Source of the DNA: Levilactobacillus wangkuiensis
Lineage (GTDB): Bacteria > Bacillota > Bacilli > Lactobacillales > Lactobacillaceae
NCBI RefSeq assembly: GCF_016861605.1
Contig: NZ_BOLM01000008.1
Location: 1 to 64,000, forward strand
Direction of reading: 5' to 3'
Length of the DNA: 64,000 nucleotides
Positions 1 to 64,000 of the stretch are shown piece after piece (position 1 is the first letter of the stretch; the number at the start of each line of letters is the position of its first letter). A model generated the notes under the pieces. It was not told the DNA's origin. It made no database searches and worked only from the letters and a program-made list of their open reading frames with translations. The position numbers and the translations under genes were made by a program.

Positions 1-2
1 CA

Positions 3-68
3 CAGGTCTTCAAGAACATGCATCCGGTTATGCTTACGCCTTACTGTCCTGTGTTGCACTTGATTTGA
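3..68 (+). mobile_element. Possible 3' end of an IS30-family transposase, truncated by the window edge
   Basis: The third frame is open from the left edge to TGA at 66-68 and ends in VLHLI, an ending I associate with IS30-family transposases of lactic acid bacteria. The stop is followed at once by GACAATTGGGGG. IS30 elements of this group often have the transposase stop lying inside the terminal inverted repeat. Only 21 codons are visible, so the family call rests on the last few residues and on the flanking bases. Another frame stays open to a TAA at 161-163 with no recognisable product. Low confidence. Confidence 0.35.
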
Positions 69-161
69 CAATTGGGGGTTTTTTGGAAACTTACCGGCTT
101 TTCATAGAGGCGGTTGTGAGGAGGTCTGGGCGACGGCACCACATCGGTCACCTGACTTAAC

Positions 162-209
162 ACAAAAGCACGAGGCCAGGACGTTAATCCTGCACCTCGC
201 GTTTTTTAA
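162..209 (+). terminator. Intrinsic terminator-like hairpin
   Basis: An imperfect stem (CGAGG and AGGA pairing with TCCT and CCTCG around a CGTTAA loop) is followed on the plus strand by GTTTTTT. It would stop transcripts entering from the left, such as one from the IS-like end. Confidence 0.6.
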
Positions 210-312
210 CTATCTTTCCTAACGTAACTGTATCCTCTATTGCTGAAGTTAAGACGTCCCGTCCTAAAGTTGGGGATTGGCCAGACCAGTCGTAACTACC
301 GGAAATGACTCG

Positions 313-515
313 GCCAGTGTGAGTGACCAGAGGTGAATCAAGGTGCCCCGCTGTGTCGATGTTCTTAGCTGAGTGCTTTATTCTCAGCTTAGAACATGAG
401 GCGACCTTGGAAACTCGCGACCTTCAGCGAGGTTTCAAGGCGAGGTGGAAGACCGCTTCTCAGGCTGGAACCGTCCTCCATAGCGGGGTACCTTGAATTC
501 ACCGCCGGGAACGGA
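313..515 (-). repeat. Structured intergenic repeat, subfamily B, copy 1
   Basis: Read on the minus strand, this copy has the four-stem layout of the family. The closing stem pairs GGTGAATTCAAGGT with ACCTTGATTCACC. A second arm carries TTCCAGCC and GCGGTCTTCC. A third hairpin, CCTTGAAACCTCGC with GCGAGTTTCCAAGG, is strong. The fourth pairs GTTCT and AGCTGAG with CTCAGCT and AGAAC, leaving a single A opposite A. GCTATGG after the closing stem can pair with the CGACACAGC segment. It lies downstream of the CoA-disulfide reductase gene and upstream of nothing obvious. The rest of the first 535 bases shows no gene. Confidence 0.75.
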
Positions 516-535
516 CGCACGCCACCTGATTTTCG

Positions 536-2188
536 CTAGTCGTACAGGAGCTCGTCAGGCCGGACTGTGTGATACAGCGAAAAGCCTCCATCCAAATTAA
601 CCACATCAAACCCATGCTGCTTCAAAATCCGCTCGGCCACGTAACTCCGGTGACCACTCTGACAGCTGACAATGTATGGTTGCTGTGGATCTAATTCGCT
701 TAACCGGTCACGCAATTGGTCAAGCGGAATGTTTCGTGATTCCGGGAAATACCCCTGCGCCAATTCATCCGGATTTCGCACGTCGATCAGCTGACGACCG
801 GCCACCTCATTTTCCTTGAGCGCAGACCACTGAATGTTATCGCTGAAACCCTCAACCACGTTTAACGCGGCGTACCCCAGCAGGTTCACGGGGTCCTTGG
901 CCGACCCAAACGGTGGCGCATAGGACAATTCCAACTCCGGTAGGTCTGCGACCGTCAGGTGTCCCTTGATGGCCGTGGCCAAAACGTCGATGCGCTTGTC
1001 CACCCCATCCGGCCCAACCCCCTGGGCGCCGTAAATTTCGCCGCTATCCGGGGCAAAGAGGAGTTTTAATAAGAGAGACTGGCTACCGGGGAAGTAGCTG
1101 GCGTGATTGTCTTCTCGCACGTGAACTGCCCGGAAAGGTCGACCTTGATTGCGTAGGTCGGCTTCGTTCAACCCGGTCATTGCCGCAGTCTGATCGAACA
1201 CCCGCACGATGGCCGTGCCGATGCTTCCGCGGTTCCGCCGGGGATGGCCGGCCACGTTATCTGCCACCTGACGACCCTGCCGATTGGCCGGCGACGCCAA
1301 TGAAATGAGCGCGTCCTGTCCGGTCAGTTGTTGCTTGACCAAGATGGCATCCCCCACCGCATAAACGTCAGCGGCGCTGGTTTGATAATAATCGTCAACC
1401 ACGATGCCGCCGTGATCGCCCAAGGTGATACCGCTGCCGGCAAGGAAGTCCGTGGCCGGCCGTACACCGACCGTCAGCAACGTCAGGTCCGTTTGCAGTT
1501 CGGTCTCATCATCCAAAATCAGTGTCCGGCCCGCGTGGCGAAATCCCTGGACCGCGTGGCCGGTGATGACCCGGACATCATGGGCAACGAGTGCCTGCTG
1601 AACGCCGGCTGCCATTTCCTCATCCAATGGTGGCAAGAGGTGTTGGTGCTGTTCCACGATGGTCACGGTCAAGCCCCGTTGACGCAAGGCCTCGGCCATT
1701 TCCAAGCCAATAAAGCCGCCGCCCACCAGCGTGACGCGCTGAGCGGCCGTATCGTTGAGTTGCGCCATGATTTGGTCTAAATCGGGAATGTTGCGCAGAA
1801 CCCAGACATTTTTCGCAGCGGTCAACCCGGCTAACTCGGGCACGACCGGCACGGCTCCGGGCGCCAAAATCAGACGGTCATAGGATTCGACCGTTTCTTG
1901 TCCTTGGCTGACCACGGTCACCGTATGCTGCGCTGGACTAACGGCCGTCACCCGATGACTCGTTCTCACGTCGATACCGAATCGTTGCTGTAGCTTAGCG
2001 GGCGTCTGTACCAGGAGATCTTCCCGGTCACTGATTTCACCGGATAGATAAAATGGCAGGCCACAGGTAGCGTACGACACGTAGGGCCCCTGTTCCAGCA
2101 CCACGATTTCCGCCGTCTCATCCAGCCGACGTAGCCGCGCGGCAGCGGCCATACCACCAGCCACGCCCCCAACAATCACAAATTTCAT
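536..2188 (-). CDS. CoA-disulfide reductase-like flavoprotein fused to a C-terminal rhodanese domain
   Basis: This is a 550-residue pyridine nucleotide-disulfide oxidoreductase. The N-terminal FAD motif GGVAGGMAAAA is at residues 7-17. A single redox cysteine (Cys42, in YATCGLP) is typical of CoA-disulfide and persulfide reductases rather than the CxxxxC enzymes. An NAD(P)H Rossmann segment (LVGGGFIGLEMAE) lies mid-protein. The last 100 or so residues form a rhodanese domain with active-site Cys509 in VSCQSGHR. The fusion suggests NAD(P)H-dependent reduction of CoA disulfide or polysulfide with sulfane sulfur handling in the cytosol. The frame is open 55 codons further upstream, but ATG at 2188 follows AAAGGAG and begins the dinucleotide fold. 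It stands alone; the exact substrate is inferred from the family. Confidence 0.88.
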   Translation of the reverse strand: MKFVIVGGVAGGMAAAARLRRLDETAEIVVLEQGPYVSYATCGLPFYLSGEISDREDLLVQTPAKLQQRFGIDVRTSHRVTAVSPAQHTVTVVSQGQETVESYDRLILAPGAVPVVPELAGLTAAKNVWVLRNIPDLDQIMAQLNDTAAQRVTLVGGGFIGLEMAEALRQRGLTVTIVEQHQHLLPPLDEEMAAGVQQALVAHDVRVITGHAVQGFRHAGRTLILDDETELQTDLTLLTVGVRPATDFLAGSGITLGDHGGIVVDDYYQTSAADVYAVGDAILVKQQLTGQDALISLASPANRQGRQVADNVAGHPRRNRGSIGTAIVRVFDQTAAMTGLNEADLRNQGRPFRAVHVREDNHASYFPGSQSLLLKLLFAPDSGEIYGAQGVGPDGVDKRIDVLATAIKGHLTVADLPELELSYAPPFGSAKDPVNLLGYAALNVVEGFSDNIQWSALKENEVAGRQLIDVRNPDELAQGYFPESRNIPLDQLRDRLSELDPQQPYIVSCQSGHRSYVAERILKQHGFDVVNLDGGFSLYHTVRPDELLYD

Positions 2189-2288
2189 ATCCAAGCTCCT
2201 TTCGAGATACCCCCGTAGGTATGTAACTTCTTTCAGTATAGCCGACCCGTGATTGGGCGCAACTATTTTGCCAATAAGTGTAAAAGAA

Positions 2289-2320
2289 AAGCCGGCAAAC
2301 GATTTCCGTTTACCGACTTC
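2289..2320 (-). terminator. Terminator of the DUF308 gene
   Basis: On the minus strand AGTCGGTAAACGG and CGTTTGCCGGCT pair around a short loop and are followed by TTTTCTTTTA. It starts just past the stop codon of the upstream minus-strand gene. Confidence 0.8.
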
Positions 2321-2327
2321 ACTATAA

Positions 2328-2873
2328 TTAGGAACGACTGCGCGCAATGGCAATCCAAATGGCGTTCACGCCAAAAACCGCAAAGAAGAACGCAATCAAT
2401 ACGTTCAGGGATAAGGCGGCAGCAATTGGGTGAATGAAGAGCATGATGCCGACGATTAAGGTCACAACATCTAACACGACCGACAGCCAGAACCAAACGC
2501 CCCCAAAATCTCGAAGGTGACTGGCGACCAGCAACCGTTCAATGGAGTCAAAAATAAACCACAGGGCAAATAAATAACCCAGCGTCACGATGGCACTGTT
2601 CATATCAAAGAAGAACACCACCGCAATCAGAATATCCAGGACACCAAAAACTAACGCAAAGTTAGCCCGTAATCCGGTTGCATCATGCAATTTTTTATAA
2701 CCCGCAATCGTGGTCAACCCACTCAGCAGTGCCATGAAGGCAAAAATAATGGCTAATCCGGTTAGCCCGATCTTAGGTGAGCGCATTAAGCCAAACGCGG
2801 CAACGATGAATAGAATACCGAGAATGAACTCGCCCCAGTCAAAACCCCAACGGGATCGATTCATATTAAACAT
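2328..2873 (-). CDS. DUF308 (HdeD-like) multi-pass membrane protein
   Basis: This 181-residue protein has five to six hydrophobic segments in paired hairpins, such as FILGILFIVAAFGLM and LIVGIMLFIHPIAAALSL. That repeated layout is the hallmark of DUF308/HdeD family inner-membrane proteins. Its function is not known with certainty; the E. coli relative is tied to acid resistance. I chose ATG 2873 because GAGGAG sits nine bases upstream. A longer frame begins at 2924 but has no better ribosome site. It is monocistronic, with its own terminator at 2289-2320. Confidence 0.8.
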   Translation of the reverse strand: MFNMNRSRWGFDWGEFILGILFIVAAFGLMRSPKIGLTGLAIIFAFMALLSGLTTIAGYKKLHDATGLRANFALVFGVLDILIAVVFFFDMNSAIVTLGYLFALWFIFDSIERLLVASHLRDFGGVWFWLSVVLDVVTLIVGIMLFIHPIAAALSLNVLIAFFFAVFGVNAIWIAIARSRS

Positions 2874-3039
2874 AGTCTGCATCTCCTCACAATTCCGGCC
2901 AAGTGGCGACCGGCTTTCAATCATTGTACTGGTTTTTCAGTCCGTCGACAAGTTCTACCCGCACCCAAATGCCGGGCAAACCGTGAACGGTCAACGTTAC
3001 CCCATTTTGTAACATTTTGATGACTAACCGACCGGATCA

Positions 3040-3088
3040 AAAAAGCAGCAAGCACCGCGCACAAAGGCGTGGGCACTCGCTGCTACTG
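3040..3088 (-). terminator. Terminator of uvrA
   Basis: On the minus strand AGCAGCGAGTGCCCACGCC pairs with the GCGGTGCTTGCTGCT side around a short loop and runs into TTTTTTGATCC, 13 bases or more after the uvrA stop. Confidence 0.85.
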
Positions 3089-3100
3089 ATTGGCATTTCG

Positions 3101-5953
3101 TTAAGCTTGATCTTCTTTGGTCCGGGCGGTGTCGCGTTCCAGTACCGGCTTCAGGTATTGACCCGTATAGCTCTCGCTGACCTCGGCCAGTTCTTCAGGC
3201 GTTCCAGTCGCAACCACGTTACCACCGGCTTCCCCACCTTCAGGACCCAAGTCGATCAGGTGATCGGCCGTCTTGATGACGTCCAGGTTATGTTCGATAA
3301 CCAACACCGTGTTGCCCTTATCGACCAGACGATGAAGCACGACTAACAGGCGTTTGATATCATCGCTATGCAACCCCGTTGTCGGTTCGTCCAGGATGTA
3401 GAAGTTCTTCCCGTTCTGTTGTTTGTGCAGTTCGGAAGCTAACTTCATCCGTTGGGCTTCCCCACCAGACAATGTGGTGGCGGGTTGGCCTAATTTAACG
3501 TAACCCAAACCAACGTCCTGAATCGTCTGTAGCTTCCGGGTAATCTTAGGAATGGCATCGAAGAACTTCAGGGCTTCACTGACCGTCATGTTCAAGACGT
3601 CAGAGATATTCTTCCCCTTGTATTCGACTTCCAGCGTTTCGGAATTGTACCGCGTCCCATGACAAACCTCACAAGGCACGTAGACGTCGGGCAGGAAGTT
3701 CATTTCAATCTTCAAAATCCCATCACCGTGGCAGGCTTCACACCGGCCACCCTTGGTGTTGAAACTGAACCGGCCCTTTTGATAGCCCCGCAACTTGGCA
3801 TCGTTGGTCTGTGCAAAGAGTGTCCGCACGTCGTCAAAGACCCCGGTATAGGTCGCCGGGTTACTCCGCGGCGTTCGGCCAATGGGACTCTGGTCGATAT
3901 CCACCAATCGTTCAATGTTTTTGACCCCGGCGATGCTCTTGTACTTACCGGGCTTCTCAGAGTTGTGATTCAACTTCTGCGCCAGGGCACGCTTCAGAAT
4001 TGTGTTGACCAGCGTGGACTTCCCAGAACCAGAGACCCCGGTCACCACGACAAATTCACCCAATGGGAAGTCGACCGTGATATCCTTCAGGTTGTTTTCA
4101 GCTGCACCGGTAATTTCGATGGACTTACCGTTGCCCGTGCGCCGTTCCAAAGGTACCGGAATGTACTGCTTACCGGCTAAATACTGACCCGTCAACGATT
4201 TCCGCGAACGCATGACCTGCTTGGGGGTGCCGGCAGCCATCACGTGGCCCCCGTTTTCACCCGCACCGGGGCCAATATCCACGATGTAATCGGCGGCACG
4301 CATGGTATCCTCATCATGCTCAACGACGATCAGGGTATTCCCCAAATCACGCATCTGCTTGAGGGAGGCAATCAGCCGATCGTTGTCCCGTTGGTGCAGC
4401 CCAATTGAGGGTTCATCTAAGATGTAGAGCACCCCGGACAGGTTCGAACCAATCTGTGTGGCCAACCGAATCCGTTGGGCTTCCCCACCGGACAGGGTCC
4501 GTGCCGAACGACTGAGCGTGAGGTAATCCAATCCCACGTTCCGTAAGAACGTCAGCCGGTCCCGAATTTCCTTCAAGATGGGTTGGGCGATGACTTGGTC
4601 TTGTTCCCCAAAGGACAGGTCTTGGAAGAAGGCCAGTTCCTTTTCAACGGGTAATTCAGAGACCTCACCGATGTGTTGGTGATTGATTTTGACACTCAGA
4701 GCTTGGCGGTTCAACCGAAAGCCGTGGCAAGTCTGGCAAGTCAATTCGGTCATGTACTTGCGCATCACATCACGGGTGAAGTCACTGTTGGTTTCGTGGT
4801 AACGCCGGTCGATGTTCGGGATGACCCCTTCAAATGCAACATCCACGTCACGCACGCCACCAAAATCATTTTCGTAATGGAAATGGAATTCCTTACCTTG
4901 TGATCCATAGAGCACCAGGGCTTGGTCGTTCTTGGAGAGCTTTTCAAATGGGGTATCCATGTCCACACCAAAAGCGTCACAAGCCTGTTCTAACAAGGCT
5001 GGGTAGTACTGTGAGCTGATGGGATTCCAGGGTTCCAAGGCCCCTTCGCGCAGTGTCTTGGTTCTGTCGGGAACGACCAGATCCAGGTCGACCTCCAGCT
5101 TGACCCCTAACCCATCACAATCCGGGCAGGCCCCAAATGGTGCGTTGAAGGAGAACAGCCGGGGTTCGAGTTCCCCCACCGTAAACCCACAGACTGGGCA
5201 GGCGTAGTGTTCAGAGAAAATCATCGGCTCACCGTCGATCAGGTCGGCGATGGCATAGCCACCACTCAGGCGCAGGGCAGCTTCAAATGAGTCAAACAGC
5301 CGGGAACGAATCCCCTTCTTGACCACGACCCGATCGATGACGATGGCAATATCGTGGTTTTGATTCTTGTTCAGTTCGGGAACTTCAGACAGGTCCATGG
5401 TTTCACCATCTACCCGCACCCGCACGAAGCCTTCGCGTTGAATCTTTTCAAAAATTTTCTTATGCTGACCCTTCTTACCCCGGACAATGGGGGATAAGAT
5501 CTGCATCTTCGTCCGTTCAGGCAAGGCCAGGACTTGATCGACCATCTGCTCAACACTCTGGCTGGTAATCTTGGTACCGTCGTTGGGACAGATAGGTGTC
5601 CCGACCCGGGCCCACAGCAGGCGCAGGTAGTCATTGATTTCGGTAACCGTCCCAACCGTCGACCGCGGGTTCTTTGAGGTCGTCTTTTGGTCAATGGAAA
5701 TGGCCGGACTGAGCCCATCAATGGAATCGACGTCTGGCTTGTCCATCTGTCCCAGGAATTGCCGAGCATACGATGACAGACTCTCAACGTAACGGCGTTG
5801 GCCTTCCGCGTACAGGGTGTCAAACGCCAATGAACTCTTCCCGGAACCGGAAAGACCACTGATGACGACCAATTTATTCTTAGGAATCGTCACGTCAATA
5901 TCCTTTAAGTTATGGGCCCGCGCCCCGTGAATCACGATTTTATCGTTTGCCAA
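3101..5953 (-). CDS. uvrA: Excinuclease ABC subunit A
   Basis: This is the 950-residue damage-recognition ATPase of nucleotide excision repair, of normal family length. It has two ABC modules. The first Walker A (GLSGSGKS) is at residues 33-40, and a second (GVSGSGKST) lies past the middle. Both have LSGGEAQR signatures. CxxC zinc-binding pairs (CPVCGF with CPDCDG; CEACHG with CEVCHG) are present. The start is TTG at 5953, with GAGGAG nine bases upstream. It lies 20 bases after the uvrB stop on the same strand and is expected to be co-transcribed with it. UvrA loads UvrB at lesions, so the pairing fits. Confidence 0.98.
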
Positions 5954-5973
5954 ATTGAAATCTCCTCACTAAC

Positions 5974-7980
5974 CTAATCACCGATCTCAGTCTTCATGTC
6001 CATGATGGTATCCCGTAACGATGCGGCTTGCTCAAAGTCGAGCTTCTTAGCAGCGGCACGCATCTCGTCTTCCAACCGAACAATCAGTTTTTCTTGATCT
6101 TCCTTGGTCATATCTTCAAAGTCGCTGGCCACGAAGTCATCCTTCTCGTCAGCGTTATCGTTCTTCTTCGTGACCGCAATCAAGTCACGAATTGGTTTAA
6201 TAATGGTGGTTGGGGTAATCCCATGCTTCTTGTTATATGCAATCTGAACTTTCCGCCGCCGAGCCGTCTCATCCATCGCGGCCTGCATGGATTCCGTCAC
6301 CTTATCGGCATACAAAATAACGTGCCCGTGGGAGTTCCGTGCGGCCCGGCCGATCGTTTGAATCAGCGACCGTTCGTTACGCAAGAAACCTTCTTTGTCG
6401 GCATCCAAAATCGCAATCAGCGAAACTTCTGGGATATCGATGCCTTCCCGCAACAGGTTGATGCCGACTAACACGTCGTACTTACCCAGTCGCAGGTCCC
6501 GCATGATTTCGGTCCGTTCCAGCGTCTTGATATCCGAGTGTAAATAAGCCACCTTGATGCCCAGATCCTTCAGGTAATCCGTCAGGTCTTCAGACATCTT
6601 CTTAGTCAAGGTCGTCACAAATGTCCGCTCGTTCTTCTCAACCCGCGCGTTGATTTCACCCACCAGGTCATCCATTTGACCCATGATTGGCCGGACCTCA
6701 ATGGTCGGATCCAACAAACCGGTTGGCCGAATAATCTGTTGCACGACGTGGTCGGTCTGCTCTTGTTCATACGGTCCTGGCGTGGCTGACATGTAAACGA
6801 CCTGGTTGATGTGCTGTTCCACTTCGTTGAGCTTCAATGGTCGGTTGTCCAGTGCACTTGGCAGCCGGAAACCGTAGTCCACCAGCTGTTGCTTCCGGGC
6901 ACGGTCCCCGTTGTACATTCCCCGAACTTGGGGCATGGTGACGTGAGATTCGTCGACGACCATCAAGAAGTCCTTGGGGAAGAAGTCCAGCAACGTGTAT
7001 GGCGGTTCCCCTTCCTTACGACCGTCCATCCAGCGTGAGTAGTTTTCAATCCCACTGGTGTAACCCATTTCCCGCATCATTTCGAGGTCATACGTGGTCC
7101 GTTGCTTCAGCCGTTGGGCCTCCAGCAACTTACCGCCATTTTCTAGCTCCGCGACCCGGTCCTTGAGCTCGCCTTCGATGCCCGCCGTGGCCTTCGCCAT
7201 GATGTCATCGTTGGTCATAAAGTGGGTCGCCGGGAAGATGGCTACGTGTTCGCGGTCACCCACGATTTCGCCGGTCAGGGCATCCACCTCACGAATCCGG
7301 TCGATCTCATCGCCAAAGAATTCGATTCGTAACGCCCGTTCGTCCCGTGATGCTGGGAAAATTTCAACGACATCCCCGTGAACCCGGAACCGGCCCCGCT
7401 GGAAGTCGTAGTCATTGCGTTCAAATTGAATATTCACTAATTTGCGTAACAGGGCGTCCCGTTCAATCTCTTGGCCGACCCGCAAGGAAACCACGTGGTT
7501 CTTGTACTCGGTCGGATCACCCAACCCAAAGATAGACGATACGGAAGCCACGACAATCACATCGTTGCGCTCCAGTAACGAACTCGTGGCCGAGTGCCGG
7601 AGTTTATCGATTTCATCATTAATGGATGAATCCTTTTCGATATAGGTATCACTCGAGGGCACATAAGCTTCCGGTTGATAATAATCATAATAACTAACAA
7701 AATATTCCACCGCGTTGTTGGGGAAAAACTGTTTGAATTCCCCGTAGAGCTGTCCCGCTAACGTTTTGTTGTGGGACAACACCAGTGTCGGCTTGTTCAC
7801 ATTTTTAATCACGTTAGAAATGGTAAACGTCTTCCCGGTCCCGGTGGCCCCCAATAGAATCTGGGCCTTTTCACCAGACTCGATGCCCTGGGTCAACTTG
7901 CTAATGGCCTCGGGCTGATCCCCGGTAGGTTGATACTTGGACACCAAATCAAACTTACGGTCCGTTTGTCGATCGATCAT
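5974..7980 (-). CDS. uvrB: Excinuclease ABC subunit B
   Basis: This 668-residue helicase-like subunit receives damaged DNA from UvrA and recruits UvrC. The Walker A motif GATGTGKT is at residues 44-51. The tyrosine-rich beta hairpin ([12 protein letters not shown]) follows, with DESH and the late helicase motifs QTIGRAARN. The C-terminal UVR motif ([17 protein letters not shown]) contacts UvrC. ATG 7980 follows AGGGAGG. The reading frame continues 48 codons upstream, but that part is low-complexity leader with no homology. It heads the uvrB-uvrA operon, preceded by a roughly 180-base leader and a LexA-like box at 8177-8190, which suggests SOS control. Confidence 0.98.
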
Positions 7981-8164
7981 GAATGGTAACCTCCCTGCTA
8001 CTGTTATTTTCACTGCGCTGGCTGAAAGTCTGGCCTGTTCCCAGTCCCGCTTTCCTCGACGCCACGCCGCAGTTTCGTTCGTTGTCAGGCCCTGCCAGAC
8101 TGGCAGAAATGCCTGCAATCGCAAAAAGAGTCTGGACGTAAATCCAAACTCATTACGCTAAAAT

Positions 8165-8190
8165 ATTTTACCATACCGAACATACTTTCG
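8165..8190 (-). promoter_or_regulatory. Likely SOS-controlled promoter of uvrBA: LexA-like box and extended -10
   Basis: CGAACATACTTTCG (8177-8190) matches the Gram-positive LexA box CGAAC-N4-GTTCG with one mismatch. On the minus strand an extended -10, TGG followed by TAAAAT (8165-8170), lies seven bases downstream. A LexA box between the -35 and -10 is the usual SOS arrangement. The -35 is weak. Confidence 0.55.
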
Positions 8191-8207
8191 CCAGTTTGGC
8201 GACCTAC

Positions 8208-8729
8208 TTAAAATTTATCCTGGTAAATCGTCACGTTGGCGACCCGGTCACCCTTCACGAGCGCGGTCGTCTGCATCGCAGCTAACCCACGGTCTTCCCA
8301 GAACTGCTTCATTTGCCGGTCGCCCATGAAGACACTCAACTGGAGCTGAACTGCCCCAGCGGCCTTCAACGTCTCGACCAGACTCGCATAATAGGCAGCG
8401 GATTGTTCCGTGGTGACCGTCTTAGCCGGTAGCCACATGCCTAGCCAGACCAGACTTGGCAGTGGGTAATCGATGATCAGATCGACCAGCACCCGCAACT
8501 CGCCATCCTGAAAAATCCCCAGGTAGGCCTTCTGCTCCGGCTGCGCGTTCAGTGGAATGTCTGTCACGTCTTGAATGGCCTCCTGGCGCGTCACGGGATG
8601 GTCCTGGAAGTGGGCAAAGTATTCCGGATGACTGGCCTGAAACTGGTAGATCAGCGCGTCATCGTCATGCGTTAACGGCCGCACACCGGCGCCGCCCAGT
8701 CGTTGATTCCAAACTTCTGCTAATTTCAT
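8208..8729 (-). CDS. GNAT-like acetyltransferase domain protein
   Basis: This 173-residue soluble protein begins VRPLTHDDDALIYQF and has a central strand segment (YLGIFQDGELRVLVDLI). A later stretch (VETLKAAGAVQLQLSVFMG) leads into FWEDRGLAAMQ, which resembles the FYEKxGF region of GNAT N-acetyltransferases. The acetyl-CoA loop is not clear, so it may be divergent. The substrate is unknown. Its ATG overlaps the stop of the upstream HD-domain gene by four bases (ATGA), which suggests translational coupling and a shared transcript. Confidence 0.6.
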   Translation of the reverse strand: MKLAEVWNQRLGGAGVRPLTHDDDALIYQFQASHPEYFAHFQDHPVTRQEAIQDVTDIPLNAQPEQKAYLGIFQDGELRVLVDLIIDYPLPSLVWLGMWLPAKTVTTEQSAAYYASLVETLKAAGAVQLQLSVFMGDRQMKQFWEDRGLAAMQTTALVKGDRVANVTIYQDKF

Positions 8730-9367
8730 TGCGCGTTATCCTCCAGTAATTTATCCGTCAACTGCGCCAACTTCTGCCGGTCGCTAAAGTCCGCCGCTAA
8801 CATTTCTGGTAATACCTCGGCCAAGAAATACTGGACGCAGGCCATCTGATTGAATGTCAAAATCGTACTCAGGCTTTCCCGGTAAATTTCGGTGAAGACG
8901 GGTTCCGGATTGCCCTTTTGAATTTCGCCAAAGGATTCGTACAGCAAGTCCACCTTGTCGGCCACGGAGAGAATCTGGCCCTCCAACGTGTCATCCTTCC
9001 CTTCACCTAAGCGGCGGGTATAGGCGGCCTGGAACTGTTTGGGAATTTCATTTTGAATGAAGTTGGCCGTCAACGACGTCTCCACGTCGGCTAGCATCTG
9101 GCGTAACTGGGGTGTCGCATACTTCACGGGCGTCTTGATGTCGCCAATAAATCGCTCGGTGTAATCGTGATTCAAGGCCTTCTCGTACAACAAGCGCCAG
9201 TTGATGTCATTTCCAGCTTGCTCTTCCACATCGCCTAAGAATTGCGCGACTTCCGCCACTTTAAACGAGTGTGCGGCCACGGAGTGTTGCTCAAATTTAA
9301 AGTATCCCGGTGCCCGGTCGATTGTTTCCAAGTCACTCAAGCTTTGCAAAAATTGATTCATGCCCAT
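8726..9367 (-). CDS. HD-domain phosphohydrolase, YfbR-like
   Basis: This 213-residue protein has the metal-binding HD signature: His33 (VAAHSFKVAE) and His67-Asp68 (ALNHDYTE), with a later Asp in ILSVADKVDLLYE. The pattern resembles YfbR-type 5'-deoxynucleotidases, which hydrolyse dNMPs; that activity is inferred. ATG 9367 has GAAGGGA close upstream. A second ATG at 9361 is equally possible. It is the first gene of a two-gene unit with the GNAT-like protein. Confidence 0.75.
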   Translation of the reverse strand: MGMNQFLQSLSDLETIDRAPGYFKFEQHSVAAHSFKVAEVAQFLGDVEEQAGNDINWRLLYEKALNHDYTERFIGDIKTPVKYATPQLRQMLADVETSLTANFIQNEIPKQFQAAYTRRLGEGKDDTLEGQILSVADKVDLLYESFGEIQKGNPEPVFTEIYRESLSTILTFNQMACVQYFLAEVLPEMLAADFSDRQKLAQLTDKLLEDNAQ

Positions 9368-9473
9368 AGTTCCCTTCAGCTCCCTCAAGTTAGTGATTGC
9401 CGTTGGAGCGGTCCCCAACATATTCTAAAGTTAGCTTACCACTCTTTTCGGTTTCAATTCACCTATTAGCCCA

Positions 9474-9511
9474 ATAAAAAACGGGACTCACCCGCAAAGG
9501 CGTTCCCGTTT
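9474..9511 (-). terminator. Terminator of trxB
   Basis: On the minus strand AACGGGAACGCC and GGTGAGTCCCGTT form a stem followed by TTTTTATTGGG, just downstream of the trxB stop. Confidence 0.85.
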
Positions 9512-9522
9512 CTAATCACACA

Positions 9523-10458
9523 TTATTTAGCTGCAGCGGCCTTTAGGTCTTCGATGAAACTGAAGGCTTCTTGGCCCGCGATACCGCCATCACCGACCGC
9601 CGTCGTGATCTGCCGCAAATCTTTTTGCCGCACATCGCCGATAGCGAAGATGCCAGGAACGGCCGTCCGCATGTGTTCGTCGGTCTTGATCCAACCAGCG
9701 TCATCCGTGATGCCCAGGTCCTTGAACGGATCGGTCATTGGTAAGTTCCCCACGTAAATGAAGACCCCACTCACAGCCTTTTCGCCAGTTTCACCCGTCA
9801 CGTTGTTCTTCGTGGCCACACCGGTCACCTTCATGTCGTCACCCAACACTTCGGTCACACTGGTGTTCCAAACGAATTCGATCTTGTCGTTAGCAAATGC
9901 CCGGTCCTGAATAACCTTTTGGGCCCGCAATTGGTCACGCCGAACGTAGACCGTGACCTTGGAAGCTAATCCAGAGAGGTAGATGCTCTCTTCAACAGCG
10001 GAATCCCCGCCACCGATGACGGCAACTTCGCGGTTCTTAAAGAACGCCCCGTCGCAGACCGCGCAGTAGGAAACACCACGGCCACCGAATTTATCTTCGC
10101 CAGGCACGCCCAGCTTCTTGTATTCGGAACCGGAACCAATGATGACAGCCTTCGCAGCGTAATCACCGTCGTCGGTCTTAACCACCTTGTGGTCACCGTG
10201 ATCTTCAATGGCTTCAACGCTACCGTATGCAAACTCAGCCCCAAATTGGGTCGAGCCTTCGTACATGTCCTTGGCCAGGTCGGGTCCGAGAACGGACTTG
10301 AACCCAGGATAGTTTTCAATGGCGGCCGTGTTGTTCATCTGACCCCCATAGATGCCGCGATCCAACATTAAAACGGATAAGTTGGCCCGTGAGGCGTACA
10401 GCGCTCCGGTCATCCCACCGGGGCCGGCGCCGATTACAATCACATCATAATTCTTCAA
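9523..10458 (-). CDS. trxB: Thioredoxin reductase
   Basis: This 311-residue flavoenzyme transfers electrons from NADPH to thioredoxin. The FAD motif GAGPGGM is at residues 10-16. The redox pair CAVC (Cys132 and Cys135) sits in the NADPH domain, followed by the nucleotide-binding GGGDSAVEE. The C-terminal FAD segment AIGDVR is present. Length and motif order are typical of low-molecular-weight bacterial enzymes. It is the last gene of the hprK-lgt-gpsA-galU-trxB run and is followed by a terminator. Confidence 0.97.
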   Translation of the reverse strand: MKNYDVIVIGAGPGGMTGALYASRANLSVLMLDRGIYGGQMNNTAAIENYPGFKSVLGPDLAKDMYEGSTQFGAEFAYGSVEAIEDHGDHKVVKTDDGDYAAKAVIIGSGSEYKKLGVPGEDKFGGRGVSYCAVCDGAFFKNREVAVIGGGDSAVEESIYLSGLASKVTVYVRRDQLRAQKVIQDRAFANDKIEFVWNTSVTEVLGDDMKVTGVATKNNVTGETGEKAVSGVFIYVGNLPMTDPFKDLGITDDAGWIKTDEHMRTAVPGIFAIGDVRQKDLRQITTAVGDGGIAGQEAFSFIEDLKAAAAK

Positions 10459-10528
10459 GCGTAACGCTCCCTTCCACTCTTGCCTTGATGATAGAGCCTA
10501 CTTTACTATTAAAAAGTAAGTTTGTCAC

Positions 10529-11434
10529 CTATTTCGACTTGGGTGCCTTCTCGTCGGCCTTAGCCAGCTTAGCGCCCAACTCTTTAATGTAGGCCCGGAG
10601 TTGGTCTTTGGTTTCTGGATGGTTCAAGCCATATTCGATGTTGGTTTGAATCCAGCCGAATTTATTGCCGACGTCAAACCGTTTGCCCGTATACTCGTGG
10701 GCAAACACGCGTTGGGTCTTGTTTAGATTATCAATGGCATCCGTTAATTGCAGTTCATTGCCCAAGCCAACTGGCGTGTTCTCCAGGGCTTCAAAAATTT
10801 CTGGGGTGAACAGGTACCGGCCAATAATGGCCAAGTCACTAGGTGCCTCGTCCGGTTGGGGCTTTTCCACAAAATTCGTGACGTTGTACAGTCCTGGCGC
10901 CGTTTCCTCGGAAGGATTGATCACGCCATACTTTGCCGTGTCCTTGTGTGGCACCCGCATCACTGCCAGCGTAGAGGCCCCGGTTTCTTCATACCGGTCG
11001 ATCAATTGCTTGGTCAGTGGTACCTTGCTGTCGGTCATGTCGTCACCCAACATCACCACAAAAGGTTCGTCGCCGATGAAGGCCTTGGCCGTCAATACGG
11101 CATCCCCCAAGCCCCGTGGATAAGGCTGGCGAATAAAGTAGAGATTCATGCCCGTAGTTTCCTGGACCTGGCGTAGCAGGTCATCCTTATGCTTGGCTTC
11201 CAAATTCGCTTCCAATTCCGGGTTGGAATCAAAGTGATCTTCAATCGAGCGCTTAGACTTGCCATCCACGATCACGATATCCTCAATGCCAGACTTGCGG
11301 GCTTCCTCAACGATGAATTGAATCGTTGGCTTGTCCACGATAGGTAACATTTCCTTCGCTAACGCTTTGGTTGCAGGTAAGAAACGGGTTCCCAAACCCG
11401 CCGCTGGAATCACTGCTTTTCTAACTTTTCTCAT
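10529..11434 (-). CDS. galU: UTP-glucose-1-phosphate uridylyltransferase
   Basis: This 301-residue enzyme makes UDP-glucose from UTP and glucose-1-phosphate, feeding cell-wall polymers and the Leloir pathway. The nucleotidyl-transferase signature is at the N-terminus ([22 protein letters not shown] is the region; GLGTRFLP is the core). The sugar-nucleotide-binding FVVMLGDDM and VEKP segments follow. The C-terminus is lysine-rich (EKAPKSK). It lies 35 bases after gpsA and 70 bases before trxB on the same strand, probably in one operon. Confidence 0.97.
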
Positions 11435-11469
11435 AGTAATAAGATCCTTCCTCGTATCCCCAGAAATTT

Positions 11470-12483
11470 TTAAAATTCAGACCGACCCTCGCGTTGCATC
11501 AAATCAGAGATGGCGGCGCGAATGTCCTTGCCCTCATAAATAACCTGATAGATGGCTTCCGTGATTGGCATGGAAACGCCGCGTTCACGGGAAAGTTCGT
11601 AAGCGGCCTTGGTCGTTGCCAAGCCTTCGATGACCATGCCCATGTGATTGATGACGTCATCTAACGCCTCACCGCGGCCCAGCTCATCGCCGGCCCGCCA
11701 GTTCCGTGAATTAGAACTCGTGGCGGTCACGATAATGTCACCGACACCGGACAGCCCAATGAAGGTCATCGGATCGGCGCCAAAGGAGGTCCCCAACCGA
11801 GAGATTTCGGCCAGACCCCGGGTCATCAAGGCAGCCTTGGCGTTGTCGCCGTAGCCTAAACCGTGTAAGGCCCCGGCACCCAAAGCAATGATATTCTTCA
11901 ATGCGGCACCAATTTCGACCCCAATAATGTCGGGATTGGTGTAGACCCGGAAGTATGGCGTCATGAACAGTTTTTGCACGTATTTAGCCGCGTCAGGGCT
12001 CACGCTAGCGGCCGTTACCAAGGTAATATCCTTGCGAGCAACGTCTTCCGCGTGACTTGGGCCAGACAAGACGGTCACGGCCTTGCGGTTGGCTGCGGGA
12101 ATCTCTTCCTCCAGCACTTGTGACAACCGCTTGTAAGTCTTCTGTTCAATCCCTTTGCTGGCGTGAATCAGTTCAGGTTGTAAGTTCTTAGCCTTTAAAA
12201 TTTCAGCAACCTGACCCGCCACGGACCGAATGGCCTTGGTTGGGACGACAAATAAAATGGCGTCCACGCCGTCCAGAGCGCTCGCCAAATCGGAGTAAGC
12301 CACTAACGACGGAGAGAAAGTAAAGTCCTTAATGTAATGCGTGTTCGTATGCTGCTGGTTTAATTCCTCAACTTGTTTGGGATTGTACGACCAGAGGCGG
12401 ACGTCATGACCATTTTCGTCCAAAACGCTCGCTAAGATTGATCCCCATGAACCGGCACCGAGTACTGCAATTTTCTCTGACAT
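11470..12483 (-). CDS. gpsA: Glycerol-3-phosphate dehydrogenase (NAD(P)+)
   Basis: This 337-residue cytosolic enzyme reduces dihydroxyacetone phosphate to sn-glycerol-3-phosphate, the backbone for phospholipids and teichoic acids. The dinucleotide fold GAGSWG is at residues 9-14. The conserved catalytic-lysine region [17 protein letters not shown] and the substrate motif NSRN are present. It follows lgt by 15 bases. Lgt needs phosphatidylglycerol, which GpsA ultimately supplies, so the neighbours are linked by lipid metabolism. Confidence 0.97.
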
Positions 12484-12498
12484 AGTAATGGATTCTCC

Positions 12499-13362
12499 TT
12501 ATTTAGAAAGATTAGTTTTTTCTTGAAACGGATTTCCGTCAAGGTAAGCGATTGGTGGCGTGGCCGCCCGTCGCCGGGATACCCAGAGAATCAGGGCACC
12601 CACAAACAAGATGATTGACAACAGCTGGGACACCCGGATGACGCCCAACAACATCAGGCTATCCGTCCGCATGCCTTCGATAAAGAACCGGCCAAATGAG
12701 TACCACATCACGTAGCCCAGGAAGACCTCGCCCTGCTTGAAGAGCTTGGGATAGTGACGCAGGCTCATCAAAATGACGAAGCCCATCAGATCCCAGGTCG
12801 ACTCATACAGGTAGGTGGGCTGGCGGTAAGCCCCGTTGATTAACATTTGATTGATGATCCAGTTAGGCAGATGGAGCCCCTGCAGGAAGGCCAGGCTAGT
12901 GACACGGCCAAAGGCTTCCTGATTCATAAAGTTGCCCCACCGACCAATGGCTTGGCCCAGAATAACGGTCGGCGCGGCCACATCCAACATCAACCACACC
13001 GGAATGAACCGGGAACGGCAGAAGAAGTACACGACCAGGCCGGCCCCAATCAGCGAGCCGTAAATGGCGATACCCCCATCCCAAATCGCAATGATCTCAC
13101 CGGGATGGTGCTGGTAGTACGACCATTGAAAAATAACGTAGTAAGCGCGGGCCGCAATCAAAGCGGCCGGCAATGCCCAGAGAATCATGTCGTAAATATC
13201 ATCCGACTTGATTCCCCGGCGGTCGCCCTCCCGCACTGCCAGGGTCACCGCAATGATGACCCCGGTCGCAATAATGACGCCGTACCAGTGGACTGCAATC
13301 GGTCCGAGGTGAATGGCGATGGGGTTCAACGCCGCCACAATAGGTGAAAAGATAACGCCCAT
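12499..13362 (-). CDS. lgt: Prolipoprotein diacylglyceryl transferase
   Basis: This 287-residue multi-pass membrane enzyme transfers diacylglycerol from phosphatidylglycerol to the lipobox cysteine of prolipoproteins. It shows about seven hydrophobic segments, the catalytic-region [10 protein letters not shown] near residue 25, and the family signature [13 protein letters not shown]. It starts five bases after hprK ends, so the two are probably translationally coupled. The gene order hprK-lgt is widespread in Firmicutes. Confidence 0.97.
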
Positions 13363-13367
13363 CTCCC

Positions 13368-14303
13368 TTATGATTTATTTCCGTTTTGCTTAATTAAGCG
13401 CTTTAAGTTTTCATCAAAGACCTTGGTGGCATCGTAGCCCATTGACCGTGCCCGGAAGTTCATGGCGGCGGCTTCAATGATGATGGCCAGGTTACGCCCA
13501 GTCTTCACGGGAATACTAATCTTTGGCACCACGACATCAAAGAACCGTTGCGTCTCATCGTTATTGCCGAGGCGGTCAAAGTGGTTATCGTCCTTCCAGA
13601 GTTCCAGGTGAACGATCAAATCGATGTCCGTTTCACTCCGGACGGCACCGGCACCAAAGAGGTTCATCACGTCAATGATCCCGATTCCCCGAATCTCAAG
13701 CAGATGGCTCAAAATGGCTGGGGCGGCCCCAACCAGGGTCTGTTCATCCTGCTGGTACACTTCAACGCGGTCATCGGCAATCAACCGGTGGCCCCGTTTA
13801 ACCAGTTCCAACGCGGTTTCACTCTTCCCAACACCGGAGTCACCGGTAATCATGACCCCAACCCCGTAAATGTCCACGAGAACCCCGTGAACGGATTGGC
13901 GTTCGGCTAGTTTGCCTTCCAAAAAGTTGGTCATGTTACTGAGAACCCGTGACGTGGTGAGCTTGGTCCCTAAGATAGGGATCCCCGCCTCAGCAGCAGA
14001 TTCCTTGAGTTCTTCTGGGGGATCCAGTTGCGTGGAAATCACAAATGCGGGTGTCTCGGGTTGACACATCTTCCGCATCACATCGAGCAATTTCTTGTGA
14101 CTCATGCCCTTTGCAAACGAGGTTTCGGTGATTCCCAGTAACTGAACCCGTTTTGCTGGATAGTAATTAAAATAACCGGTCAATTCCAATCCTGGCCGGG
14201 AAATATCGCTGGTCGTAATTTGACGGTCTAGATTTTCTTCGCCGGAATACACATCTAAGCGGTTGGCTTTGACGAGTTCGGCAACCGTGACACTTTCTGT
14301 CAT
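13368..14303 (-). CDS. hprK: HPr kinase/phosphorylase
   Basis: This 311-residue bifunctional enzyme phosphorylates and dephosphorylates Ser46 of HPr, setting carbon catabolite control with CcpA. The Walker A (GDSGVGKS) is at residues 154-161, followed by the [12 protein letters not shown] segment. The family signature [19 protein letters not shown] is complete. It heads the hprK-lgt-gpsA-galU-trxB operon. A plausible target in this window is the cre site before lrgA (33879-33892). Confidence 0.98.
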
Positions 14304-14391
14304 GGGCGCTCCTCCTTACTGCATAGTAAACTACTTTAATTTTAGCACTTTCCCGTGGGAACTCCCACCAAATTAAACCGGTAGCAGCAAG

Positions 14392-14772
14392 TTATCCTCG
14401 GGCAAAGTGGTCGCTGATAATCGCGTTACATAACGACATGATCACCGCAATGATCAGGGTCGTACCAAACGAGCTGAACGCAAAGTTGGCACCAACAAAC
14501 GCCGAGGTCAACTCAAGCATGGCGGCGTTCAGCACGATACTGAACAAACCCAGGGTCAAAATGGTAATCGGCAGCGAGAGCACGAAGAGAATCGGCTTGA
14601 CCACCGCATTTAATAGAGCCAGCACGAAGCTTGCCAGTAAGGCGATCCAGACGCTGGAGACATAGAAGCTATTTTGAAATGACCCGGCCAGCGAGCTCTG
14701 GAAAAAGCCGGCTAATGCCAGGAAGATTAACGCGTTTACAAAAATTCTTGGCCAAAACCGCACCCTACTCAC
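14392..14772 (-). CDS. Phage-holin-like (YvlD/holin family IV) membrane protein
   Basis: This 126-residue protein has four hydrophobic segments, among them IALLASFVLALLNAVVKPIL and LPITILTLGLFSIVLNAAML. The VVKPILFVLSLPITILTLGLF-type core is typical of the small integral proteins annotated as family IV holins or YvlD. It is very unlikely to be a phage lysis gene, as no phage genes are nearby. It overlaps the end of the PspC-domain gene by eight bases, and such pairs are commonly envelope-stress linked. Confidence 0.8.
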   Translation of the reverse strand: MSRVRFWPRIFVNALIFLALAGFFQSSLAGSFQNSFYVSSVWIALLASFVLALLNAVVKPILFVLSLPITILTLGLFSIVLNAAMLELTSAFVGANFAFSSFGTTLIIAVIMSLCNAIISDHFARG

Positions 14773-15100
14773 CGTCCTTGTGAGAATCCTTGACGTCCTG
14801 TTCGGTGACGTCGTGAATCACCTTACGCCCGGTGTGGTCGGGTTCTTGTTGGCCCCCGCTCCGGAATAGATCCCGGAAGTTAGGCGTTGCTGGCTGTGAA
14901 TCATCCAGTGGCATGAAGGTCATCACAACCACGTAGACCAATAGGCCCAAGACGCCGTGGGTGGGAATTGCGAGCGAAACCAAGACGTAGATCAACCGTA
15001 AGAGGTTGGCGTTCCAACCAAAATATTCTGCAATGCCGCCCAATACCCCACCAACCAAGCGGTTAGTACGGGAACGGACGAGACGTTTCTTTGCTGCCAT
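14765..15100 (-). CDS. PspC-domain envelope-stress membrane protein
   Basis: This 111-residue protein starts MAAKKRLVRSRTNRLVGGVL. That segment begins a PspC domain (LGGIAEYFGWNANLLRLIYV) with one or two membrane helices, followed by a charged cytoplasmic tail rich in Asp, Lys and His. AAGGAG lies eleven bases before ATG 15100. A GTG four codons further up is too close to it. It is transcribed with the holin-like gene downstream. PspC proteins sense or counter membrane stress; the role here is inferred. Confidence 0.82.
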   Translation of the reverse strand: MAAKKRLVRSRTNRLVGGVLGGIAEYFGWNANLLRLIYVLVSLAIPTHGVLGLLVYVVVMTFMPLDDSQPATPNFRDLFRSGGQQEPDHTGRKVIHDVTEQDVKDSHKDGE

Positions 15101-15221
15101 AGGCGAACACACTCCTTTTTATTTACCTCATAAACATTTGAAATATATTAACTGACAAACTCTTTACCAGCTCACTAAGTAATCGGCTAGGCGACCACGT
15201 TAGCTTGAGTTAGCAACGTTA

Positions 15222-15398
15222 GCCGCAGGGAGAGTGAAAATGGTCTCAGCCGTGGGAATTGCCTTATCGGCGAACTAGGCCGATTAGGCAATTGATATCT
15301 TTGAGACATCCTGATGGCTCAAAGTAAGCGCGGAGACCGCTCTTTGGCTCCGGGCGTTCGCCCACAGTGTTCCGGACCATTTTCACTCTCCCGGAGGC
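15222..15398 (-). repeat. Structured intergenic repeat, subfamily A, copy 1
   Basis: Read on the minus strand, the ends GCCTCCGGGAGAGTGAAAA and TTTTCACTCTCCCTGCGGC pair as the closing stem. The inner hairpins are GGAG...GCGGTCTCC, CTTTGAGCC...GTCTCAAAG, and AATTGCCT/AGGCAATT with ATCGGC/GCCGAT, leaving A opposite A. It is 177 bp long, the same as copies 2-4. It sits between phoU and the pspC gene. The open frame here is only a translation of the repeat. Confidence 0.8.
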
Positions 15399-15534
15399 CT
15401 GTCCAACGCACAAAACATGGCCTACGGTTAAGTGCTTCTATCATATCCGAAATGGCCTTAGTAAATCCAGTAATCTTACGAGAATTATCACCGTTCCGGA
15501 AGCCAACACCCCAGTTTCTCGGGCTCACTAGGGC

Positions 15535-15580
15535 AAGAATAACGAAAGCGGCCACTGAAAGCAAGTCTTCAGTGGCCGTT
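15535..15580 (-). terminator. Terminator of the pst-phoU operon
   Basis: A perfect ten-base stem (GGCCACTGAA with TTCAGTGGCC, 15550-15577) is followed on the minus strand by CTTTCGTTATTCTT, about 50 bases past the phoU stop. Confidence 0.8.
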
Positions 15581-15628
15581 CTCATCAATCTTCAGTTTAG
15601 ATTAAGCTTTCACACTGTTCGCAACGGA

Positions 15629-16309
15629 TTACGCCGTTTCGCCATCCTGGCTTGCCGTGTTCAATTCAATGATTTGGCCGGACTTCAGGTAAACGATCCA
15701 TTCACAGACATTCGTCACGTAATCCCCAATTCGGCTGAGGTCTTGCGCCACGTTCAAGTAAATGGACGCACCCGTTTCAAACGCCGGGTCGCTACGCATC
15801 TGGGCGTAACTATCGGCCCGTACCTGGTGATTCAGCTGATCCAGTTGCCGGTCGACATCCGCCAACTTGCGGGCTTCGTGGTCATTCTTATCCACGTACG
15901 CCGCCAAGACATCCTTGACCATCTGCGTCGTCATCAGCCCCATCTGGTTCAGTAACTGTTCTAAAACGGGAATCTTTTGCTTCGTGCCAAATTTAATCGT
16001 GGCGTGCGCAATGTTCCGGGCATGATCCCCGGCCCGTTCCAGTTCCGACACGGCCTTTAGAATCGTCACGATTTCTCGGAGATCCGTGGTGACGGGTTGG
16101 TACAAGGCAATCATTTCAAACGTTTTCTTTTCCAACGCAATTTCACGTTCGTTAATATCATGGTCGTGGTCAATGATCTGTTGCGCGGCAACGGCATCCC
16201 GGTTGGTAAAGGAACTCACTGCCTGCTCAATCGTTTCACTGACCAGCATCCCCATTTCAGTAAAGTCAGCATCTAATTCAGCTAACTCATCATCAAATAA
16301 TCTGCGCAT
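15629..16309 (-). CDS. phoU: Phosphate transport regulator PhoU
   Basis: This 226-residue all-helical cytosolic protein carries two PhoU repeats. The metal-binding-type motifs ERAGDHARNIAH and, near the C-terminus, LSRIGDYVTNVCE are both visible. PhoU links the Pst transporter to the PhoR kinase and damps the phosphate response when phosphate is plentiful. It is the last gene of the pstSCAB1B2-phoU operon, twelve bases after the second pstB. Confidence 0.97.
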   Translation of the reverse strand: MRRLFDDELAELDADFTEMGMLVSETIEQAVSSFTNRDAVAAQQIIDHDHDINEREIALEKKTFEMIALYQPVTTDLREIVTILKAVSELERAGDHARNIAHATIKFGTKQKIPVLEQLLNQMGLMTTQMVKDVLAAYVDKNDHEARKLADVDRQLDQLNHQVRADSYAQMRSDPAFETGASIYLNVAQDLSRIGDYVTNVCEWIVYLKSGQIIELNTASQDGETA

Positions 16310-16320
16310 ATCCTGCCTCC

Positions 16321-17079
16321 TTACCCGAAACGACCACTAATGTAGTCTTCTGTCTGCTTGTTCGCTGGGTTCATAAAAATATTCTTCGTTTGATCCACTT
16401 CAATCAGCTCCCCGTTCATGAAGAACGCGGTCCGGTCCGCAATTCGGGACGCCTGCTGGAGGTTATGGGTCACAATAATAATCGTATAATCGTGGCGTAA
16501 ATTCAAGAGAGTTGCTTCAATTTGGCTACTGGACACGGGATCCAACGCACTGGTCGGTTCGTCTAGCAAGATGATTTCTGGTGACACGGCTAAGACCCGC
16601 GCAATGCAGACCCGCTGCTGTTGCCCACCGGAAAGGGCCAGGGCACTTTCATGCAGGTGGTCCTTGACCTCATCCCACACGGCCGCCTGCCGCAAAGACT
16701 TTTCAACGACGGCATCCAGCTTTTCCTTGTCCTTCTCGCCAGCAATCCGCAGTCCGTAGATCACGTTGTCGTAGATGGAGAATGGGAAGGGATTAGGTTG
16801 TTGGAACACCATGCCAATTTCCTTTCGAATCTGTACCGTGTCAGCACTAGGTGCGTACAGGTCGTCGCCCTTAAACTTAATCGTCCCGGTAATCGTGACG
16901 TTTGGAATCAAATCGTTCATCCGGTTGAGGGTCCGCAGGTAAGTGGACTTGCCACATCCCGATGGCCCGATCAATGCGGTGATGCCCTTTTCATCAAAGT
17001 TTAAATTGATGCCCTTTAAGGCTTCCTTGTCCCCGTAGTATAAGTGAAGATCCTGCGTCGTCAAAATTTCTTCTTTCAT
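16321..17079 (-). CDS. pstB: Phosphate ABC transporter ATP-binding protein (second copy)
   Basis: This 252-residue ABC ATPase has GPSGCGKST (Walker A), [16 protein letters not shown] (signature), and [10 protein letters not shown] (Walker B). It energises phosphate uptake by PstC/PstA. It follows the first pstB by 14 bases. The two share the same layout but differ throughout, indicating an old duplication. Two tandem pstB genes are usual in lactobacilli and other Firmicutes. Confidence 0.97.
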
Positions 17080-17093
17080 TATTTCTCCTCCTC

Positions 17094-17918
17094 TTAGCCG
17101 AAGTTCCCCGACACGTAATCACTGGTCACCTGCACCGACGGATTGGTAAAGATATGGCTCGTGGTGTCGTACTCCAACACCCGTCCCTGATTGAAAAATG
17201 CCGTATATTCACTGATCCGCGCGGCCTGTTGCATGTTGTGGGTCACAATGATAATCGTGTAATGCTCCTTGAGTGACAACAACGTGTCTTCCAGTTGCCC
17301 GGTCGACACTGGATCCAACGCACTAGCTGGCTCATCCAACAATAGGATGTCTGGCTTGATGGCAATGGCGCGGGCGATACACAACCGCTGCGCCTGACCA
17401 CCGGAAAGTGCCAGCGCACTCTTGTTCAGGTCGTCTTTGACCTGGTCCCAGAGTGCTGCCTGCTTGAGCGACGTCTCCACGATTTCATCTAACTTATGTT
17501 TACCGGTTACCCCCCGGAGTCGTAAAGCAAAAGCGATGTTATCGTAAATTGACTTGGCAAACGGGTTGGGTCGTTGGAAGACCATCCCCACCCGGCGCCG
17601 CATCTCATAGACGTCGATACTGGGCTGATTGATATCCACGCCGCGGTACATGATTTTCCCCGTCACCGTGGCGATCCGATCATTCATCCGGTTCAACGAC
17701 CGCAAGTAGGTCGATTTCCCCGAACCGGAGGGCCCAATCAAGGCCGTGATTTGATTGCTGGCAAACTCCAGGTCGCCTTCAAACAGGGCTTCCTTCTTGC
17801 CATAGTACACGTGGAGGTCTTCCGTGGAGAGAATGACGGGATGGTCCGGGTCACTGAGCTTAATCACGTGCCGCTCTTCCATGGCCATCGCATTTTTTAC
17901 ATCGTTATTCACAAACAT
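17094..17918 (-). CDS. pstB: Phosphate ABC transporter ATP-binding protein (first copy)
   Basis: This 274-residue ABC ATPase has Walker [10 protein letters not shown], signature [16 protein letters not shown] and Walker [11 protein letters not shown]. It carries an N-terminal extension of about 20 residues compared with the second copy. It lies 12 bases after pstA. Whether the two ATPases form a heterodimer or serve different conditions cannot be told from sequence. Confidence 0.97.
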
Positions 17919-17930
17919 GGCTTTCCTCCT

Positions 17931-18815
17931 CTACGCCGACGTCAGGCGCTTATACAAACGTTTGCCCAGGTAACGGGCCGCAAAGTTAAACAGCAGGATG
18001 GCAATCACCAAGACGGCCGATGACCCGGATGAAATGGCCTTAGCGTCCGGCATGATACCTTCCGAATTGATTTTCCAAATGTGAACGGCTAGTGTTTCTG
18101 CCGGCCGCATGGGGTTCAGTGGACTGGAAATGTTAAACGGATTCCAGTCCGTGAAGTCCAATGCTGGGGCACTCTGGCCCGCCGTGTAGATCAACGCGGC
18201 GGCTTCCCCGAAGACCCGGCCGGCACTCAGGATGACCCCGGTCAGGATACTGGGTACCGCGGCGGGTAAGATTACCCGAGTAACGGTCTCCCACCGAGAC
18301 AGGCCGAGTGCCAGGCCACCTTCCCGTTGCACATCACTGATGGTACGCAGGGAATCTTCAATACTCCGCGTCAGCAACGGTAGGTTAAAGAACGTTAGCG
18401 CAAAGGCCCCGGACAAGATGGAAAAACCTAGGTGCAGCTTGACCACAAAGAACAGGAAGCCAAACAACCCAACGACCACGGAAGGCAGCGAACTTAAGAT
18501 TTCAATCGCCGTTCGAATCGTGGTCGTGACCCAATTATCCTTGGCGTATTCATACAGATAAACGGCCGCGCCCAGGGCAATCGGAAAGGAAATCAGCATG
18601 GCGAGGATCAACAGATAAAACGAGTTATACAGTTGAATCCCAACGCCCCCGCCCTTCAGGAACGCCTTCCCCGGTGCGGTCAGGAAGTGCCAGCTTAACT
18701 GGGGCACCCCACTGACCAAAATGTAGCCAAGCAGGGCTAACAAAATCAGAACGACCAATCCGGCAATTCCGTAGAGACCGCCAATGGCAATCTTATTTTG
18801 CGTTTTGGAATTCAT
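17931..18815 (-). CDS. pstA: Phosphate ABC transporter permease PstA
   Basis: This 294-residue permease has six hydrophobic segments and the EAA-type cytoplasmic loop (EGGLALGLSRWETVTRVILPAA) that docks the ATPase. The first base of its start codon is the last base of the pstC stop region (the two share position 18815), so translation is coupled. It forms the membrane channel together with PstC. Confidence 0.97.
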   Translation of the reverse strand: MNSKTQNKIAIGGLYGIAGLVVLILLALLGYILVSGVPQLSWHFLTAPGKAFLKGGGVGIQLYNSFYLLILAMLISFPIALGAAVYLYEYAKDNWVTTTIRTAIEILSSLPSVVVGLFGFLFFVVKLHLGFSILSGAFALTFFNLPLLTRSIEDSLRTISDVQREGGLALGLSRWETVTRVILPAAVPSILTGVILSAGRVFGEAAALIYTAGQSAPALDFTDWNPFNISSPLNPMRPAETLAVHIWKINSEGIMPDAKAISSGSSAVLVIAILLFNFAARYLGKRLYKRLTSA

Positions 18816-19744
18816 TATTGTAAGCGCCCCTTTCGACCAATCAAACGAATAATTAAGTTAAAGACTAATGACATGAATAACAGAACCAGTGCCAGGGACC
18901 ACAGCGCATTGTTTTGCAGCGAGCCCATAACGGTGTTGCCGATTCCCGTTGTCAGGACCGACGTCAGTGTGGACGACGGTGAGACCAGGCTGTTGGGCAT
19001 CAGTGCGGCGTTCCCAATCACCATTTGCACGGCTAAGGCTTCACCGAAGGCCCGCGCCATTCCGAAGACGACCGCGGTCATTAACCCGGGGGTCGCTGCG
19101 CGCAGAACCACCTTGTAGATGGTTTGCCACTGCGTTGCTCCCAAGGCCAGGGAAGCCTCCCGGTAGTAACGGGGCACAGCGCGCAAGGCATCGGCACTCA
19201 TCGACGTCACCGTTGGGAGAATCATCACAAAGAGCACGCAGGTCCCGGAAAGAATCCCGAAACCACTACCGCCAAAGATGGCCCGGGTGGTCGGAACCAC
19301 CACGGAAAGCCCGATAAACCCATAGACTACGGAAGGAATCCCCACTAGGAGTTCCGTCACAGGTTGGAGAATCTTGGCCCCTTTATTGGGTGAAATTTCA
19401 TTCATAAAGACCGCCGTGCCAATCGCAAATGGCGTAGCCACGATGGCCGATAAAATGGTAATTAAGAAGGATCCGACAATCATAGGCAACGCCCCAACTT
19501 CAGGCTTGCCGTTGGCGCCATTGACCCCGGGGTTCCAGCTCTTGCCGGACAAAAAGTCCCAGAGACTCACGTGGTTACTGGTAAACGTTGCAATCCCTTT
19601 GGAGGCCACGAACCCAATGATGGCCACGACGACCGCCACAATCAGCATCAGCGCCGTTAGACTGACCAAGCGCCCCCAAATTTCTAATTTGGCGGCCTTG
19701 GAACGACGCTTCAGCTTGGCTTCTAATTGTTCCGTTGTTTTCAT
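18815..19744 (-). CDS. pstC: Phosphate ABC transporter permease PstC
   Basis: This 309-residue permease has an N-terminal cytoplasmic segment (MKTTEQLEAKLKRRSKAAK), six membrane spans, and the EASLALGATQWQTIYKVVL loop for PstB contact. I chose ATG 19744 because GGAGGG lies upstream inside the end of pstS. The frame runs 13 codons further but without a start signal. Only one base separates it from the pstS stop. Confidence 0.96.
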   Translation of the reverse strand: MKTTEQLEAKLKRRSKAAKLEIWGRLVSLTALMLIVAVVVAIIGFVASKGIATFTSNHVSLWDFLSGKSWNPGVNGANGKPEVGALPMIVGSFLITILSAIVATPFAIGTAVFMNEISPNKGAKILQPVTELLVGIPSVVYGFIGLSVVVPTTRAIFGGSGFGILSGTCVLFVMILPTVTSMSADALRAVPRYYREASLALGATQWQTIYKVVLRAATPGLMTAVVFGMARAFGEALAVQMVIGNAALMPNSLVSPSSTLTSVLTTGIGNTVMGSLQNNALWSLALVLLFMSLVFNLIIRLIGRKGRLQ

Positions 19745-19745
19745 G

Positions 19746-20627
19746 TTAGTTGCCCTCCGTCTGCGTAATCTGCCCGGTTGCATTTCGTTCGACCATCATT
19801 TGGTTGGGTGAAAGATAACCCAGTTGGCGGACCAAAGTATTCTGGACCGCTGGCGATTGAACGTACGCAATGAAGGCCTTCGTCAGACCGGTTGGCTGAC
19901 CCTTCGTGTATAAATGCTCGTAGGACCAAATTTTCCAGCGATTGGTTGTCACGTTGTCCTCCGTTGGCGCCACGTGATTCAAGGACAGGTCCTGAACCGT
20001 TTGGTCAACGTAAGAAAAAGCCACGTAACTGATGGCACCGGGCGTCGTGGCGACGATGGACCGGACCATCCCGGAAGAATCCTGTTCCTGTGAGGTCTTG
20101 GAACGGTGCTTCTCCAGGCCAAATTGTTCAAAGGTTGCCCGGGTCCCACTACCTTGGGCCCGGTTAATTAAAACGATGGGGAGGTTCGCGCCACCGACCT
20201 GACGCCAGTTCGTGACCCGGCCGGTAAAGACCTGAATCAGCTGATGCGTCGATAGGTTCTTGACACCCACCTTTTTATTTACGATAGGGGTAATGCCCAC
20301 GACAGCTACGCGGTGATCGACTAATTCCTTAGCCCGAATCCCCTTTTGTTCTGCAGCGAAGAGGTCTGAATTTCCAACCTGGACCGCACCCTCTTGAATT
20401 TGGCTCAATCCCGTCCCGGTGCCCCCACCCTGAACGTTGATGAACGTCCCCAGGTGTTCGCCCGTATACTGCTCGCCTGCTGCTTCTACTAAGGGTTGAA
20501 GGGCCGTTGACCCGACCGCGGTGATGGATTCACCCGCATGGCTGACCTGACGCGTTTGGTAAGCATAAATCCCTAACGCAACCAGAACGACCAAGACCAG
20601 GCCCTGCACCCAGCGCTTCTTAGACAT
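19746..20627 (-). CDS. pstS: Phosphate-binding protein PstS, membrane-anchored by an uncleaved N-terminal helix
   Basis: This 293-residue extracellular phosphate-binding protein has the ITAVGSTALQPLVE start of the mature domain, the phosphate-contacting GGGTGTGLSQI, and the later RAQGSGTRATFEQF. The first 25 residues form a basic-then-hydrophobic signal (KKRWVQGLVLVVLVALGIYA), but there is no lipobox cysteine. Most Gram-positive PstS proteins are lipoproteins, so this one is probably held by its N-terminal helix or released. It is the first gene of the operon, driven by the PhoP-box promoter at 20680-20733. Confidence 0.95.
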   Translation of the reverse strand: MSKKRWVQGLVLVVLVALGIYAYQTRQVSHAGESITAVGSTALQPLVEAAGEQYTGEHLGTFINVQGGGTGTGLSQIQEGAVQVGNSDLFAAEQKGIRAKELVDHRVAVVGITPIVNKKVGVKNLSTHQLIQVFTGRVTNWRQVGGANLPIVLINRAQGSGTRATFEQFGLEKHRSKTSQEQDSSGMVRSIVATTPGAISYVAFSYVDQTVQDLSLNHVAPTEDNVTTNRWKIWSYEHLYTKGQPTGLTKAFIAYVQSPAVQNTLVRQLGYLSPNQMMVERNATGQITQTEGN

Positions 20628-20679
20628 ACCGTTAACCTCCTAATCGGCTAGGCTTTGCGGCCCGACCATTTCAAAAGCA

Positions 20680-20733
20680 AGTATACCTAACGAATGTAAA
20701 TGTCGTGTAGACGTATTGTAAAGGTTATGTAAA
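20680..20733 (-). promoter_or_regulatory. PhoP-dependent promoter of the pst operon: four-repeat Pho box and -10
   Basis: On the minus strand four hexamers lie exactly 11 bp apart: TTTACA (20728-20733), TTTACA (20717-20722), TCTACA (20706-20711) and TTTACA (20695-20700). This is the B. subtilis-type PhoP box, TT(A/T/C)ACA with five-base spacers. A -10 TATACT follows at 20680-20685. The phoPR genes are directly upstream. Confidence 0.9.
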
Positions 20734-20877
20734 TATATCCCGTTATGGGTAATTTTTTTGGCTAAGCGGTCACGCCCCACAACTAGCCCATTAGGCGGCG
20801 GCCGCGGGGGTACGCCATCCCCACTGACTCTTTCGCCAATCAAGTCACAGCCACCCGCGAGCCCACCCGCCCTGCAC

Positions 20878-20912
20878 AAAAAAGGTGTCCGGAAAATTAA
20901 TTCCAGGCACCC
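20878..20912 (-). terminator. Terminator of phoPR
   Basis: On the minus strand GGTGCCTGGAA and TTCCGGACACC pair (with two wobble pairs) and run into TTTTTTGTGC. It separates phoR from the pst promoter. The remaining 20734-20877 holds no gene I can support. Confidence 0.8.
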
Positions 20913-20923
20913 ACGTCATTCGT

Positions 20924-22276
20924 CTATTCTTTTTCAGCCAACGGGAACGTCAATGTCACCTTAGTCCCGACGTCTGGCGTGCTTTGTAAATCAATCTTGC
21001 CGTTCAGCGATTCGACCAGCTCCCGGACAATGGCGAGACCGAGGCCACTCCCACTGACCAACTGATTGGAATGGGACACGTCGGCCCGGTAGAAGCGCTC
21101 GAAAACCCGGAGCTGGTCCTGCGGGGCAATTCCAATCCCGGTATCCGCAATCGTCAACGCCCACGAGTGCCCTAAGATTCGGGTCGAGAGCGTCACAGAC
21201 CCCTGCGGCCGATTGTATTTAATAGCGTTGCTCAACACATTTTTCAGCACCTGATCAAACTTACGCTGGTCGGTGACGGCCATTAAGTCTGTCGGTACCT
21301 GATTGATCAGCGTCACCGCATTAACTGCCGCCAAGGGCGTTAACAATGCCACCTGACTCGCAATCATCTGCCCCACGGGGACCTCGGTCACCTCAACGGC
21401 ATTACCCGATTCGATGTGCGAAATGGTTAAAACATCATTGATTAATTCCACCAAGCGTTCGCTCTGTTGGTCAATAATTTTTAAGAACTCAACCGATTTT
21501 TCCGGATCATCCTTGGCTCCCGCTAACAGCGTTTTAGCAAAGCCTGAGATAGCCGTGACCGGTGTCTTCAGCTCATGGGACGCGTTGGACACAAAGTCCA
21601 TCTGCATCTGCTCAACCGCATACACCTCGGTCACATCGTACAGCAGGACCAACACTTGAAAATAGTCCTGCGACGTCGCCGTATAAATGGCCCGGGCATC
21701 TACGGTCCGCTCGTTAACCACGCCTGGCAACTTCAAAGTCCGATGCTGGGTCTCGCGGTCACTCAACGCCGAGTTAATCAGACTGGCCAACTCAAACTGC
21801 CGAATATCTTGGGTGAAGGGATGCCGCCGCGGTGAGATGCGGTGCTGGAGAAACTGTTCCATCGCGGGATTGGCCAGCTCGACCTTGCGATAGCGGTCAA
21901 TCACCATCACGCCGATGGGCAGGTAGTCCAGCAGGGTGGCAAACTCTTGGTTTTGTCCCGCCATCTGCCGCCGGGCCTTACGTTGCTGCGTTTGCAGATA
22001 GTTAATCTGTAAGGCCAGCTGATAAAATGGGTCGTGCGGCGATAATAACACGTGGGCCGGGGCCTCCTCATGACGGATACCCTCGACCTTCTTCGTCAGA
22101 ATCGTAATTCGCTGTTCAGCCCAGTGGTATAGGTAGCCAGCGACCACCGTTTCCAGCAAGGCCAACGACCAGGCTACCAACGTGGCTAACGCAAAATGAG
22201 GGGCGCGCACCACGCTCACCAGTAACGTATTGGCCGCACCCAAGCCGAGAAAGACCACCAGCAATTGCCGGATCAT
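20924..22276 (-). CDS. phoR: Phosphate-sensing histidine kinase PhoR
   Basis: This 450-residue membrane kinase has two N-terminal membrane helices (residues 1-50). A short extracytoplasmic part is almost absent. A PAS-like domain (LLDYLPIGVMVIDRYRKVELANPAM) is followed by the HisKA box with phospho-accepting His234 in NASHELKTPV. The ATPase boxes are NAIKYN, DTGIGI and GSGLGLAIV. The lack of a large sensor domain fits signal input through Pst-PhoU. Its ATG overlaps the phoP stop by four bases. Confidence 0.96.
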   Translation of the reverse strand: MIRQLLVVFLGLGAANTLLVSVVRAPHFALATLVAWSLALLETVVAGYLYHWAEQRITILTKKVEGIRHEEAPAHVLLSPHDPFYQLALQINYLQTQQRKARRQMAGQNQEFATLLDYLPIGVMVIDRYRKVELANPAMEQFLQHRISPRRHPFTQDIRQFELASLINSALSDRETQHRTLKLPGVVNERTVDARAIYTATSQDYFQVLVLLYDVTEVYAVEQMQMDFVSNASHELKTPVTAISGFAKTLLAGAKDDPEKSVEFLKIIDQQSERLVELINDVLTISHIESGNAVEVTEVPVGQMIASQVALLTPLAAVNAVTLINQVPTDLMAVTDQRKFDQVLKNVLSNAIKYNRPQGSVTLSTRILGHSWALTIADTGIGIAPQDQLRVFERFYRADVSHSNQLVSGSGLGLAIVRELVESLNGKIDLQSTPDVGTKVTLTFPLAEKE

Positions 22277-22980
22277 GGCTGGACCTCAAAAGTATACCCA
22301 AAGCCCCGAACCGTCTTCAACAGCGTCGGATGCTTAGGGTCCCGCTCAATTTTTTCTCGCAGATGGGATACGTGGATGTCGACCATCCGCGTCTGCCCAC
22401 TATAATCAAACCCCCAGACGCCTTCCAGTAATTGCTCACGACTCCAGACCTTGCCGGGACGCTTGGCAAAGAACAGGAGCAGTTCAAATTCCTTAGGGGT
22501 CAGCTCAATCGGCTGGTCGCCCCGCTTCACCTGAAACTTATCTTGATCAATGGTCAGGTCCCCGACCTGTAGCCGGTGGGCTGCCTTGCTAGGCGCCTTT
22601 TCCTGCGGTTCATCCTCATGGTATCGCCGCATGACAGCCTTCATCCGCGCAATGACCTCCCGGGGACTAAACGGTTTGGTGATATAATCATCCGCCCCTA
22701 ATTCCAAGCCAAAGACCGTATCAAATTCACCTGTCTTGGCCGTCACCATAATGATGGGTGTCTGAATCTTCTCTTGGCGGAGGCGTTTGGTCACCTCAAC
22801 ACCATCCAATTTAGGCAACATTAAATCCAGTAAAATCACATCAAATTTTTCGTGTAGGGCTAAATTCAACGCCTGTTCGCCATCAATTGCTGTGACCACT
22901 TGAAAATCTGCTTGTTCCAAGTTGTACTGCAACAGCGTCACAATGGCGGGTTCATCATCGACGACTAGGACTCGACTCAT
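22273..22980 (-). CDS. phoP: Phosphate response regulator PhoP
   Basis: This 235-residue OmpR-type regulator has receiver acidic residues DDE at 8-10, phosphorylation site Asp52 in ILLDLMLPKLDG, and conserved Lys in ITKPFSPRE. The winged-helix DNA-binding domain is at the C-terminus (LTPKEFELLLFFAKRPGKVWSR is its core region). It probably binds the four TTTACA-type repeats before pstS. It is co-translated with phoR. Confidence 0.97.
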   Translation of the reverse strand: MSRVLVVDDEPAIVTLLQYNLEQADFQVVTAIDGEQALNLALHEKFDVILLDLMLPKLDGVEVTKRLRQEKIQTPIIMVTAKTGEFDTVFGLELGADDYITKPFSPREVIARMKAVMRRYHEDEPQEKAPSKAAHRLQVGDLTIDQDKFQVKRGDQPIELTPKEFELLLFFAKRPGKVWSREQLLEGVWGFDYSGQTRMVDIHVSHLREKIERDPKHPTLLKTVRGFGYTFEVQP

Positions 22981-22983
22981 AGG

Positions 22984-24138
22984 TTACCCCTCCTGATCTC
23001 TGAATAAAACGATCCCAATTTCGTGCGGTGCGCCGGAATAAATGGCCGTTTCGGTCATCTTCAACTCGCCATTCATGTCCCGCACGCGTAAGTGACAGTA
23101 CGCAGGATTGGCCAGCAGCGCCTCATAAAAACTCGTTTCACTATTGATGGGACGATGGTTGCATTCCAAAATAATATCGCCAGCAGCCAGATCCATTTTC
23201 ACGGCTGGTGTTCGTGGCCGGATAGCCAGTACCCGGACGCCGTCGTCCACCTGAGAATACCAGAATTGTTGGTGTTCGTCATAGCGTTTAGCCCGCCATA
23301 GGATAACAGCATAACCAACTAACAGGACGATTAATAGGAATGGCGAATCTTGTGGCCGAAACGTTGTCCAACCCACAAAAGCCGCGGCGGCCACACCTAA
23401 CCACACGAATTGCTTCGCTAGACGGCGGTAGACCAGCTGCGGGGCCTGCCGAAAGATGGTAAAACGTAGGCCTAGCAATAATGGCAAAACTAAAATTGCA
23501 AAACTCTGTCCTTGAATGTGAAAGACCGGCCAAAAGGCCCACTGACTGGTAAACCAGTCCCCAGGAACCAGCGTCACCATGGGGATGACGAGCAATTCAC
23601 GCCAGGGGTAGCCAGCGATGCGCTTCCCCCGTTGTTTCGCATAAATCTTAGGACTTGTGAATCGGCCACCATAATGGGCAACCCAGTGGCCCAGCAAAAG
23701 GAAGAACATGACGGCGAGCCACAGATAGTTGGCTCCCGCTACAGGACCAAAGCTGAGACCGGCAGCCGATAAATCGGGCTTGATCGGTATGTAATTACTG
23801 CCCCACCAGGTGATTAACGTGCTCACCACAATTAGGGTCAGTGGTAAAACAGTGGTTGGCAAAATGATCAACGTGATAAACGCCAACACTTCATAAACAA
23901 TAATCCACATAATGGGTAGACTGAACCCAATCAAGAAGTTAACCAGGGAGAGCCCTAACCCCAGTAAAATCCCCTGCGTCAACAAGTGACGCAACTCAAA
24001 GTGATCGCCGTAAACGGCGCTCCCAAAGTCATGACGCTCGGACTTGATCCGCGCGCGACTAGCCAGCCAGACCCGCAGAACGGCCAGCCAAACTAGCGGC
24101 TGCAGCAAATAACTGCCGCAAGCAATAAATGTCCGCAT
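22984..24138 (-). CDS. Multi-pass membrane protein with C-terminal PDZ domain, MinJ-like in layout
   Basis: This 384-residue protein has about eight hydrophobic segments in the first 280 residues, then a C-terminal PDZ domain (VRVLAIRPRTPAVKMDLAAG, then DIILECNHRPI). Membrane helices followed by a PDZ domain is the layout of B. subtilis MinJ, which links DivIVA to the division-site machinery; homology is likely but not proven here. No protease motif is visible. It ends three bases before the phoP start. ATG 24138 has AGGTG upstream. Confidence 0.75.
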   Translation of the reverse strand: MRTFIACGSYLLQPLVWLAVLRVWLASRARIKSERHDFGSAVYGDHFELRHLLTQGILLGLGLSLVNFLIGFSLPIMWIIVYEVLAFITLIILPTTVLPLTLIVVSTLITWWGSNYIPIKPDLSAAGLSFGPVAGANYLWLAVMFFLLLGHWVAHYGGRFTSPKIYAKQRGKRIAGYPWRELLVIPMVTLVPGDWFTSQWAFWPVFHIQGQSFAILVLPLLLGLRFTIFRQAPQLVYRRLAKQFVWLGVAAAAFVGWTTFRPQDSPFLLIVLLVGYAVILWRAKRYDEHQQFWYSQVDDGVRVLAIRPRTPAVKMDLAAGDIILECNHRPINSETSFYEALLANPAYCHLRVRDMNGELKMTETAIYSGAPHEIGIVLFRDQEG

Positions 24139-24189
24139 GAAATCGACACCTTTCCTGAAAAAATAGCTGTCCTCAGTATAGCATGAAAC

Positions 24190-24224
24190 AAAAACGGGCA
24201 ACACGACATTCGTGTTACCCGCGC
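24190..24224 (-). terminator. Terminator of prfB
   Basis: On the minus strand GCGGGTAACACGA and TCGTGTTGCCCG pair around ATG and are followed by TTTTTGTTTC. It lies about 130 bases beyond the prfB stop; nothing else is seen in between. Confidence 0.8.
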
Positions 24225-24354
24225 AATCATTATTTTTGTGAATCAGTCAACGACCCGTCCATGCCCGCTGGCAGTTTCATCAGGTCACTTGCCGTAGCGG
24301 TTACCAGACGGTGATTGTTAGTTTCACTAACGTTTAAGCACGCTGACCGACCGC

Positions 24355-25471
24355 TTAGTCTGGATTCTTCTGGCTCAGTTGCCATTGCAGATAGGCGTCG
24401 ATGAACGGATCCAGGTCACCATCCATGACAGCCTGGCCGTTCCCCGTTTCATAGTCCGTCCGGTGATCCTTGACCATCGTGTACGGATGGAACACGTATG
24501 ACCGAATTTGAGAGCCCCAGCCAATGTCCATCTGGTCACCCTCAAGCTTGGCCTTTTCCTCGGCCTTCTTCTGTTCTTCGCGTTCATACAACTTGGCCCG
24601 CAACATCCCCAAAGCCGTCTGCCGGTTTTGCAGTTGTGACCGTTGCGCCTGACTCTGCGTCACGATACCGGTTGGCAAGTGGGTGATTCGTACGGCCGAA
24701 GACGTCTTGTTAACGTGTTGGCCCCCAGCACCCGACGCCCGGTAAACATCCACCTTCAAGTCAGCCGGATTAATTTCAACGTCGACCGAGTCATCCAGTT
24801 CTGGTAAAACATCCACGGAAGCAAACGACGTGTGCCGCCGCCCAGCCGAATCGAATGGGGAAATCCGAACTAGCCGGTGCACGCCCTTCTCGGACCGGAG
24901 ATAGCCATACGCATTGTGCCCGGCAATCAGTAACGTTGCGCTGCTTAAGCCTGCAACATCCCCTGGTTGATAATCCAAAATGGTGACCTTAAAATCATGC
25001 TGCTCGGCCCAGCGCGTGTACATCCGCATCAACATGTCCCCCCAGTCCTGGGATTCAGTGCCCCCAGCCCCGGGATGGATTTCTAAAATCGCATTGTTGC
25101 GGTCATACTTCTGGTTGAGCAACATGTTCAGGCTGTACTGCTGTAGTGCTTGCTTAGCCTTGGCAAAGTCCGCCTCAAACTCCGCCTGCATGTCGGCATC
25201 GGGTTCTTCCTGTAATAACTCCAGGGCAACCTCGAGGTCATCGACTTGGTCGGAAAGGTTTTGGTATTCCTCGACCTTTTTCTTCATTTCATTGGTTTCG
25301 TCAATTAATTTTTGCGCGGTTTGGGCATTATCCCAAAAATCCGGTTGGGCCATCTGGCCTTCGTTAACACTGATGCTTTCGTTCAAGGCATCAAAGTCAA
25401 AGCGACCCCCTAAAGCCGGTTAGTTGTTCACGCATGGCGGTAATTTCACGTTTTGCATCGCTTAATTCCAT
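24355..25471 (-). CDS. prfB: Peptide chain release factor 2, with programmed +1 frameshift
   Basis: RF2 releases nascent protein at UGA and UAA. Translation starts at ATG 25471 (AAGGAG nine bases upstream) and reads 24 codons to CTT, then meets TGA at 25397-25399. The preceding AGGGGG (25406-25411) acts as an internal Shine-Dalgarno, and CTT-TGA-C is the classic slippery site. A +1 shift gives ...LDFDALNESI and a product of 371 residues. The stop-codon selectivity motif SPF (ISPFDSAGRR) and the catalytic GGQ (GAGGQHVNKTSS) are intact. The shift is the well-known self-regulation by RF2 level. It follows secA on the same strand, with repeat A2 between. Confidence 0.97.
25397..25411 (-). promoter_or_regulatory. 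prfB recoding site
   Basis: On the minus strand AGGGGGTCGCTTTGA holds an internal Shine-Dalgarno-like AGGGGG, three bases, then CTT and in-frame TGA. The ribosome moves from CTT to the overlapping TTT/GAC frame. Confidence 0.95.
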
Positions 25472-25522
25472 GTTGGTTGGCTCCTTTTTAGTTATTCTAT
25501 TTGTTTCAGGTTAAATGTTGTC

Positions 25523-25699
25523 GCCTCCGGGCTGGTGAAAAATGAGCCGTGACGCTGTGGGCGCCCGTCTGGAGCCAAAGAGCGGTCTCCAGACTTACTT
25601 TGAGCCTCACAATCCGAGGCTCAAAGATAGCAATTGTCTAAGCAGACCAGCTGCTAAGGCAATTCCCACGGCTGAGCTCATTTTCACCAGCCCTGCGGC
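25523..25699 (+). repeat. Structured intergenic repeat, subfamily A, copy 2
   Basis: This is the cleanest copy. The closing stem pairs GCCTCCGGGCTGGTGAAAA with TTTTCACCAGCCCTGCGGC, extended by GTGGG/CCCAC. The hairpins are P2 25567-25594 (GTCTGGAG/CTCCAGAC), P3 25598-25626 (CTTTGAGCC/GGCTCAAAG) and P4 25632-25664 (AATTGTCT-A-AGCAG with CTGCT-A-AGGCAATT, one A.A mismatch). It lies between secA and prfB, which are both on the minus strand. The rest of 25472-25884 holds only the secA terminator. Confidence 0.85.
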
Positions 25700-25841
25700 T
25701 AACACTAGTTTAACCCATAACCAAGACTGCTACTAGTATGACACACTTATCAGTCATGTGCCGCCAATAACTCTGTCTTAACCTTATTCGTGACTAAGAC
25801 TGTCTTGTCCTCGCCACTACTTAGCATTTTTTGAAGTTAAA

Positions 25842-25876
25842 AATAAAACGAGGTCGGAATTGCTTCCGCCTCGTTC
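25842..25876 (-). terminator. Terminator of secA
   Basis: On the minus strand AACGAGGCGGAAGC and TTCCGACCTCGTT pair and are followed by TTATTTTTAAC, ten bases after the secA stop. Confidence 0.85.
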
Positions 25877-25884
25877 GTTCCCGT

Positions 25885-28248
25885 TTAACGGGTAATATTT
25901 TGTCTAATTTCAGACTTCATGAACAGGCGCGTGGCGTCGTAGTCAATGTCGGAAATCATTTCGCCGAACATCCGGAACCCATCTTGTTGGTATTCAACCA
26001 ATGGGTTCAACTGACCATAGCCCCGTAATCCAATGGATTGACGTAATTGGTCCATGGCGTCGATGTGGTCGGTCCAGTGAGAGTCAACACAACGTAACAA
26101 CACAACCTTTTCGAATTCCAGCATTTGTGCTGGGTCGTAGAGTTGCTTTTGCTTGTCAGCGTAAACCTCTTCCGCCAAGCCCATGAAGAAGGCCTTGATC
26201 TCATCAGCGGTCTTGCCCTTCAAATCATCCAGGCTGATCTTATCTGGTGAAACCATTGCGGAAATCCCGAAGTCCAGTAAGGTATCCAAATCCCAGTCGG
26301 ATTGGTCGCCTTGCGTATGCAGGTTAACCACGCGTTCAACGGTCCGTTCGATCATTGGCATCAAGACCCACTTCAATGAGGAGTCTTGGTTAATGACCTG
26401 GTTCCGTTCGCCGTAGATAACGTCCCGTTGTTGACGCATAACGTCATCATATTGCAGAACGTTCTTCCGGGAATCGTAGTTGTTCCCTTCAACCCGCTTT
26501 TGAGCGGATTCTACCTGCTTGGTGATCATCCGGCTACGGATAACAGCGTCTTCGCCATCAACATTCATCCGTTCAAGGAAGGCCTTGACCCGGTCAGAAC
26601 CGAACCGCCGCATCAAATCATCTTCCAAAGACAGGTAGAACTGGGTCATACCAGGGTCACCTTGACGACCGGAACGCCCACGAAGTTGGTTATCGATCCG
26701 CCGTGATTCGTGACGTTCAGTCCCGATAACGGCTAACCCACCAATTTCAACGACGCCGGGTCCCAATTTAATATCGGTCCCCCGCCCAGCCATGTTGGTG
26801 GCAATGGTAACGGCACCCTTTTGACCAGCGTTTTGAATGATATCGGCTTCCTTAGCATGGTTCTTGGCGTTCAAGACCACGTGCGGGATGTTTTCACTAT
26901 CCAAACGTTGGGACAGGTATTCAGAAGTTTCCACGGCAACGGTCCCGATTAACATGGGTTGACCCTTTTCGTGTAACGTCTTGATTTCCTTAACCACGGC
27001 GTCAAACTTGGATTCCAAGGTTGGGTACAACAGGTCAGGTTCATCGACCCGGACAACCGGTTTGTTGGTTGGCACGGTGATAACTTCCATGTTGTAAATT
27101 TCCCGGAATTCTTCGGCTTCGGTCTTGGCAGTACCGGTCATCCCGGAAAGCTTCTTGTACATCCGGAACAAGTTTTGGTACGTGATGTTGGCCATCGTCT
27201 TAGTTTCTTCTTGAATCTCGACGCCTTCCTTGGCTTCAATGGCTTGGTGCAGGCCGTCAGAGTAACGACGACCGTCCATAACCCGCCCAGTAAAGGAATC
27301 AACGATTAAGACTTCACCGTCTTGAACCACGTAGTCTTTATCACGAAGCATGATAAAGTTGGCCCGCAAGGCTTGGTCCATATGGTGGGTCAAGGCCGTG
27401 TTATCGGTGTCATACAAGTTCTTCAAGTTGAAGTACTTTTCGGCCTTTTCAATCCCAGTATCGGTCAAAGCAACCGTCTTGGATTCGAGGTCAATCTTAA
27501 AGTCGTCTTTTTCATGTAAGGTCTTCGCAAAGCGATCAACCCGTTGGTAAAGCGCACTCGTCCCTTCGGACTGACCAGAAATGATCAGTGGCGTCCGGGC
27601 TTCATCAATTAAGATGGAGTCAACTTCATCGACAATCGCAAAGTTCAATGGTCGTTGAACCATATCTTCTTTGTAAACAACCATGTTATCACGCAGGTAA
27701 TCGAAACCGATTTCCCCGTTGGTTGAGTAAGTGATGTCGGCGTTGTAGGCTTCCCGCTTTTCTTCTGGTGACTTTTCAGCTGAGTTCAACCCAACCGTTA
27801 AGCCCATCCAGGTGTACAGTTCACCCATTTCAGTGGCGTCACGTGCAGACAGGTATTCGTTAACCGTTACAACGTGAACCCCTTTACCGGCAATAGCGTT
27901 CAGATAGACGGGCATTGTGGCGGTCAAGGTTTTCCCTTCACCAGTCTTCATTTCGGAAATATTCCCTTCATGAAGCACAATTCCCCCCATGATCTGCACG
28001 TGGAAAGGATAGAGGCCGAGAACCCGCTTGGCACCTTCACGGATAGCCGCAAAAGCCTCAGGCAGTAAATCGTCCAACGTTTCGCCGTCTTGATAACGCT
28101 GTTTAAATTCCGGCGTTTTTGCCTTCAGATCATCGTCTGAAAGTTGTGCGTACTCGTCGGCGTAAGCACCAACTTCGTCCGCTAATTTACTGAGGCGTCG
28201 TAAAGTCCGGCGATCACTTTCGACCCATCGTTTCAAAATATTTGCCAT
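25885..28248 (-). CDS. secA: Preprotein translocase ATPase SecA
   Basis: This 787-residue motor drives proteins through SecYEG. Walker A (MKTGEGKT) is near residue 100, Walker B ([20 protein letters not shown]) is intact, and the second nucleotide fold includes [13 protein letters not shown] and [13 protein letters not shown]. The protein ends at EIRQNITR with no C-terminal CxCxSG zinc domain, so it is shorter than B. subtilis SecA (841 residues). This is usual for lactobacilli. It is probably monocistronic, with a terminator before repeat A2. Confidence 0.97.
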
Positions 28249-29039
28249 GTGAGAATTCCCTTCAGTACATTTAGTAAGTCTATTTAAAGTTACCCATTTG
28301 TTTACAATAAATCAACCTACATTTTACCACTATCCGGACCAAGATGAAACAAATCTCCATACTGGCGGCTTGGTGAAGCGGTTTCTTTGGCTTGGCACCA
28401 ACCTAAAATAGGGTTAACAAAATTAGTTTAACAATTAATCTATTGCGATATTCAAGGGGGTCACAGACTTCCAGCGTGCATCGCGGTCTCCCCGACACAC
28501 TGATTCGAGTCTTAAGTATAACAGTTCTGCGTTAAGTCTGCGTTGCGTGGAAGTTAAATTGTGATTTCAGCGGCCAAACTGATTGGTAATTTGTGCTGGT
28601 TGAATTGATTGGGACGGTGTGTCACGAGTTCACCCGGCAGAAACTTATTCCGCAAGGCAGCTAGTTCCGCTTAACAACGTAACGGGAGTGTCCCAGGCTC
28701 TGGGTGAGTTCTTAGATTCTATTTTGTTTTAGACCCTTGGACTAGGAACAGTCCTGGACCTGGCAGTCTCTGAAACGTGTTACGCGAGCCAGGTCCCTGC
28801 GCTTAACCCCGACTAAGCAATGACCCTAGACTGGACATTCATTTCAGCTTGCTTTAAATCGTTTCACTGGTTCTACACGGAACATTCCCGATTCTGGCGG
28901 CCTCTGAAACGTGCTACACGAGCCAGGTCCCTGCGCTTAGAAAGTAAAAGAACTCCTGCCCGGCGCTGCCGGACAGAAGCTCTTTTACTCCCTAATGCTC
29001 AGGACCTAAGCGGCTCGCTCCGCACTCTTATATAAAAAA
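28249..29039. other. Long gene-free interval between hpf and secA
   Basis: These 790 bases carry no convincing gene. They hold a 46-bp direct repeat (28760-28805 and 28894-28939), a long hairpin (28942-28989), and an imperfect inverted repeat with CTTCCA/TGGAAG arms (28468-28553). The secA promoter should lie at the left end; TAAAAT at 28323-28328 on the minus strand is a candidate -10. Confidence 0.5.
28760..28939 (+). repeat. 46-bp direct repeat, 134 bp apart
   Basis: 28760-28805 and 28894-28939 differ at four of 46 positions. Both read CTGAAACGTG, then a variable triplet, then CGAGCCAGGTCCCTGCGC. Weaker similarity runs about 17 bases further upstream in each. The second unit runs directly into a strong hairpin, AGTAAAAGA...TCTTTTACT (28942-28989). 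Its function is unknown. Confidence 0.75.
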
Positions 29040-29064
29040 AGCGCCGCAAGAACTCGCAGCGCTT
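29033..29064 (-). terminator. Terminator of hpf
   Basis: On the minus strand AGCGCTGCGAG and CTTGCGGCGCT pair and are followed by TTTTTTTAT. Confidence 0.85.
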
Positions 29065-29080
29065 CGGAAACTAAATTTAC

Positions 29081-29638
29081 TTAATCTTGGTCATCGGCCT
29101 CAATCAAGCCATACCGACCGTCGTTACGACGGTAGACGATGCTGATACCATTAGTTTCAGCGTCTTCGTAGATAAAGAAGTCATGGCCTAACATGTCCAT
29201 TTGCAGAACGGCCTCTTCATTATCCATTGGCTTCAATGAAACCCGCTTGGTGCGGACAACTTCTAATTCGTTACTGTCAGCCGGTTTTTCACTGTCAGTG
29301 TCCGGTGAGAAGTCGAGATTCTTGTAACCCTTTTCCCGGGACTTACGGTTGACCTTGGTCTTGTACTTACGAATTTGACGTTCCAGCTTGTCCGTTACCA
29401 GGTCAACACTTGCATATAAGTCCGGAGAGGTTTCCTCTGCCCGTAATGTCAAGTATGGGAGTGGGATTGTTACTTCAACCTTCGCTGTCTTGTTTTGGTA
29501 GACCTTCAGGTTGACATGCGCAATTGCCTCAACGTTGTTGTCGAAATATTTCTCCAACTTGCTGATACGCTTTTCAACGTAATCCCGTATTGCGTCAGTA
29601 ACTTCGATGTTTTCACCACGAATATTAAATGTGAGCAT
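29081..29638 (-). CDS. hpf: Ribosome hibernation promoting factor, long form
   Basis: This 185-residue protein has an N-terminal S30AE domain (residues 1-95, with VEKRISKLEKYFDNN) that blocks the decoding centre. A charged linker follows. The C-terminal domain (EEAVLQMDMLGHDFFIYED, then YRRNDGRYGLIE) dimerises two ribosomes into 100S particles. Both domains being present marks the long HPF of Firmicutes. It sits between comFC and secA, a conserved order. The gene has its own terminator. Confidence 0.96.
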   Translation of the reverse strand: MLTFNIRGENIEVTDAIRDYVEKRISKLEKYFDNNVEAIAHVNLKVYQNKTAKVEVTIPLPYLTLRAEETSPDLYASVDLVTDKLERQIRKYKTKVNRKSREKGYKNLDFSPDTDSEKPADSNELEVVRTKRVSLKPMDNEEAVLQMDMLGHDFFIYEDAETNGISIVYRRNDGRYGLIEADDQD

Positions 29639-29777
29639 AAAACTTCTCTCCCTTCAGCCAAGAATTCCTTGGCTTGCTCAGCATTAGAAGGACCACTCTT
29701 CTAATATGCTTTGCTTACACTTATTATAATAGAAAGCCCTACCAGAAACAATTAATCTAATCATTTTTACCTACCCC

Positions 29778-30455
29778 TTAACGTGCTAAAGTCAGGCTAG
29801 TAACCGCTTTCGCCCCTCCCAAATAAATTTGGTCAGCGGCGTGACGCAGGGTCCGCCCCGTCGTGTACACATCATCTAAGAGTAAAACGCGTTGTCCGTG
29901 GAGAATCTGACTGGCGTTGGGTGCCAGGGTAAATGGCTGGGGTGTCCGCAACCGGTCGGCCCTAGCCTTGGCCGATTGCGGCCGTTCCTTGTGCGTTGCT
30001 CGAACCAACAGGGCCTGCTGGAAAGGCTGGTTTCGCAGCCAGCCGGTCACCTGATTGAACCCCCGCGTCCGCCAGGTTGTCTGATCCACCGGAATCGGCA
30101 CCAACACATCATAGGTCTCCCGCTGCAGGGCCGCCGCCAGTGGGGCCTGCATCAGGACTCGCAATGCGTAATCCCCCTGAAATTTATATTGCTGCATGTA
30201 GGCCTTCATCGCCACATCATACACGTAAACGGCATGGTTGGTCAGTGGACGCCCTGACCAGCGCTGACAATCCAGGCAAACAGTCTCATCGATTTGCTGC
30301 CGACCGCATGCCGGACAATGCTGACTCGTAATCGCCGCAAACCGGTGTTGACACGTGTCACAGACGGTGGCCTGCGCAATCGGTGCGAACCGCCAAATTT
30401 GGGCTAACGTCAGCGTCGCTTGCAGCTGGCGGCCGCACCAGACACAGGCGCTCAT
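29778..30455 (-). CDS. comFC: ComF family protein, competence-linked phosphoribosyltransferase
   Basis: This 225-residue protein has N-terminal cysteine pairs (CVWCGRQ, CDTCQHRF, CPACGRQ, CLDCQRW) that form a zinc-ribbon-like region. A phosphoribosyltransferase domain follows, with the PRPP loop VLLLDDVYTTGRTLRHA. ComFC acts with ComFA in natural transformation, probably on incoming single strands. Its ATG overlaps the comFA stop by four bases. Presence does not prove the strain is competent. Confidence 0.93.
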   Translation of the reverse strand: MSACVWCGRQLQATLTLAQIWRFAPIAQATVCDTCQHRFAAITSQHCPACGRQQIDETVCLDCQRWSGRPLTNHAVYVYDVAMKAYMQQYKFQGDYALRVLMQAPLAAALQRETYDVLVPIPVDQTTWRTRGFNQVTGWLRNQPFQQALLVRATHKERPQSAKARADRLRTPQPFTLAPNASQILHGQRVLLLDDVYTTGRTLRHAADQIYLGGAKAVTSLTLAR

Positions 30456-31768
30456 GGCCGCCCACCCTGGCGTCTGCCCTGGAGATTGAGGTGAGCGATC
30501 ATCCCCCGCGCCAACCGCACCCGTTTGGTATGACTATGGCAGTAACAGGTGACCTGCCCACTGGGAAAGTCCGCACTTCGGCCAACTCGTCCGGCAATCT
30601 GGACCAGGGCGGCCGTCGAAAAGACCGGGTCATCTCCGCCCAAAATCACCACGGCAATATTGGGAAAGGTGACCCCCCGTTCCAAAATCGTGGTCGTGAT
30701 CAAGAAGGGAATCGTCTCGTCGCGCATCGCCTGGACCTTGGTCGGCCGGTCCGGGTCCGCCGCATGGACGGTCACCCCGCCCTGAATCCCAGCCAGTTGC
30801 AGGGCCTGACTGATCACCGGCAGATCCACCACGTGCGGCACAAACAATAGGAACCGCTGATGCTTGGCCAAATAGCCCCGTAACTGGTGAATCAACGCGC
30901 TCGGCAGGCGATTGCGTAAAAGTCCCTCCCGCCACCGCCACGCTAACCGGAGATCAATCTGTGGCAACAAATGGCCGTGATAGCGCAATGGCACGTAGGT
31001 CACCGCTAACTGATGCCGACGAACCTGTTGCTGCAGGTCGTTGCCGGGCGTTGCGGTCAATAACAGATGACACCCCTGCGGCTTCTGGGCATTGGCAATG
31101 GCCCGTTGGAGCATTGGACTGGTCGCCAGTGGAAAGGCATCCACCTCGTCCACGACAATCAGGTCAAAGGCGGCCTTGAAGCGTAATAGTTGATGCGTGG
31201 TACAGATGGTCAGCGGACAATAAGCATACGGGTCGGCCTGACCACCGTATAACAAGGCCTGCGCGACCCCGCCAAATGCCTGACGCAACCGTGGGGCAAG
31301 TTCCAAGCACACGTCCACTCGTGGCGAGGTCCAGGCGACCCGCCAGCCTTGGGCCAATGCCCAGGCCAGCGCCGGATAGACGATTTCCGTCTTCCCCGCC
31401 CCGGTGACCGCCCACAGTAGGTGGTCCGTTCGTGTTTTCACGTGCCGTAACACAGCCTGTGCCGCCACGTCTTGTTGCGCACTCAACTGCCCTGTCCAAG
31501 TCAATCCCCCCGATTTGACGCGCGCAAACCGGTTGGGCTCCGGAATAGTGTATAATTCATGTTGCGAGGTCAATCGGCCTAGCTGCAGGCACTGGCGACA
31601 ATACCAGTCGCCGTTGGCCAACCGGTCCGTGACCGCTAACCACTGCCCACAGCGCTGACACTGCCGCCGTTCACCCACGGTTCTTAACGCCCGTTGCCCC
31701 ACCGCTCCATTTGCGGGTGCTCCTCGCAACGGTAACTGGCGGCCAAAAAAGTCTTCATCATTTTGCAC
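30452..31768 (-). CDS. comFA: ComFA, DEAD-box-like DNA translocase of the competence system
   Basis: This 438-residue helicase-type ATPase has an N-terminal zinc finger (CQRCG, CRQCLQLG), Walker A TGAGKTEIVYP, Walker B VVDEVDAF, and the late motif QIAGRVGRSADFPSG. It powers uptake of single-stranded DNA across the membrane. The start is GTG 31768 after GGAGGAG. The divergent yvyE gene begins 81 bases away, so the two share a promoter region. I see no convincing competence box there. Confidence 0.94.
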   Translation of the reverse strand: MQNDEDFFGRQLPLRGAPANGAVGQRALRTVGERRQCQRCGQWLAVTDRLANGDWYCRQCLQLGRLTSQHELYTIPEPNRFARVKSGGLTWTGQLSAQQDVAAQAVLRHVKTRTDHLLWAVTGAGKTEIVYPALAWALAQGWRVAWTSPRVDVCLELAPRLRQAFGGVAQALLYGGQADPYAYCPLTICTTHQLLRFKAAFDLIVVDEVDAFPLATSPMLQRAIANAQKPQGCHLLLTATPGNDLQQQVRRHQLAVTYVPLRYHGHLLPQIDLRLAWRWREGLLRNRLPSALIHQLRGYLAKHQRFLLFVPHVVDLPVISQALQLAGIQGGVTVHAADPDRPTKVQAMRDETIPFLITTTILERGVTFPNIAVVILGGDDPVFSTAALVQIAGRVGRSADFPSGQVTCYCHSHTKRVRLARGMIAHLNLQGRRQGGRP

Positions 31769-31849
31769 GGCTACTCCTCCTTACGGTGACTCTACTAGTT
31801 AACTCCGTAAAAGAAGGCCGATTATTTTTTTGAAAGGTGCTTTTTTAAA

Positions 31850-32515
31850 ATGGAAACAGATTATTTAACCATCCAAGCGAGCGGCAACCATGAGCTCGAA
31901 ATTAAAAAATCGCGGTTCATCGCCGATCTCGGCCGGGTCACCACGGAGGATGACGCCAAGGCCTTTTTGGCGGACGTGACGGCTCGTGAAGCAAAGGCCA
32001 CTCACCATTGCTGGGCCTACTTGATTGGCGAGCACGACGAAATCCAACGGGAAAGCGATAACGGCGAGCCCTCCGGAACCGCGGGCGTGCCCATTCTGAC
32101 CGTCCTGCAACGCAATCATCTGCACAACGTGATTGCCGTGGTCACCCGGTACTTTGGCGGCATCAAATTGGGCGCTGGTGGCTTGATTCGCGCTTACAGC
32201 AACGCCACCTCGACCGGTATCGAAGCGGTTGGCGTGGTCAAATTGGTCCGCCAACAGGAACTGACCCTCACCGTCGACTACCCCAACTACGACCGGCTCA
32301 ACCACTACCTCACCGAAAACGCCATCAGCATCCTGGCCACCAACTATACGGACCAGGTCGCCGTCACGATTGCGGTCGATTTGGCTGCCGTCGCTGACAC
32401 CCAGGCCGCCATCACTAACCTGTTGAGCGACCGACTGACGGTTGTCGTGGGTGACATCGCCTACAACGAAGTCCCAGTGGAAATCAACGCCAGCAGTCGC
32501 GACACCACGGATTAA
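31850..32515 (+). CDS. YigZ/YvyE (IMPACT) family protein
   Basis: This 221-residue protein begins with an N-terminal UPF0029 domain bearing ESDNGEPSGTAGVPIL and VTRYFGGIKLGAGGLIRAYS, both family signatures. A C-terminal ferredoxin-like DUF1949 domain follows. The eukaryotic relative IMPACT regulates translation. The bacterial role is unsettled. It is divergent from comFA and convergent with tagO, with a shared bidirectional terminator. Confidence 0.92.
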   Translation: METDYLTIQASGNHELEIKKSRFIADLGRVTTEDDAKAFLADVTAREAKATHHCWAYLIGEHDEIQRESDNGEPSGTAGVPILTVLQRNHLHNVIAVVTRYFGGIKLGAGGLIRAYSNATSTGIEAVGVVKLVRQQELTLTVDYPNYDRLNHYLTENAISILATNYTDQVAVTIAVDLAAVADTQAAITNLLSDRLTVVVGDIAYNEVPVEINASSRDTTD

Positions 32516-32539
32516 TTCTTCTACTAATACATTGGTAAA

Positions 32540-32586
32540 CGAAAAGGTGTGCCGTCAGAATTTTCTGGCGACACACCTTTTTTGGT
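32540..32586. terminator. Bidirectional terminator between yvyE and tagO
   Basis: AAAGGTGTG and CACACCTTT form the outer stem with CGTCAGAA/TTCTGGCG inside. It has TTTTTT on the plus strand and AAAA before the stem, so it can serve both converging genes. Confidence 0.88.
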
Positions 32587-32604
32587 TAAACATCTGATTG
32601 ATTC

Positions 32605-33702
32605 CTACTCGTCAGAATTTTTCGACGTAAGTTTTTGAACCACACGGTTGATCCAGTGCAGCAAGGGCTGTCGATTCGAACCGACCAGGCCAATGGCCTC
32701 CACGAAGAGTTCCAGTCCAATCAGGATGGCCACCGTCAGCAGGACGGACCCCCAGATGGTGGACAACGGGTAAAGTAAGGAAATAAAGGAAAAAATCAAC
32801 GCGATTCCGTAGATAACCAGCACCGTTTGCCGGTGGGTTAAGCCCAACTGCATCAAGCGGTGATGCAAGTGATGCTTATCCGCATGCGAAATGGGCTGCC
32901 GATTTAAGATCCGGCGAATCATGGCGTACACGGTATCCGTGATGGGCACCCCGAGAATGATCACGGGGATGATCACGGAAATAAACGTCACATTCTTTAA
33001 CCCATATAGGGAGAAACAGGCAATCATGAACCCAATAAACTGGGCGCCGGTATCCCCTAAATAAATCCGGGCTGGGAAAAAGTTATACGGTAAGAACCCA
33101 ACCATGGCCGCCACCAACGCGAAAATCATGATGGCAACCCAGGTGTTGGCCACGTTTAAGAAGAACAAACCGGTAATCCCGGTAGTCGTCAACGCAATGA
33201 TTGAGACCCCGGTCGCCAATCCATCCAGCCCATCGATCAGGTTGATGGCATTCACGATGGCCACAATCCACAGCAACGTGATTGGCAGGGCTAACCAGCC
33301 AAAGTGCCAGACGCCCACGAAGGGTAAGGTCAGGTAACGCATCCGCACGCCGGCCACGAAATAAACTTCTAGGGCCGCCAGCAGTTGTCCTAAAATCTTT
33401 TGCTTGGGGGAAAGCTCGAAGACATCATCGATCATGCCCTCAGCAACAATAATACATTCACCACCGAACAACCCCCACAGCTGCTGCGTTGGCATTTGGT
33501 CACGTAACAAAAACATGGTTGAAAATGTAAACGCAATGAAGATGGCTAGGCCACCCAGGGTCGGCATGGGAACTTTGTTGACCCGGCGTTGATTCGGTTT
33601 ATCCACCGCACCAATTTGAAACGCAAAGCGGCGTACAAACGGGGTTAGGACCGCGGAGATAATCATGGTAGCAAATAAGCTAACAATAATCTCAAATTTC
33701 AT
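32605..33702 (-). CDS. tagO: Undecaprenyl-phosphate N-acetylglucosaminyl-1-phosphate transferase
   Basis: This 365-residue polytopic membrane enzyme of the MraY/WecA family catalyses the first step of wall teichoic acid (and related glycan) synthesis on undecaprenyl phosphate. About ten membrane spans are visible. The cytoplasmic aspartate loops EGMIDDVFELSPKQK, NLIDGLDGLATG and YLGDTGAQFIGF are intact, as is the histidine-rich loop SHADKHHLHHRLMQ typical of the WecA branch rather than MraY. It stands alone, convergent with yvyE. Confidence 0.93.
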   Translation of the reverse strand: MKFEIIVSLFATMIISAVLTPFVRRFAFQIGAVDKPNQRRVNKVPMPTLGGLAIFIAFTFSTMFLLRDQMPTQQLWGLFGGECIIVAEGMIDDVFELSPKQKILGQLLAALEVYFVAGVRMRYLTLPFVGVWHFGWLALPITLLWIVAIVNAINLIDGLDGLATGVSIIALTTTGITGLFFLNVANTWVAIMIFALVAAMVGFLPYNFFPARIYLGDTGAQFIGFMIACFSLYGLKNVTFISVIIPVIILGVPITDTVYAMIRRILNRQPISHADKHHLHHRLMQLGLTHRQTVLVIYGIALIFSFISLLYPLSTIWGSVLLTVAILIGLELFVEAIGLVGSNRQPLLHWINRVVQKLTSKNSDE

Positions 33703-33878
33703 TAAAGTGTCCTCTTTCTTTCATTCAACTCTTTTGCTAATTATACAAATCTATGAAATTAAACACAACCGCCTTTTCAGACTCATCAGAGAAAAATAAG
33801 CTTTGTTCAGCCAACTAACACAATTCACAAAGTACCCCACTCCGGGTTTGTGAATTAAAAATTAATTCATAAAGTTTG

Positions 33879-33892
33879 TGTAAGCGTTTCCT
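33879..33892 (+). promoter_or_regulatory. cre-like CcpA site
   Basis: TGTAAGCGTTTCCT matches TGWAANCGNTNWCA at 12 of 14 positions, 67 bases upstream of the -35 of the lrgA promoter. CcpA with P-Ser-HPr is the likely reader. Whether it activates or represses is not clear from position; a site upstream of the -35 is compatible with activation. Confidence 0.55.
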
Positions 33893-34003
33893 TTCTATCC
33901 ACTTGGGCGATTTCGTGCACAAGTGTACAGACGAAAGCCTAAAATTCACAGATTTTTCTTGTGCAAATCAGGCAAAAGCCATATAATAGGTTTGTGTCAT
34001 TGA

Positions 34004-34064
34004 GAAAGGTTTCACATTTCATTTGTGTCCAAGCTATTTATCCTATTTCCTTGTGAAACCTTTC
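34004..34064 (+). promoter_or_regulatory. Leader inverted repeat of the lrgA transcript
   Basis: GAAAGGTTTCACA and TGTGAAACCTTTC are perfectly complementary over 13 bp with a 35-base loop. The first arm begins about ten bases after the predicted transcription start. The second ends 46 bases before the start codon. No T-run follows, so it is not a plain terminator. Confidence 0.75.
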
Positions 34065-34110
34065 CAGTCGTCCGTCACTTTGGTTTGTATTTTGAAAGGA
34101 GATTTTTCTA

Positions 34111-34551
34111 TTGGCTGCTAATGATAAAGCAACAAAGACAGAAACGGCTAAAGAAGAACAAGCTTCACCCATCTTAATTCAAATGGGGATCTTCGCCGCT
34201 ATCCTGTTTGTTTCCAGCCTAATTTCCCCACTGTTCCCAGCAACGTTCCCAGTTCCAACGCCTGTTATCGGTTTGGTAATCCTTTACATCTTATTGGCTT
34301 CCCACATCGTTAAGTTACGTAACGTTGAAAAATTTGGGGACTTCATGATCAGTTTGATTGCCTTCTTGTTCGTTCCTTCAGGTATCCAATTGGCTGCTAG
34401 CCTGGACATCTTAAAGGCACAAGGGGTTCAACTGGTTGTCGTTATCTTAATTGCAACGATTGTCCTGCTGGTTGTTGTGGCTTACACGACCGCCGGATTC
34501 ATCTGGCTTCGGAAGAACGTCTTCCATCGTGACGTTAACGTCGAAGAATAA
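34111..34551 (+). CDS. lrgA: CidA/LrgA-family membrane protein
   Basis: This 146-residue protein has a charged 20-residue N-terminus and then four membrane segments in the LrgA pattern (PVIGLVILYILL, FLFVPSGIQLAASLDIL). The start is TTG 34111 with AAAGGAG nine bases upstream. LrgA/CidA proteins were described as antiholin- and holin-like; in B. subtilis the related PftA works with PftB as a pyruvate facilitator. The cre site upstream fits a carbon-linked role. It is followed 45 bases later by lrgB. Confidence 0.88.
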   Translation: MAANDKATKTETAKEEQASPILIQMGIFAAILFVSSLISPLFPATFPVPTPVIGLVILYILLASHIVKLRNVEKFGDFMISLIAFLFVPSGIQLAASLDILKAQGVQLVVVILIATIVLLVVVAYTTAGFIWLRKNVFHRDVNVEE

Positions 34552-34595
34552 ATTCGTCGACTGCTACTACTTTCACTAGAAAAGGATGAAAATTT

Positions 34596-35402
34596 ATGAT
34601 GACTTTAACTGCAACTGCCCATATGGCAGCTTGGGGCAAATGGCTCGGTGACGCGTTAGGAACTAACGCCGCTGGTGCTTCTGCCGGTAACGCTTTATTT
34701 GGTATTTTTCTATCATTAGTTGTTTACTTATTCGGTCAATGGTTATTCAAGATCGGTAAAGGTTTCTTCTTATTCCAACCTCTGTTCGTTGGGATGGTCT
34801 TAGGGATCTTCATTCTGTTCCTGTTTGCTAAGGCATTCGGAACGGACACGGCTACTTTCTACAAGTCAGCCTACTTACCAGGTGGTAACATTATCTTCTG
34901 GTTCTTGAACCCAGCTACTATCGCCTTCGCTATTCCTCTGTACCGTCGGAATGACGTTGTTAAGAAGTTCTGGTTGGAAATCGTGCTTTCCCTGATCGTT
35001 GGGTTAGTTATTTCCTTGTTCGTTATCTACTACGTATCAAAGCTTATCGGTTTGGACAACGTTGGTATTGCTTCAATGATGCCACAAGCTGCCACGACCG
35101 CCATCGCGATGCCTATTGCCGGTGCTATCGGTGGTAACACTGCCGTTACTGCCATGGCCTGCATCCTCAACGCCGTTATCATTTACGCCTTGGGTGACTG
35201 GCTCGTTAAGTTCTTCCATGTTAACAGCGACCCAATTGGTGCCGGACTTGGTTTAGGTACTGCCGGACACACGGTTGGCTCTGCTAAGGCCTTACAACTT
35301 GGTTCTATCCAAGGGTCTATGGCATCCATCGCCGTTGTTGTTATCTCTATCGTTGTTGATATCGTTGTTCCACCATTTGCTTCTATGATGGGCTTAATCT
35401 AA
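34596..35402 (+). CDS. lrgB: LrgB/CidB-family membrane protein
   Basis: This 268-residue polytopic protein carries the LrgB features: PQAATTAIAMPIAGAIGG and GLGTAGHTVGSAKALQLG near the C-terminus. It pairs with LrgA as a two-part membrane system, possibly for pyruvate or related small acids, or in control of autolysis. Two adjacent ATGs (34596, 34599) are possible starts. Its codon and base composition is richer in T at third positions than neighbouring genes, consistent with high expression. Confidence 0.9.
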   Translation: MMTLTATAHMAAWGKWLGDALGTNAAGASAGNALFGIFLSLVVYLFGQWLFKIGKGFFLFQPLFVGMVLGIFILFLFAKAFGTDTATFYKSAYLPGGNIIFWFLNPATIAFAIPLYRRNDVVKKFWLEIVLSLIVGLVISLFVIYYVSKLIGLDNVGIASMMPQAATTAIAMPIAGAIGGNTAVTAMACILNAVIIYALGDWLVKFFHVNSDPIGAGLGLGTAGHTVGSAKALQLGSIQGSMASIAVVVISIVVDIVVPPFASMMGLI

Positions 35403-35423
35403 GCTAACTTAAACTAGCTTGCT

Positions 35424-35459
35424 ATAAACACCGAATCCACTTGGGTTCGGTGTTTTTTT
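35424..35459 (+). terminator. Terminator of the lrgAB operon
   Basis: AAACACCGAA and TTCGGTGTTT form a perfect stem followed by TTTTTG. Confidence 0.92.
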
Positions 35460-35527
35460 GCGCTCTTTTGTCTTAGGTTTGGTTTTGGGTCAAGGGACTT
35501 AGGTCAAACCCGTCAATCACTTGCAAT

Positions 35528-35705
35528 TGGCCGCCTGCGGCTTCCAGGACTACGCCTGCTGTGGGGCCGGTTTCCGCCTGGGGTGCGGGCTCCCACCTCA
35601 ACTTTGAGCCCTGCTAAGCTCATGCAGGTCTCAAAGATTGTCCCATTCTGTAAGCCGGCCCAAGAACGCCGACTAACAGAATCGACACAGCCGTCTCCGT
35701 CCTGG
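35528..35705 (+). repeat. Structured intergenic repeat, subfamily B, diverged copy 2
   Basis: It keeps the B order: GCTGTGGGG, a degraded second arm (GGTTTCCGCC), the hairpin CTTTGAGCC...GGTCTCAAAG, and a fourth hairpin ATTCTGT-A-AG...CT-A-ACAGAAT with the A.A mismatch, then CGACACAGCC. The closing stem is poorly kept. The rest of 35460-36120 has no gene I can support; a 69-codon frame here is a translation of the repeat and its flank. Confidence 0.55.
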
Positions 35706-36117
35706 CTTCCTCCGGCTCTTGATTGTGCGTTGCTTGATGTGTTCGCTTAGCCCGTTTGGCCCAAGACCTTGAACCCGGGCCCAAACGCAAGCTCAACCGC
35801 CACGTCGTCTGTTGAGCAGCCAAGAGCAACTCTTTTAGCTACTCTTACTTCCCCACCTCGTTAGCAAGTTTTGTTAAAAAGCGTCCGCTAACATGAACTG
35901 CTTCACACAACCCGCAATTTGCCCGTCTAGATATCATTCTCCACGACTTTACTGGTGAGTTGGTAAACTTACCCATGAACGGCTAAAGTCTCTAATAGTG
36001 CCGAATATCACTGAAATTCAGTAGTCCTAAATTGCCTACTAACTGACGTCCCGGCTCATGGATGATCCTACCGCCAAATTGATTAGTTGGAAAATCGTTC
36101 ACCTGTTCTAAATTGCG

Positions 36118-36174
36118 CACAAAAGGCGCTCCCCCGACAACCGTGTAAACGGCTGCTTAAGGAACGCCTTTTCT
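36118..36174 (-). terminator. Terminator of kimA
   Basis: On the minus strand AAAAGGCGTTCC and GGAGCGCCTTTT pair, with GCCGTTTACACGGT inside, ending in TTTTGTG. Confidence 0.82.
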
Positions 36175-36181
36175 GGTGAAA

Positions 36182-38020
36182 CTACTCTTTTAAGTGATAG
36201 TTATAAGTTGAAACGATGATATTTTCCCGTGAGTTCAGGATAGTCCGTAAGCGTAACGCCGTTTGGTTATGCAGAACATTTTGCCACGGGTGCCGCGGAA
36301 CGAACTGCGGTACCAGGACCGTGGTCGTAAAGTTCCGTTCAGCCGCCCGTTTGGCAATCACGTCACAGAACCGCAACGTTGGCGTGGCAATGGAGCGGTA
36401 AGACGAATGGATATCCACGAACCGGATATCTGGGAACTCCTCTTTGAACTCCTGAGCCGTCTTGTGTTCCTTCTCTGGATTTTCATCGAAGGACACGTGC
36501 ATCGCAATCACGTAGTCCCCAATGGACCGCGCGTAGTTGATGGCGCCGGACGTCACCCGGGTAATGTTGCTGACCAGCACGATAACGGTTGCCCCGTCAT
36601 ACTCGTGGATGTCAGCCCGTTCCTTTTCCGCAACTCGCAACTGTTTCGCGACGTTATGGTAATGACCATTAATCCGATAAAACAGTAACAGAATCAATGG
36701 CATAATGATCAGGTATGGCCAAACATTGCCAAAACGCAGCAGCAGTAAGACGGTGACCAGTCCCAGTGAGATTAAGGCCCCTAACAAGTTAATCAGCGCC
36801 TTACCAACCCACCAGCCTTCACGTGTTCTGAACCAGTGAATGATCATCCCAGACTGTGACAGGACAAATGGCACGAAAACCCCAATTGCATAGAGGGGAA
36901 TCAGCAGCGTCGTTTGACCATGGAAAATCAGGATCAGGACAATGGCCCCAACGGCTAACGAGATAATCCCGTTGGAATACCCTAATCGGTCCCCCCGGTC
37001 GAGGTACGCGTGTGGCAGGAATTTATCCTTGGCTAAGTTGTAGGCCAAGATTGGAAAGGCCGAGAACCCAGTGTTCGCAGCCACGGCTAAAATCATGGCC
37101 GTTGACAGTTGGAAAATATAATACAGCACACCGTGACCGAAGACCGCCGTCCCAATTTGAGACAGCACGGTCTGGCTGCTCTGTGGCCGAATCCCCATGT
37201 AGTAACTCAGGAACGTAATCCCAGCGAAGAAGATGGCCAGGATACCCGCCATAATGGCCAACGTTGCCGCTGCATTATGCCGTTTCGGCTCCTTGAAGTT
37301 TGGCACCGCGTTACTAATGGCTTCGACCCCCGTCAATGAAGATGACCCGGACGAGAACGCCCGCAGGAACAGCAACAGCGTCATACCCTTTACGGGATCG
37401 CCAAATGGGGTTGCCGCAGCGTGATACGTGATATTTCCACTCATGATGTTGTAGAAGCCAACACCAATCATCACGATGATCATCCCAATGAACAGGTAGA
37501 CCGGAATCGTCAGAAAGGCCGCCGACTCCTTCATGCCCCGTAAGTTCAAAAGCATAATCCCAATAACGATTAAGACTGATACCAATACGGAATACGGATA
37601 CAGCGCTGGAATCGCCGAGGTAATCGCCTCGGTCCCAGAAGTCGTTGAAACCGCCACGGTCAGCATATAATCAACCAGCAAGGAACCCCCAGCGACTAAC
37701 CCGGCCGATTGGCCCCAGTTGGTGCTAGCAACCACGTACGCGCCACCCCCGGAAGGATACGCGTGAATGATCTGCTGGTAAGAAAGCGTGATCGCAAATA
37801 ACAGAACTAAGACCAGGGCAGCAACCCACAATTGATACATCAAAGCGGCTGCTGATAAGGTAATCAGAACTGTCGTAATTTGCTCAGTACCATAAGCCAC
37901 GGAAGATAACGCATCAGACGAGAGTAAGGCTAACGCTTTAAACTTGGTTAACGCCTGACCGCCTTCGTCCATGGTCTTGAGGGGTTTACCAATTAAAACC
38001 CGCTTTAAATAACGCCACAT
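36182..38020 (-). CDS. kimA: KimA-type high-affinity potassium importer
   Basis: This 612-residue APC-superfamily transporter closely follows B. subtilis KimA (YdaO) from the first residues (RVLIGKPLKT; ALALLSSDALSSVAYGTEQI) through the core (GGSLLVDYMLTVAVS; ANTGFSAFP) to the cytoplasmic C-terminal domain (IHSSYRSIATP, VPQFVPRHPW, VSTYNYHLKE). It has 12 membrane segments and a soluble tail of about 150 residues. KimA imports K+ with protons and is shut by c-di-AMP. I see no c-di-AMP riboswitch upstream, so control here may act on the protein alone. DarA, another c-di-AMP receptor, is encoded at 52196-52525. Confidence 0.93.
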   Translation of the reverse strand: MWRYLKRVLIGKPLKTMDEGGQALTKFKALALLSSDALSSVAYGTEQITTVLITLSAAALMYQLWVAALVLVLLFAITLSYQQIIHAYPSGGGAYVVASTNWGQSAGLVAGGSLLVDYMLTVAVSTTSGTEAITSAIPALYPYSVLVSVLIVIGIMLLNLRGMKESAAFLTIPVYLFIGMIIVMIGVGFYNIMSGNITYHAAATPFGDPVKGMTLLLFLRAFSSGSSSLTGVEAISNAVPNFKEPKRHNAAATLAIMAGILAIFFAGITFLSYYMGIRPQSSQTVLSQIGTAVFGHGVLYYIFQLSTAMILAVAANTGFSAFPILAYNLAKDKFLPHAYLDRGDRLGYSNGIISLAVGAIVLILIFHGQTTLLIPLYAIGVFVPFVLSQSGMIIHWFRTREGWWVGKALINLLGALISLGLVTVLLLLRFGNVWPYLIIMPLILLLFYRINGHYHNVAKQLRVAEKERADIHEYDGATVIVLVSNITRVTSGAINYARSIGDYVIAMHVSFDENPEKEHKTAQEFKEEFPDIRFVDIHSSYRSIATPTLRFCDVIAKRAAERNFTTTVLVPQFVPRHPWQNVLHNQTALRLRTILNSRENIIVSTYNYHLKE

Positions 38021-38320
38021 GACTATTTACTCCTTATCTCCATAAATAATGAAAACGGGTCTATGCCCGTTAATAAGTGCTTTTCAGATTGAATCCGAAT
38101 GTGTGGTAAGTCTACTACAACTAGCTCCACATTACCACAATTCTAGCAGTTAGCAACACCAGAATTTCTCAACGAACTTATCCATTATCCGGCAAAGGCT
38201 CAGAGAAATAAAGACTTTCTTTTTACTTTGTTTTGTTGCTACCCCCTAATCCCTGATATACCGACTCTTTTTCCCCTGAAATTTGGGTCAAATCACCCTA
38301 ACAAACCGGCATTTGCGCAG
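38021..38320 (-). promoter_or_regulatory. kimA upstream region
   Basis: On the minus strand GTGGTAA and TTACCAC form an inverted repeat (about 38103-38138) near a possible promoter (TTGCTA, 16 bp, TAATGT). A small hairpin AACGGG...CCCGTT lies at 38055-38074, just ahead of the start codon. The conserved core of the ydaO-type riboswitch is not recognisable. No gene is present. Confidence 0.4.
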
Positions 38321-38321
38321 A

Positions 38322-38356
38322 AAAAAACGAGAAGATCGCAATCTTCTCGTTTTTGT
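38322..38356 (-). terminator. Terminator of groESL
   Basis: ACGAGAAGAT and ATCTTCTCGT form a perfect stem; on the minus strand it is followed by TTTTTTTCTG. Confidence 0.92.
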
Positions 38357-38382
38357 GATAATCATTTTAATGAAGCAGTCGC

Positions 38383-40011
<1,629 letters not shown>

Positions 40012-40068
40012 TTACATTCACCTCATACTAAATTTTTTAAATAGTTGCACGTATTAGTGGGAAAGCAA

Positions 40069-40353
40069 TTAGTCGACGACAGCGACTAAATCCTTTTCGT
40101 GTAAAACAAGGTAAGTCTTGTCTTCGTACTTAACTTCCGTACCGGCATACTTATCAAACAATACCTTGTCGCCAACCTTAACAGCTGGGGCTACCTTATC
40201 GCCATTGTCTAACACACGGCCATCGCTGACAGCAACGACATTGGCCGTTGAAGGCTTTTCCTGAGCATTACTTGCTAAAACAATGCCACCAACCGTAGTT
40301 TCTTCTTCTTGTGGTTGATCCAAAATGACGCGGTCTCCTAATGGTTTTAACAC
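40069..40353 (-). CDS. groES: Co-chaperonin GroES
   Basis: This 94-residue heptameric lid of GroEL begins [14 protein letters not shown] and has the mobile loop segment [13 protein letters not shown] and C-terminal KDLVAVVD. The start is GTG 40353 with GGAGGG six bases upstream. The frame stays open to 40467, but that part is promoter and CIRCE DNA. It is the first gene of the groES-groEL operon. Confidence 0.98.
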
Positions 40354-40388
40354 TTGAATCCCTCCAATAAACTTACTTTTTAGCACTG

Positions 40389-40415
40389 TTAGCACTTGAC
40401 TAACATAAGTGCTAA
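40389..40415. promoter_or_regulatory. CIRCE operator (HrcA)
   Basis: TTAGCACTT, nine bases, AAGTGCTAA: one base from each consensus arm (TTAGCACTC-N9-GAGTGCTAA), perfectly symmetrical. It lies between the -10 and the groES start. A second half site, GAGTGCTAA (40480-40488), lies upstream of the -35 with a poor partner. Confidence 0.95.
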
Positions 40416-40426
40416 TCACAATATCT

Positions 40427-40455
40427 AATATATGGTTTTTCCTCGTAAAAATCAA
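40427..40455 (-). promoter_or_regulatory. groESL promoter
   Basis: On the minus strand TTGATT (40450-40455), 17 bases, TATATT (40427-40432). The CIRCE lies immediately downstream, over the start of transcription. Confidence 0.85.
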
Positions 40456-40488
40456 GGAATTTGGCAAACAATTTCTCGAGTGCTAATT

Positions 40489-40995
40489 GGTCAGTCCACT
40501 GATGCCTTGTGGGCCTAAGGATGACCGCACATTGTATGAATTTATTCATGGTCAAAGGCCGGTAGCTTCTCGTTGGCAGCGCATCCAGACGCGTGAAATT
40601 CTGCCGAGGCGTCATAGCTGCCCATCTGGCGCCAGTGGGAGGCATTCGGCCTAACTTGGCGCTGCCTAATTCAAGGTGACTTCATCATTACTGGCCCGAC
40701 TCGTTGTCCCATATAATAGCGAATTCCTGACAAATTGCTATTAATTTAACAGGTCCCGCTACCACCTTTGCTTGGCAAGTCTACAGGTTTCGCGTGACTA
40801 CTACCTAAGTACCGATTTTTACACTAGCAGGCGAGGATGCCCCGGGAGCGGCTTAATAACTAAGCCACCAATCAGCCGGTCATCGACACAGTTAACGCGG
40901 TTGTTTTTAAATACACAATCACAAAGTCGTCAATGTGAAGGCTTTTTCCGCAAATTTCGACAAATTTAGCCAAGAGCTTTCACAATGCCAACAAA
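40489..40995. other. Gene-free interval between groES and rex
   Basis: These 500 bases contain no supported gene. GGCAGCGC (40575-40582) and GCGCTGCC (40659-40666) are an inverted repeat around smaller arms. AATAGC and GCTATT form another near 40715-40745. A stretch on the minus strand around 40750-40765 (AAGGTGGTAGCGGG) partly resembles a T-box but lacks its context. Confidence 0.4.
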
Positions 40996-41026
40996 AAAGT
41001 CGCAACCTACGAATAGGTTGCGACTC
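40990..41026 (-). terminator. Terminator of rex
   Basis: AGTCGCAACCTA and TAGGTTGCGACT form a perfect stem, followed on the minus strand by TTTTTTGTTGG. Confidence 0.92.
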
Positions 41027-41031
41027 CCTGA

Positions 41032-41667
41032 TTATTCTTTGTTGTAGTGTTCCAAGAAGTAGATCAACGTTTGCAGTTCGTTGGTCAAATCCACGTTTTG
41101 TACGCGGACATCCTTAGGCACCGTGACCCGCAGTGGCGTGAAGTTCAAGATTCCCTTCACCCCGCCGGCAACGGCATCATCCGTCACGGATTGGGCAACA
41201 TCAGCTGGGACCGTCAAGATGGCCACTTGAATCTGTTGTTCTTCCAACTGTGTCCGCAGGTCTGACATTGGGTAGATTGGCACGCCACTTTGAATCGTGT
41301 TGGCAATATCTGCGTTCACGTCAAAGGCGGCACTGATCCGCACGTTTCCGTCCTGATGGAAGTTGAAATTCAAGAGCGCATGGCCCAAGTTCCCAACCCC
41401 AATTAAGGCGACGTTCGTCAGTCGGTCTTGGTTCAAAATTTTCTTAAAGAACTTAATTAAGCTCTCAACATCGTAACCGTATCCCCGCTTACCGAGGGCA
41501 CCGAAGTACGAGAAGTCACGACGAATGGTAGCAGAGTCAACCTTAACGGCTTCTGACAATTCTGTCGAAGAAACACGCGTTTTGTCTGCATCTAACAAAA
41601 TGTTTAAGTAACGATAGTAAATGGGTAACCGCTTTGCTGTAGCGCGGGGAATCTTTTGTTCAGTCAA
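41032..41667 (-). CDS. rex: Redox-sensing transcriptional repressor Rex
   Basis: This 211-residue repressor responds to the NADH/NAD+ ratio. The N-terminal winged helix ([20 protein letters not shown], then [21 protein letters not shown]) binds DNA. The Rossmann part has [12 protein letters not shown] and ends with the swapped C-terminal helix. I prefer TTG 41667, with AGGAGG ten bases upstream, over ATG 41688, which lacks a ribosome site. Rex usually controls fermentation genes. Half sites upstream suggest control of itself and perhaps of the ABC-F gene. Confidence 0.95.
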
Positions 41668-41741
41668 AAAACGAGACCTCCTAATCAATATTACGAGTTA
41701 CCACCAATTGGCGATAACACTTTCTCTAAATGGCATTATGA

Positions 41742-41816
41742 TTGTGAAATTGACTTTCTTACAAATTATAGCATAACCACCGGCCTTGTGAAAGAATTTG
41801 CAAATATTTTTCACAA
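41742..41816. promoter_or_regulatory. Candidate Rex half sites between rex and the ABC-F gene
   Basis: TTGTGAAA occurs at 41742-41749 and 41786-41793, and its complement TTTCACAA at 41809-41816. Rex operators are TTGTGAA and TTCACAA arms four bases apart. Here the arms are 15 bases apart, so this is a suggestive but non-canonical operator. Confidence 0.4.
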
Positions 41817-41848
41817 TTCTTTACTAATTTCGGTCTAATCCCAGAATA

Positions 41849-42023
41849 TGCTAAAATAGACGTATCTGCATTGGTCGCGTCATCCCCCTGATTGTGGGTG
41901 GTGAAAATAATCGAGAGCCGCGGCAACACTTGCTTTTCGTGGCGCCAGACTCAGCTGACCAATGAGCAACTAATTAACTACCAACATGAATTAAACTAAA
42001 AAATATAAGGAGGTCGGTTCACC
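41849..42023 (+). promoter_or_regulatory. Promoter and structured leader of the ABC-F gene
   Basis: An extended -10, TG-C-TAAAAT, lies at 41849-41857. The leader of about 160 bases is closed by CATTGGTC (41869-41876) and GACCAATG (41957-41964), a perfect 8-bp inverted repeat, with GCCGCG/CGTGGC inside. No terminator hairpin is evident. Confidence 0.5.
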
Positions 42024-43976
42024 GTGATACTTTTACAAGTGCAACAGGTTACCCGCCGATTCGGCGCCACCGTCCTGTTTGAAAATGTCAGTCTGGATGT
42101 CCCCGAACACGGCCGCGTCGCCCTAGTTGGCCGCAACGGTGCCGGGAAGTCTACCCTACTCAAAATGATTGCCGGCGAAACCACCCCGGATGTCGGTCAA
42201 ATTACTACGAAACGGGGACTTACCCTGGGTTATCAAGCACAAAACGCTGGCTTAGCCTCATCTAAAACGGTCTGGAACGAAATGCTGGACGTCTTCGCCG
42301 AGGTCCGGGCGACAGAAAAACGGATTCACGAACTTGAAACGCAAATGAGTGACCCCGCCATTATTGCCGACGAGGAACAGTTTGCCCAAATCAGTGCGAC
42401 CTATGATCAGCTCCAACAAGATTTTAGCGACCACAACGGCTATGGTTACCAGGCTGAGATTCGTGGCATGCTGCACGGGTTTGAATTTGGCGAAGAATAT
42501 TACGATAAGCCCATCAATGAACTCTCGGGTGGTCAACGAACCCAATTGGCCCTGGCCAAACTCCTGCTGGAACGGCCTGACTTACTGATTTTGGACGAAC
42601 CCACGAACCATTTGGACGTTGAAACGTTAACCTGGCTCGAAGGCTACCTCCAAGGTTACTCTGGCGCCATTCTTGTCGTTTCCCATGACCGGTACTTCCT
42701 GGATCACGTGGTCAACGACGTCTACGACATGGCGCACGGCGGCCTGGTCCATTATCCCGGCAACTATTCCCACTACATTTCCGCTAAAGCCGAACGGTTG
42801 CGGCGCGAATGGAAAGAATACGACAAGCAGCAGTCTGAAATCGGTAAGCTCGAGGACTTTGTGAATAAAAACATCGTCCGGGCTTCGACGACGAAACGGG
42901 CCCAGGCCCGGCGGAAACAGCTGGACAAGATGGATCGTATGGAGAAACCTGAGGGCGATGAAAAGGTCGCTCGCTTCACTTTCACTCCGCACCGTCAAAG
43001 CGGGAACGTCGTGTTGGACGTGGTCAATGGCGCCGTTGGATACGACCAACAGATTCTCTGCGCCCCGGTCACCCTCGATATCAAGAAACATCAAGCCGTC
43101 GCCATCGTCGGCCCCAACGGTATCGGAAAATCCACCTTGTTGAAAACGATCCTGGGTCGCATTCCCGCCATTCAGGGCCAAATCATCTTTGGCACCGGCG
43201 TGGATACCGGGTACTACGACCAAGACCAAGCCACGTTGCACGAAAAGAAGACCGTCTTGCACGAACTGTGGGACGACCATCCCACGACCCCCGAAGGCGA
43301 TATTCGCTCCATCCTTGGCAGCTTCCTGTTTACCGGGAGCGACGTCGACAAGAGCGTTCACAGTCTCAGCGGGGGTGAGCGGGCGCGGCTCCTGCTGACC
43401 AAGCTGGCGTTACGGCACGATAACTTTCTGATGCTGGACGAACCAACGAACCATTTGGACATTGACAGCCGTGAGGTCTTGGAAAATGCCCTGAATGAAT
43501 TCGACGGCACCATCCTTTTCGTTTCCCATGACCGGTACTTCATCAACCAGGTTGCCACGCAAGTCGTTGAATTGGCCCCAACCGGCACGACCCGCTATCT
43601 GGGTAACTATGATTATTACATGGAGAAAAAGGCAGAACAGGATGCCTACGCCGCCAAGGAAGCCGCCGAAGCTGAGGAAGCCCACCCAACCGTGACCGCC
43701 CCCAAGCAAACGCAGGTCGACTACCAGCAACAAAAGGAGCAGCAGAAGGCCAAGCGGAAATTAAGCCGCCAGGTCGACGCGCTGGAAGCCAAGCTCGGTG
43801 ACCTCGAACAGCAGAAAACGGCTATCGAAACGGACATGAGCTCGCCGGACAACTTCAATGATGCCGAGAAGCTGGCTGACCTGCAGGCCCAATTGACTGC
43901 GGTCACCACCGACCTCGACGCCACCGAAGAGGAATGGACGGAAAAGAGTTTAGCCTTAGAAGATTTTGACGATTAA
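42024..43976 (+). CDS. ABC-F family ribosome-associated ATPase (YdiF/Uup type)
   Basis: This 650-residue protein has two ABC modules on one chain and no membrane part. Walker A motifs are GRNGAGKST and GPNGIGKST. Signatures are LSGGQRTQLALAKLLL and LSGGERARLLLTKLAL. Both Walker B regions read LDEPTNHLD. The inter-domain linker (about residues 240-310) is basic, and the last 80 residues form a coiled coil, as in YdiF and Uup. Such proteins act on stalled ribosomes. The start is GTG 42024 with AAGGAGG ten bases upstream. Antibiotic resistance cannot be inferred. Confidence 0.9.
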   Translation: MILLQVQQVTRRFGATVLFENVSLDVPEHGRVALVGRNGAGKSTLLKMIAGETTPDVGQITTKRGLTLGYQAQNAGLASSKTVWNEMLDVFAEVRATEKRIHELETQMSDPAIIADEEQFAQISATYDQLQQDFSDHNGYGYQAEIRGMLHGFEFGEEYYDKPINELSGGQRTQLALAKLLLERPDLLILDEPTNHLDVETLTWLEGYLQGYSGAILVVSHDRYFLDHVVNDVYDMAHGGLVHYPGNYSHYISAKAERLRREWKEYDKQQSEIGKLEDFVNKNIVRASTTKRAQARRKQLDKMDRMEKPEGDEKVARFTFTPHRQSGNVVLDVVNGAVGYDQQILCAPVTLDIKKHQAVAIVGPNGIGKSTLLKTILGRIPAIQGQIIFGTGVDTGYYDQDQATLHEKKTVLHELWDDHPTTPEGDIRSILGSFLFTGSDVDKSVHSLSGGERARLLLTKLALRHDNFLMLDEPTNHLDIDSREVLENALNEFDGTILFVSHDRYFINQVATQVVELAPTGTTRYLGNYDYYMEKKAEQDAYAAKEAAEAEEAHPTVTAPKQTQVDYQQQKEQQKAKRKLSRQVDALEAKLGDLEQQKTAIETDMSSPDNFNDAEKLADLQAQLTAVTTDLDATEEEWTEKSLALEDFDD

Positions 43977-43983
43977 TCAAAAA

Positions 43984-44031
43984 GCCGTTTCACCCGTTAT
44001 CCCCTAAGGGACACGGGTGAAACGGTTTTAA
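43984..44031. terminator. Bidirectional terminator between the ABC-F gene and the SDR gene
   Basis: CCGTTTCACCCG and CGGGTGAAACGG pair perfectly, followed by TTTTAATTT on the plus strand. Confidence 0.85.
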
Positions 44032-44040
44032 TTTACTCTT

Positions 44041-44757
44041 TTATAAAGCGGTGTACCCGCCATCGACGTTAATCGTGGCGCCGGTCACAAATGAGGCCTC
44101 GTCACTGGCGATAAAGGCAATGACGTTGGCAATTTCTGCCGGTTCGGCTAACCGACCGATTGGCATCTTACCCACCATCGGGCCAGTCACCTCTGGCGGC
44201 AACGTCTTCAGGAGTGGTGTTGCCACGTAGCCCGGTGCCACCGAATTGAACCGGATTCCCTGTTGCGCATAGGTGACTGCCTGGGATTTGGTATAGTTGG
44301 CCACACCAGCCTTAGCCGCGGAGTAGGCCTGGGATTTTGCAGCGCCCACGACCCCGAGAATCGAGCTCATGTTGACGACGCTCCCACTCCCCTGCTTCAC
44401 CATCTGAGCAACGGCGACCTTGTTAGTCAAGACGACCCCGGTCAAATCAATCGCGATAACTTTGTTCCAATTGGCCATATCAATGTCGGCCACACCGGCC
44501 TTCTGCTCGGCAACCCCGGCATTGGCCACCAGAATGTCTAGATGACCGTACTGGCTGACCACCTGATCGACCATGGCTTGTAGAGACTGCTCGTCCGTGA
44601 CGTCCGTCTTGATAAACGCCACGCCCTCATCGGCAGGAGCCGTCACGTCAGCGGACACCGCCGTCGCACCCTCCGCCGTAAACTTTTGAATGGTTGCCAG
44701 TCCGATTCCGGACGAGCCACCCGTGACAACGGCTACCTTGTTCTCTAGCTTACCCAT
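44041..44757 (-). CDS. Short-chain dehydrogenase/reductase (FabG-like)
   Basis: This 238-residue classical SDR has cofactor motif TGGSSGIG (12-19), an NAG segment near residue 79, and the catalytic Tyr145 and Lys149 in AYSAAKAG, with Ser131/132. The C-terminal GATINVDGGYTAL is typical of 3-oxoacyl-ACP reductase-like enzymes. It stands alone rather than in a fab cluster, so it is probably an accessory ketoreductase of unknown substrate. Confidence 0.88.
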   Translation of the reverse strand: MGKLENKVAVVTGGSSGIGLATIQKFTAEGATAVSADVTAPADEGVAFIKTDVTDEQSLQAMVDQVVSQYGHLDILVANAGVAEQKAGVADIDMANWNKVIAIDLTGVVLTNKVAVAQMVKQGSGSVVNMSSILGVVGAAKSQAYSAAKAGVANYTKSQAVTYAQQGIRFNSVAPGYVATPLLKTLPPEVTGPMVGKMPIGRLAEPAEIANVIAFIASDEASFVTGATINVDGGYTAL

Positions 44758-44822
44758 GACACATCACTCCTTTGCGTCCAGTATACTGCAATTTATCGTT
44801 TAAATGTAAGCGCTTTAGTCGT

Positions 44823-45000
44823 GCCTCCGGGTGGGGGAAAATAAGACCGGTCCGCGGTGGGCGAACGCCTGGAGCCAAAAAGCGGTCTCCAGACTTACTT
44901 TGAGCCGCTGAGAAACGCGTCTCAAAGATATCAGTTTCCTAAGCGGCCAAGCCGCTAAGGGAACTCCCACGGCTAGGCTTATTTTCCCCCACCCTGCGGC
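44823..45000 (+). repeat. Structured intergenic repeat, subfamily A, copy 3
   Basis: The ends GCCTCCGGGTGGGGGAAAATAA and its partner in TTATTTTCCCCCACCCTGCGGC pair. Note GTGGGGGAAAA here against CTGGTGAAAA in copies 2 and 4, matched by CCCCCAC on the other side. Inner hairpins are CTGGAGCC...GCGGTCTCCAG, CTTTGAG...CTCAAAG, and AGTTTCCT-A-AGCGGC with GCCGCT-A-AGGGAACT. It lies upstream of the SDR gene; 45001-45221 holds nothing I can name. Confidence 0.85.
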
Positions 45001-45221
45001 TCACTTTGGCTTAGCCCGTCAATACAGAATTCCCGTCACTTCAAAAGGGGCGATTCGCCATAAAAATATCCTTATTAAAAAGTCGTTCCCATAAAAATGG
45101 AAACGACCGCGTTATTTATTCTATTTAAATGTGTGCACCCACGCTAATATAACCTTACGCCCCAAAGACGATTAGGACCCAACCACGTCAGACGTCGGAT
45201 ACTGAAAGTTAGCCGACATAA

Positions 45222-45414
45222 TCAGTGTCAGTGACCAGAGGCGGACCAAGGTGCCCAGCTGTGTCGGCGGTCTTGGTTGGGGTTTTTGCCCAACCTAGTC
45301 CGCGGGACGATCTTTGAGACCGCCTTTCGGCTCAAAGTCGAGGTTCCAGACCGCCCCTCAGGCTGGAACCGACCCCATAGCAGGGGCACCTTGAGTCCGC
45401 CGCCGGGAACGACC
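45222..45414 (-). repeat. Structured intergenic repeat, subfamily B, copy 3
   Basis: On the minus strand the closing stem GGCGGACTCAAGGTGCCC pairs with GGGCACCTTGGTCCGCC. Then come GGTTCCAG/CTGGAACC, CTTTGAGCC...GGTCTCAAAG, and CTAGGTTGGG...CCCAACCAAG with the A.A mismatch. CGACACAGC follows. The 88-codon frame over it is only the repeat. Confidence 0.85.
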
Positions 45415-45471
45415 AGGACCATGCTCCGGGTATCTTCACTAGTCCGGAGACACCACCAAAACCATTTGCGC

Positions 45472-46542
45472 CTAGTCAGTAAATGAAATGCCATCGTACG
45501 TTAACTGGCAGAACTCGGCGATACGCTGGAAGAATCTCTCCACAACTGGCTGATCAAAGTCACCCCAACGTTTGACCGTAAACCGCATTCGCTTCCCCGA
45601 AATCTGATAATTCCAATGACCAACCAACTGGCCGTTGACAATAATGGGGGCCATCAGGATGCCGTTCACGGTCCACATTTTCGACTGCAGTTTCGGGTCG
45701 ACTAACCAGCCTTTTTGCTGGTAGCCGGTCATCAGTGAACTGAACCGCGGCGCAATCAGCGTGCGGTCGGCCACCTCTGCCGTTATTTCCCGCAATTTTT
45801 GGGCCGACACTGCCTGCATCAGCCACAGCGTTTCGCCCGCAACCGTCACGGGCGTCAACTCGGGTTCAACCACACGCCACGCCGGCCGGGCCTTGCCAAT
45901 CTTAACGCCCGACCATTTGACAAAGTCCGTCAACGTGGCGGGACCGAATCCCGTGAGGTAGCGGCGAATCAGGTCTTGGGTCGCTAGTTGCTGGTCAGTC
46001 CGGGTAAAGGCCGGTCGAAACAGGTGAAACTGACTCTGCCCCGGCTGGCCCTGCATCACAGCGCGGCCTTGTGCTTCCAACACTTGGAGAACCGCGTAAT
46101 CAAAGTTCCGTGAGCGCTTCAAGTCCGGGACCAGTTCAGCCACACAGGCCAGGTAATCCGTCTTGGACAATTCTCGGTGCTGTAGGACCGCCGCAATCTC
46201 ATCGGCCACGGCGTATACCTGCTCGGACTGTCCTTCAAAATAGGCTTTGGGGAGCCGCTCCGTTTGCCGGGCGTTGATCATCAACTGCCAGTCCGCCGCG
46301 GTATAGAGGTGTAGCGTCCATCGTTGCCCCCAGGAGCGAACCAGCTGCCGCGTCTGATACAGTGCCGTCAACTCGACCATACTAGCCTGAGTTTGTAGCG
46401 CGACGGTCAGCTCGGCGACCCGCTGATTCTGAGCCTGAATCCCAATCACTTGGGTAAACGGCTGTAAAATTGGCGCATCAACCGTTAACACGCCCTGCTG
46501 AAATAACCGGTAAGCCAAAAGTTCTGCTGGCGTCATGGGCAT
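45472..46542 (-). CDS. Winged-helix DNA-binding domain protein (HTH_42, YcaQ/AlkX-like)
   Basis: This 356-residue protein is of the PF06224 type. N-terminal helices contain a QVIGIQAQNQRVAELTVALQ segment. A middle region has VRSWGQRWTLHLYTAADW, a recognisable family pattern. The C-terminal part has MTGYQQKGWLVDP and WNYQISGKRMRFTVKRWG. Relatives include DNA glycosylases acting on crosslinks and alkylated bases. That activity is possible here but not shown. It ends 18 bases before tsaD on the same strand order. Confidence 0.8.
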   Translation of the reverse strand: MPMTPAELLAYRLFQQGVLTVDAPILQPFTQVIGIQAQNQRVAELTVALQTQASMVELTALYQTRQLVRSWGQRWTLHLYTAADWQLMINARQTERLPKAYFEGQSEQVYAVADEIAAVLQHRELSKTDYLACVAELVPDLKRSRNFDYAVLQVLEAQGRAVMQGQPGQSQFHLFRPAFTRTDQQLATQDLIRRYLTGFGPATLTDFVKWSGVKIGKARPAWRVVEPELTPVTVAGETLWLMQAVSAQKLREITAEVADRTLIAPRFSSLMTGYQQKGWLVDPKLQSKMWTVNGILMAPIIVNGQLVGHWNYQISGKRMRFTVKRWGDFDQPVVERFFQRIAEFCQLTYDGISFTD

Positions 46543-46560
46543 GCTCCCTTCACGGTTGAC

Positions 46561-47622
46561 CTACTTGGCTGAATCAGCCGCCCAGTCGAATTCCAAACTC
46601 GGGTCGGCGTTCAACGTGGCGTCAGCGAAGACACCGTGACGGTAGGCCACGTTCGCAAAGGCACCGATCATGGCCGCGTTGTCCCCACACAATTTCAGAG
46701 GGGCCTTGACCAAGTGCGTCGTTGGGTTGCTAGCTATGTCACTGGCTAAACGGTCTCGCAGACCATGATTAGCCGCCACCCCACCGGCCAAGATCAGCTG
46801 GTGAACGGGGTAATCGGCCAAGGCACGCTGCGTCTTTTCAGCCAAGACATCGACAACGGCCTGCTGGAAACTAGCCGCTAAGTCTTGCTTGCTAAGCGTT
46901 TCGCCAATCTGATCAGCGTGGTGGGTCGTGTTGATGAAGGCACTCTTCAACCCACTAAAGCTAAAGTCAAAGTTGTCGTCCTTCTCCATGGCGCGGGGGA
47001 AGTTAAACGTGTCGTGGCCTTGGTGCGCCCACTCGTCCACAGTCTTTCCGGCAGGATAGTTGACGCCCATCACCCGGCCAACCTTGTCGTAGGCTTCACC
47101 GGCCGCGTCGTCGCGCGTTTCACCGATGATTTCAAATTCATTTTCAGCTGGCATGTAGACCAGTTCCGTGTGACCACCGGAAACCAGTAAGGCCATCGCG
47201 GGGAACTCGATCGGTTCCACGTAACGGGCCGCATAGATGTGACCGGCCATGTGGTTGACGGGAATCAGCGGTAAGTTGTGGGCAAAAGCCACCGTCTTGG
47301 CCGCCGTGACCCCAATCAACAGGGCACCGACCAGGCCGGGACCGTACGTCACAGCCACGGCATCCAGGTCGTCATACCCAACTTCGGCCTCGGTCAGCGC
47401 ATCCTTGATGCACAGCGTGACCTCTTCAATATGGTGCCGGCTCGCAACCTCGGGTACCACGCCACCAAAGCGCTGGTGACTCTTAATCTGTGTTGCCACA
47501 ATGTTTGACAGAATCTTGTGGCCATCCTCAATGACCGCCACACTCGTTTCGTCACAACTTGATTCGAACGCTAAAATTAAATTTCGCTTATCCGTTGGAC
47601 CCACTCCCTTTTCCGTTATCAA
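46561..47622 (-). CDS. tsaD: tRNA N6-adenosine threonylcarbamoyltransferase
   Basis: This 353-residue enzyme, with TsaB and TsaE, adds threonylcarbamoyl to A37 of ANN-decoding tRNAs. The ASKHA fold starts [15 protein letters not shown]. Metal ligands His124 and His128 lie in [20 protein letters not shown] and [16 protein letters not shown] follow. Spelling out the pathway, its partner TsaB is encoded at 48241-48969. It starts just after the rimI terminator, so it may use its own promoter or read-through. Confidence 0.97.
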
Positions 47623-47639
47623 TTTTTTTACTAAGTCAA

Positions 47640-47674
47640 TTAAAAAGACGAGTGGCCAAACGCCTACTCGTCTG
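47640..47674 (-). terminator. Terminator overlapping the 3' end of rimI
   Basis: AGACGAGTAGGCG and GCCACTCGTCT pair around TTTG and are followed on the minus strand by TTTTTAATTG. The hairpin includes the rimI stop codon and separates tsaB-rimI from tsaD. Confidence 0.85.
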
Positions 47675-48257
47675 CGTCCGCAACGGTGTCATCGTTTAAA
47701 TACAGTTTCATATCCGCTGCGTCTTCGTGGTCGCCTAAATAGTAGCCCCGCTTGATGCCGGTCTGTTCAAAGTCCAAGCCCCGATAGAGGCGTTGGGCAT
47801 TAGTATTGGAAACGCGGACCTCTAAGCTGACAGACTTATAGTTCAGCTTGCGTGCCTTTTTGATCATGATGGCCAATAAAAACCGCCCAAGTCCCCGGTT
47901 CTGGTAGTCCGGTAACACGGCAATATTGGTGATATGGGCGTCTTGGTTCCGTTCGTCAAAGGTACAGCCAATGAAGGCCAGCAACTTATCTTCCTTACGA
48001 ATAACCAGGTAGAGCCGGTCCTTTTCCCGGCGCAGTTCGTTGGCAAAGGCCGTGGAGTCCCACGGGGCCTTCCCAGCGTAGACGGCCCGTTCAATTTCGA
48101 TCATTTCGGGAATATCTGTGAAGAGGGCTTTCGCCACAAAATAAGTGACTTCCCGGATGTCTACCCGGTGGTTCTTAACGTCCATGGCCTCCTCACGCAC
48201 CTGTTCGCGCCGGCTGCCAAATACATTTTTATACCAGACTTTAAATTTTTTCAACAT
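47664..48257 (-). CDS. rimI: Ribosomal protein S18 alanine N-acetyltransferase-like GNAT protein
   Basis: This 197-residue GNAT enzyme has the acetyl-CoA loop in [21 protein letters not shown] and the ending [21 protein letters not shown] typical of RimI. The first 40 or so residues ([18 protein letters not shown]) are an extra basic segment absent from most RimI proteins of about 150 residues. ATG 48257 follows AAAGGA by eleven bases. It overlaps tsaB by 17 bases, as in the conserved tsaB-rimI-tsaD cluster. Confidence 0.92.
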
Positions 48258-48969
48258 ATGAGTCGTTATCCTTTTTATTATTCGGGTTCTTCGCTTGCCA
48301 TTCTGCTTCAGCCTGCGTCAAACGTAAATAGTTCGGCACAAATCGGTCGACATCCTTGACGGGCGTCATCTCTTGCCCCAGTAAACCAATGGTGGCAACT
48401 TGGGGAAGGTTCAACCAGGGGCTGATCTTAGGGGTCGCAGCTGACACGGTCGTGTTAATTAGGTCAGCAAAGTGGCTGGCATCTCCCAGGAACCAAACGG
48501 GTTCAGCGTACTCCGTCACAGCCTCTAAGAAACTCGTGATGTTCGTGTGGGCGTCCGCAATCACGGCCGTTGGCACGCCATCTTTAATCCGGTACAACCC
48601 AGCGAAGACGTTTTGATTCCGGGCGTCAAATAAAGGCGCTACCAGGGCACCTTCCACCGGCACGTTAGCTGCGAGCGTTGCCAGACTGGAAACGGCCACC
48701 AGCTCAATGTCTAGTGTCGACGCGAGCGTCTTGGCGGTCGTCACGGCGATCCGGATGCCCGTGTAGGAACCGGGTCCCGCGGCAACGACGACCCGATCAA
48801 GGTCCGTTGGCTTGAGATCCGCCATCCCCAGAAGTCGTTCAATTTCTGGTAAAAGGTACTCCGCGTGTTTTTGATGAACGGTGACCGTGATGGCAGCTAA
48901 CACCGTGCTGTCATCTAACACGGCGACGCTCAAAGGTCGATTCGATGTATCAATTGCTAAAATCTTCAT
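48241..48969 (-). CDS. tsaB: tRNA threonylcarbamoyladenosine biosynthesis protein TsaB
   Basis: This 242-residue ASKHA-fold partner of TsaD begins MKILAIDTSNRPLSVAVLDD. The core VVAAGPGSYTGIRIAVTTAKTLA is diagnostic. It lacks the metal-binding histidines of TsaD, as expected, and serves as scaffold. It is first in tsaB-rimI, overlapping rimI by 17 bases. Confidence 0.96.
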   Translation of the reverse strand: MKILAIDTSNRPLSVAVLDDSTVLAAITVTVHQKHAEYLLPEIERLLGMADLKPTDLDRVVVAAGPGSYTGIRIAVTTAKTLASTLDIELVAVSSLATLAANVPVEGALVAPLFDARNQNVFAGLYRIKDGVPTAVIADAHTNITSFLEAVTEYAEPVWFLGDASHFADLINTTVSAATPKISPWLNLPQVATIGLLGQEMTPVKDVDRFVPNYLRLTQAEAEWQAKNPNNKKDNDSYVEKI

Positions 48970-49023
48970 AATTACTTGCGTTCCCCTTTACTGGACTTCA
49001 CCAAGCCGGTGAGTTGCCGGGAA

Positions 49024-49056
49024 GTGAAAAGCGGTGGCCGAACTCGCCCACCGCTA
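49024..49056 (-). terminator. Terminator after the thioesterase gene
   Basis: AGCGGTGG and CCACCGCT form an eight-base stem; on the minus strand TTTTCACTTC follows. It lies 110 bases beyond the thioesterase stop and upstream of tsaB. Confidence 0.75.
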
Positions 49057-49162
49057 ACCATCTGTCTCGGTTGTTGCGCCCGTTTACTGTCTTTATCAGT
49101 TTATTATACTACCACAAACGGACGGGCGCGACATCTTCTCTGCTTGAATTTTCTTAAAAAGA

Positions 49163-49906
49163 CTACCGTGTTTGCCACTGAATCGTTGCCTTGGCAGCTA
49201 ACACGTCGCCACTGTAGATGGCATGTTGACTAACCAACGCGTCATCTGGCTGCCCGTAATCGCTAGTGACTTGCCGGCCGTACGTGACCTCATTTTCATA
49301 CCGGATCCGAATATCTTTCGGCTGATGCTGGCGTAAAAAGTCTGCCGGCAGGGCATCCAGCATCCACTCGAAGTAATGGGCGTTGTTGACGTGACCGTTT
49401 TCATCGATATCAAAGTAACGGACCGTGTAGGGCTTATCCGCCAATGTGGTTTTCTCAGGTAACCGGTCTGGCCGGGGCAACCGGGGTAACCGCACGCTCG
49501 GTTCACTCTCGTAAGGCGCCATGACCTCGGCCGGAATCGCCGCAATCTTGCGGGTCGCGTAACTCATAGTTACCCAGATTCCCTCAGCATACGCCAATTG
49601 ATTGCCGTCGGCGTCGAGTAGCCAGTATTCGCGGTAGGCAAAGTACTTGTTAAACGACGTTGCCCGGGTCTTCAGCGTCACTTGGTCGCCAATTGCTGGC
49701 AACTGGGTCACCTGAATATGGTACTGGGTCACGACCCAGCCCACCCCGTGGGATTGCACAAATTCTGTGGTCAAACCCAGAGTGGCATTCTGATCCTCAG
49801 AGACCAACACGAAGAGGTCGATCAGCATGGCCAGGGTCAAATGGCCGGTATCGTCTGCTTCATAGTAAACGACACGATGTGGTTCGGTAAATTCATTTGC
49901 GGCCAC
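49163..49906 (-). CDS. Acyl-ACP thioesterase
   Basis: This 247-residue double-hotdog protein of the FatA/FatB-like family (PF01643) has the catalytic-region motif DIDENGHVNNAHYFEWMLDAL in its second half. The first half has the matching YYEADDTGHLTLAMLID. It hydrolyses acyl-ACP, releasing free fatty acids; chain preference is unknown. It starts five bases after the rsmI stop, so it is probably read from the same message. Confidence 0.9.
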   Translation of the reverse strand: MAANEFTEPHRVVYYEADDTGHLTLAMLIDLFVLVSEDQNATLGLTTEFVQSHGVGWVVTQYHIQVTQLPAIGDQVTLKTRATSFNKYFAYREYWLLDADGNQLAYAEGIWVTMSYATRKIAAIPAEVMAPYESEPSVRLPRLPRPDRLPEKTTLADKPYTVRYFDIDENGHVNNAHYFEWMLDALPADFLRQHQPKDIRIRYENEVTYGRQVTSDYGQPDDALVSQHAIYSGDVLAAKATIQWQTR

Positions 49907-49911
49907 CTAGG

Positions 49912-50796
49912 TCACTCCTTGTCTAAATGATGATACGTGTTATAGATTGCTTGTTTCTTCACGCCACGCAGGTTGGCGACCTCTTTGATGGCAGCGTTAG
50001 GCTTCTCCCCCGCCGCAATCAACCGGTCGACCTGGACCTCGACGGGTTCGCTCAAATCGACCGCCGTCGTTGCCGTCGTGGTGGGCGCGGGATTCCCGCC
50101 AACCAACACCACGAATTCTCCTCGGACCGTATCCGTGGCGGCCCATTCAGCCAACTCGGCTAGAGACCCACGGAGAAATTCTTCGTAGCGCTTGGTGAGT
50201 TCCCGACAAAGCACGGCGGGCCGGTCATCCCCAAAGCCCGTTGCCAGGTTTTGCAGCGTCTTCTTCAACCGGTGTGGGGCTTCGTAGAAGATCAAGGTTT
50301 CTGGACGTTGCGCCAAGCCCTCGATTTCAGACCGTTGATCCTTAGGCTTGCGGTCTAAGAAGCCGTAGAAATAAAATGGTTGTGGCAGTAAACCAGAGGC
50401 AATCAACGCGGTTAACCCAGCGTTCGCCCCAGGTAACGGCACTACGGGAATCTGCGCCGCGATACAGGCATTGACCAGCTCGTGACCGGGATCCGAAATA
50501 GACGGCATCCCCGCGTCACTGACCTGGGCAATGTCTTGTCCCTGTTGGAGTTTGGCCACCAACTGGGGAATACGTTCCTGCGTATTGTGTTCGTGAAAGC
50601 TGATTTGTTTCGTGGTAATTTCAAAATGATTTAATAATTTCTGGGTGTTACGGGTATCCTCGGCGGCAATTAAATCGGCGGCCTTTAGGGTCTTAACCGC
50701 CCGAAAAGTCATGTCGTCTAGGTTTCCAATGGGCGTTGGCACCAGGTATAAATGTCCCTGGGCATCGTCCTTAAAACTCCGTGTTCGTTCCATCAT
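49912..50796 (-). CDS. rsmI: 16S rRNA (cytidine1402-2'-O)-methyltransferase
   Basis: This 294-residue tetrapyrrole-methylase-fold enzyme has LYLVPTPIGNLDDMTFRAV at the start, then AEDTRNTQKLL and SDAGMPSISDPG, the SAM-binding signatures. A C-terminal RsmI-type helix-turn-helix (PNAAIKEVANLRGVKKQAIYN) is present. Adjacent ATGs at 50796 and 50793 follow AGGAGG. The order yabA-rsmI is the usual Firmicutes one. Confidence 0.96.
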   Translation of the reverse strand: MMERTRSFKDDAQGHLYLVPTPIGNLDDMTFRAVKTLKAADLIAAEDTRNTQKLLNHFEITTKQISFHEHNTQERIPQLVAKLQQGQDIAQVSDAGMPSISDPGHELVNACIAAQIPVVPLPGANAGLTALIASGLLPQPFYFYGFLDRKPKDQRSEIEGLAQRPETLIFYEAPHRLKKTLQNLATGFGDDRPAVLCRELTKRYEEFLRGSLAELAEWAATDTVRGEFVVLVGGNPAPTTTATTAVDLSEPVEVQVDRLIAAGEKPNAAIKEVANLRGVKKQAIYNTYHHLDKE

Positions 50797-50804
50797 GTGG
50801 CCTC

Positions 50805-51152
50805 CTACTGATCGCGGTAAATAACTTCCAGGCAAAAGGCACATTCCTCATCCTGCTTGCGCCGGGTTCCGTAGAATTCCCGGCAAACGTGAAAGCCTTC
50901 CTCATAAAGTTTCTCCAGAATCTGTCGCGACTTGGAGAGCCCTTGGGGTGTTTCGGGATCCTCAGGCAATGTCTTCTGTAGCTCCCGCACCAAGTCCCGC
51001 AAGTGCTGATTCTCAATTTCTAATTCGGCATTTTGCTCAAACACCTGCGTCATCTGCGTTTGTAAGTCAGAGAATTGGGCGAGCATCTGCTGCAACTGAC
51101 CCTCAAGACTCTTGAACTGATCATAAACTTCTTCTTTATCCAAAGCTGCCAC
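50805..51152 (-). CDS. yabA: DNA replication initiation control protein YabA
   Basis: This 115-residue protein has an N-terminal coiled coil (residues 5-65) and a C-terminal zinc-binding part with His-Cys (FHVCREFYG) and ECAFC. YabA binds DnaA and the beta clamp to restrain re-initiation. It lies between holB and rsmI, as in B. subtilis. Confidence 0.95.
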   Translation of the reverse strand: MAALDKEEVYDQFKSLEGQLQQMLAQFSDLQTQMTQVFEQNAELEIENQHLRDLVRELQKTLPEDPETPQGLSKSRQILEKLYEEGFHVCREFYGTRRKQDEECAFCLEVIYRDQ

Positions 51153-51172
51153 CCCTCCAATGCTGACTAGTC

Positions 51173-52186
51173 TTAGCGCATTTGCGCCAGAATCTGTAAC
51201 GTTAAGGCTTCTAAGATTGCTTGAAAATTCATGTTCCCGGCCAACTGCCCGCGCGTGGCAAGTGTCAGCGTCATGATGGCCACCAGCTGGTCGATGGACA
51301 GGCGTTGACCCACCTCACGACTCGCCTGTGCCACTTGCGGATAGGCTAAGTCATCTGGACCGACCGTCCCCGACTGTTGGCGTAAGGCATCGTGCCAGGC
51401 CTGAACGACCATGTCTAAGACAATACCTTGCCGATCTCGGTTACTGCCCAGCGGGACCAGGTCCGTTTGCACACGAACAAAGGCCCGCTCATCCTTAGCA
51501 CAACAGGCGGCTAACCATTGGCCCACCGCCGTCTGTGCGTCCTTTAGCCAGTCATCCGTCGTCAAATCCATGGCGGCACTGACGCTTTCTGTTAAGGTGG
51601 TCAACAAGTAGCGTTGACTTGGCGCGACGCCGGCCGTGGCCAGGGCATCCGTCAGGGCTCGTGGCGACACCCGGAGAAAATCAACGACCTGAGTCCGCGA
51701 CAAAATCGTGGGTAAAATCAGGTTTTTATTGGCCGTCAACAATAACGCCACCGTGTTACCTACGGGTTCTTCAATAAACTTTAACAGGCTATTAGCGGCA
51801 CCAGTCGTCATGCGGTCGACCTGGTCGACGATGAAGATTTTTTGATTGCCCTCCACCGCACTCTTGGTGAATTCCGCCTTTAAGTAGCGGACTTGGTCGA
51901 CCTTAATGCGTTGGCCGTCTGGGACCACGCTGACCACGTCGGGATGGTCACCCGCCATGATGCGCCGGCACTCGGCACACGTGCCGCAGGGCAAGCCCTC
52001 GGGCGTGACATTTTGGCAAAATAGCCGCATGGCCACGGTCCGCGCAACCGCTTGCCGGCCGGTCCCATCCGCACCATTAAAAAGGTAGGCGTGCGCCAGA
52101 TGATTGGTTTGAATCAGTTGCATAAAGTGGGTCACGAGTTGCGGCTGAAGCCGTTTGGCCGTGGCGACCACGGATTCTTCGGTCAT
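51173..52186 (-). CDS. holB: DNA polymerase III subunit delta prime
   Basis: This 337-residue clamp-loader subunit has a degenerate P-loop (GADGTGRQ), the zinc cluster CQN...CGTCAECRR, and KIFIVDQVDRMTTGAANSLLK followed by an EEP segment, as in DnaX but with altered ATPase residues, which is normal for delta prime. It works with DnaX (54997-56733). It follows darA by nine bases. Confidence 0.95.
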   Translation of the reverse strand: MTEESVVATAKRLQPQLVTHFMQLIQTNHLAHAYLFNGADGTGRQAVARTVAMRLFCQNVTPEGLPCGTCAECRRIMAGDHPDVVSVVPDGQRIKVDQVRYLKAEFTKSAVEGNQKIFIVDQVDRMTTGAANSLLKFIEEPVGNTVALLLTANKNLILPTILSRTQVVDFLRVSPRALTDALATAGVAPSQRYLLTTLTESVSAAMDLTTDDWLKDAQTAVGQWLAACCAKDERAFVRVQTDLVPLGSNRDRQGIVLDMVVQAWHDALRQQSGTVGPDDLAYPQVAQASREVGQRLSIDQLVAIMTLTLATRGQLAGNMNFQAILEALTLQILAQMR

Positions 52187-52195
52187 ATTTTCCTC

Positions 52196-52525
52196 CTAAA
52201 ACCGGTGGAACTGCTCAACGGGCATCACGAACACCGTGGCGCCGCCGACTTGGACTTCGACCGGGTAAGCGGAAGTACTGTCAAGTTGGGCATCCAGGTT
52301 AACGGGTGGCGTCATGAACTGCTGCCGCGTGTGGCTGGCTTCCTTGATCATGTTCAGCACCTCATCCACGCGGTCGTCTTCCAACCCAATCATAAACGTC
52401 GTGTTCCCGGACTTTAAGAAGCCGCCGGTCGTGGATAACCGGGTCGCGCGAATATCGTGATCGATAAATTCATTACTGAGACGGTTTGCATCCTTATCTT
52501 GGACAATGGCGATTAATAATTTCAT
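52196..52525 (-). CDS. darA: Cyclic-di-AMP receptor DarA (PII-like)
   Basis: This 109-residue PII-like protein starts MKLLIAIVQDKDANRL and has the TRLSTTGGFLKSGNTTFMIG B-loop region that contacts c-di-AMP, and the terminal VFVMPVEQFHRF. It is also called PstA in some species, which is unrelated to the phosphate permease above. It sits between tmk and holB, the standard place. Its output partner is not known. Confidence 0.95.
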   Translation of the reverse strand: MKLLIAIVQDKDANRLSNEFIDHDIRATRLSTTGGFLKSGNTTFMIGLEDDRVDEVLNMIKEASHTRQQFMTPPVNLDAQLDSTSAYPVEVQVGGATVFVMPVEQFHRF

Positions 52526-52552
52526 AACTGGTTTCCTCCCTCAATGCCGGTG

Positions 52553-53197
52553 CTAAAAGTAAGCTTGGGCCGTGTGCTTGATGAGTGCCAACGCCTGTTC
52601 CACCACAACTTCAGGTGCCTGCGTGGCATCAATCAGTTTGATTCGTTCCGGGTGCGCAGCTTGTAAGCGCAAATAGGCCGCCCGGACCCGGTCATGGAAG
52701 GCCGCCTGCTCAACGTCTAACCGGTCGACCTTCTGGGGGTCCCGGTGCGCTTGAATCCGGTGTAGCCCCACCTCAGCGGGAACATCGAAGTACACGGTCA
52801 ATTCGGGCAACAGCCCGTCCGTGGCAAATTCATTCATTTGGGCAACGGCAGCTTCCCCGATTTCGCGGCCAGCCCCTTGATAGGCAACGGAACTGTCCAC
52901 GTAACGGTCACACAACACCAATTTGTCGGCAGCTAACGCGGGTAAAATGGTCTCCGCTAAGTGTTGCCGCCGAGCCGCTGCGTACAGTAAGGCTTCCGTG
53001 CGATAATCCATCGCCGTGTTGGCGCGGTCTAAAATGATGGCCCGAATACTCTCAGAAATCGGGTTACCCCCGGGTTCTCGCGTAATCGTGAGTCGGTCAC
53101 CCAACACAGGCGCAATTTGTGCGGTAATGGCCTGCAGCGCGCTAGTTTTCCCGGCGCCGTCGGGTCCTTCAAAACTAATAAACGTTCCTGACAACAT
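52553..53197 (-). CDS. tmk: Thymidylate kinase
   Basis: This 214-residue kinase phosphorylates dTMP to dTDP. P-loop GPDGAGKT is at residues 11-18, DR(Y/H) motif LCDRYVDSSVAYQG mid-protein, and a lid region near RDPQKVDRLD. The start is uncertain: ATG 53197 is preceded by GGGGT at short distance, and ATG 53209 in the same frame has no ribosome site. It heads the tmk-darA-holB-yabA-rsmI cluster. Confidence 0.96.
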   Translation of the reverse strand: MLSGTFISFEGPDGAGKTSALQAITAQIAPVLGDRLTITREPGGNPISESIRAIILDRANTAMDYRTEALLYAAARRQHLAETILPALAADKLVLCDRYVDSSVAYQGAGREIGEAAVAQMNEFATDGLLPELTVYFDVPAEVGLHRIQAHRDPQKVDRLDVEQAAFHDRVRAAYLRLQAAHPERIKLIDATQAPEVVVEQALALIKHTAQAYF

Positions 53198-53302
53198 ACT
53201 CGACCCCATTTTTGTTTGATAGGTATATTGTACTTGAATTCAGAATTGATGTCTATTTGCATCGCTAGCTTTCGCCTGTTTCTTACCAAAAGTTCACGAC
53301 TT

Positions 53303-53551
53303 GGCGTTGGTGAAAATGGTTCCTCGCTGGTCGTTCCCGCCGGTGGGCTCAAACCGCCCTGCTGTGGGGAACGGCTCCAGCCTGGGAAGCGGTCTTCCGC
53401 CTCGCCTTGAAACCTCGCTGTGGTTCGCGAGTTTCCAAGGTCGTCCCGTGCTCTAGACTGAGAAGTTCACTCAGTCAAGACCACCGACACAGCTGGTCAG
53501 TTTGGCCCGCCTCTGGTCACTGACACTGCGTGGACCTTTTCACCAACTCCG
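53303..53551 (+). repeat. Structured intergenic repeat, subfamily B, copy 4 (longest)
   Basis: Outer arms GTTGGTGAAAATGGT and ACCTTTTCACCAAC pair and recall the TGGTGAAAA ends of subfamily A. Inside are GGTGGGCTCAAAC with GTTTGGCCCGCC, then CCTTGAAACCTCGC with GCGAGTTTCCAAGG, then TCT-A-GACTGAG with CTCAGTC-A-AGA. CGACACAGC follows. It lies upstream of tmk. The remaining 53552-53720 shows no gene. Confidence 0.85.
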
Positions 53552-53715
53552 TCATTCATGGTCACGCACTATGCAAGTCTGACCGACACCAAATTTTTTC
53601 TATCGTAGACACCACAACTAGCGAACGCAAAACCAATTCAACCAATTATCCTAACGTTGCTTAAATTTTTTCAACTCACTCTCCTCAATTCTACACGCCC
53701 CGTCAACACGAGCGC

Positions 53716-53751
53716 GTAAAAAAAGACGAAAGCCACAACGCCTTCGTCTTC
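53716..53751 (-). terminator. Terminator of the recR-yaaL unit
   Basis: AAGACGAAGG and the CTTTCGTCTT side pair and run into TTTTTTACGC on the minus strand. Confidence 0.85.
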
Positions 53752-53769
53752 TCCTTGCTACTTATTAAA

Positions 53770-54021
53770 TTAATCGCGGAACACTGCGGCGGAGATGTGC
53801 TTTCCTCTGACGTGACGGCGACGGGCTTCACGGTACAAGAAGAGGTACGTCTGCCGGGCCAGCGCGGTGTTGGCCGTCATTTGATTGTCGGCGTCCGCAA
53901 TGGCCTCTTCCGTTTGCTTGGCATGGTCCCAACGGTCCTTGGCGTCGTCGATGCTCAACAAAAGTTGTTCATCGTACGCAGCCTTTAACCGTGGGAGTTG
54001 CCGTTTCTTTCGTCCAAACAC
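53770..54021 (-). CDS. YaaL family (DUF2508) small protein
   Basis: This 83-residue, mostly helical protein begins with a basic FGRKKRQLPRLKAAYDE and ends in a basic YREARRRHVRGKH. It matches the YaaL/DUF2508 proteins encoded next to recR in Firmicutes. Function unknown. The start is GTG 54021 after GAGGAGGG. It is separated from recR by 14 bases. Confidence 0.85.
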   Translation of the reverse strand: MFGRKKRQLPRLKAAYDEQLLLSIDDAKDRWDHAKQTEEAIADADNQMTANTALARQTYLFLYREARRRHVRGKHISAAVFRD

Positions 54022-54035
54022 GTGGCAACCCTCCT

Positions 54036-54635
54036 CTACATTTCCGTTCGGCCTTCAACCGCCTTGAACAGCGTCATTTCATCCGCGTATTCAATATCAC
54101 TCCCGACGGACAAGCCGTGGGCTAACCGCGTGACCTTGATTCCGGCCGGTTTGATCAACCGTGACAGGTACATGGCCGTGGCTTCACCCTCTGGCGTGGC
54201 GTTGGTGGCGATGATAACTTCTTTAATTGACGGATTCTGCTGCAACCGGTTGATGAGGCTGGCAATGTTCAGGTCTTCCGGCCCCTTGCCTTCGATTGGC
54301 GACATGACCCCTTGCAAAACGTGGTACAGGCCATGATATTCCTTCATCTTTTCCATCACCATGATGTCCTTGGCCTGTTCGACCACCAAGACGTGCGATT
54401 GATCCCGCGTCTTGTCGGTACAGATGACACACGGATCACTCTCGGTAATGTTTCCACAGATGGAACAGAAGTGCAGGTTTTTCTTAGCTGAAATTAAAGC
54501 CTTGGAAAACGCCGTGACGTCGTCTTCTTGCATATCAATCGTGAAGAAGGCCAGCCGCGTCGCTGACTTTTGCCCAATACCGGGCAGCTTCATGTAGCTG
54601 TCGATCAGTTGGGCAATCGGTTCTGGATACTGCAT
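54036..54635 (-). CDS. recR: Recombination protein RecR
   Basis: This 199-residue protein of RecFOR-type gap repair has an N-terminal helix-hairpin-helix ([15 protein letters not shown]), a zinc finger CSICG...CVIC, and a Toprim domain ([29 protein letters not shown]). ATG 54635 has AAAGGA ten bases upstream. A GTG at 54641 is in frame but too close to that site. It is co-oriented with dnaX and ebfC. Confidence 0.97.
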
Positions 54636-54656
54636 GGTCACAACGTCCTTTCTAGA

Positions 54657-54977
54657 TTACATCCCGGGAATGTTCATGCCTTGCGTGTATTTGCCCAGGG
54701 ATTGTTTCGTTGCTGCATCAACTTGGCCCAGGGCGTCGTTAACGGCGGCCAGGACTAAGTCAGCCAACATATCAGGGTCATCGGGATCGATGGCTTCTGG
54801 CTTGATGGTCAGGTCGGTCATCTTCCGTTCACCGGTAAAGGTGGCTTGGACCATGCTATCTGGTGAAACGCCGGTAAAGCTTTGGGCGTTCAAGTTGTTT
54901 TGGTCCTCTTCCATCTTCTTTTGCATTTGGCGCATTTGTTTCATCATGTTTCCCATATTTCCCATGTTCCGCATCAT
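54657..54977 (-). CDS. ebfC: YbaB/EbfC nucleoid-associated protein
   Basis: This 106-residue protein is rich in Met and Gln at its N-terminus ([16 protein letters not shown]). The dimer core [22 protein letters not shown] and the C-terminal [13 protein letters not shown] are typical. EbfC binds DNA with little specificity. It lies between dnaX and recR, the standard place. Confidence 0.95.
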
Positions 54978-54996
54978 TAATCATCCTTTCAAGGTT

Positions 54997-56733
54997 TTAA
55001 TCATTTTTAACATCAACAACATCTTTACCAAACAGTTCTTCCGCCTTGGTGACGACGGGATTAGGTGCTGGCTTAGCTGGTTCCGGTGACTCAGCGTTAT
55101 TCTGCAACTCCTCACGATGGTCTGTCAAATAATTCTTTCGAATCGTTGGCCAGTCATCCTTGGGCACGAAAACAACGGGTAACGCCGTCCCAATCATGCG
55201 ATCCAAGCCGTTTTCCAGGGCGTCGGTCAACTCGTGATCGGTCGTCGCACGCTGGTAAAGGAACGAGTAATCGAAGGCCACAATGACCCCGGAATCCGCC
55301 GCCGCTACCGGTTGCGATACCTTCATCACGGCCCGCTGGGTAATAGACAACGTGTCCAGCAGATCTGGCCAAACCTCTTGGAGTTGGTTGAGCTTCTCAC
55401 GGGTGGCCGACCCCAAAACGGGATAGATCTTCGCGAGATTAACCTCTTTAGCCGGCGCTGCCTTCGTCGTTCGTGGCTTGGCCGCTGCGGGTTTCGCCGC
55501 AACCGGTGCTTGTTCCAGTTGCTTGACCGTGTTGCGTAGTTGGTCGACCTCGTGTTGCAGGGACGTCAGTTCGCTTGAACTGGCTGCCGTTTGTGGTACG
55601 GCGGATGCCTCAGCCGTTGGTGCTACCGGTTGGGCTGCACCCACCTGCCGGCCAATTTCAGCCAATTTAATGGTCAAAATTTCTAGGTAGACGTCGGGAT
55701 GGGTCGTGAACCGCATCTGTTGTTGAATGGCGTTTAACTCATTGATCATGGCGTACATGGTCTGTGCTGGCGTTTTCTCAGCCAAAGCCTGGAAGTCCTC
55801 GCTCACACTGCCCATCTCGGCCTCTTCAACCAGCTGCGGGGCCTGCTGATAGAGTAACAAATCGCGGGCATAACTGATGACGTCCTCGGTGAACCGCTCG
55901 GCATCCTTGCCCGCTTCCAAAACGGATTGGAGCGTGGCTAAGGCCGCCTTGGTATCTCCGGCTAGGACCTGTTGCACGTAGGTTGCCAATAGTTCGTGGG
56001 TCACACTCCCCGTCACCAACAACGCGTTATCCAAGGTGATTTCATTGTCCCCAAAGGACAACGCCTGGTCGAGAATACTCAGCGCATCCCGCATACCACC
56101 TTCGGCTGCCTTGGCAATCACCTTAACAGCCTGTTCATCGTAGGTGACACCCTTCTGGTCCAAGATATACGTCATCCGGTTGTAACTATCATTGGCCGCA
56201 ATTCGTTTGAAATCAAATCGTTGGGTCCGCGAAATAATTGTGGCTGGAATCTTGTGGGGTTCCGTGGTGGCTAAGATGAAAATCACGTTAGCCGGTGGCT
56301 CTTCCAACGTCTTTAACAGCGCGTTGAACGCCCCCGTCGATAGCATATGAACTTCATCAATAATGTAGACTTTGTAATCGGCCACGGTCGGCGCGTACTT
56401 CACCTTATCCCGGATATCCCGAATTTCTTCGACCCCGTTGTTCGAAGCCGCATCGATTTCAATCACATCGTTGAGCGTTCCCTCGGTGATGGCCTTGCAG
56501 GTCTCACATTCGTTGCAGGGTTCGCCGTCCGTTTGATGGTGACAGTTGATGGCCTTCGCAAAGATTTTAGCCGCCGAAGTCTTCCCGGTTCCCCGCGGAC
56601 CAGCAAAGAGGTACGCGTGACTGATTTGGTTGGTCGTAATGGCGTTTTTCAAGGTGCGGGTAATGACTTCTTGCCCGATCATATCCTCGAATCGCTGGGG
56701 CCGCCAGACCCGGTAAAGTGCTTGATAAGCCAT
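54997..56733 (-). CDS. dnaX: DNA polymerase III subunits gamma/tau
   Basis: This 578-residue clamp-loader ATPase has Walker A GPRGTGKTSAAKIFAKAINC, a zinc cluster CNECETCK, DEVHMLSTGAFNALLKTLEE, and the SRTQRFDFKR sensor. The C-terminal half (after residue 390) has an Ala/Pro-rich linker and tau-specific domains. I chose ATG 56733 with AAAGGA upstream, ten codons inside the longer frame. No internal frameshift site was sought or is needed. Repeat A4 lies directly upstream. Confidence 0.97.
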   Translation of the reverse strand: MAYQALYRVWRPQRFEDMIGQEVITRTLKNAITTNQISHAYLFAGPRGTGKTSAAKIFAKAINCHHQTDGEPCNECETCKAITEGTLNDVIEIDAASNNGVEEIRDIRDKVKYAPTVADYKVYIIDEVHMLSTGAFNALLKTLEEPPANVIFILATTEPHKIPATIISRTQRFDFKRIAANDSYNRMTYILDQKGVTYDEQAVKVIAKAAEGGMRDALSILDQALSFGDNEITLDNALLVTGSVTHELLATYVQQVLAGDTKAALATLQSVLEAGKDAERFTEDVISYARDLLLYQQAPQLVEEAEMGSVSEDFQALAEKTPAQTMYAMINELNAIQQQMRFTTHPDVYLEILTIKLAEIGRQVGAAQPVAPTAEASAVPQTAASSSELTSLQHEVDQLRNTVKQLEQAPVAAKPAAAKPRTTKAAPAKEVNLAKIYPVLGSATREKLNQLQEVWPDLLDTLSITQRAVMKVSQPVAAADSGVIVAFDYSFLYQRATTDHELTDALENGLDRMIGTALPVVFVPKDDWPTIRKNYLTDHREELQNNAESPEPAKPAPNPVVTKAEELFGKDVVDVKND

Positions 56734-56786
56734 GCAATCTGTTCCTTTCTTGAAAATATTCATCTGATTAAATGGTCGTTGGTTTT

Positions 56787-56965
56787 GCCTCCGGGCTGGT
56801 GAAAACTGAGCCGTGACGCTGTGGGCGCCCGTCTGGAGCCTGAGAAGCGGTCTCCAGAATTACTTTGAGCCGCTGAGAAACGCGTCTCAAAGATAGCAGT
56901 TACCTAAGCGGGAAACCCGCTAAGGTAACTCCCACGGCTGAGCTCATTTTCACCAGCCCTGCGGC
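56787..56965 (+). repeat. Structured intergenic repeat, subfamily A, copy 4
   Basis: The closing stem GCCTCCGGGCTGGTGAAAA pairs with TTTTCACCAGCCCTGCGGC. P2 is TCTGGAGCC...GCGGTCTCCAGA. P3 is CTTTGAGCCGC...GCGTCTCAAAG. P4 is AGTTACCT-A-AGCGGG (56898-56912) with CCCGCT-A-AGGTAACT (56915-56930). It begins 54 bases upstream of dnaX. 56966-57229 contains no gene I can name. Confidence 0.85.
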
Positions 56966-57224
56966 GTACATCGACTTAACCCGCTAATCTGTTCACTAGT
57001 ATTTGTCCGTCTCTGATAGGATTTTCATCAACTCTACCGCCACCTAGAAACCTACTTAGTATCATCAAATTAACCGCAATATTTCTTTACATGTGACGCA
57101 AACGTTCTCTTAATTTTACCCATTTTGTTTAAATTCACTGATTAACATTATAGCCTTTTTGACCGGGTCCTGTCACGACTCAAGTCGGAGATTTACCGGA
57201 ACTTAATGGGCTAAATTTGGACAC

Positions 57225-57256
57225 GAAAAAACTCCCAGTCCACGGACTAGGAGTTG
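57225..57256 (-). terminator. Terminator of ffs
   Basis: AACTCCTAGTCC and GGACTGGGAGTT pair (one wobble) and are followed on the minus strand by TTTTTCGTG. Confidence 0.9.
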
Positions 57257-57267
57257 GAATTATCACA

Positions 57268-57363
57268 TAAACTTGAAGCACAAAGCGAAACGAACTTAGT
57301 GCTGCTTCCTTCCGGACCTGACACGATTCGTAAGCCCACCCTTGCTCCAAGGCCTTTACGGCA
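57268..57363 (-). ncRNA. ffs: 4.5S-like signal recognition particle RNA
   Basis: On the minus strand the helix-8 core GTCAGGTCCGGAAGGAAGCA is exactly the conserved SRP RNA tetraloop and symmetric-loop region. It is flanked by the arms TACGAATCGTG and CTAAGTTCG and by an outer stem of GCAAGGGTGGGC type. Ends are set from the promoter (57370-57398) and the terminator, so each may be off by several bases. It is the small SRP RNA, which with Ffh targets membrane proteins. Confidence 0.93.
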
Positions 57364-57369
57364 AATACT

Positions 57370-57398
57370 AGTATATCATGATTTATTCTTGCTGTCTA
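57370..57398 (-). promoter_or_regulatory. ffs promoter, inside the end of tadA
   Basis: On the minus strand TAGACA (57393-57398), 17 bases, TATACT (57370-57375). It overlaps the last codons and stop of tadA. Transcription should begin near the 5' end assigned to ffs. Confidence 0.8.
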
Positions 57399-57927
57399 GC
57401 GTCTTGTTAGCTTCTGCGCGTTTGGCCGCTTGCCGAGCCTTCTTCGCCGCCTTCTGCCGCTTGCGGGCCGCCTGGAAGAAGCTGACCATTCGTTCACCAG
57501 CATCCTTGGCCAGTAACCCTTCATGGACCGTCACGGTGTGATTCAACCGCGTGTCCGTCAGCGTTTCGTAAAGACTGTCGACCGCGCCCGCCTTCGGATC
57601 ACGCGCGCCATAAAAGACTTCGGGAATCCGTGAATTAATAATCGCGCCACTACACATCAGACACGGTTCAATCGTCACGTAGAGCTGACAGTCTTCCAGC
57701 CGCCAACTCTTCAAGGTCCCACAGGCCTCTTCAATCGCGCGCACCTCGGCGTGCATCGTGGCATCGTTGCCATGCTCACGGAGGTTGTGCCCCCGCCCCA
57801 CGATGTGATCATCGTGCACAATGACGGCCCCAATCGGGACCTCGCCAATGATGGCGGCCTGATCCGCTTCAAAGAGGGCCTCTTCCATATAGTGACGTTG
57901 TAATCCGGTATAATTCTGGTCGCGCAC
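57376..57927 (-). CDS. tadA: tRNA-specific adenosine deaminase
   Basis: This 183-residue zinc enzyme converts A34 to inosine in tRNA-Arg(ACG). Catalytic His59-Ala-Glu61 and PCLMC (Cys89, Cys92) are all present. The last 35 residues are Lys/Ala/Arg-rich. The start is GTG 57927 with AGGAGGG six bases upstream. It shares the strand with ffs and contains the ffs promoter at its 3' end. Confidence 0.95.
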   Translation of the reverse strand: MRDQNYTGLQRHYMEEALFEADQAAIIGEVPIGAVIVHDDHIVGRGHNLREHGNDATMHAEVRAIEEACGTLKSWRLEDCQLYVTIEPCLMCSGAIINSRIPEVFYGARDPKAGAVDSLYETLTDTRLNHTVTVHEGLLAKDAGERMVSFFQAARKRQKAAKKARQAAKRAEANKTLDSKNKS

Positions 57928-57945
57928 GGGGACCCCTCCTTTCAG

Positions 57946-58554
57946 CTAATCGGTTGTCAGTGTGCTCTCCAAGATATAGTAGCCTTTATCCTTCTTAATG
58001 TTCGTACAGTTACCGAACGTTTCTTTCATGGTCTTCTCAGCCGATGGTGCGCCTTGCTTCTTCTGTAGAACCACGGTCAACGTCCCACCTGGGAGCAAAT
58101 GCTCCTTGGCCCCGGTCAGCATGGCCGTCACGACCTGTTTACCGGCACGCACGGGCGGGTTCGTAATGATAGCCGCGTAACGCTCCGTGACGTGGGTGTA
58201 GACGTCTGAGGTCTTGATTTCCACGTTTTCAATTTGATTGGCAACCGCGTTTTGCCGAGCCAAATCCAAGGCCAATTCATTCACGTCGACCATGGTGACC
58301 TGGCGATCAGGCCACTTCTTCGCCAGTGCCAGGCCGATTGGACCATAGCCCGTGCCGAGATCCAACCAAGGGCCAGCTGGCGTCTTGTCGGCGTTAAACG
58401 CGTTCAGCAAGGCTCGTGAGCCGTAGTCCACCCGGTTTTTAGAAAAAACACCGTTGTCGGTGGTAAACAACAATTCGTTGCCTAAGAGGGTAAACGGCCA
58501 ATGATGTTCCTCGTGTAAAACGTCTGGATTTTGTGTATAATAGTGATTAGTCAA
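57946..58554 (-). CDS. Class I SAM-dependent methyltransferase, RsmC-like (YbxB type)
   Basis: This 202-residue methyltransferase has VFSKNRVDYGSRALLNAF, the SAM motif DLGTGYGPIGLALAKK, and NPP(V)RAG, the motif of N-methyltransferases acting on guanine in rRNA. In B. subtilis the relative YbxB is annotated as a 16S rRNA methyltransferase. TTG 58554 is preferred, since AAAGGTGG sits eight bases ahead. GTG 58566 would overlap that ribosome site. It precedes tadA by 19 bases. Confidence 0.85.
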   Translation of the reverse strand: MTNHYYTQNPDVLHEEHHWPFTLLGNELLFTTDNGVFSKNRVDYGSRALLNAFNADKTPAGPWLDLGTGYGPIGLALAKKWPDRQVTMVDVNELALDLARQNAVANQIENVEIKTSDVYTHVTERYAAIITNPPVRAGKQVVTAMLTGAKEHLLPGGTLTVVLQKKQGAPSAEKTMKETFGNCTNIKKDKGYYILESTLTTD

Positions 58555-58629
58555 TTTCTCCGCCACCTTTACTGACTATTTTACCGTAGTTAGTCGTTGG
58601 TGGCTAATAAAAAAAGTTTATCAGGTCAG

Positions 58630-58677
58630 ACACTATATTTGGTAGTTATTGTATATTTCAACTACCAAATATAGTGT
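58630..58677 (+). promoter_or_regulatory. NrdR-type operator before nrdH
   Basis: Two 16-bp boxes, ACACTATATTTGGTAG (58630-58645) and CTACCAAATATAGTGT (58662-58677), are separated by 16 bp. Box size, ACACTATAT core and 32-bp centre spacing fit NrdR pairs. Together they form a perfect 19-bp inverted repeat (58629-58647 with 58660-58678) followed by TTTTTTG. TATAGT within box 2 is a candidate -10. Confidence 0.75.
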
Positions 58678-58753
58678 CTTTTTTGATTGTAATTTTCCAT
58701 ATCTGGTGTACACTGAACACATTGATAATGAATTTTACGAGGAAGTGTCGACC

Positions 58754-58981
58754 ATGAAAGTAACAGTCTATTCAAAGAACAATTGTATGCAGTGCAAGAT
58801 GACAAAGCGTTTTCTGAGCGAACATAACGTGGATTTTGAAGAACGCAATATTAACCAAAACCCCGAATATGTGACGTACCTCAAGGAGAAGGGCTTCCAA
58901 GCTGTTCCCGTCGTTGAAGCACCGGGCATGCCAGCCTTCTACGGCTTCCGTCCGGACCAATTAACGCAAATCGCGGGCTAA
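58754..58981 (+). CDS. nrdH: Glutaredoxin-like NrdH
   Basis: This 75-residue redoxin has the active site CMQC (Cys11 and Cys14) and the C-terminal FYGFRPDQL typical of NrdH. It reduces class Ib ribonucleotide reductase and accepts electrons from thioredoxin reductase (trxB, 9523-10458). ATG 58754 follows GAGGAAG. A longer frame from 58649 covers the operator and is not used. Confidence 0.95.
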   Translation: MKVTVYSKNNCMQCKMTKRFLSEHNVDFEERNINQNPEYVTYLKEKGFQAVPVVEAPGMPAFYGFRPDQLTQIAG

Positions 58982-59010
58982 GCCTTTTTTAGTTCGGCAC
59001 AAACCCGTCT

Positions 59011-59048
59011 TGGCGACGTCGTGTTTGTTCACGGTGTCGCCATTTTTG
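59011..59048 (+). terminator. Hairpin terminator between nrdH and nrdE
   Basis: TGGCGAC (59011-59017) and GTCGCCA (59035-59041) pair, with GTG/CAC inside, followed by TTTTTG. It would let nrdH be made in excess over nrdEF. Confidence 0.75.
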
Positions 59049-59090
59049 TTTGAATTTTACGCAAATTAAGAGAAGGAAGAGTTGATCAGT

Positions 59091-61256
59091 ATGCCTTTAA
59101 AAGACTTAACCGACGTGACGTATTACGACTTAAATAACGAAATCAACATCCCCGTCGACGGTCAAATTCCGTTGAACAAGGATCAAGAGGCTCTCCAAGC
59201 CTTTCTGAAGGAAAACGTGATTCCTAATACCAAAAAGTTTGCCACCTTACAGGACCGCTTTGATTTTTTGATTGCCAACAATTACGTGGAAGAAACCGTC
59301 ATCGCCGCCTATCCCATGAGCTTTATTGAAGACCTGTACGCCTACCTGCGCGCGCAGAATTTCCATTTCAAATCCTTCATGGCCGCTTATAAGTTCTACG
59401 CCCAATACGCCTTGAAGACGGATGACAACGACTACTACTTAGAAAACTTCATCGATCGGGTCGCCATGAACGCCCTGGACTTCGCCGATGGGGACCAACA
59501 ACTGGCGCATGACCTAGCGAATGAAATCATTCACCAGCGTTACCAACCGGCCACGCCTAGCTTCTTAAACGCTGGTCGTTCTCGCCGGGGCGAACTGGTT
59601 TCCTGCTTCCTGATTCAGTCAACCGATGACATGAACACGATTGGCCGAACTATCAACTCAGCCTTACAACTGTCTCGTATCGGTGGTGGGGTCGGCATTA
59701 GCCTCTCTAACCTGCGGGGGGCCGGTGATCCCATCAAGCACATCGAGGGCGCTGCGTCCGGGGTCGTGCCCGTCATGAAGTTACTCGAAGACAGTTTCTC
59801 CTACTCCAATCAACTAGGCCAACGTCAAGGTGCCGGGGTCGTTTACCTAAGCGTCTTCCATCCAGATATCGTGGCCTTCTTGAGCGCCAAGAAGGAAAAC
59901 GCCGACGAAAAGATTCGGTTGAAGACGTTATCCTTGGGTATCACCGTGCCCGATAAATTCTACGAACTCTGTGCGGCCGACGCCGATATGTATCTGTTCA
60001 GTCCCTACGACGTTGAACGGATCTACGGCAAACCCTTCTCCTACGTGGATATCACCCAGGAATACGACAACATGGTCGCTAACCCCGACATTCATAAGAA
60101 GAAACTAAAGGCGCGAGACTTGGAAACGGATATTGGCAAGCTCCAACAGGAATCCGGTTACCCCTACATCGTCAACATTGACACGGCTAACCGTGAGAAC
60201 CCGATTGACGGGCGCATCGTGATGAGTAATTTATGCTCAGAAATCATGCAGGTCCAAAAACCTTCCACAGTCAACAATCGCCAAGAATACAGCCAGTTGG
60301 GGACCGATATTTCCTGCAACCTGGGATCAACCAACATTGTGAACCTCATGGCTGCTCCCGACTTTGGCCATTCCGTCGAAACCATGGTCCGGGCTCTGAC
60401 CTTTGTCACCGACCACTCCGACATCGACGTGGTGCCTTCTATTCAAAAGGGCAATCAATTGGCCCATACGATTGGTTTGGGCGCCATGGGCCTCCACAGC
60501 TACTTTGCCAAGAACCACATGATGTACGGTTCCAAGGACAGCATCGACTTTACCAGCGTTTACTTCATGCTGCTGAACTACTGGACGTTAAAGGCTTCCA
60601 ACCAAATTGCCAAGGAACGCCACGAAACGTTCTACAACTTTGACAAGAGTGCCTACGCCGATGGCAGTTATTTTGACCGCTACACCACGACCGACTGGCG
60701 GCCAGCCAACGCGAAGGTTCAGGAGTTATTCGCCGACGTGTGGCTCCCCTCACCCGAGGACTGGGCAGCCCTGAAGACCGCGGTCATGCAGGATGGTCTG
60801 TACCATCAAAACCGAATGGCCGTTGCACCTAACGGGTCCATTTCCTACATCAACGATACGACTGCAAGCCTGCATCCCATCATCAATCGGATCGAAGAAC
60901 GCCAGGAAAAGACGATTGGGAAGATCTACTACCCAGCGCCATACCTCAGCAATGACACCATGCCGTACTACAAGTCCGCGTACGACACCGACATGCGCCG
61001 AGTCATTGACGTTTACGCTGCCGCTCAGAAACATGTGGATCAAGGGATGAGCCTGACACTGTTCATGCGTTCCACGATGCCAACTGGCCTGTACGAATGG
61101 AAGAATGGCCGGACGGATAAGATGACCACGCGGGATCTAAGTATTCTGCGGAACTACGCTTACCACAAGGGAATCAAGTCCCTCTACTACGTTCGGACCT
61201 TCACCGACGACAACAACGAAGTCGGCGCCAACCAGTGTGAAAGCTGTGTCATTTAG
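59091..61256 (+). CDS. nrdE: Class Ib ribonucleotide reductase, alpha subunit
   Basis: This 721-residue catalytic subunit reduces ribonucleoside diphosphates. It has a short N-terminal domain, ELVSCFLIQSTDDMNTIG with a redox Cys, SNLCSEIMQV with the radical Cys region, and a C-terminal NQCESCVI that exchanges with NrdH. ATG 59091 has AAGGAAG ten bases upstream. It is followed 59 bases later by nrdF. No nrdI is visible between nrdH and nrdE. Confidence 0.97.
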   Translation: MPLKDLTDVTYYDLNNEINIPVDGQIPLNKDQEALQAFLKENVIPNTKKFATLQDRFDFLIANNYVEETVIAAYPMSFIEDLYAYLRAQNFHFKSFMAAYKFYAQYALKTDDNDYYLENFIDRVAMNALDFADGDQQLAHDLANEIIHQRYQPATPSFLNAGRSRRGELVSCFLIQSTDDMNTIGRTINSALQLSRIGGGVGISLSNLRGAGDPIKHIEGAASGVVPVMKLLEDSFSYSNQLGQRQGAGVVYLSVFHPDIVAFLSAKKENADEKIRLKTLSLGITVPDKFYELCAADADMYLFSPYDVERIYGKPFSYVDITQEYDNMVANPDIHKKKLKARDLETDIGKLQQESGYPYIVNIDTANRENPIDGRIVMSNLCSEIMQVQKPSTVNNRQEYSQLGTDISCNLGSTNIVNLMAAPDFGHSVETMVRALTFVTDHSDIDVVPSIQKGNQLAHTIGLGAMGLHSYFAKNHMMYGSKDSIDFTSVYFMLLNYWTLKASNQIAKERHETFYNFDKSAYADGSYFDRYTTTDWRPANAKVQELFADVWLPSPEDWAALKTAVMQDGLYHQNRMAVAPNGSISYINDTTASLHPIINRIEERQEKTIGKIYYPAPYLSNDTMPYYKSAYDTDMRRVIDVYAAAQKHVDQGMSLTLFMRSTMPTGLYEWKNGRTDKMTTRDLSILRNYAYHKGIKSLYYVRTFTDDNNEVGANQCESCVI

Positions 61257-61315
61257 ACCGGCCCACCGACTTGTTTTGGGAACAAACAGACGCACACTAA
61301 AAGGAGTGCCCGCAC

Positions 61316-62311
61316 ATGGCAAGAACTGAAAATTATAACGCAATCAACTGGAACCAGGTCTCCGATGAGATCGACAAGGCCACCTGGGAAAAATTAACGG
61401 AACAATTCTGGTTAGACACCCGGATTCCCGTCTCCAATGACTTGGACGACTGGCGGACGTTAGACACCGACCACAAGTGGGTCGTGGGCCACGTCTTTGG
61501 GGGCTTGACCCTCTTGGACACCCTGCAGTCTCAGGACGGGATGGCAGCCCTCCGCCGCGATGTCCGGACGCCCCACGAAACGGCGGTTTTGAACAACATT
61601 CAATTCATGGAATCCGTTCACGCTAAGAGTTATTCAACGATTTTTTCCACGCTGAACACGCCGGACGAAATTGATGAAATTTTCCAATGGAGTGATTCGG
61701 AAGAATTTTTACAAAATAAAACCAAGCGCATCTATGACCTGTACCACGACGATGAGCATCCCCTGAAGAAAAAAATCTCCAGCGTGTTCTTGGAAACCTT
61801 CCTGTTCTACTCTGGCTTCTTCACCCCGCTCTACTACCTGGGGCACAACAAGCTGAACAATGTCGCCGAAATTATCAAATTGATTTTGCGGGACGAATCG
61901 GTTCACGGCACCTACATTGGCTACAAGTTCCAGTTGGGGATGAAAGAGCTGACCGACAATGAGCAGCAACAGATGAAGGACTGGATGTACGACTTCTTGT
62001 ACAAACTGTACGCCAACGAAGAACAATATACCCACACGTTATACGACCAAATCGGCTGGTCCGACAAGGTCTTGACCTTCATCCGCTACAACGCCAACAA
62101 GGCACTGATGAACCTCGGCCAGGATCCGCTCTTCCCCGACACGGCCGAAGACGTCGACCCCGTGGTCATGAACGGAATTTCTACGTCGACCGCCAATCAC
62201 GACTTCTTCTCCCAAGTCGGCAACGGCTACCTGTTAGGGAACGTTGAAGCCATGAGCAACGACGACTACAACATTGGCGAACCTGCCGACCCAGACGATT
62301 CTCAACATTAA
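61316..62311 (+). CDS. nrdF: Class Ib ribonucleotide reductase, beta subunit
   Basis: This 331-residue radical-generating subunit has metal ligands in the segments MESVHAKSYSTIF and LILRDESVHGTYIG, both complete. It forms the dimetal-tyrosyl cofactor used by NrdE. The nrdI flavodoxin that activates the manganese form is not encoded next to it in this window. A terminator follows. Confidence 0.97.
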   Translation: MARTENYNAINWNQVSDEIDKATWEKLTEQFWLDTRIPVSNDLDDWRTLDTDHKWVVGHVFGGLTLLDTLQSQDGMAALRRDVRTPHETAVLNNIQFMESVHAKSYSTIFSTLNTPDEIDEIFQWSDSEEFLQNKTKRIYDLYHDDEHPLKKKISSVFLETFLFYSGFFTPLYYLGHNKLNNVAEIIKLILRDESVHGTYIGYKFQLGMKELTDNEQQQMKDWMYDFLYKLYANEEQYTHTLYDQIGWSDKVLTFIRYNANKALMNLGQDPLFPDTAEDVDPVVMNGISTSTANHDFFSQVGNGYLLGNVEAMSNDDYNIGEPADPDDSQH

Positions 62312-62319
62312 ATTAACGC

Positions 62320-62369
62320 CGAAACAGGCAACGCACAGCCCTCAAGGGTTGGCGTTGCCTGTTTTTTTG
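62320..62369 (+). terminator. Terminator of nrdEF
   Basis: AAACAGGCAACGC and GCGTTGCCTGTTT form a 13-bp perfect stem followed by TTTTTG. The remaining 62370-62560 has no gene. Confidence 0.93.
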
Positions 62370-62561
62370 CGCTTGAATTTCAAGTAAATCATGACGATTT
62401 GACGACTTGGAAATAAATATTTCAATCACGTAAATAACGGTTTTTATACGAATTCACATCGGTCGCTTATGGTACACCCCCAGTTAATTTTATACCCGTT
62501 ATTTGCTTGTAATCTCGGTAGATTGGCGTAAGATTCAACCTAACCCGAAAAATGTGGGTAC

Positions 62562-62592
62562 CAAAAAGTCTGGCAATTTCTCACCAGACCTC
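62562..62592 (-). terminator. Terminator of the hydroxyacyl-CoA dehydrogenase gene
   Basis: GTCTGG and CCAGAC pair; on the minus strand TTTTTGG follows, just past the stop. Confidence 0.75.
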
Positions 62593-62601
62593 TGATAGTG
62601 A

Positions 62602-63513
62602 TTAAGCTTCACTGTCATCCTTTAAAAATTTCGCCGACGCAAAAGCCGGTGCCGGATAACTGTAAAATCCCTGATTACTTTCCTGACCCAGTTTATTTTG
62701 ATCAATCATTTCTGACTTGATTTTGTGGGCGACGTCAACCAGCGTGCCCTTTCCTGGCTCCGTGCTGGCCGCTAGCATGATGTTGTAAGCTGTCCGTAAC
62801 CCAATCTCATCCAGGATGCCAAAGGGTCCCATGGGCGCACCCGTGGCCACCATCCAGGCCCGGTCAATCGTTTGTGGATCAGCGACGCCATGGACCCATA
62901 AGACCAAGGCCGCATCGACGAAGGGAATCAAAATCGTATTGAGAATGTAGGCGGGCTGCTCCTTGTGTAGCTGAATAACGACCATCCCAATCTGCCGGGC
63001 GAACGCCACGACCTGTTGGTAGACCTCAGACGACGTGCCCCGGTGGCCCATGACCTCCGCCATGTTGTTTTCCCACACGTGATTGGCAAAATGTAGCGCC
63101 AAGAACTGGGCGGGCCGCCCGGTAATGGCTGCAAATTGACTGGGTACCATTGTTGAGGAGTTCGTCGCAAAGATGGTGCGGGCCGGCGCGACCTTGGCCA
63201 GTGCCGCATAAAATTCGTTCTTAATGGCCACAACTTCGGGCACCGCCTCAATCACCAGGTCCGCGTCCTCCACTGCCGTCTCCAGGTCGGTCGCAAAGGC
63301 CAATCGCTCATTTGTGTCATGAATCACGGCTGGCGTGGCATTCATTTCCTGGGCATAGGCCTGGTCCCAGGTGGCAATACGCCGCTTGGCCGCCGCGATA
63401 GCCGCTGCATTCAGATCATAGATGGTCACCTGAAACCCACTGTAGGCTGTTTGGTAGGCAATCTGACTGCCCAGGGTCCCACCACCGGCGACGACAATTC
63501 TTTTAAACGCCAT
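62602..63513 (-). CDS. 3-hydroxyacyl-CoA dehydrogenase-family oxidoreductase
   Basis: This 303-residue protein has the NAD-binding GGGTLGSQIA near residue 9, the IEAVPEVVAIKNEFY segment and the conserved NSSTMVPSQ catalytic region, with LALHFANHVW and GFYSYPAP at the end. Relatives reduce or oxidise 3-hydroxybutyryl-CoA. Lactobacilli usually lack beta-oxidation, so the substrate may differ. ATG 63513 has AGGAGG nine bases upstream. It stands alone. Confidence 0.85.
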   Translation of the reverse strand: MAFKRIVVAGGGTLGSQIAYQTAYSGFQVTIYDLNAAAIAAAKRRIATWDQAYAQEMNATPAVIHDTNERLAFATDLETAVEDADLVIEAVPEVVAIKNEFYAALAKVAPARTIFATNSSTMVPSQFAAITGRPAQFLALHFANHVWENNMAEVMGHRGTSSEVYQQVVAFARQIGMVVIQLHKEQPAYILNTILIPFVDAALVLWVHGVADPQTIDRAWMVATGAPMGPFGILDEIGLRTAYNIMLAASTEPGKGTLVDVAHKIKSEMIDQNKLGQESNQGFYSYPAPAFASAKFLKDDSEA

Positions 63514-63691
63514 ATTGTTCATCCTCCTTAACACCGACTCATTTCGATTACCCCTAGCTTACTCAGCGAGCCAGCCGGCGGCAATCAAAACTAAGGTGTT
63601 AAGGTCAGTCATTAACTAAGTGACTTTATTCGCCAGGTTGGAACCATTTTGCGGTATAATTATTTAGACTAAAAACTTTGGGGGTAATCCT

Positions 63692-64000
63692 ATGCCAACT
63701 ATTAAAAATGTGTGTGTCTTCTGTGGCTCCAACCACGGCTACAATCCGAATTTTCTAAAAGAAACCAATGCGCTGGGCCAATACTTGGCCGACAATCACC
63801 ACCCGCTGGTTTACGGTGGCGGTAAGGAAGGCCTCATGGGCGCCATTGCCACCGCCACCATGGACGCTGGCGGCGAGGTCATCGGGATCATCCCAACCTT
63901 TCTAAGCGAAATGGGCCTGGCCAAAACGGATATCACCACGCTGCTTGAGACCAGCACCATGGACGAACGCAAGGATGAAATGATGCGCCAATCCGATGCC
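63692..64000 (+). CDS. LOG family protein (TIGR00730), 5' part
   Basis: The first 103 residues, cut by the window edge, begin MPTIKNVCVFCGSNHGYNPN and contain YGGGKEGLMGAIATA. These are features of the lysine-decarboxylase-like (LOG) proteins, which cleave nucleoside monophosphates or make cytokinin-like products. The catalytic PGGxGTxEE lies beyond the edge. TATAAT at 63655-63660 is a plausible -10, and GGGGGT lies before ATG 63692. It is divergent from the dehydrogenase gene. Confidence 0.85.
   Translation, partial: MPTIKNVCVFCGSNHGYNPNFLKETNALGQYLADNHHPLVYGGGKEGLMGAIATATMDAGGEVIGIIPTFLSEMGLAKTDITTLLETSTMDERKDEMMRQSDA

What the first reader, a model, noticed from the sequence alone, without database searches (positions are those of the whole stretch)
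313..56965. A dispersed family of at least eight structured repeats with covarying stems
Eight intergenic segments (A: 15222-15398, 25523-25699, 44823-45000, 56787-56965; B: 313-515, 35528-35705, 45222-45414, 53303-53551) share one fold: a closing stem and three hairpins in the same order. A copies are 177-179 bp. Paired bases change together: the B closing stem is GGTGAAT/ATTCACC in copy 1, GGCGGAC/GTCCGCC in copy 3 and GGTGGGC/GCCCGCC in copy 4; the A fourth stem is AATTG/CAATT in copies 1-2 and AGTTACC/GGTAACT in copy 4. Such change implies selection on structure. I recognise no named family. One copy per 8 kb suggests many copies genome-wide.
Basis: partly seen in the sequence, partly recalled or inferred. 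Interest (0 to 1): 0.85.

Follow-up and report, generated by a model that had tools for sequence, protein, structure and literature searches.

The report
Genus-wide structured repeats beside genes
This lactic acid bacterium carries several hundred copies of a folded, RNA-like repeat that usually turn the same end toward the neighbouring gene, and the copies in front of genes change in a way that suggests they matter as RNA.

Summary
The eight segments are two homologous families, A (~177 bp) and B (~197 bp), with three hairpins inside a closing stem, in both orientations (A copy 15222 is inverted). In 0.999 Mb of this genome 170 copies exceed 50 bits (~530 genome-wide by extrapolation). A strict A pattern occurs in 12 of 25 Levilactobacillus genomes and 0 of 372 from other genera of the family. 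No Rfam match. Covariation is strong: 35 of 60 and 37 of 57 pairs change on both sides, 0/500 shuffles.

New: (1) one defined end is nearer a gene in 147/158, 83/91 and 132/146 copies of three species, whether a start or a stop faces it. (2) Orthologous copies accumulate paired changes, mostly transitions, and G·U tolerance exceeds a slid-pair control only in copies facing gene starts (0.743 vs 0.584). (3) A and B replace each other at shared sites with orientation kept (14 of 64).

Best reading: portable elements of mobile origin, kept folded as RNA before gene starts. Spread and polarity are unexplained; transcription is untested.

The parts
315..513 (+). B element (core); its 3' end faces the stop of the ORF 536-2353
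15222..15398 (+). A element; only window copy with its 5' end nearer a gene; opposite orientation to its G020 orthologue
25523..25699 (-). A element; G020 has a B core in the same arms
35532..35693 (-). degenerate B element, also B in G020
44823..45000 (-). A element, first of a (-,+) pair; G020 has a B core in the same left arm; a promoter-like stretch lies between its 3' end and the gene
45223..45411 (+). B element, second of the (-,+) pair; not present in G020
53332..53528 (-). B core, conserved as B in G020
53303..53331 (.). outer arm (GGCGTTGGTGAAAATGG..) of the shell around the B core at 53332
53529..53551 (.). matching outer arm (..TTTTCACCAACTCCG)
56787..56965 (-). A element; G020 has a B core in the same arms

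Best explanation
A and B are two homologous versions of one multi-copy, non-coding element of the genus Levilactobacillus. Each is a branched fold: a closing stem, three hairpins with conserved loops, and outer arms often extended by further palindromic shells. The elements spread in the past as mobile or copied DNA (inferred; route not identified) and many now sit at sites shared between species, where recombination between copies replaces one core by the other while keeping arms and orientation (inferred from A/B exchange). They lie close to coding regions with one defined end toward the gene (shown). Copies in front of start codons are kept folded by selection on the B-direction strand as RNA (supported by paired transitions and strand-specific G·U tolerance); where no room is left for a promoter they must be in the 5' leader (inferred). 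Copies behind stop codons would be read as the reverse strand and show no strand-specific constraint (shown). The most likely job is mRNA processing or protection next to coding regions, for example through a long double-stranded stem and stable hairpins (inferred, untested).
For: Copy number and distribution. Covariation in 32 A and 33 B copies. Consensus fold better on the B-direction strand: -86.9 vs -65.2 kcal/mol (A), -76.1 vs -53.4 (B). Orthologous cores G000/G020: 36 double changes (33 paired) vs 5.8 +- 2.3 permuted; 62 of 119 one-sided changes keep a pair; double changes 31 transition vs 3 transversion pairs. Repeat with G345: 70 vs 20.7 +- 4.1; 45 vs 16. One-sided G·T:A·C 81:28 facing starts, 50:39 facing stops; slid-pair controls 0.584 and 0.557. 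Polarity 147/158, 83/91, 132/146. 40 of 73 stop-facing copies lie within 60 bp of the stop, with no terminator between; several start-facing copies end just before the Shine-Dalgarno sequence. Orientation-preserving type change at 14 of 64 and 13 of 81 mapped sites.
Against: No expression data. The G·U excess is as strong in start-facing copies 70 bp or more from the gene (52:17) as in nearer ones (29:11), and strong promoter-like sites are commonest in the flank between the 3' end and the gene (16 of 361, against 3, 7 and 2 in the other flank/strand classes), so some start-facing copies lie upstream of the promoter and not in the leader. The start/stop contrast is significant in the first data set (p 0.024), not in the second alone (p 0.15). 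Elements diverge about as fast as other intergenic DNA (8.3% vs 7.1%); with 35-bp flanks included, stem changes break a pair more often than they keep one (207 vs 122). 19 of 95 double changes are transversion pairs, so template switching or conversion contributes. No mobilising enzyme was identified.
Confidence: 0.4

Rival explanations
1. Purely selfish, non-autonomous mobile elements (MITE- or REPIN-like). The fold is needed for mobilisation as single-stranded DNA or RNA; resident copies have no host role, and polarity reflects the insertion mechanism or selection against harmful insertions.
For: High copy number, inverted ends, genus restriction, nesting; elements diverge like other intergenic DNA; G020 copies look internally deleted; no bias for a gene context (22 divergent, 75 tandem, 23 convergent, against 55, 139, 43 gaps over 200 bp).
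Against: Compensatory change and a start-specific strand bias in resident copies; no Y1 transposase in G000, reverse transcriptase does not track the repeats, no target-site duplication seen.
Confidence: 0.3
2. Mutational upkeep: template switching within palindromes and conversion between copies keep arms complementary, extend them outward and flip cores, so covariation needs no selection.
For: Locus-specific outer palindromes; core flips (1 of 64, 3 of 81); paired change equally common in stop-facing copies, with no strand bias there; template switching is documented for RNA hairpins (PMC8794818, abstract read).
Against: Double changes are 76 transition to 19 transversion pairs, while 39% of single changes in elements are transversions; G·U bias only at start-facing copies, above the slid control; conserved mismatches in the arms persist.
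Confidence: 0.15
3. DNA-level gene-boundary element: cruciform, protein-binding or bidirectional terminator function between genes.
For: Same polarity at starts and stops; 26 of the 40 stop-facing copies within 60 bp of a stop have no recognised terminator on either side.
Against: No T-run signature (3 of 25 long outer palindromes); strand-specific G·U tolerance points to RNA.
Confidence: 0.1

Closest known systems
REPIN / REP-BIME elements with RAYT transposases (PMC3116915, abstract and outline read)
   Same: Hundreds of extragenic, hairpin-forming copies per genome, often in inverted pairs
   Different: Much longer (177-197 bp plus arms), three-hairpin branched fold with conserved loops, no RAYT found, fixed polarity to genes, replacement of one core by a homologous one
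BOX, RUP and other families listed in PMC2267715 (passages read)
   Same: Intergenic structured repeats of Firmicutes with many copies
   Different: Not compared by sequence here. The one Lactobacillus family seen in those passages (Lac-1 of L. johnsonii) is said to lie within coding regions
MITEs (recalled definition)
   Same: Short, non-coding, inverted ends, dispersed
   Different: No target-site duplication or partner found; strand-specific constraint in resident copies
Structured 5' leader RNAs (recalled definition)
   Same: Conserved fold upstream of the Shine-Dalgarno sequence with compensatory change
   Different: Hundreds of copies, and about as many behind genes, read on the other strand

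Membership tests
any Rfam 15 family | score at or above the family's gathering threshold | tested here: not met
   In the window only the SRP RNA (57267-57353) reaches a threshold; in 44750-45500 at E <= 10 four matches, best E 0.088 with 15.6 bits of 53.5 needed. Copies outside the window were not scanned
REPIN/RAYT | RAYT (Y1_Tnp, PF01797) gene in the genome | tested here: not met
   0 matches in G000; rings in 5 of 14 control genomes
REPIN/RAYT | inverted pair of copies as the unit | tested here: inconclusive
   (-,+) pairs dominate below 1 kb, but 63 copies are single and spacer similarities among G000 pairs (69 hits, up to 76 bp) lie in element arms in the best hits inspected
MITE | inverted terminal arms | tested here: met
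   GCCGCAGGG..CCCGGAGGC ends with conserved mismatches plus further arms
MITE | target-site duplication at filled versus empty site | tested here: not met
   One clean absence found (G020, TTTCT at the junction); G345 keeps that copy, so a deletion is likelier; outgroups G019 and G003 differ in sequence there
MITE | autonomous partner with matching ends | not tested
   No insertion sequence was searched by its ends
structured RNA | covariation beyond controls | tested here: met
structured RNA | transcription | not testable with these tools
   no expression data held

The most novel reading that the evidence does not exclude
A genome-wide sense/antisense UTR system. By the polarity rule, transcripts entering a gene would carry the B-sense fold in the leader and transcripts leaving a gene its reverse complement in the trailer, so hundreds of leaders could pair in cis or in trans with hundreds of trailers. 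Levilactobacillus would use one repeated RNA as a common handle for mRNA processing or stability, with leader copies selected as RNA.
Probability: 0.17. Interest if true: 0.9.

Novelty: new variant of a known kind. Interest (0 to 1): 0.63.

Why it matters
High-copy structured repeats are often treated as selfish DNA or typing markers. Here about 3% of a genome (extrapolated) is one fold with a strong orientation rule relative to coding regions and a strand-specific signature of RNA selection before gene starts. That makes the question of whether such repeats act at the RNA level testable in harmless food bacteria (L. brevis and relatives), and the hundreds of orthologous copies are a natural data set for separating compensatory selection from palindrome correction.

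Tried and rejected
Integron attC sites: the outer GTTAAAC/GTTTAAC arms recall the core sites only as a short palindrome (motif recalled, not tested). RAYT mobilisation: PF01797 absent from G000. Reverse-transcriptase copying: 10 of 35 genus genomes have RVT_1; repeat-bearing G345, G019, G001 and G008 have none. Own promoter on the 5' side: not enriched (47 and 39 of 361 at the lower cut-off on the two strands, 46 and 31 on the 3' side). A conserved 5' tail or shared spacer: similarities found were element arms (17 of 63 flanks). Insertion into terminator loops: locus-specific outer palindromes are real, but T-runs follow in 3 of 25, and at least two of the 25 are a simple repeat or an element fragment. 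Target-site duplication: not supported. Plasmids (A and B) and phages (A only): no match. Viral contigs: B pattern 0, A pattern 3, of which one (L309) holds real copies.

A first test misled me: with 35-bp flanks stem changes looked unconstrained; in the core alone the compensatory signal is clear. Both are reported. One search had a strand-handling error that dropped - strand hits, so alignments A1 and A2 draw on 29 of 61 and 31 of 86 full-length + strand hits (near-duplicates removed) plus 3 and 2 window copies added by hand. Orthologue counts leave out pairs below 80% identity, 85%, 83% or 84%; 85-86 pool the data of 79 and 84, whose loci partly overlap. The mixed genus loci (L128-L226) include L. 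lanxiensis and L. mulengensis, the species of G020 and G345, and one Chloroflexi locus (L208) that holds no element.
Full report
WHAT IS THERE. The eight segments of the finding exist as stated and are the eight that profile searches find in the window. They are two families: A, ~177 bp, and B, ~197 bp. Read in one direction ('B direction'), both have a closing stem, three hairpins and matching motifs, and each sequence profile hits copies of the other family at about E 1e-5 to 2e-8. A covariance model of A finds 4 A and 3 B copies in the window; its B scores (34-52 bits) are close to its scores for A copies read backwards (29-42), so this adds little by itself. A copy 15222 is inverted. B 53303-53551 is a B core in A-like arms, and 35532-35693 a degenerate B.

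HOW MANY AND WHERE. In 999,356 bases of G000 (the window, 40 stretches spaced along contigs, and fill-in stretches) there are 195 hits at E <= 1e-4, 170 of them above 50 bits (57 A, 113 B): 533 +- 80 per genome and 3.2% of the DNA by extrapolation. G020 has 165 and G345 195 per Mb in the parts held. An A copy used as query matches 17 of 24 genomes of the genus and 0 of 16 from other families. A strict A pattern matches 12 of 25 genus genomes and 0 of 372 from other genera of the family. Plasmids (A, B) and phages (A): no match. One viral contig has a (-,+) pair at its very end. In an 864-kb sample, 3 of 120 copies overlap an ORF over 150 aa by more than 60 bp.

STRUCTURE. On 32 A and 33 B diverse copies the consensus folds have 60 and 57 pairs; 35 and 37 change on both sides; 97.9% and 96.9% of cells pair; 0 of 500 shuffles reach any observed measure; slid structures fall to 32-47% paired. 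Shuffles ignore relatedness, and the structures were derived from the same alignments. The fold is better on the B-direction strand. Rfam: no family at threshold in the window and nothing near one in 44750-45500.

NESTING. B cores often sit inside A-type arms. The palindrome frequently continues into sequence unique to the locus: own left and right flanks match better than 98% of cross-locus pairs in 12 of 41 A and 30 of 67 B copies, and beyond the 25-bp shell in 25 of 161 copies at a 99% null, of which at least two are a simple repeat or an element fragment.

POLARITY. Neighbouring copies under 1 kb apart are (-,+) 35, same-direction 16, (+,-) 0 in G000; 22, 9, 0 in G020; 30, 18, 0 in G345; 45, 21, 0 in the mixed genus loci. 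The B-direction 3' end is the one nearer a coding region in 147/158, 83/91, 132/146 and 168/185 copies, 10/10 in G003 and 8/9 in G019. ORFs were called mechanically, and the sets share species and loci, so these are not independent. In G000 a start faces that end in 85 and a stop in 73. In 63 single copies the 5' side is at least 86 bp from a gene, while the 3' side goes down to 8 bp and in some cases an ORF start is called inside the element. Neither shared spacers nor a conserved tail explain this. Of 73 stop-facing copies, 40 lie within 60 bp of the stop with no terminator between (14 have one beyond); of the other 33, 21 have one between; control stops have one in 159 of 240. Several start-facing copies end just before the Shine-Dalgarno sequence, but strong promoter-like sites are commonest between the 3' end and the gene (16 of 361), so other copies lie upstream of the promoter. 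The window exception, 15222, has the opposite orientation from its G020 orthologue; by its coordinates the G020 copy obeys the rule (my reading).

EVOLUTION AT SHARED SITES. Of 64 copies mapped between G000 and G020, 49 keep type and orientation, 14 change type with orientation kept, 1 is flipped. Of 81 mapped from G345, 62 are the same, 13 change type with orientation kept, 3 are flipped, 3 are absent. Three G020 copies look internally deleted, at least one at a short direct repeat. Elements diverge 8.3%, other intergenic DNA 7.1%, third codon positions 13.9%. With 35-bp flanks, one-sided stem changes break a pair 207 times and keep it 122 times. In the cores of 41 orthologue pairs, 62 of 119 one-sided changes keep a pair and 36 pairs change on both sides (33 still paired), against 5.8 +- 2.3 permuted, maximum 13. 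With G345: 70 against 20.7 +- 4.1, maximum 32. Double changes between Watson-Crick pairs are 31 transition and 3 transversion pairs, then 45 and 16; 39% of all changes in elements are transversions.

STRAND. A Watson-Crick pair that changes on one side can become G·T or A·C on the B strand; RNA tolerates the first better. Counts: facing a start 34:13 and 47:15; facing a stop 17:19 and 33:20. The start/stop contrast has Fisher p 0.024 in the first set and 0.15 in the second; pooled 0.010. Locus bootstrap: 0.743 (0.667-0.816) against 0.562 (0.462-0.663), difference 0.057-0.305, 47 and 40 loci. Partners slid by 1-6 positions in the same sequences give 0.584 and 0.557, so only the start-facing value exceeds its control (Fisher p 0.0013; slid cells are not independent). 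Against the simplest leader model, the excess is the same for start-facing copies nearer than 70 bp (29:11) and farther (52:17).

MECHANISM. Shown: fold, copy number, polarity, exchange, paired change, strand effect. Inferred: transcription, recombination between copies as the cause of exchange, a role in mRNA processing or protection. Not found: a mobilising enzyme among the two families searched, a target-site duplication. An autonomous partner was not searched for by end sequence. Why the same end faces both starts and stops is unexplained; one consequence is that transcripts would carry the sense before genes and the antisense after them.

LITERATURE. No title or opening abstract in the listings I saw describes these repeats: 2 of 2 papers, 20 of 270, 0 found, 15 of 133, 10 of 12, 10 of 14; only open-licence papers are held. 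PMC2267715: passages. PMC8794818: abstract and start of the introduction. PMC3116915: abstract. PMC8604942 on arm homogenisation and spacer inversion: listing only.

Noticed in passing
L117:11635-11937 (G019 C11:31635-31937), orthologous to window 25505-25845: A different palindromic repeat (TTGCCGAAACGTGC..), apparently two copies in a row, where the window has an A element; G007 shows a shorter related palindrome there. A further repeat family may use the same sites.
   Followed up: no
L258:9399-10198 (G000 C1:109399-110198): Tandem array of a 273-bp unit, 2.9 copies, with degenerate B-like cores; also present in G020.
   Followed up: partly
window 57267-57353 (-): Small bacterial SRP RNA, 57.3 bits, about 300 bp from the A element at 56787.
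   Followed up: no
L309:852-1374 (first 1558 bases of an IMG/VR contig): A (-,+) pair of elements at the end of a contig called viral; possibly host DNA next to a prophage.
   Followed up: partly
L070:7005-7356 and G020 C2:10918-10922: Element absent from G020 exactly between TTTCT repeats next to a terminator; G345 keeps it.
   Followed up: yes
window 15222-15398: Only window copy whose 5' end is nearer a gene; inverted relative to G020, as if the core had flipped between its palindromic arms.
   Followed up: partly
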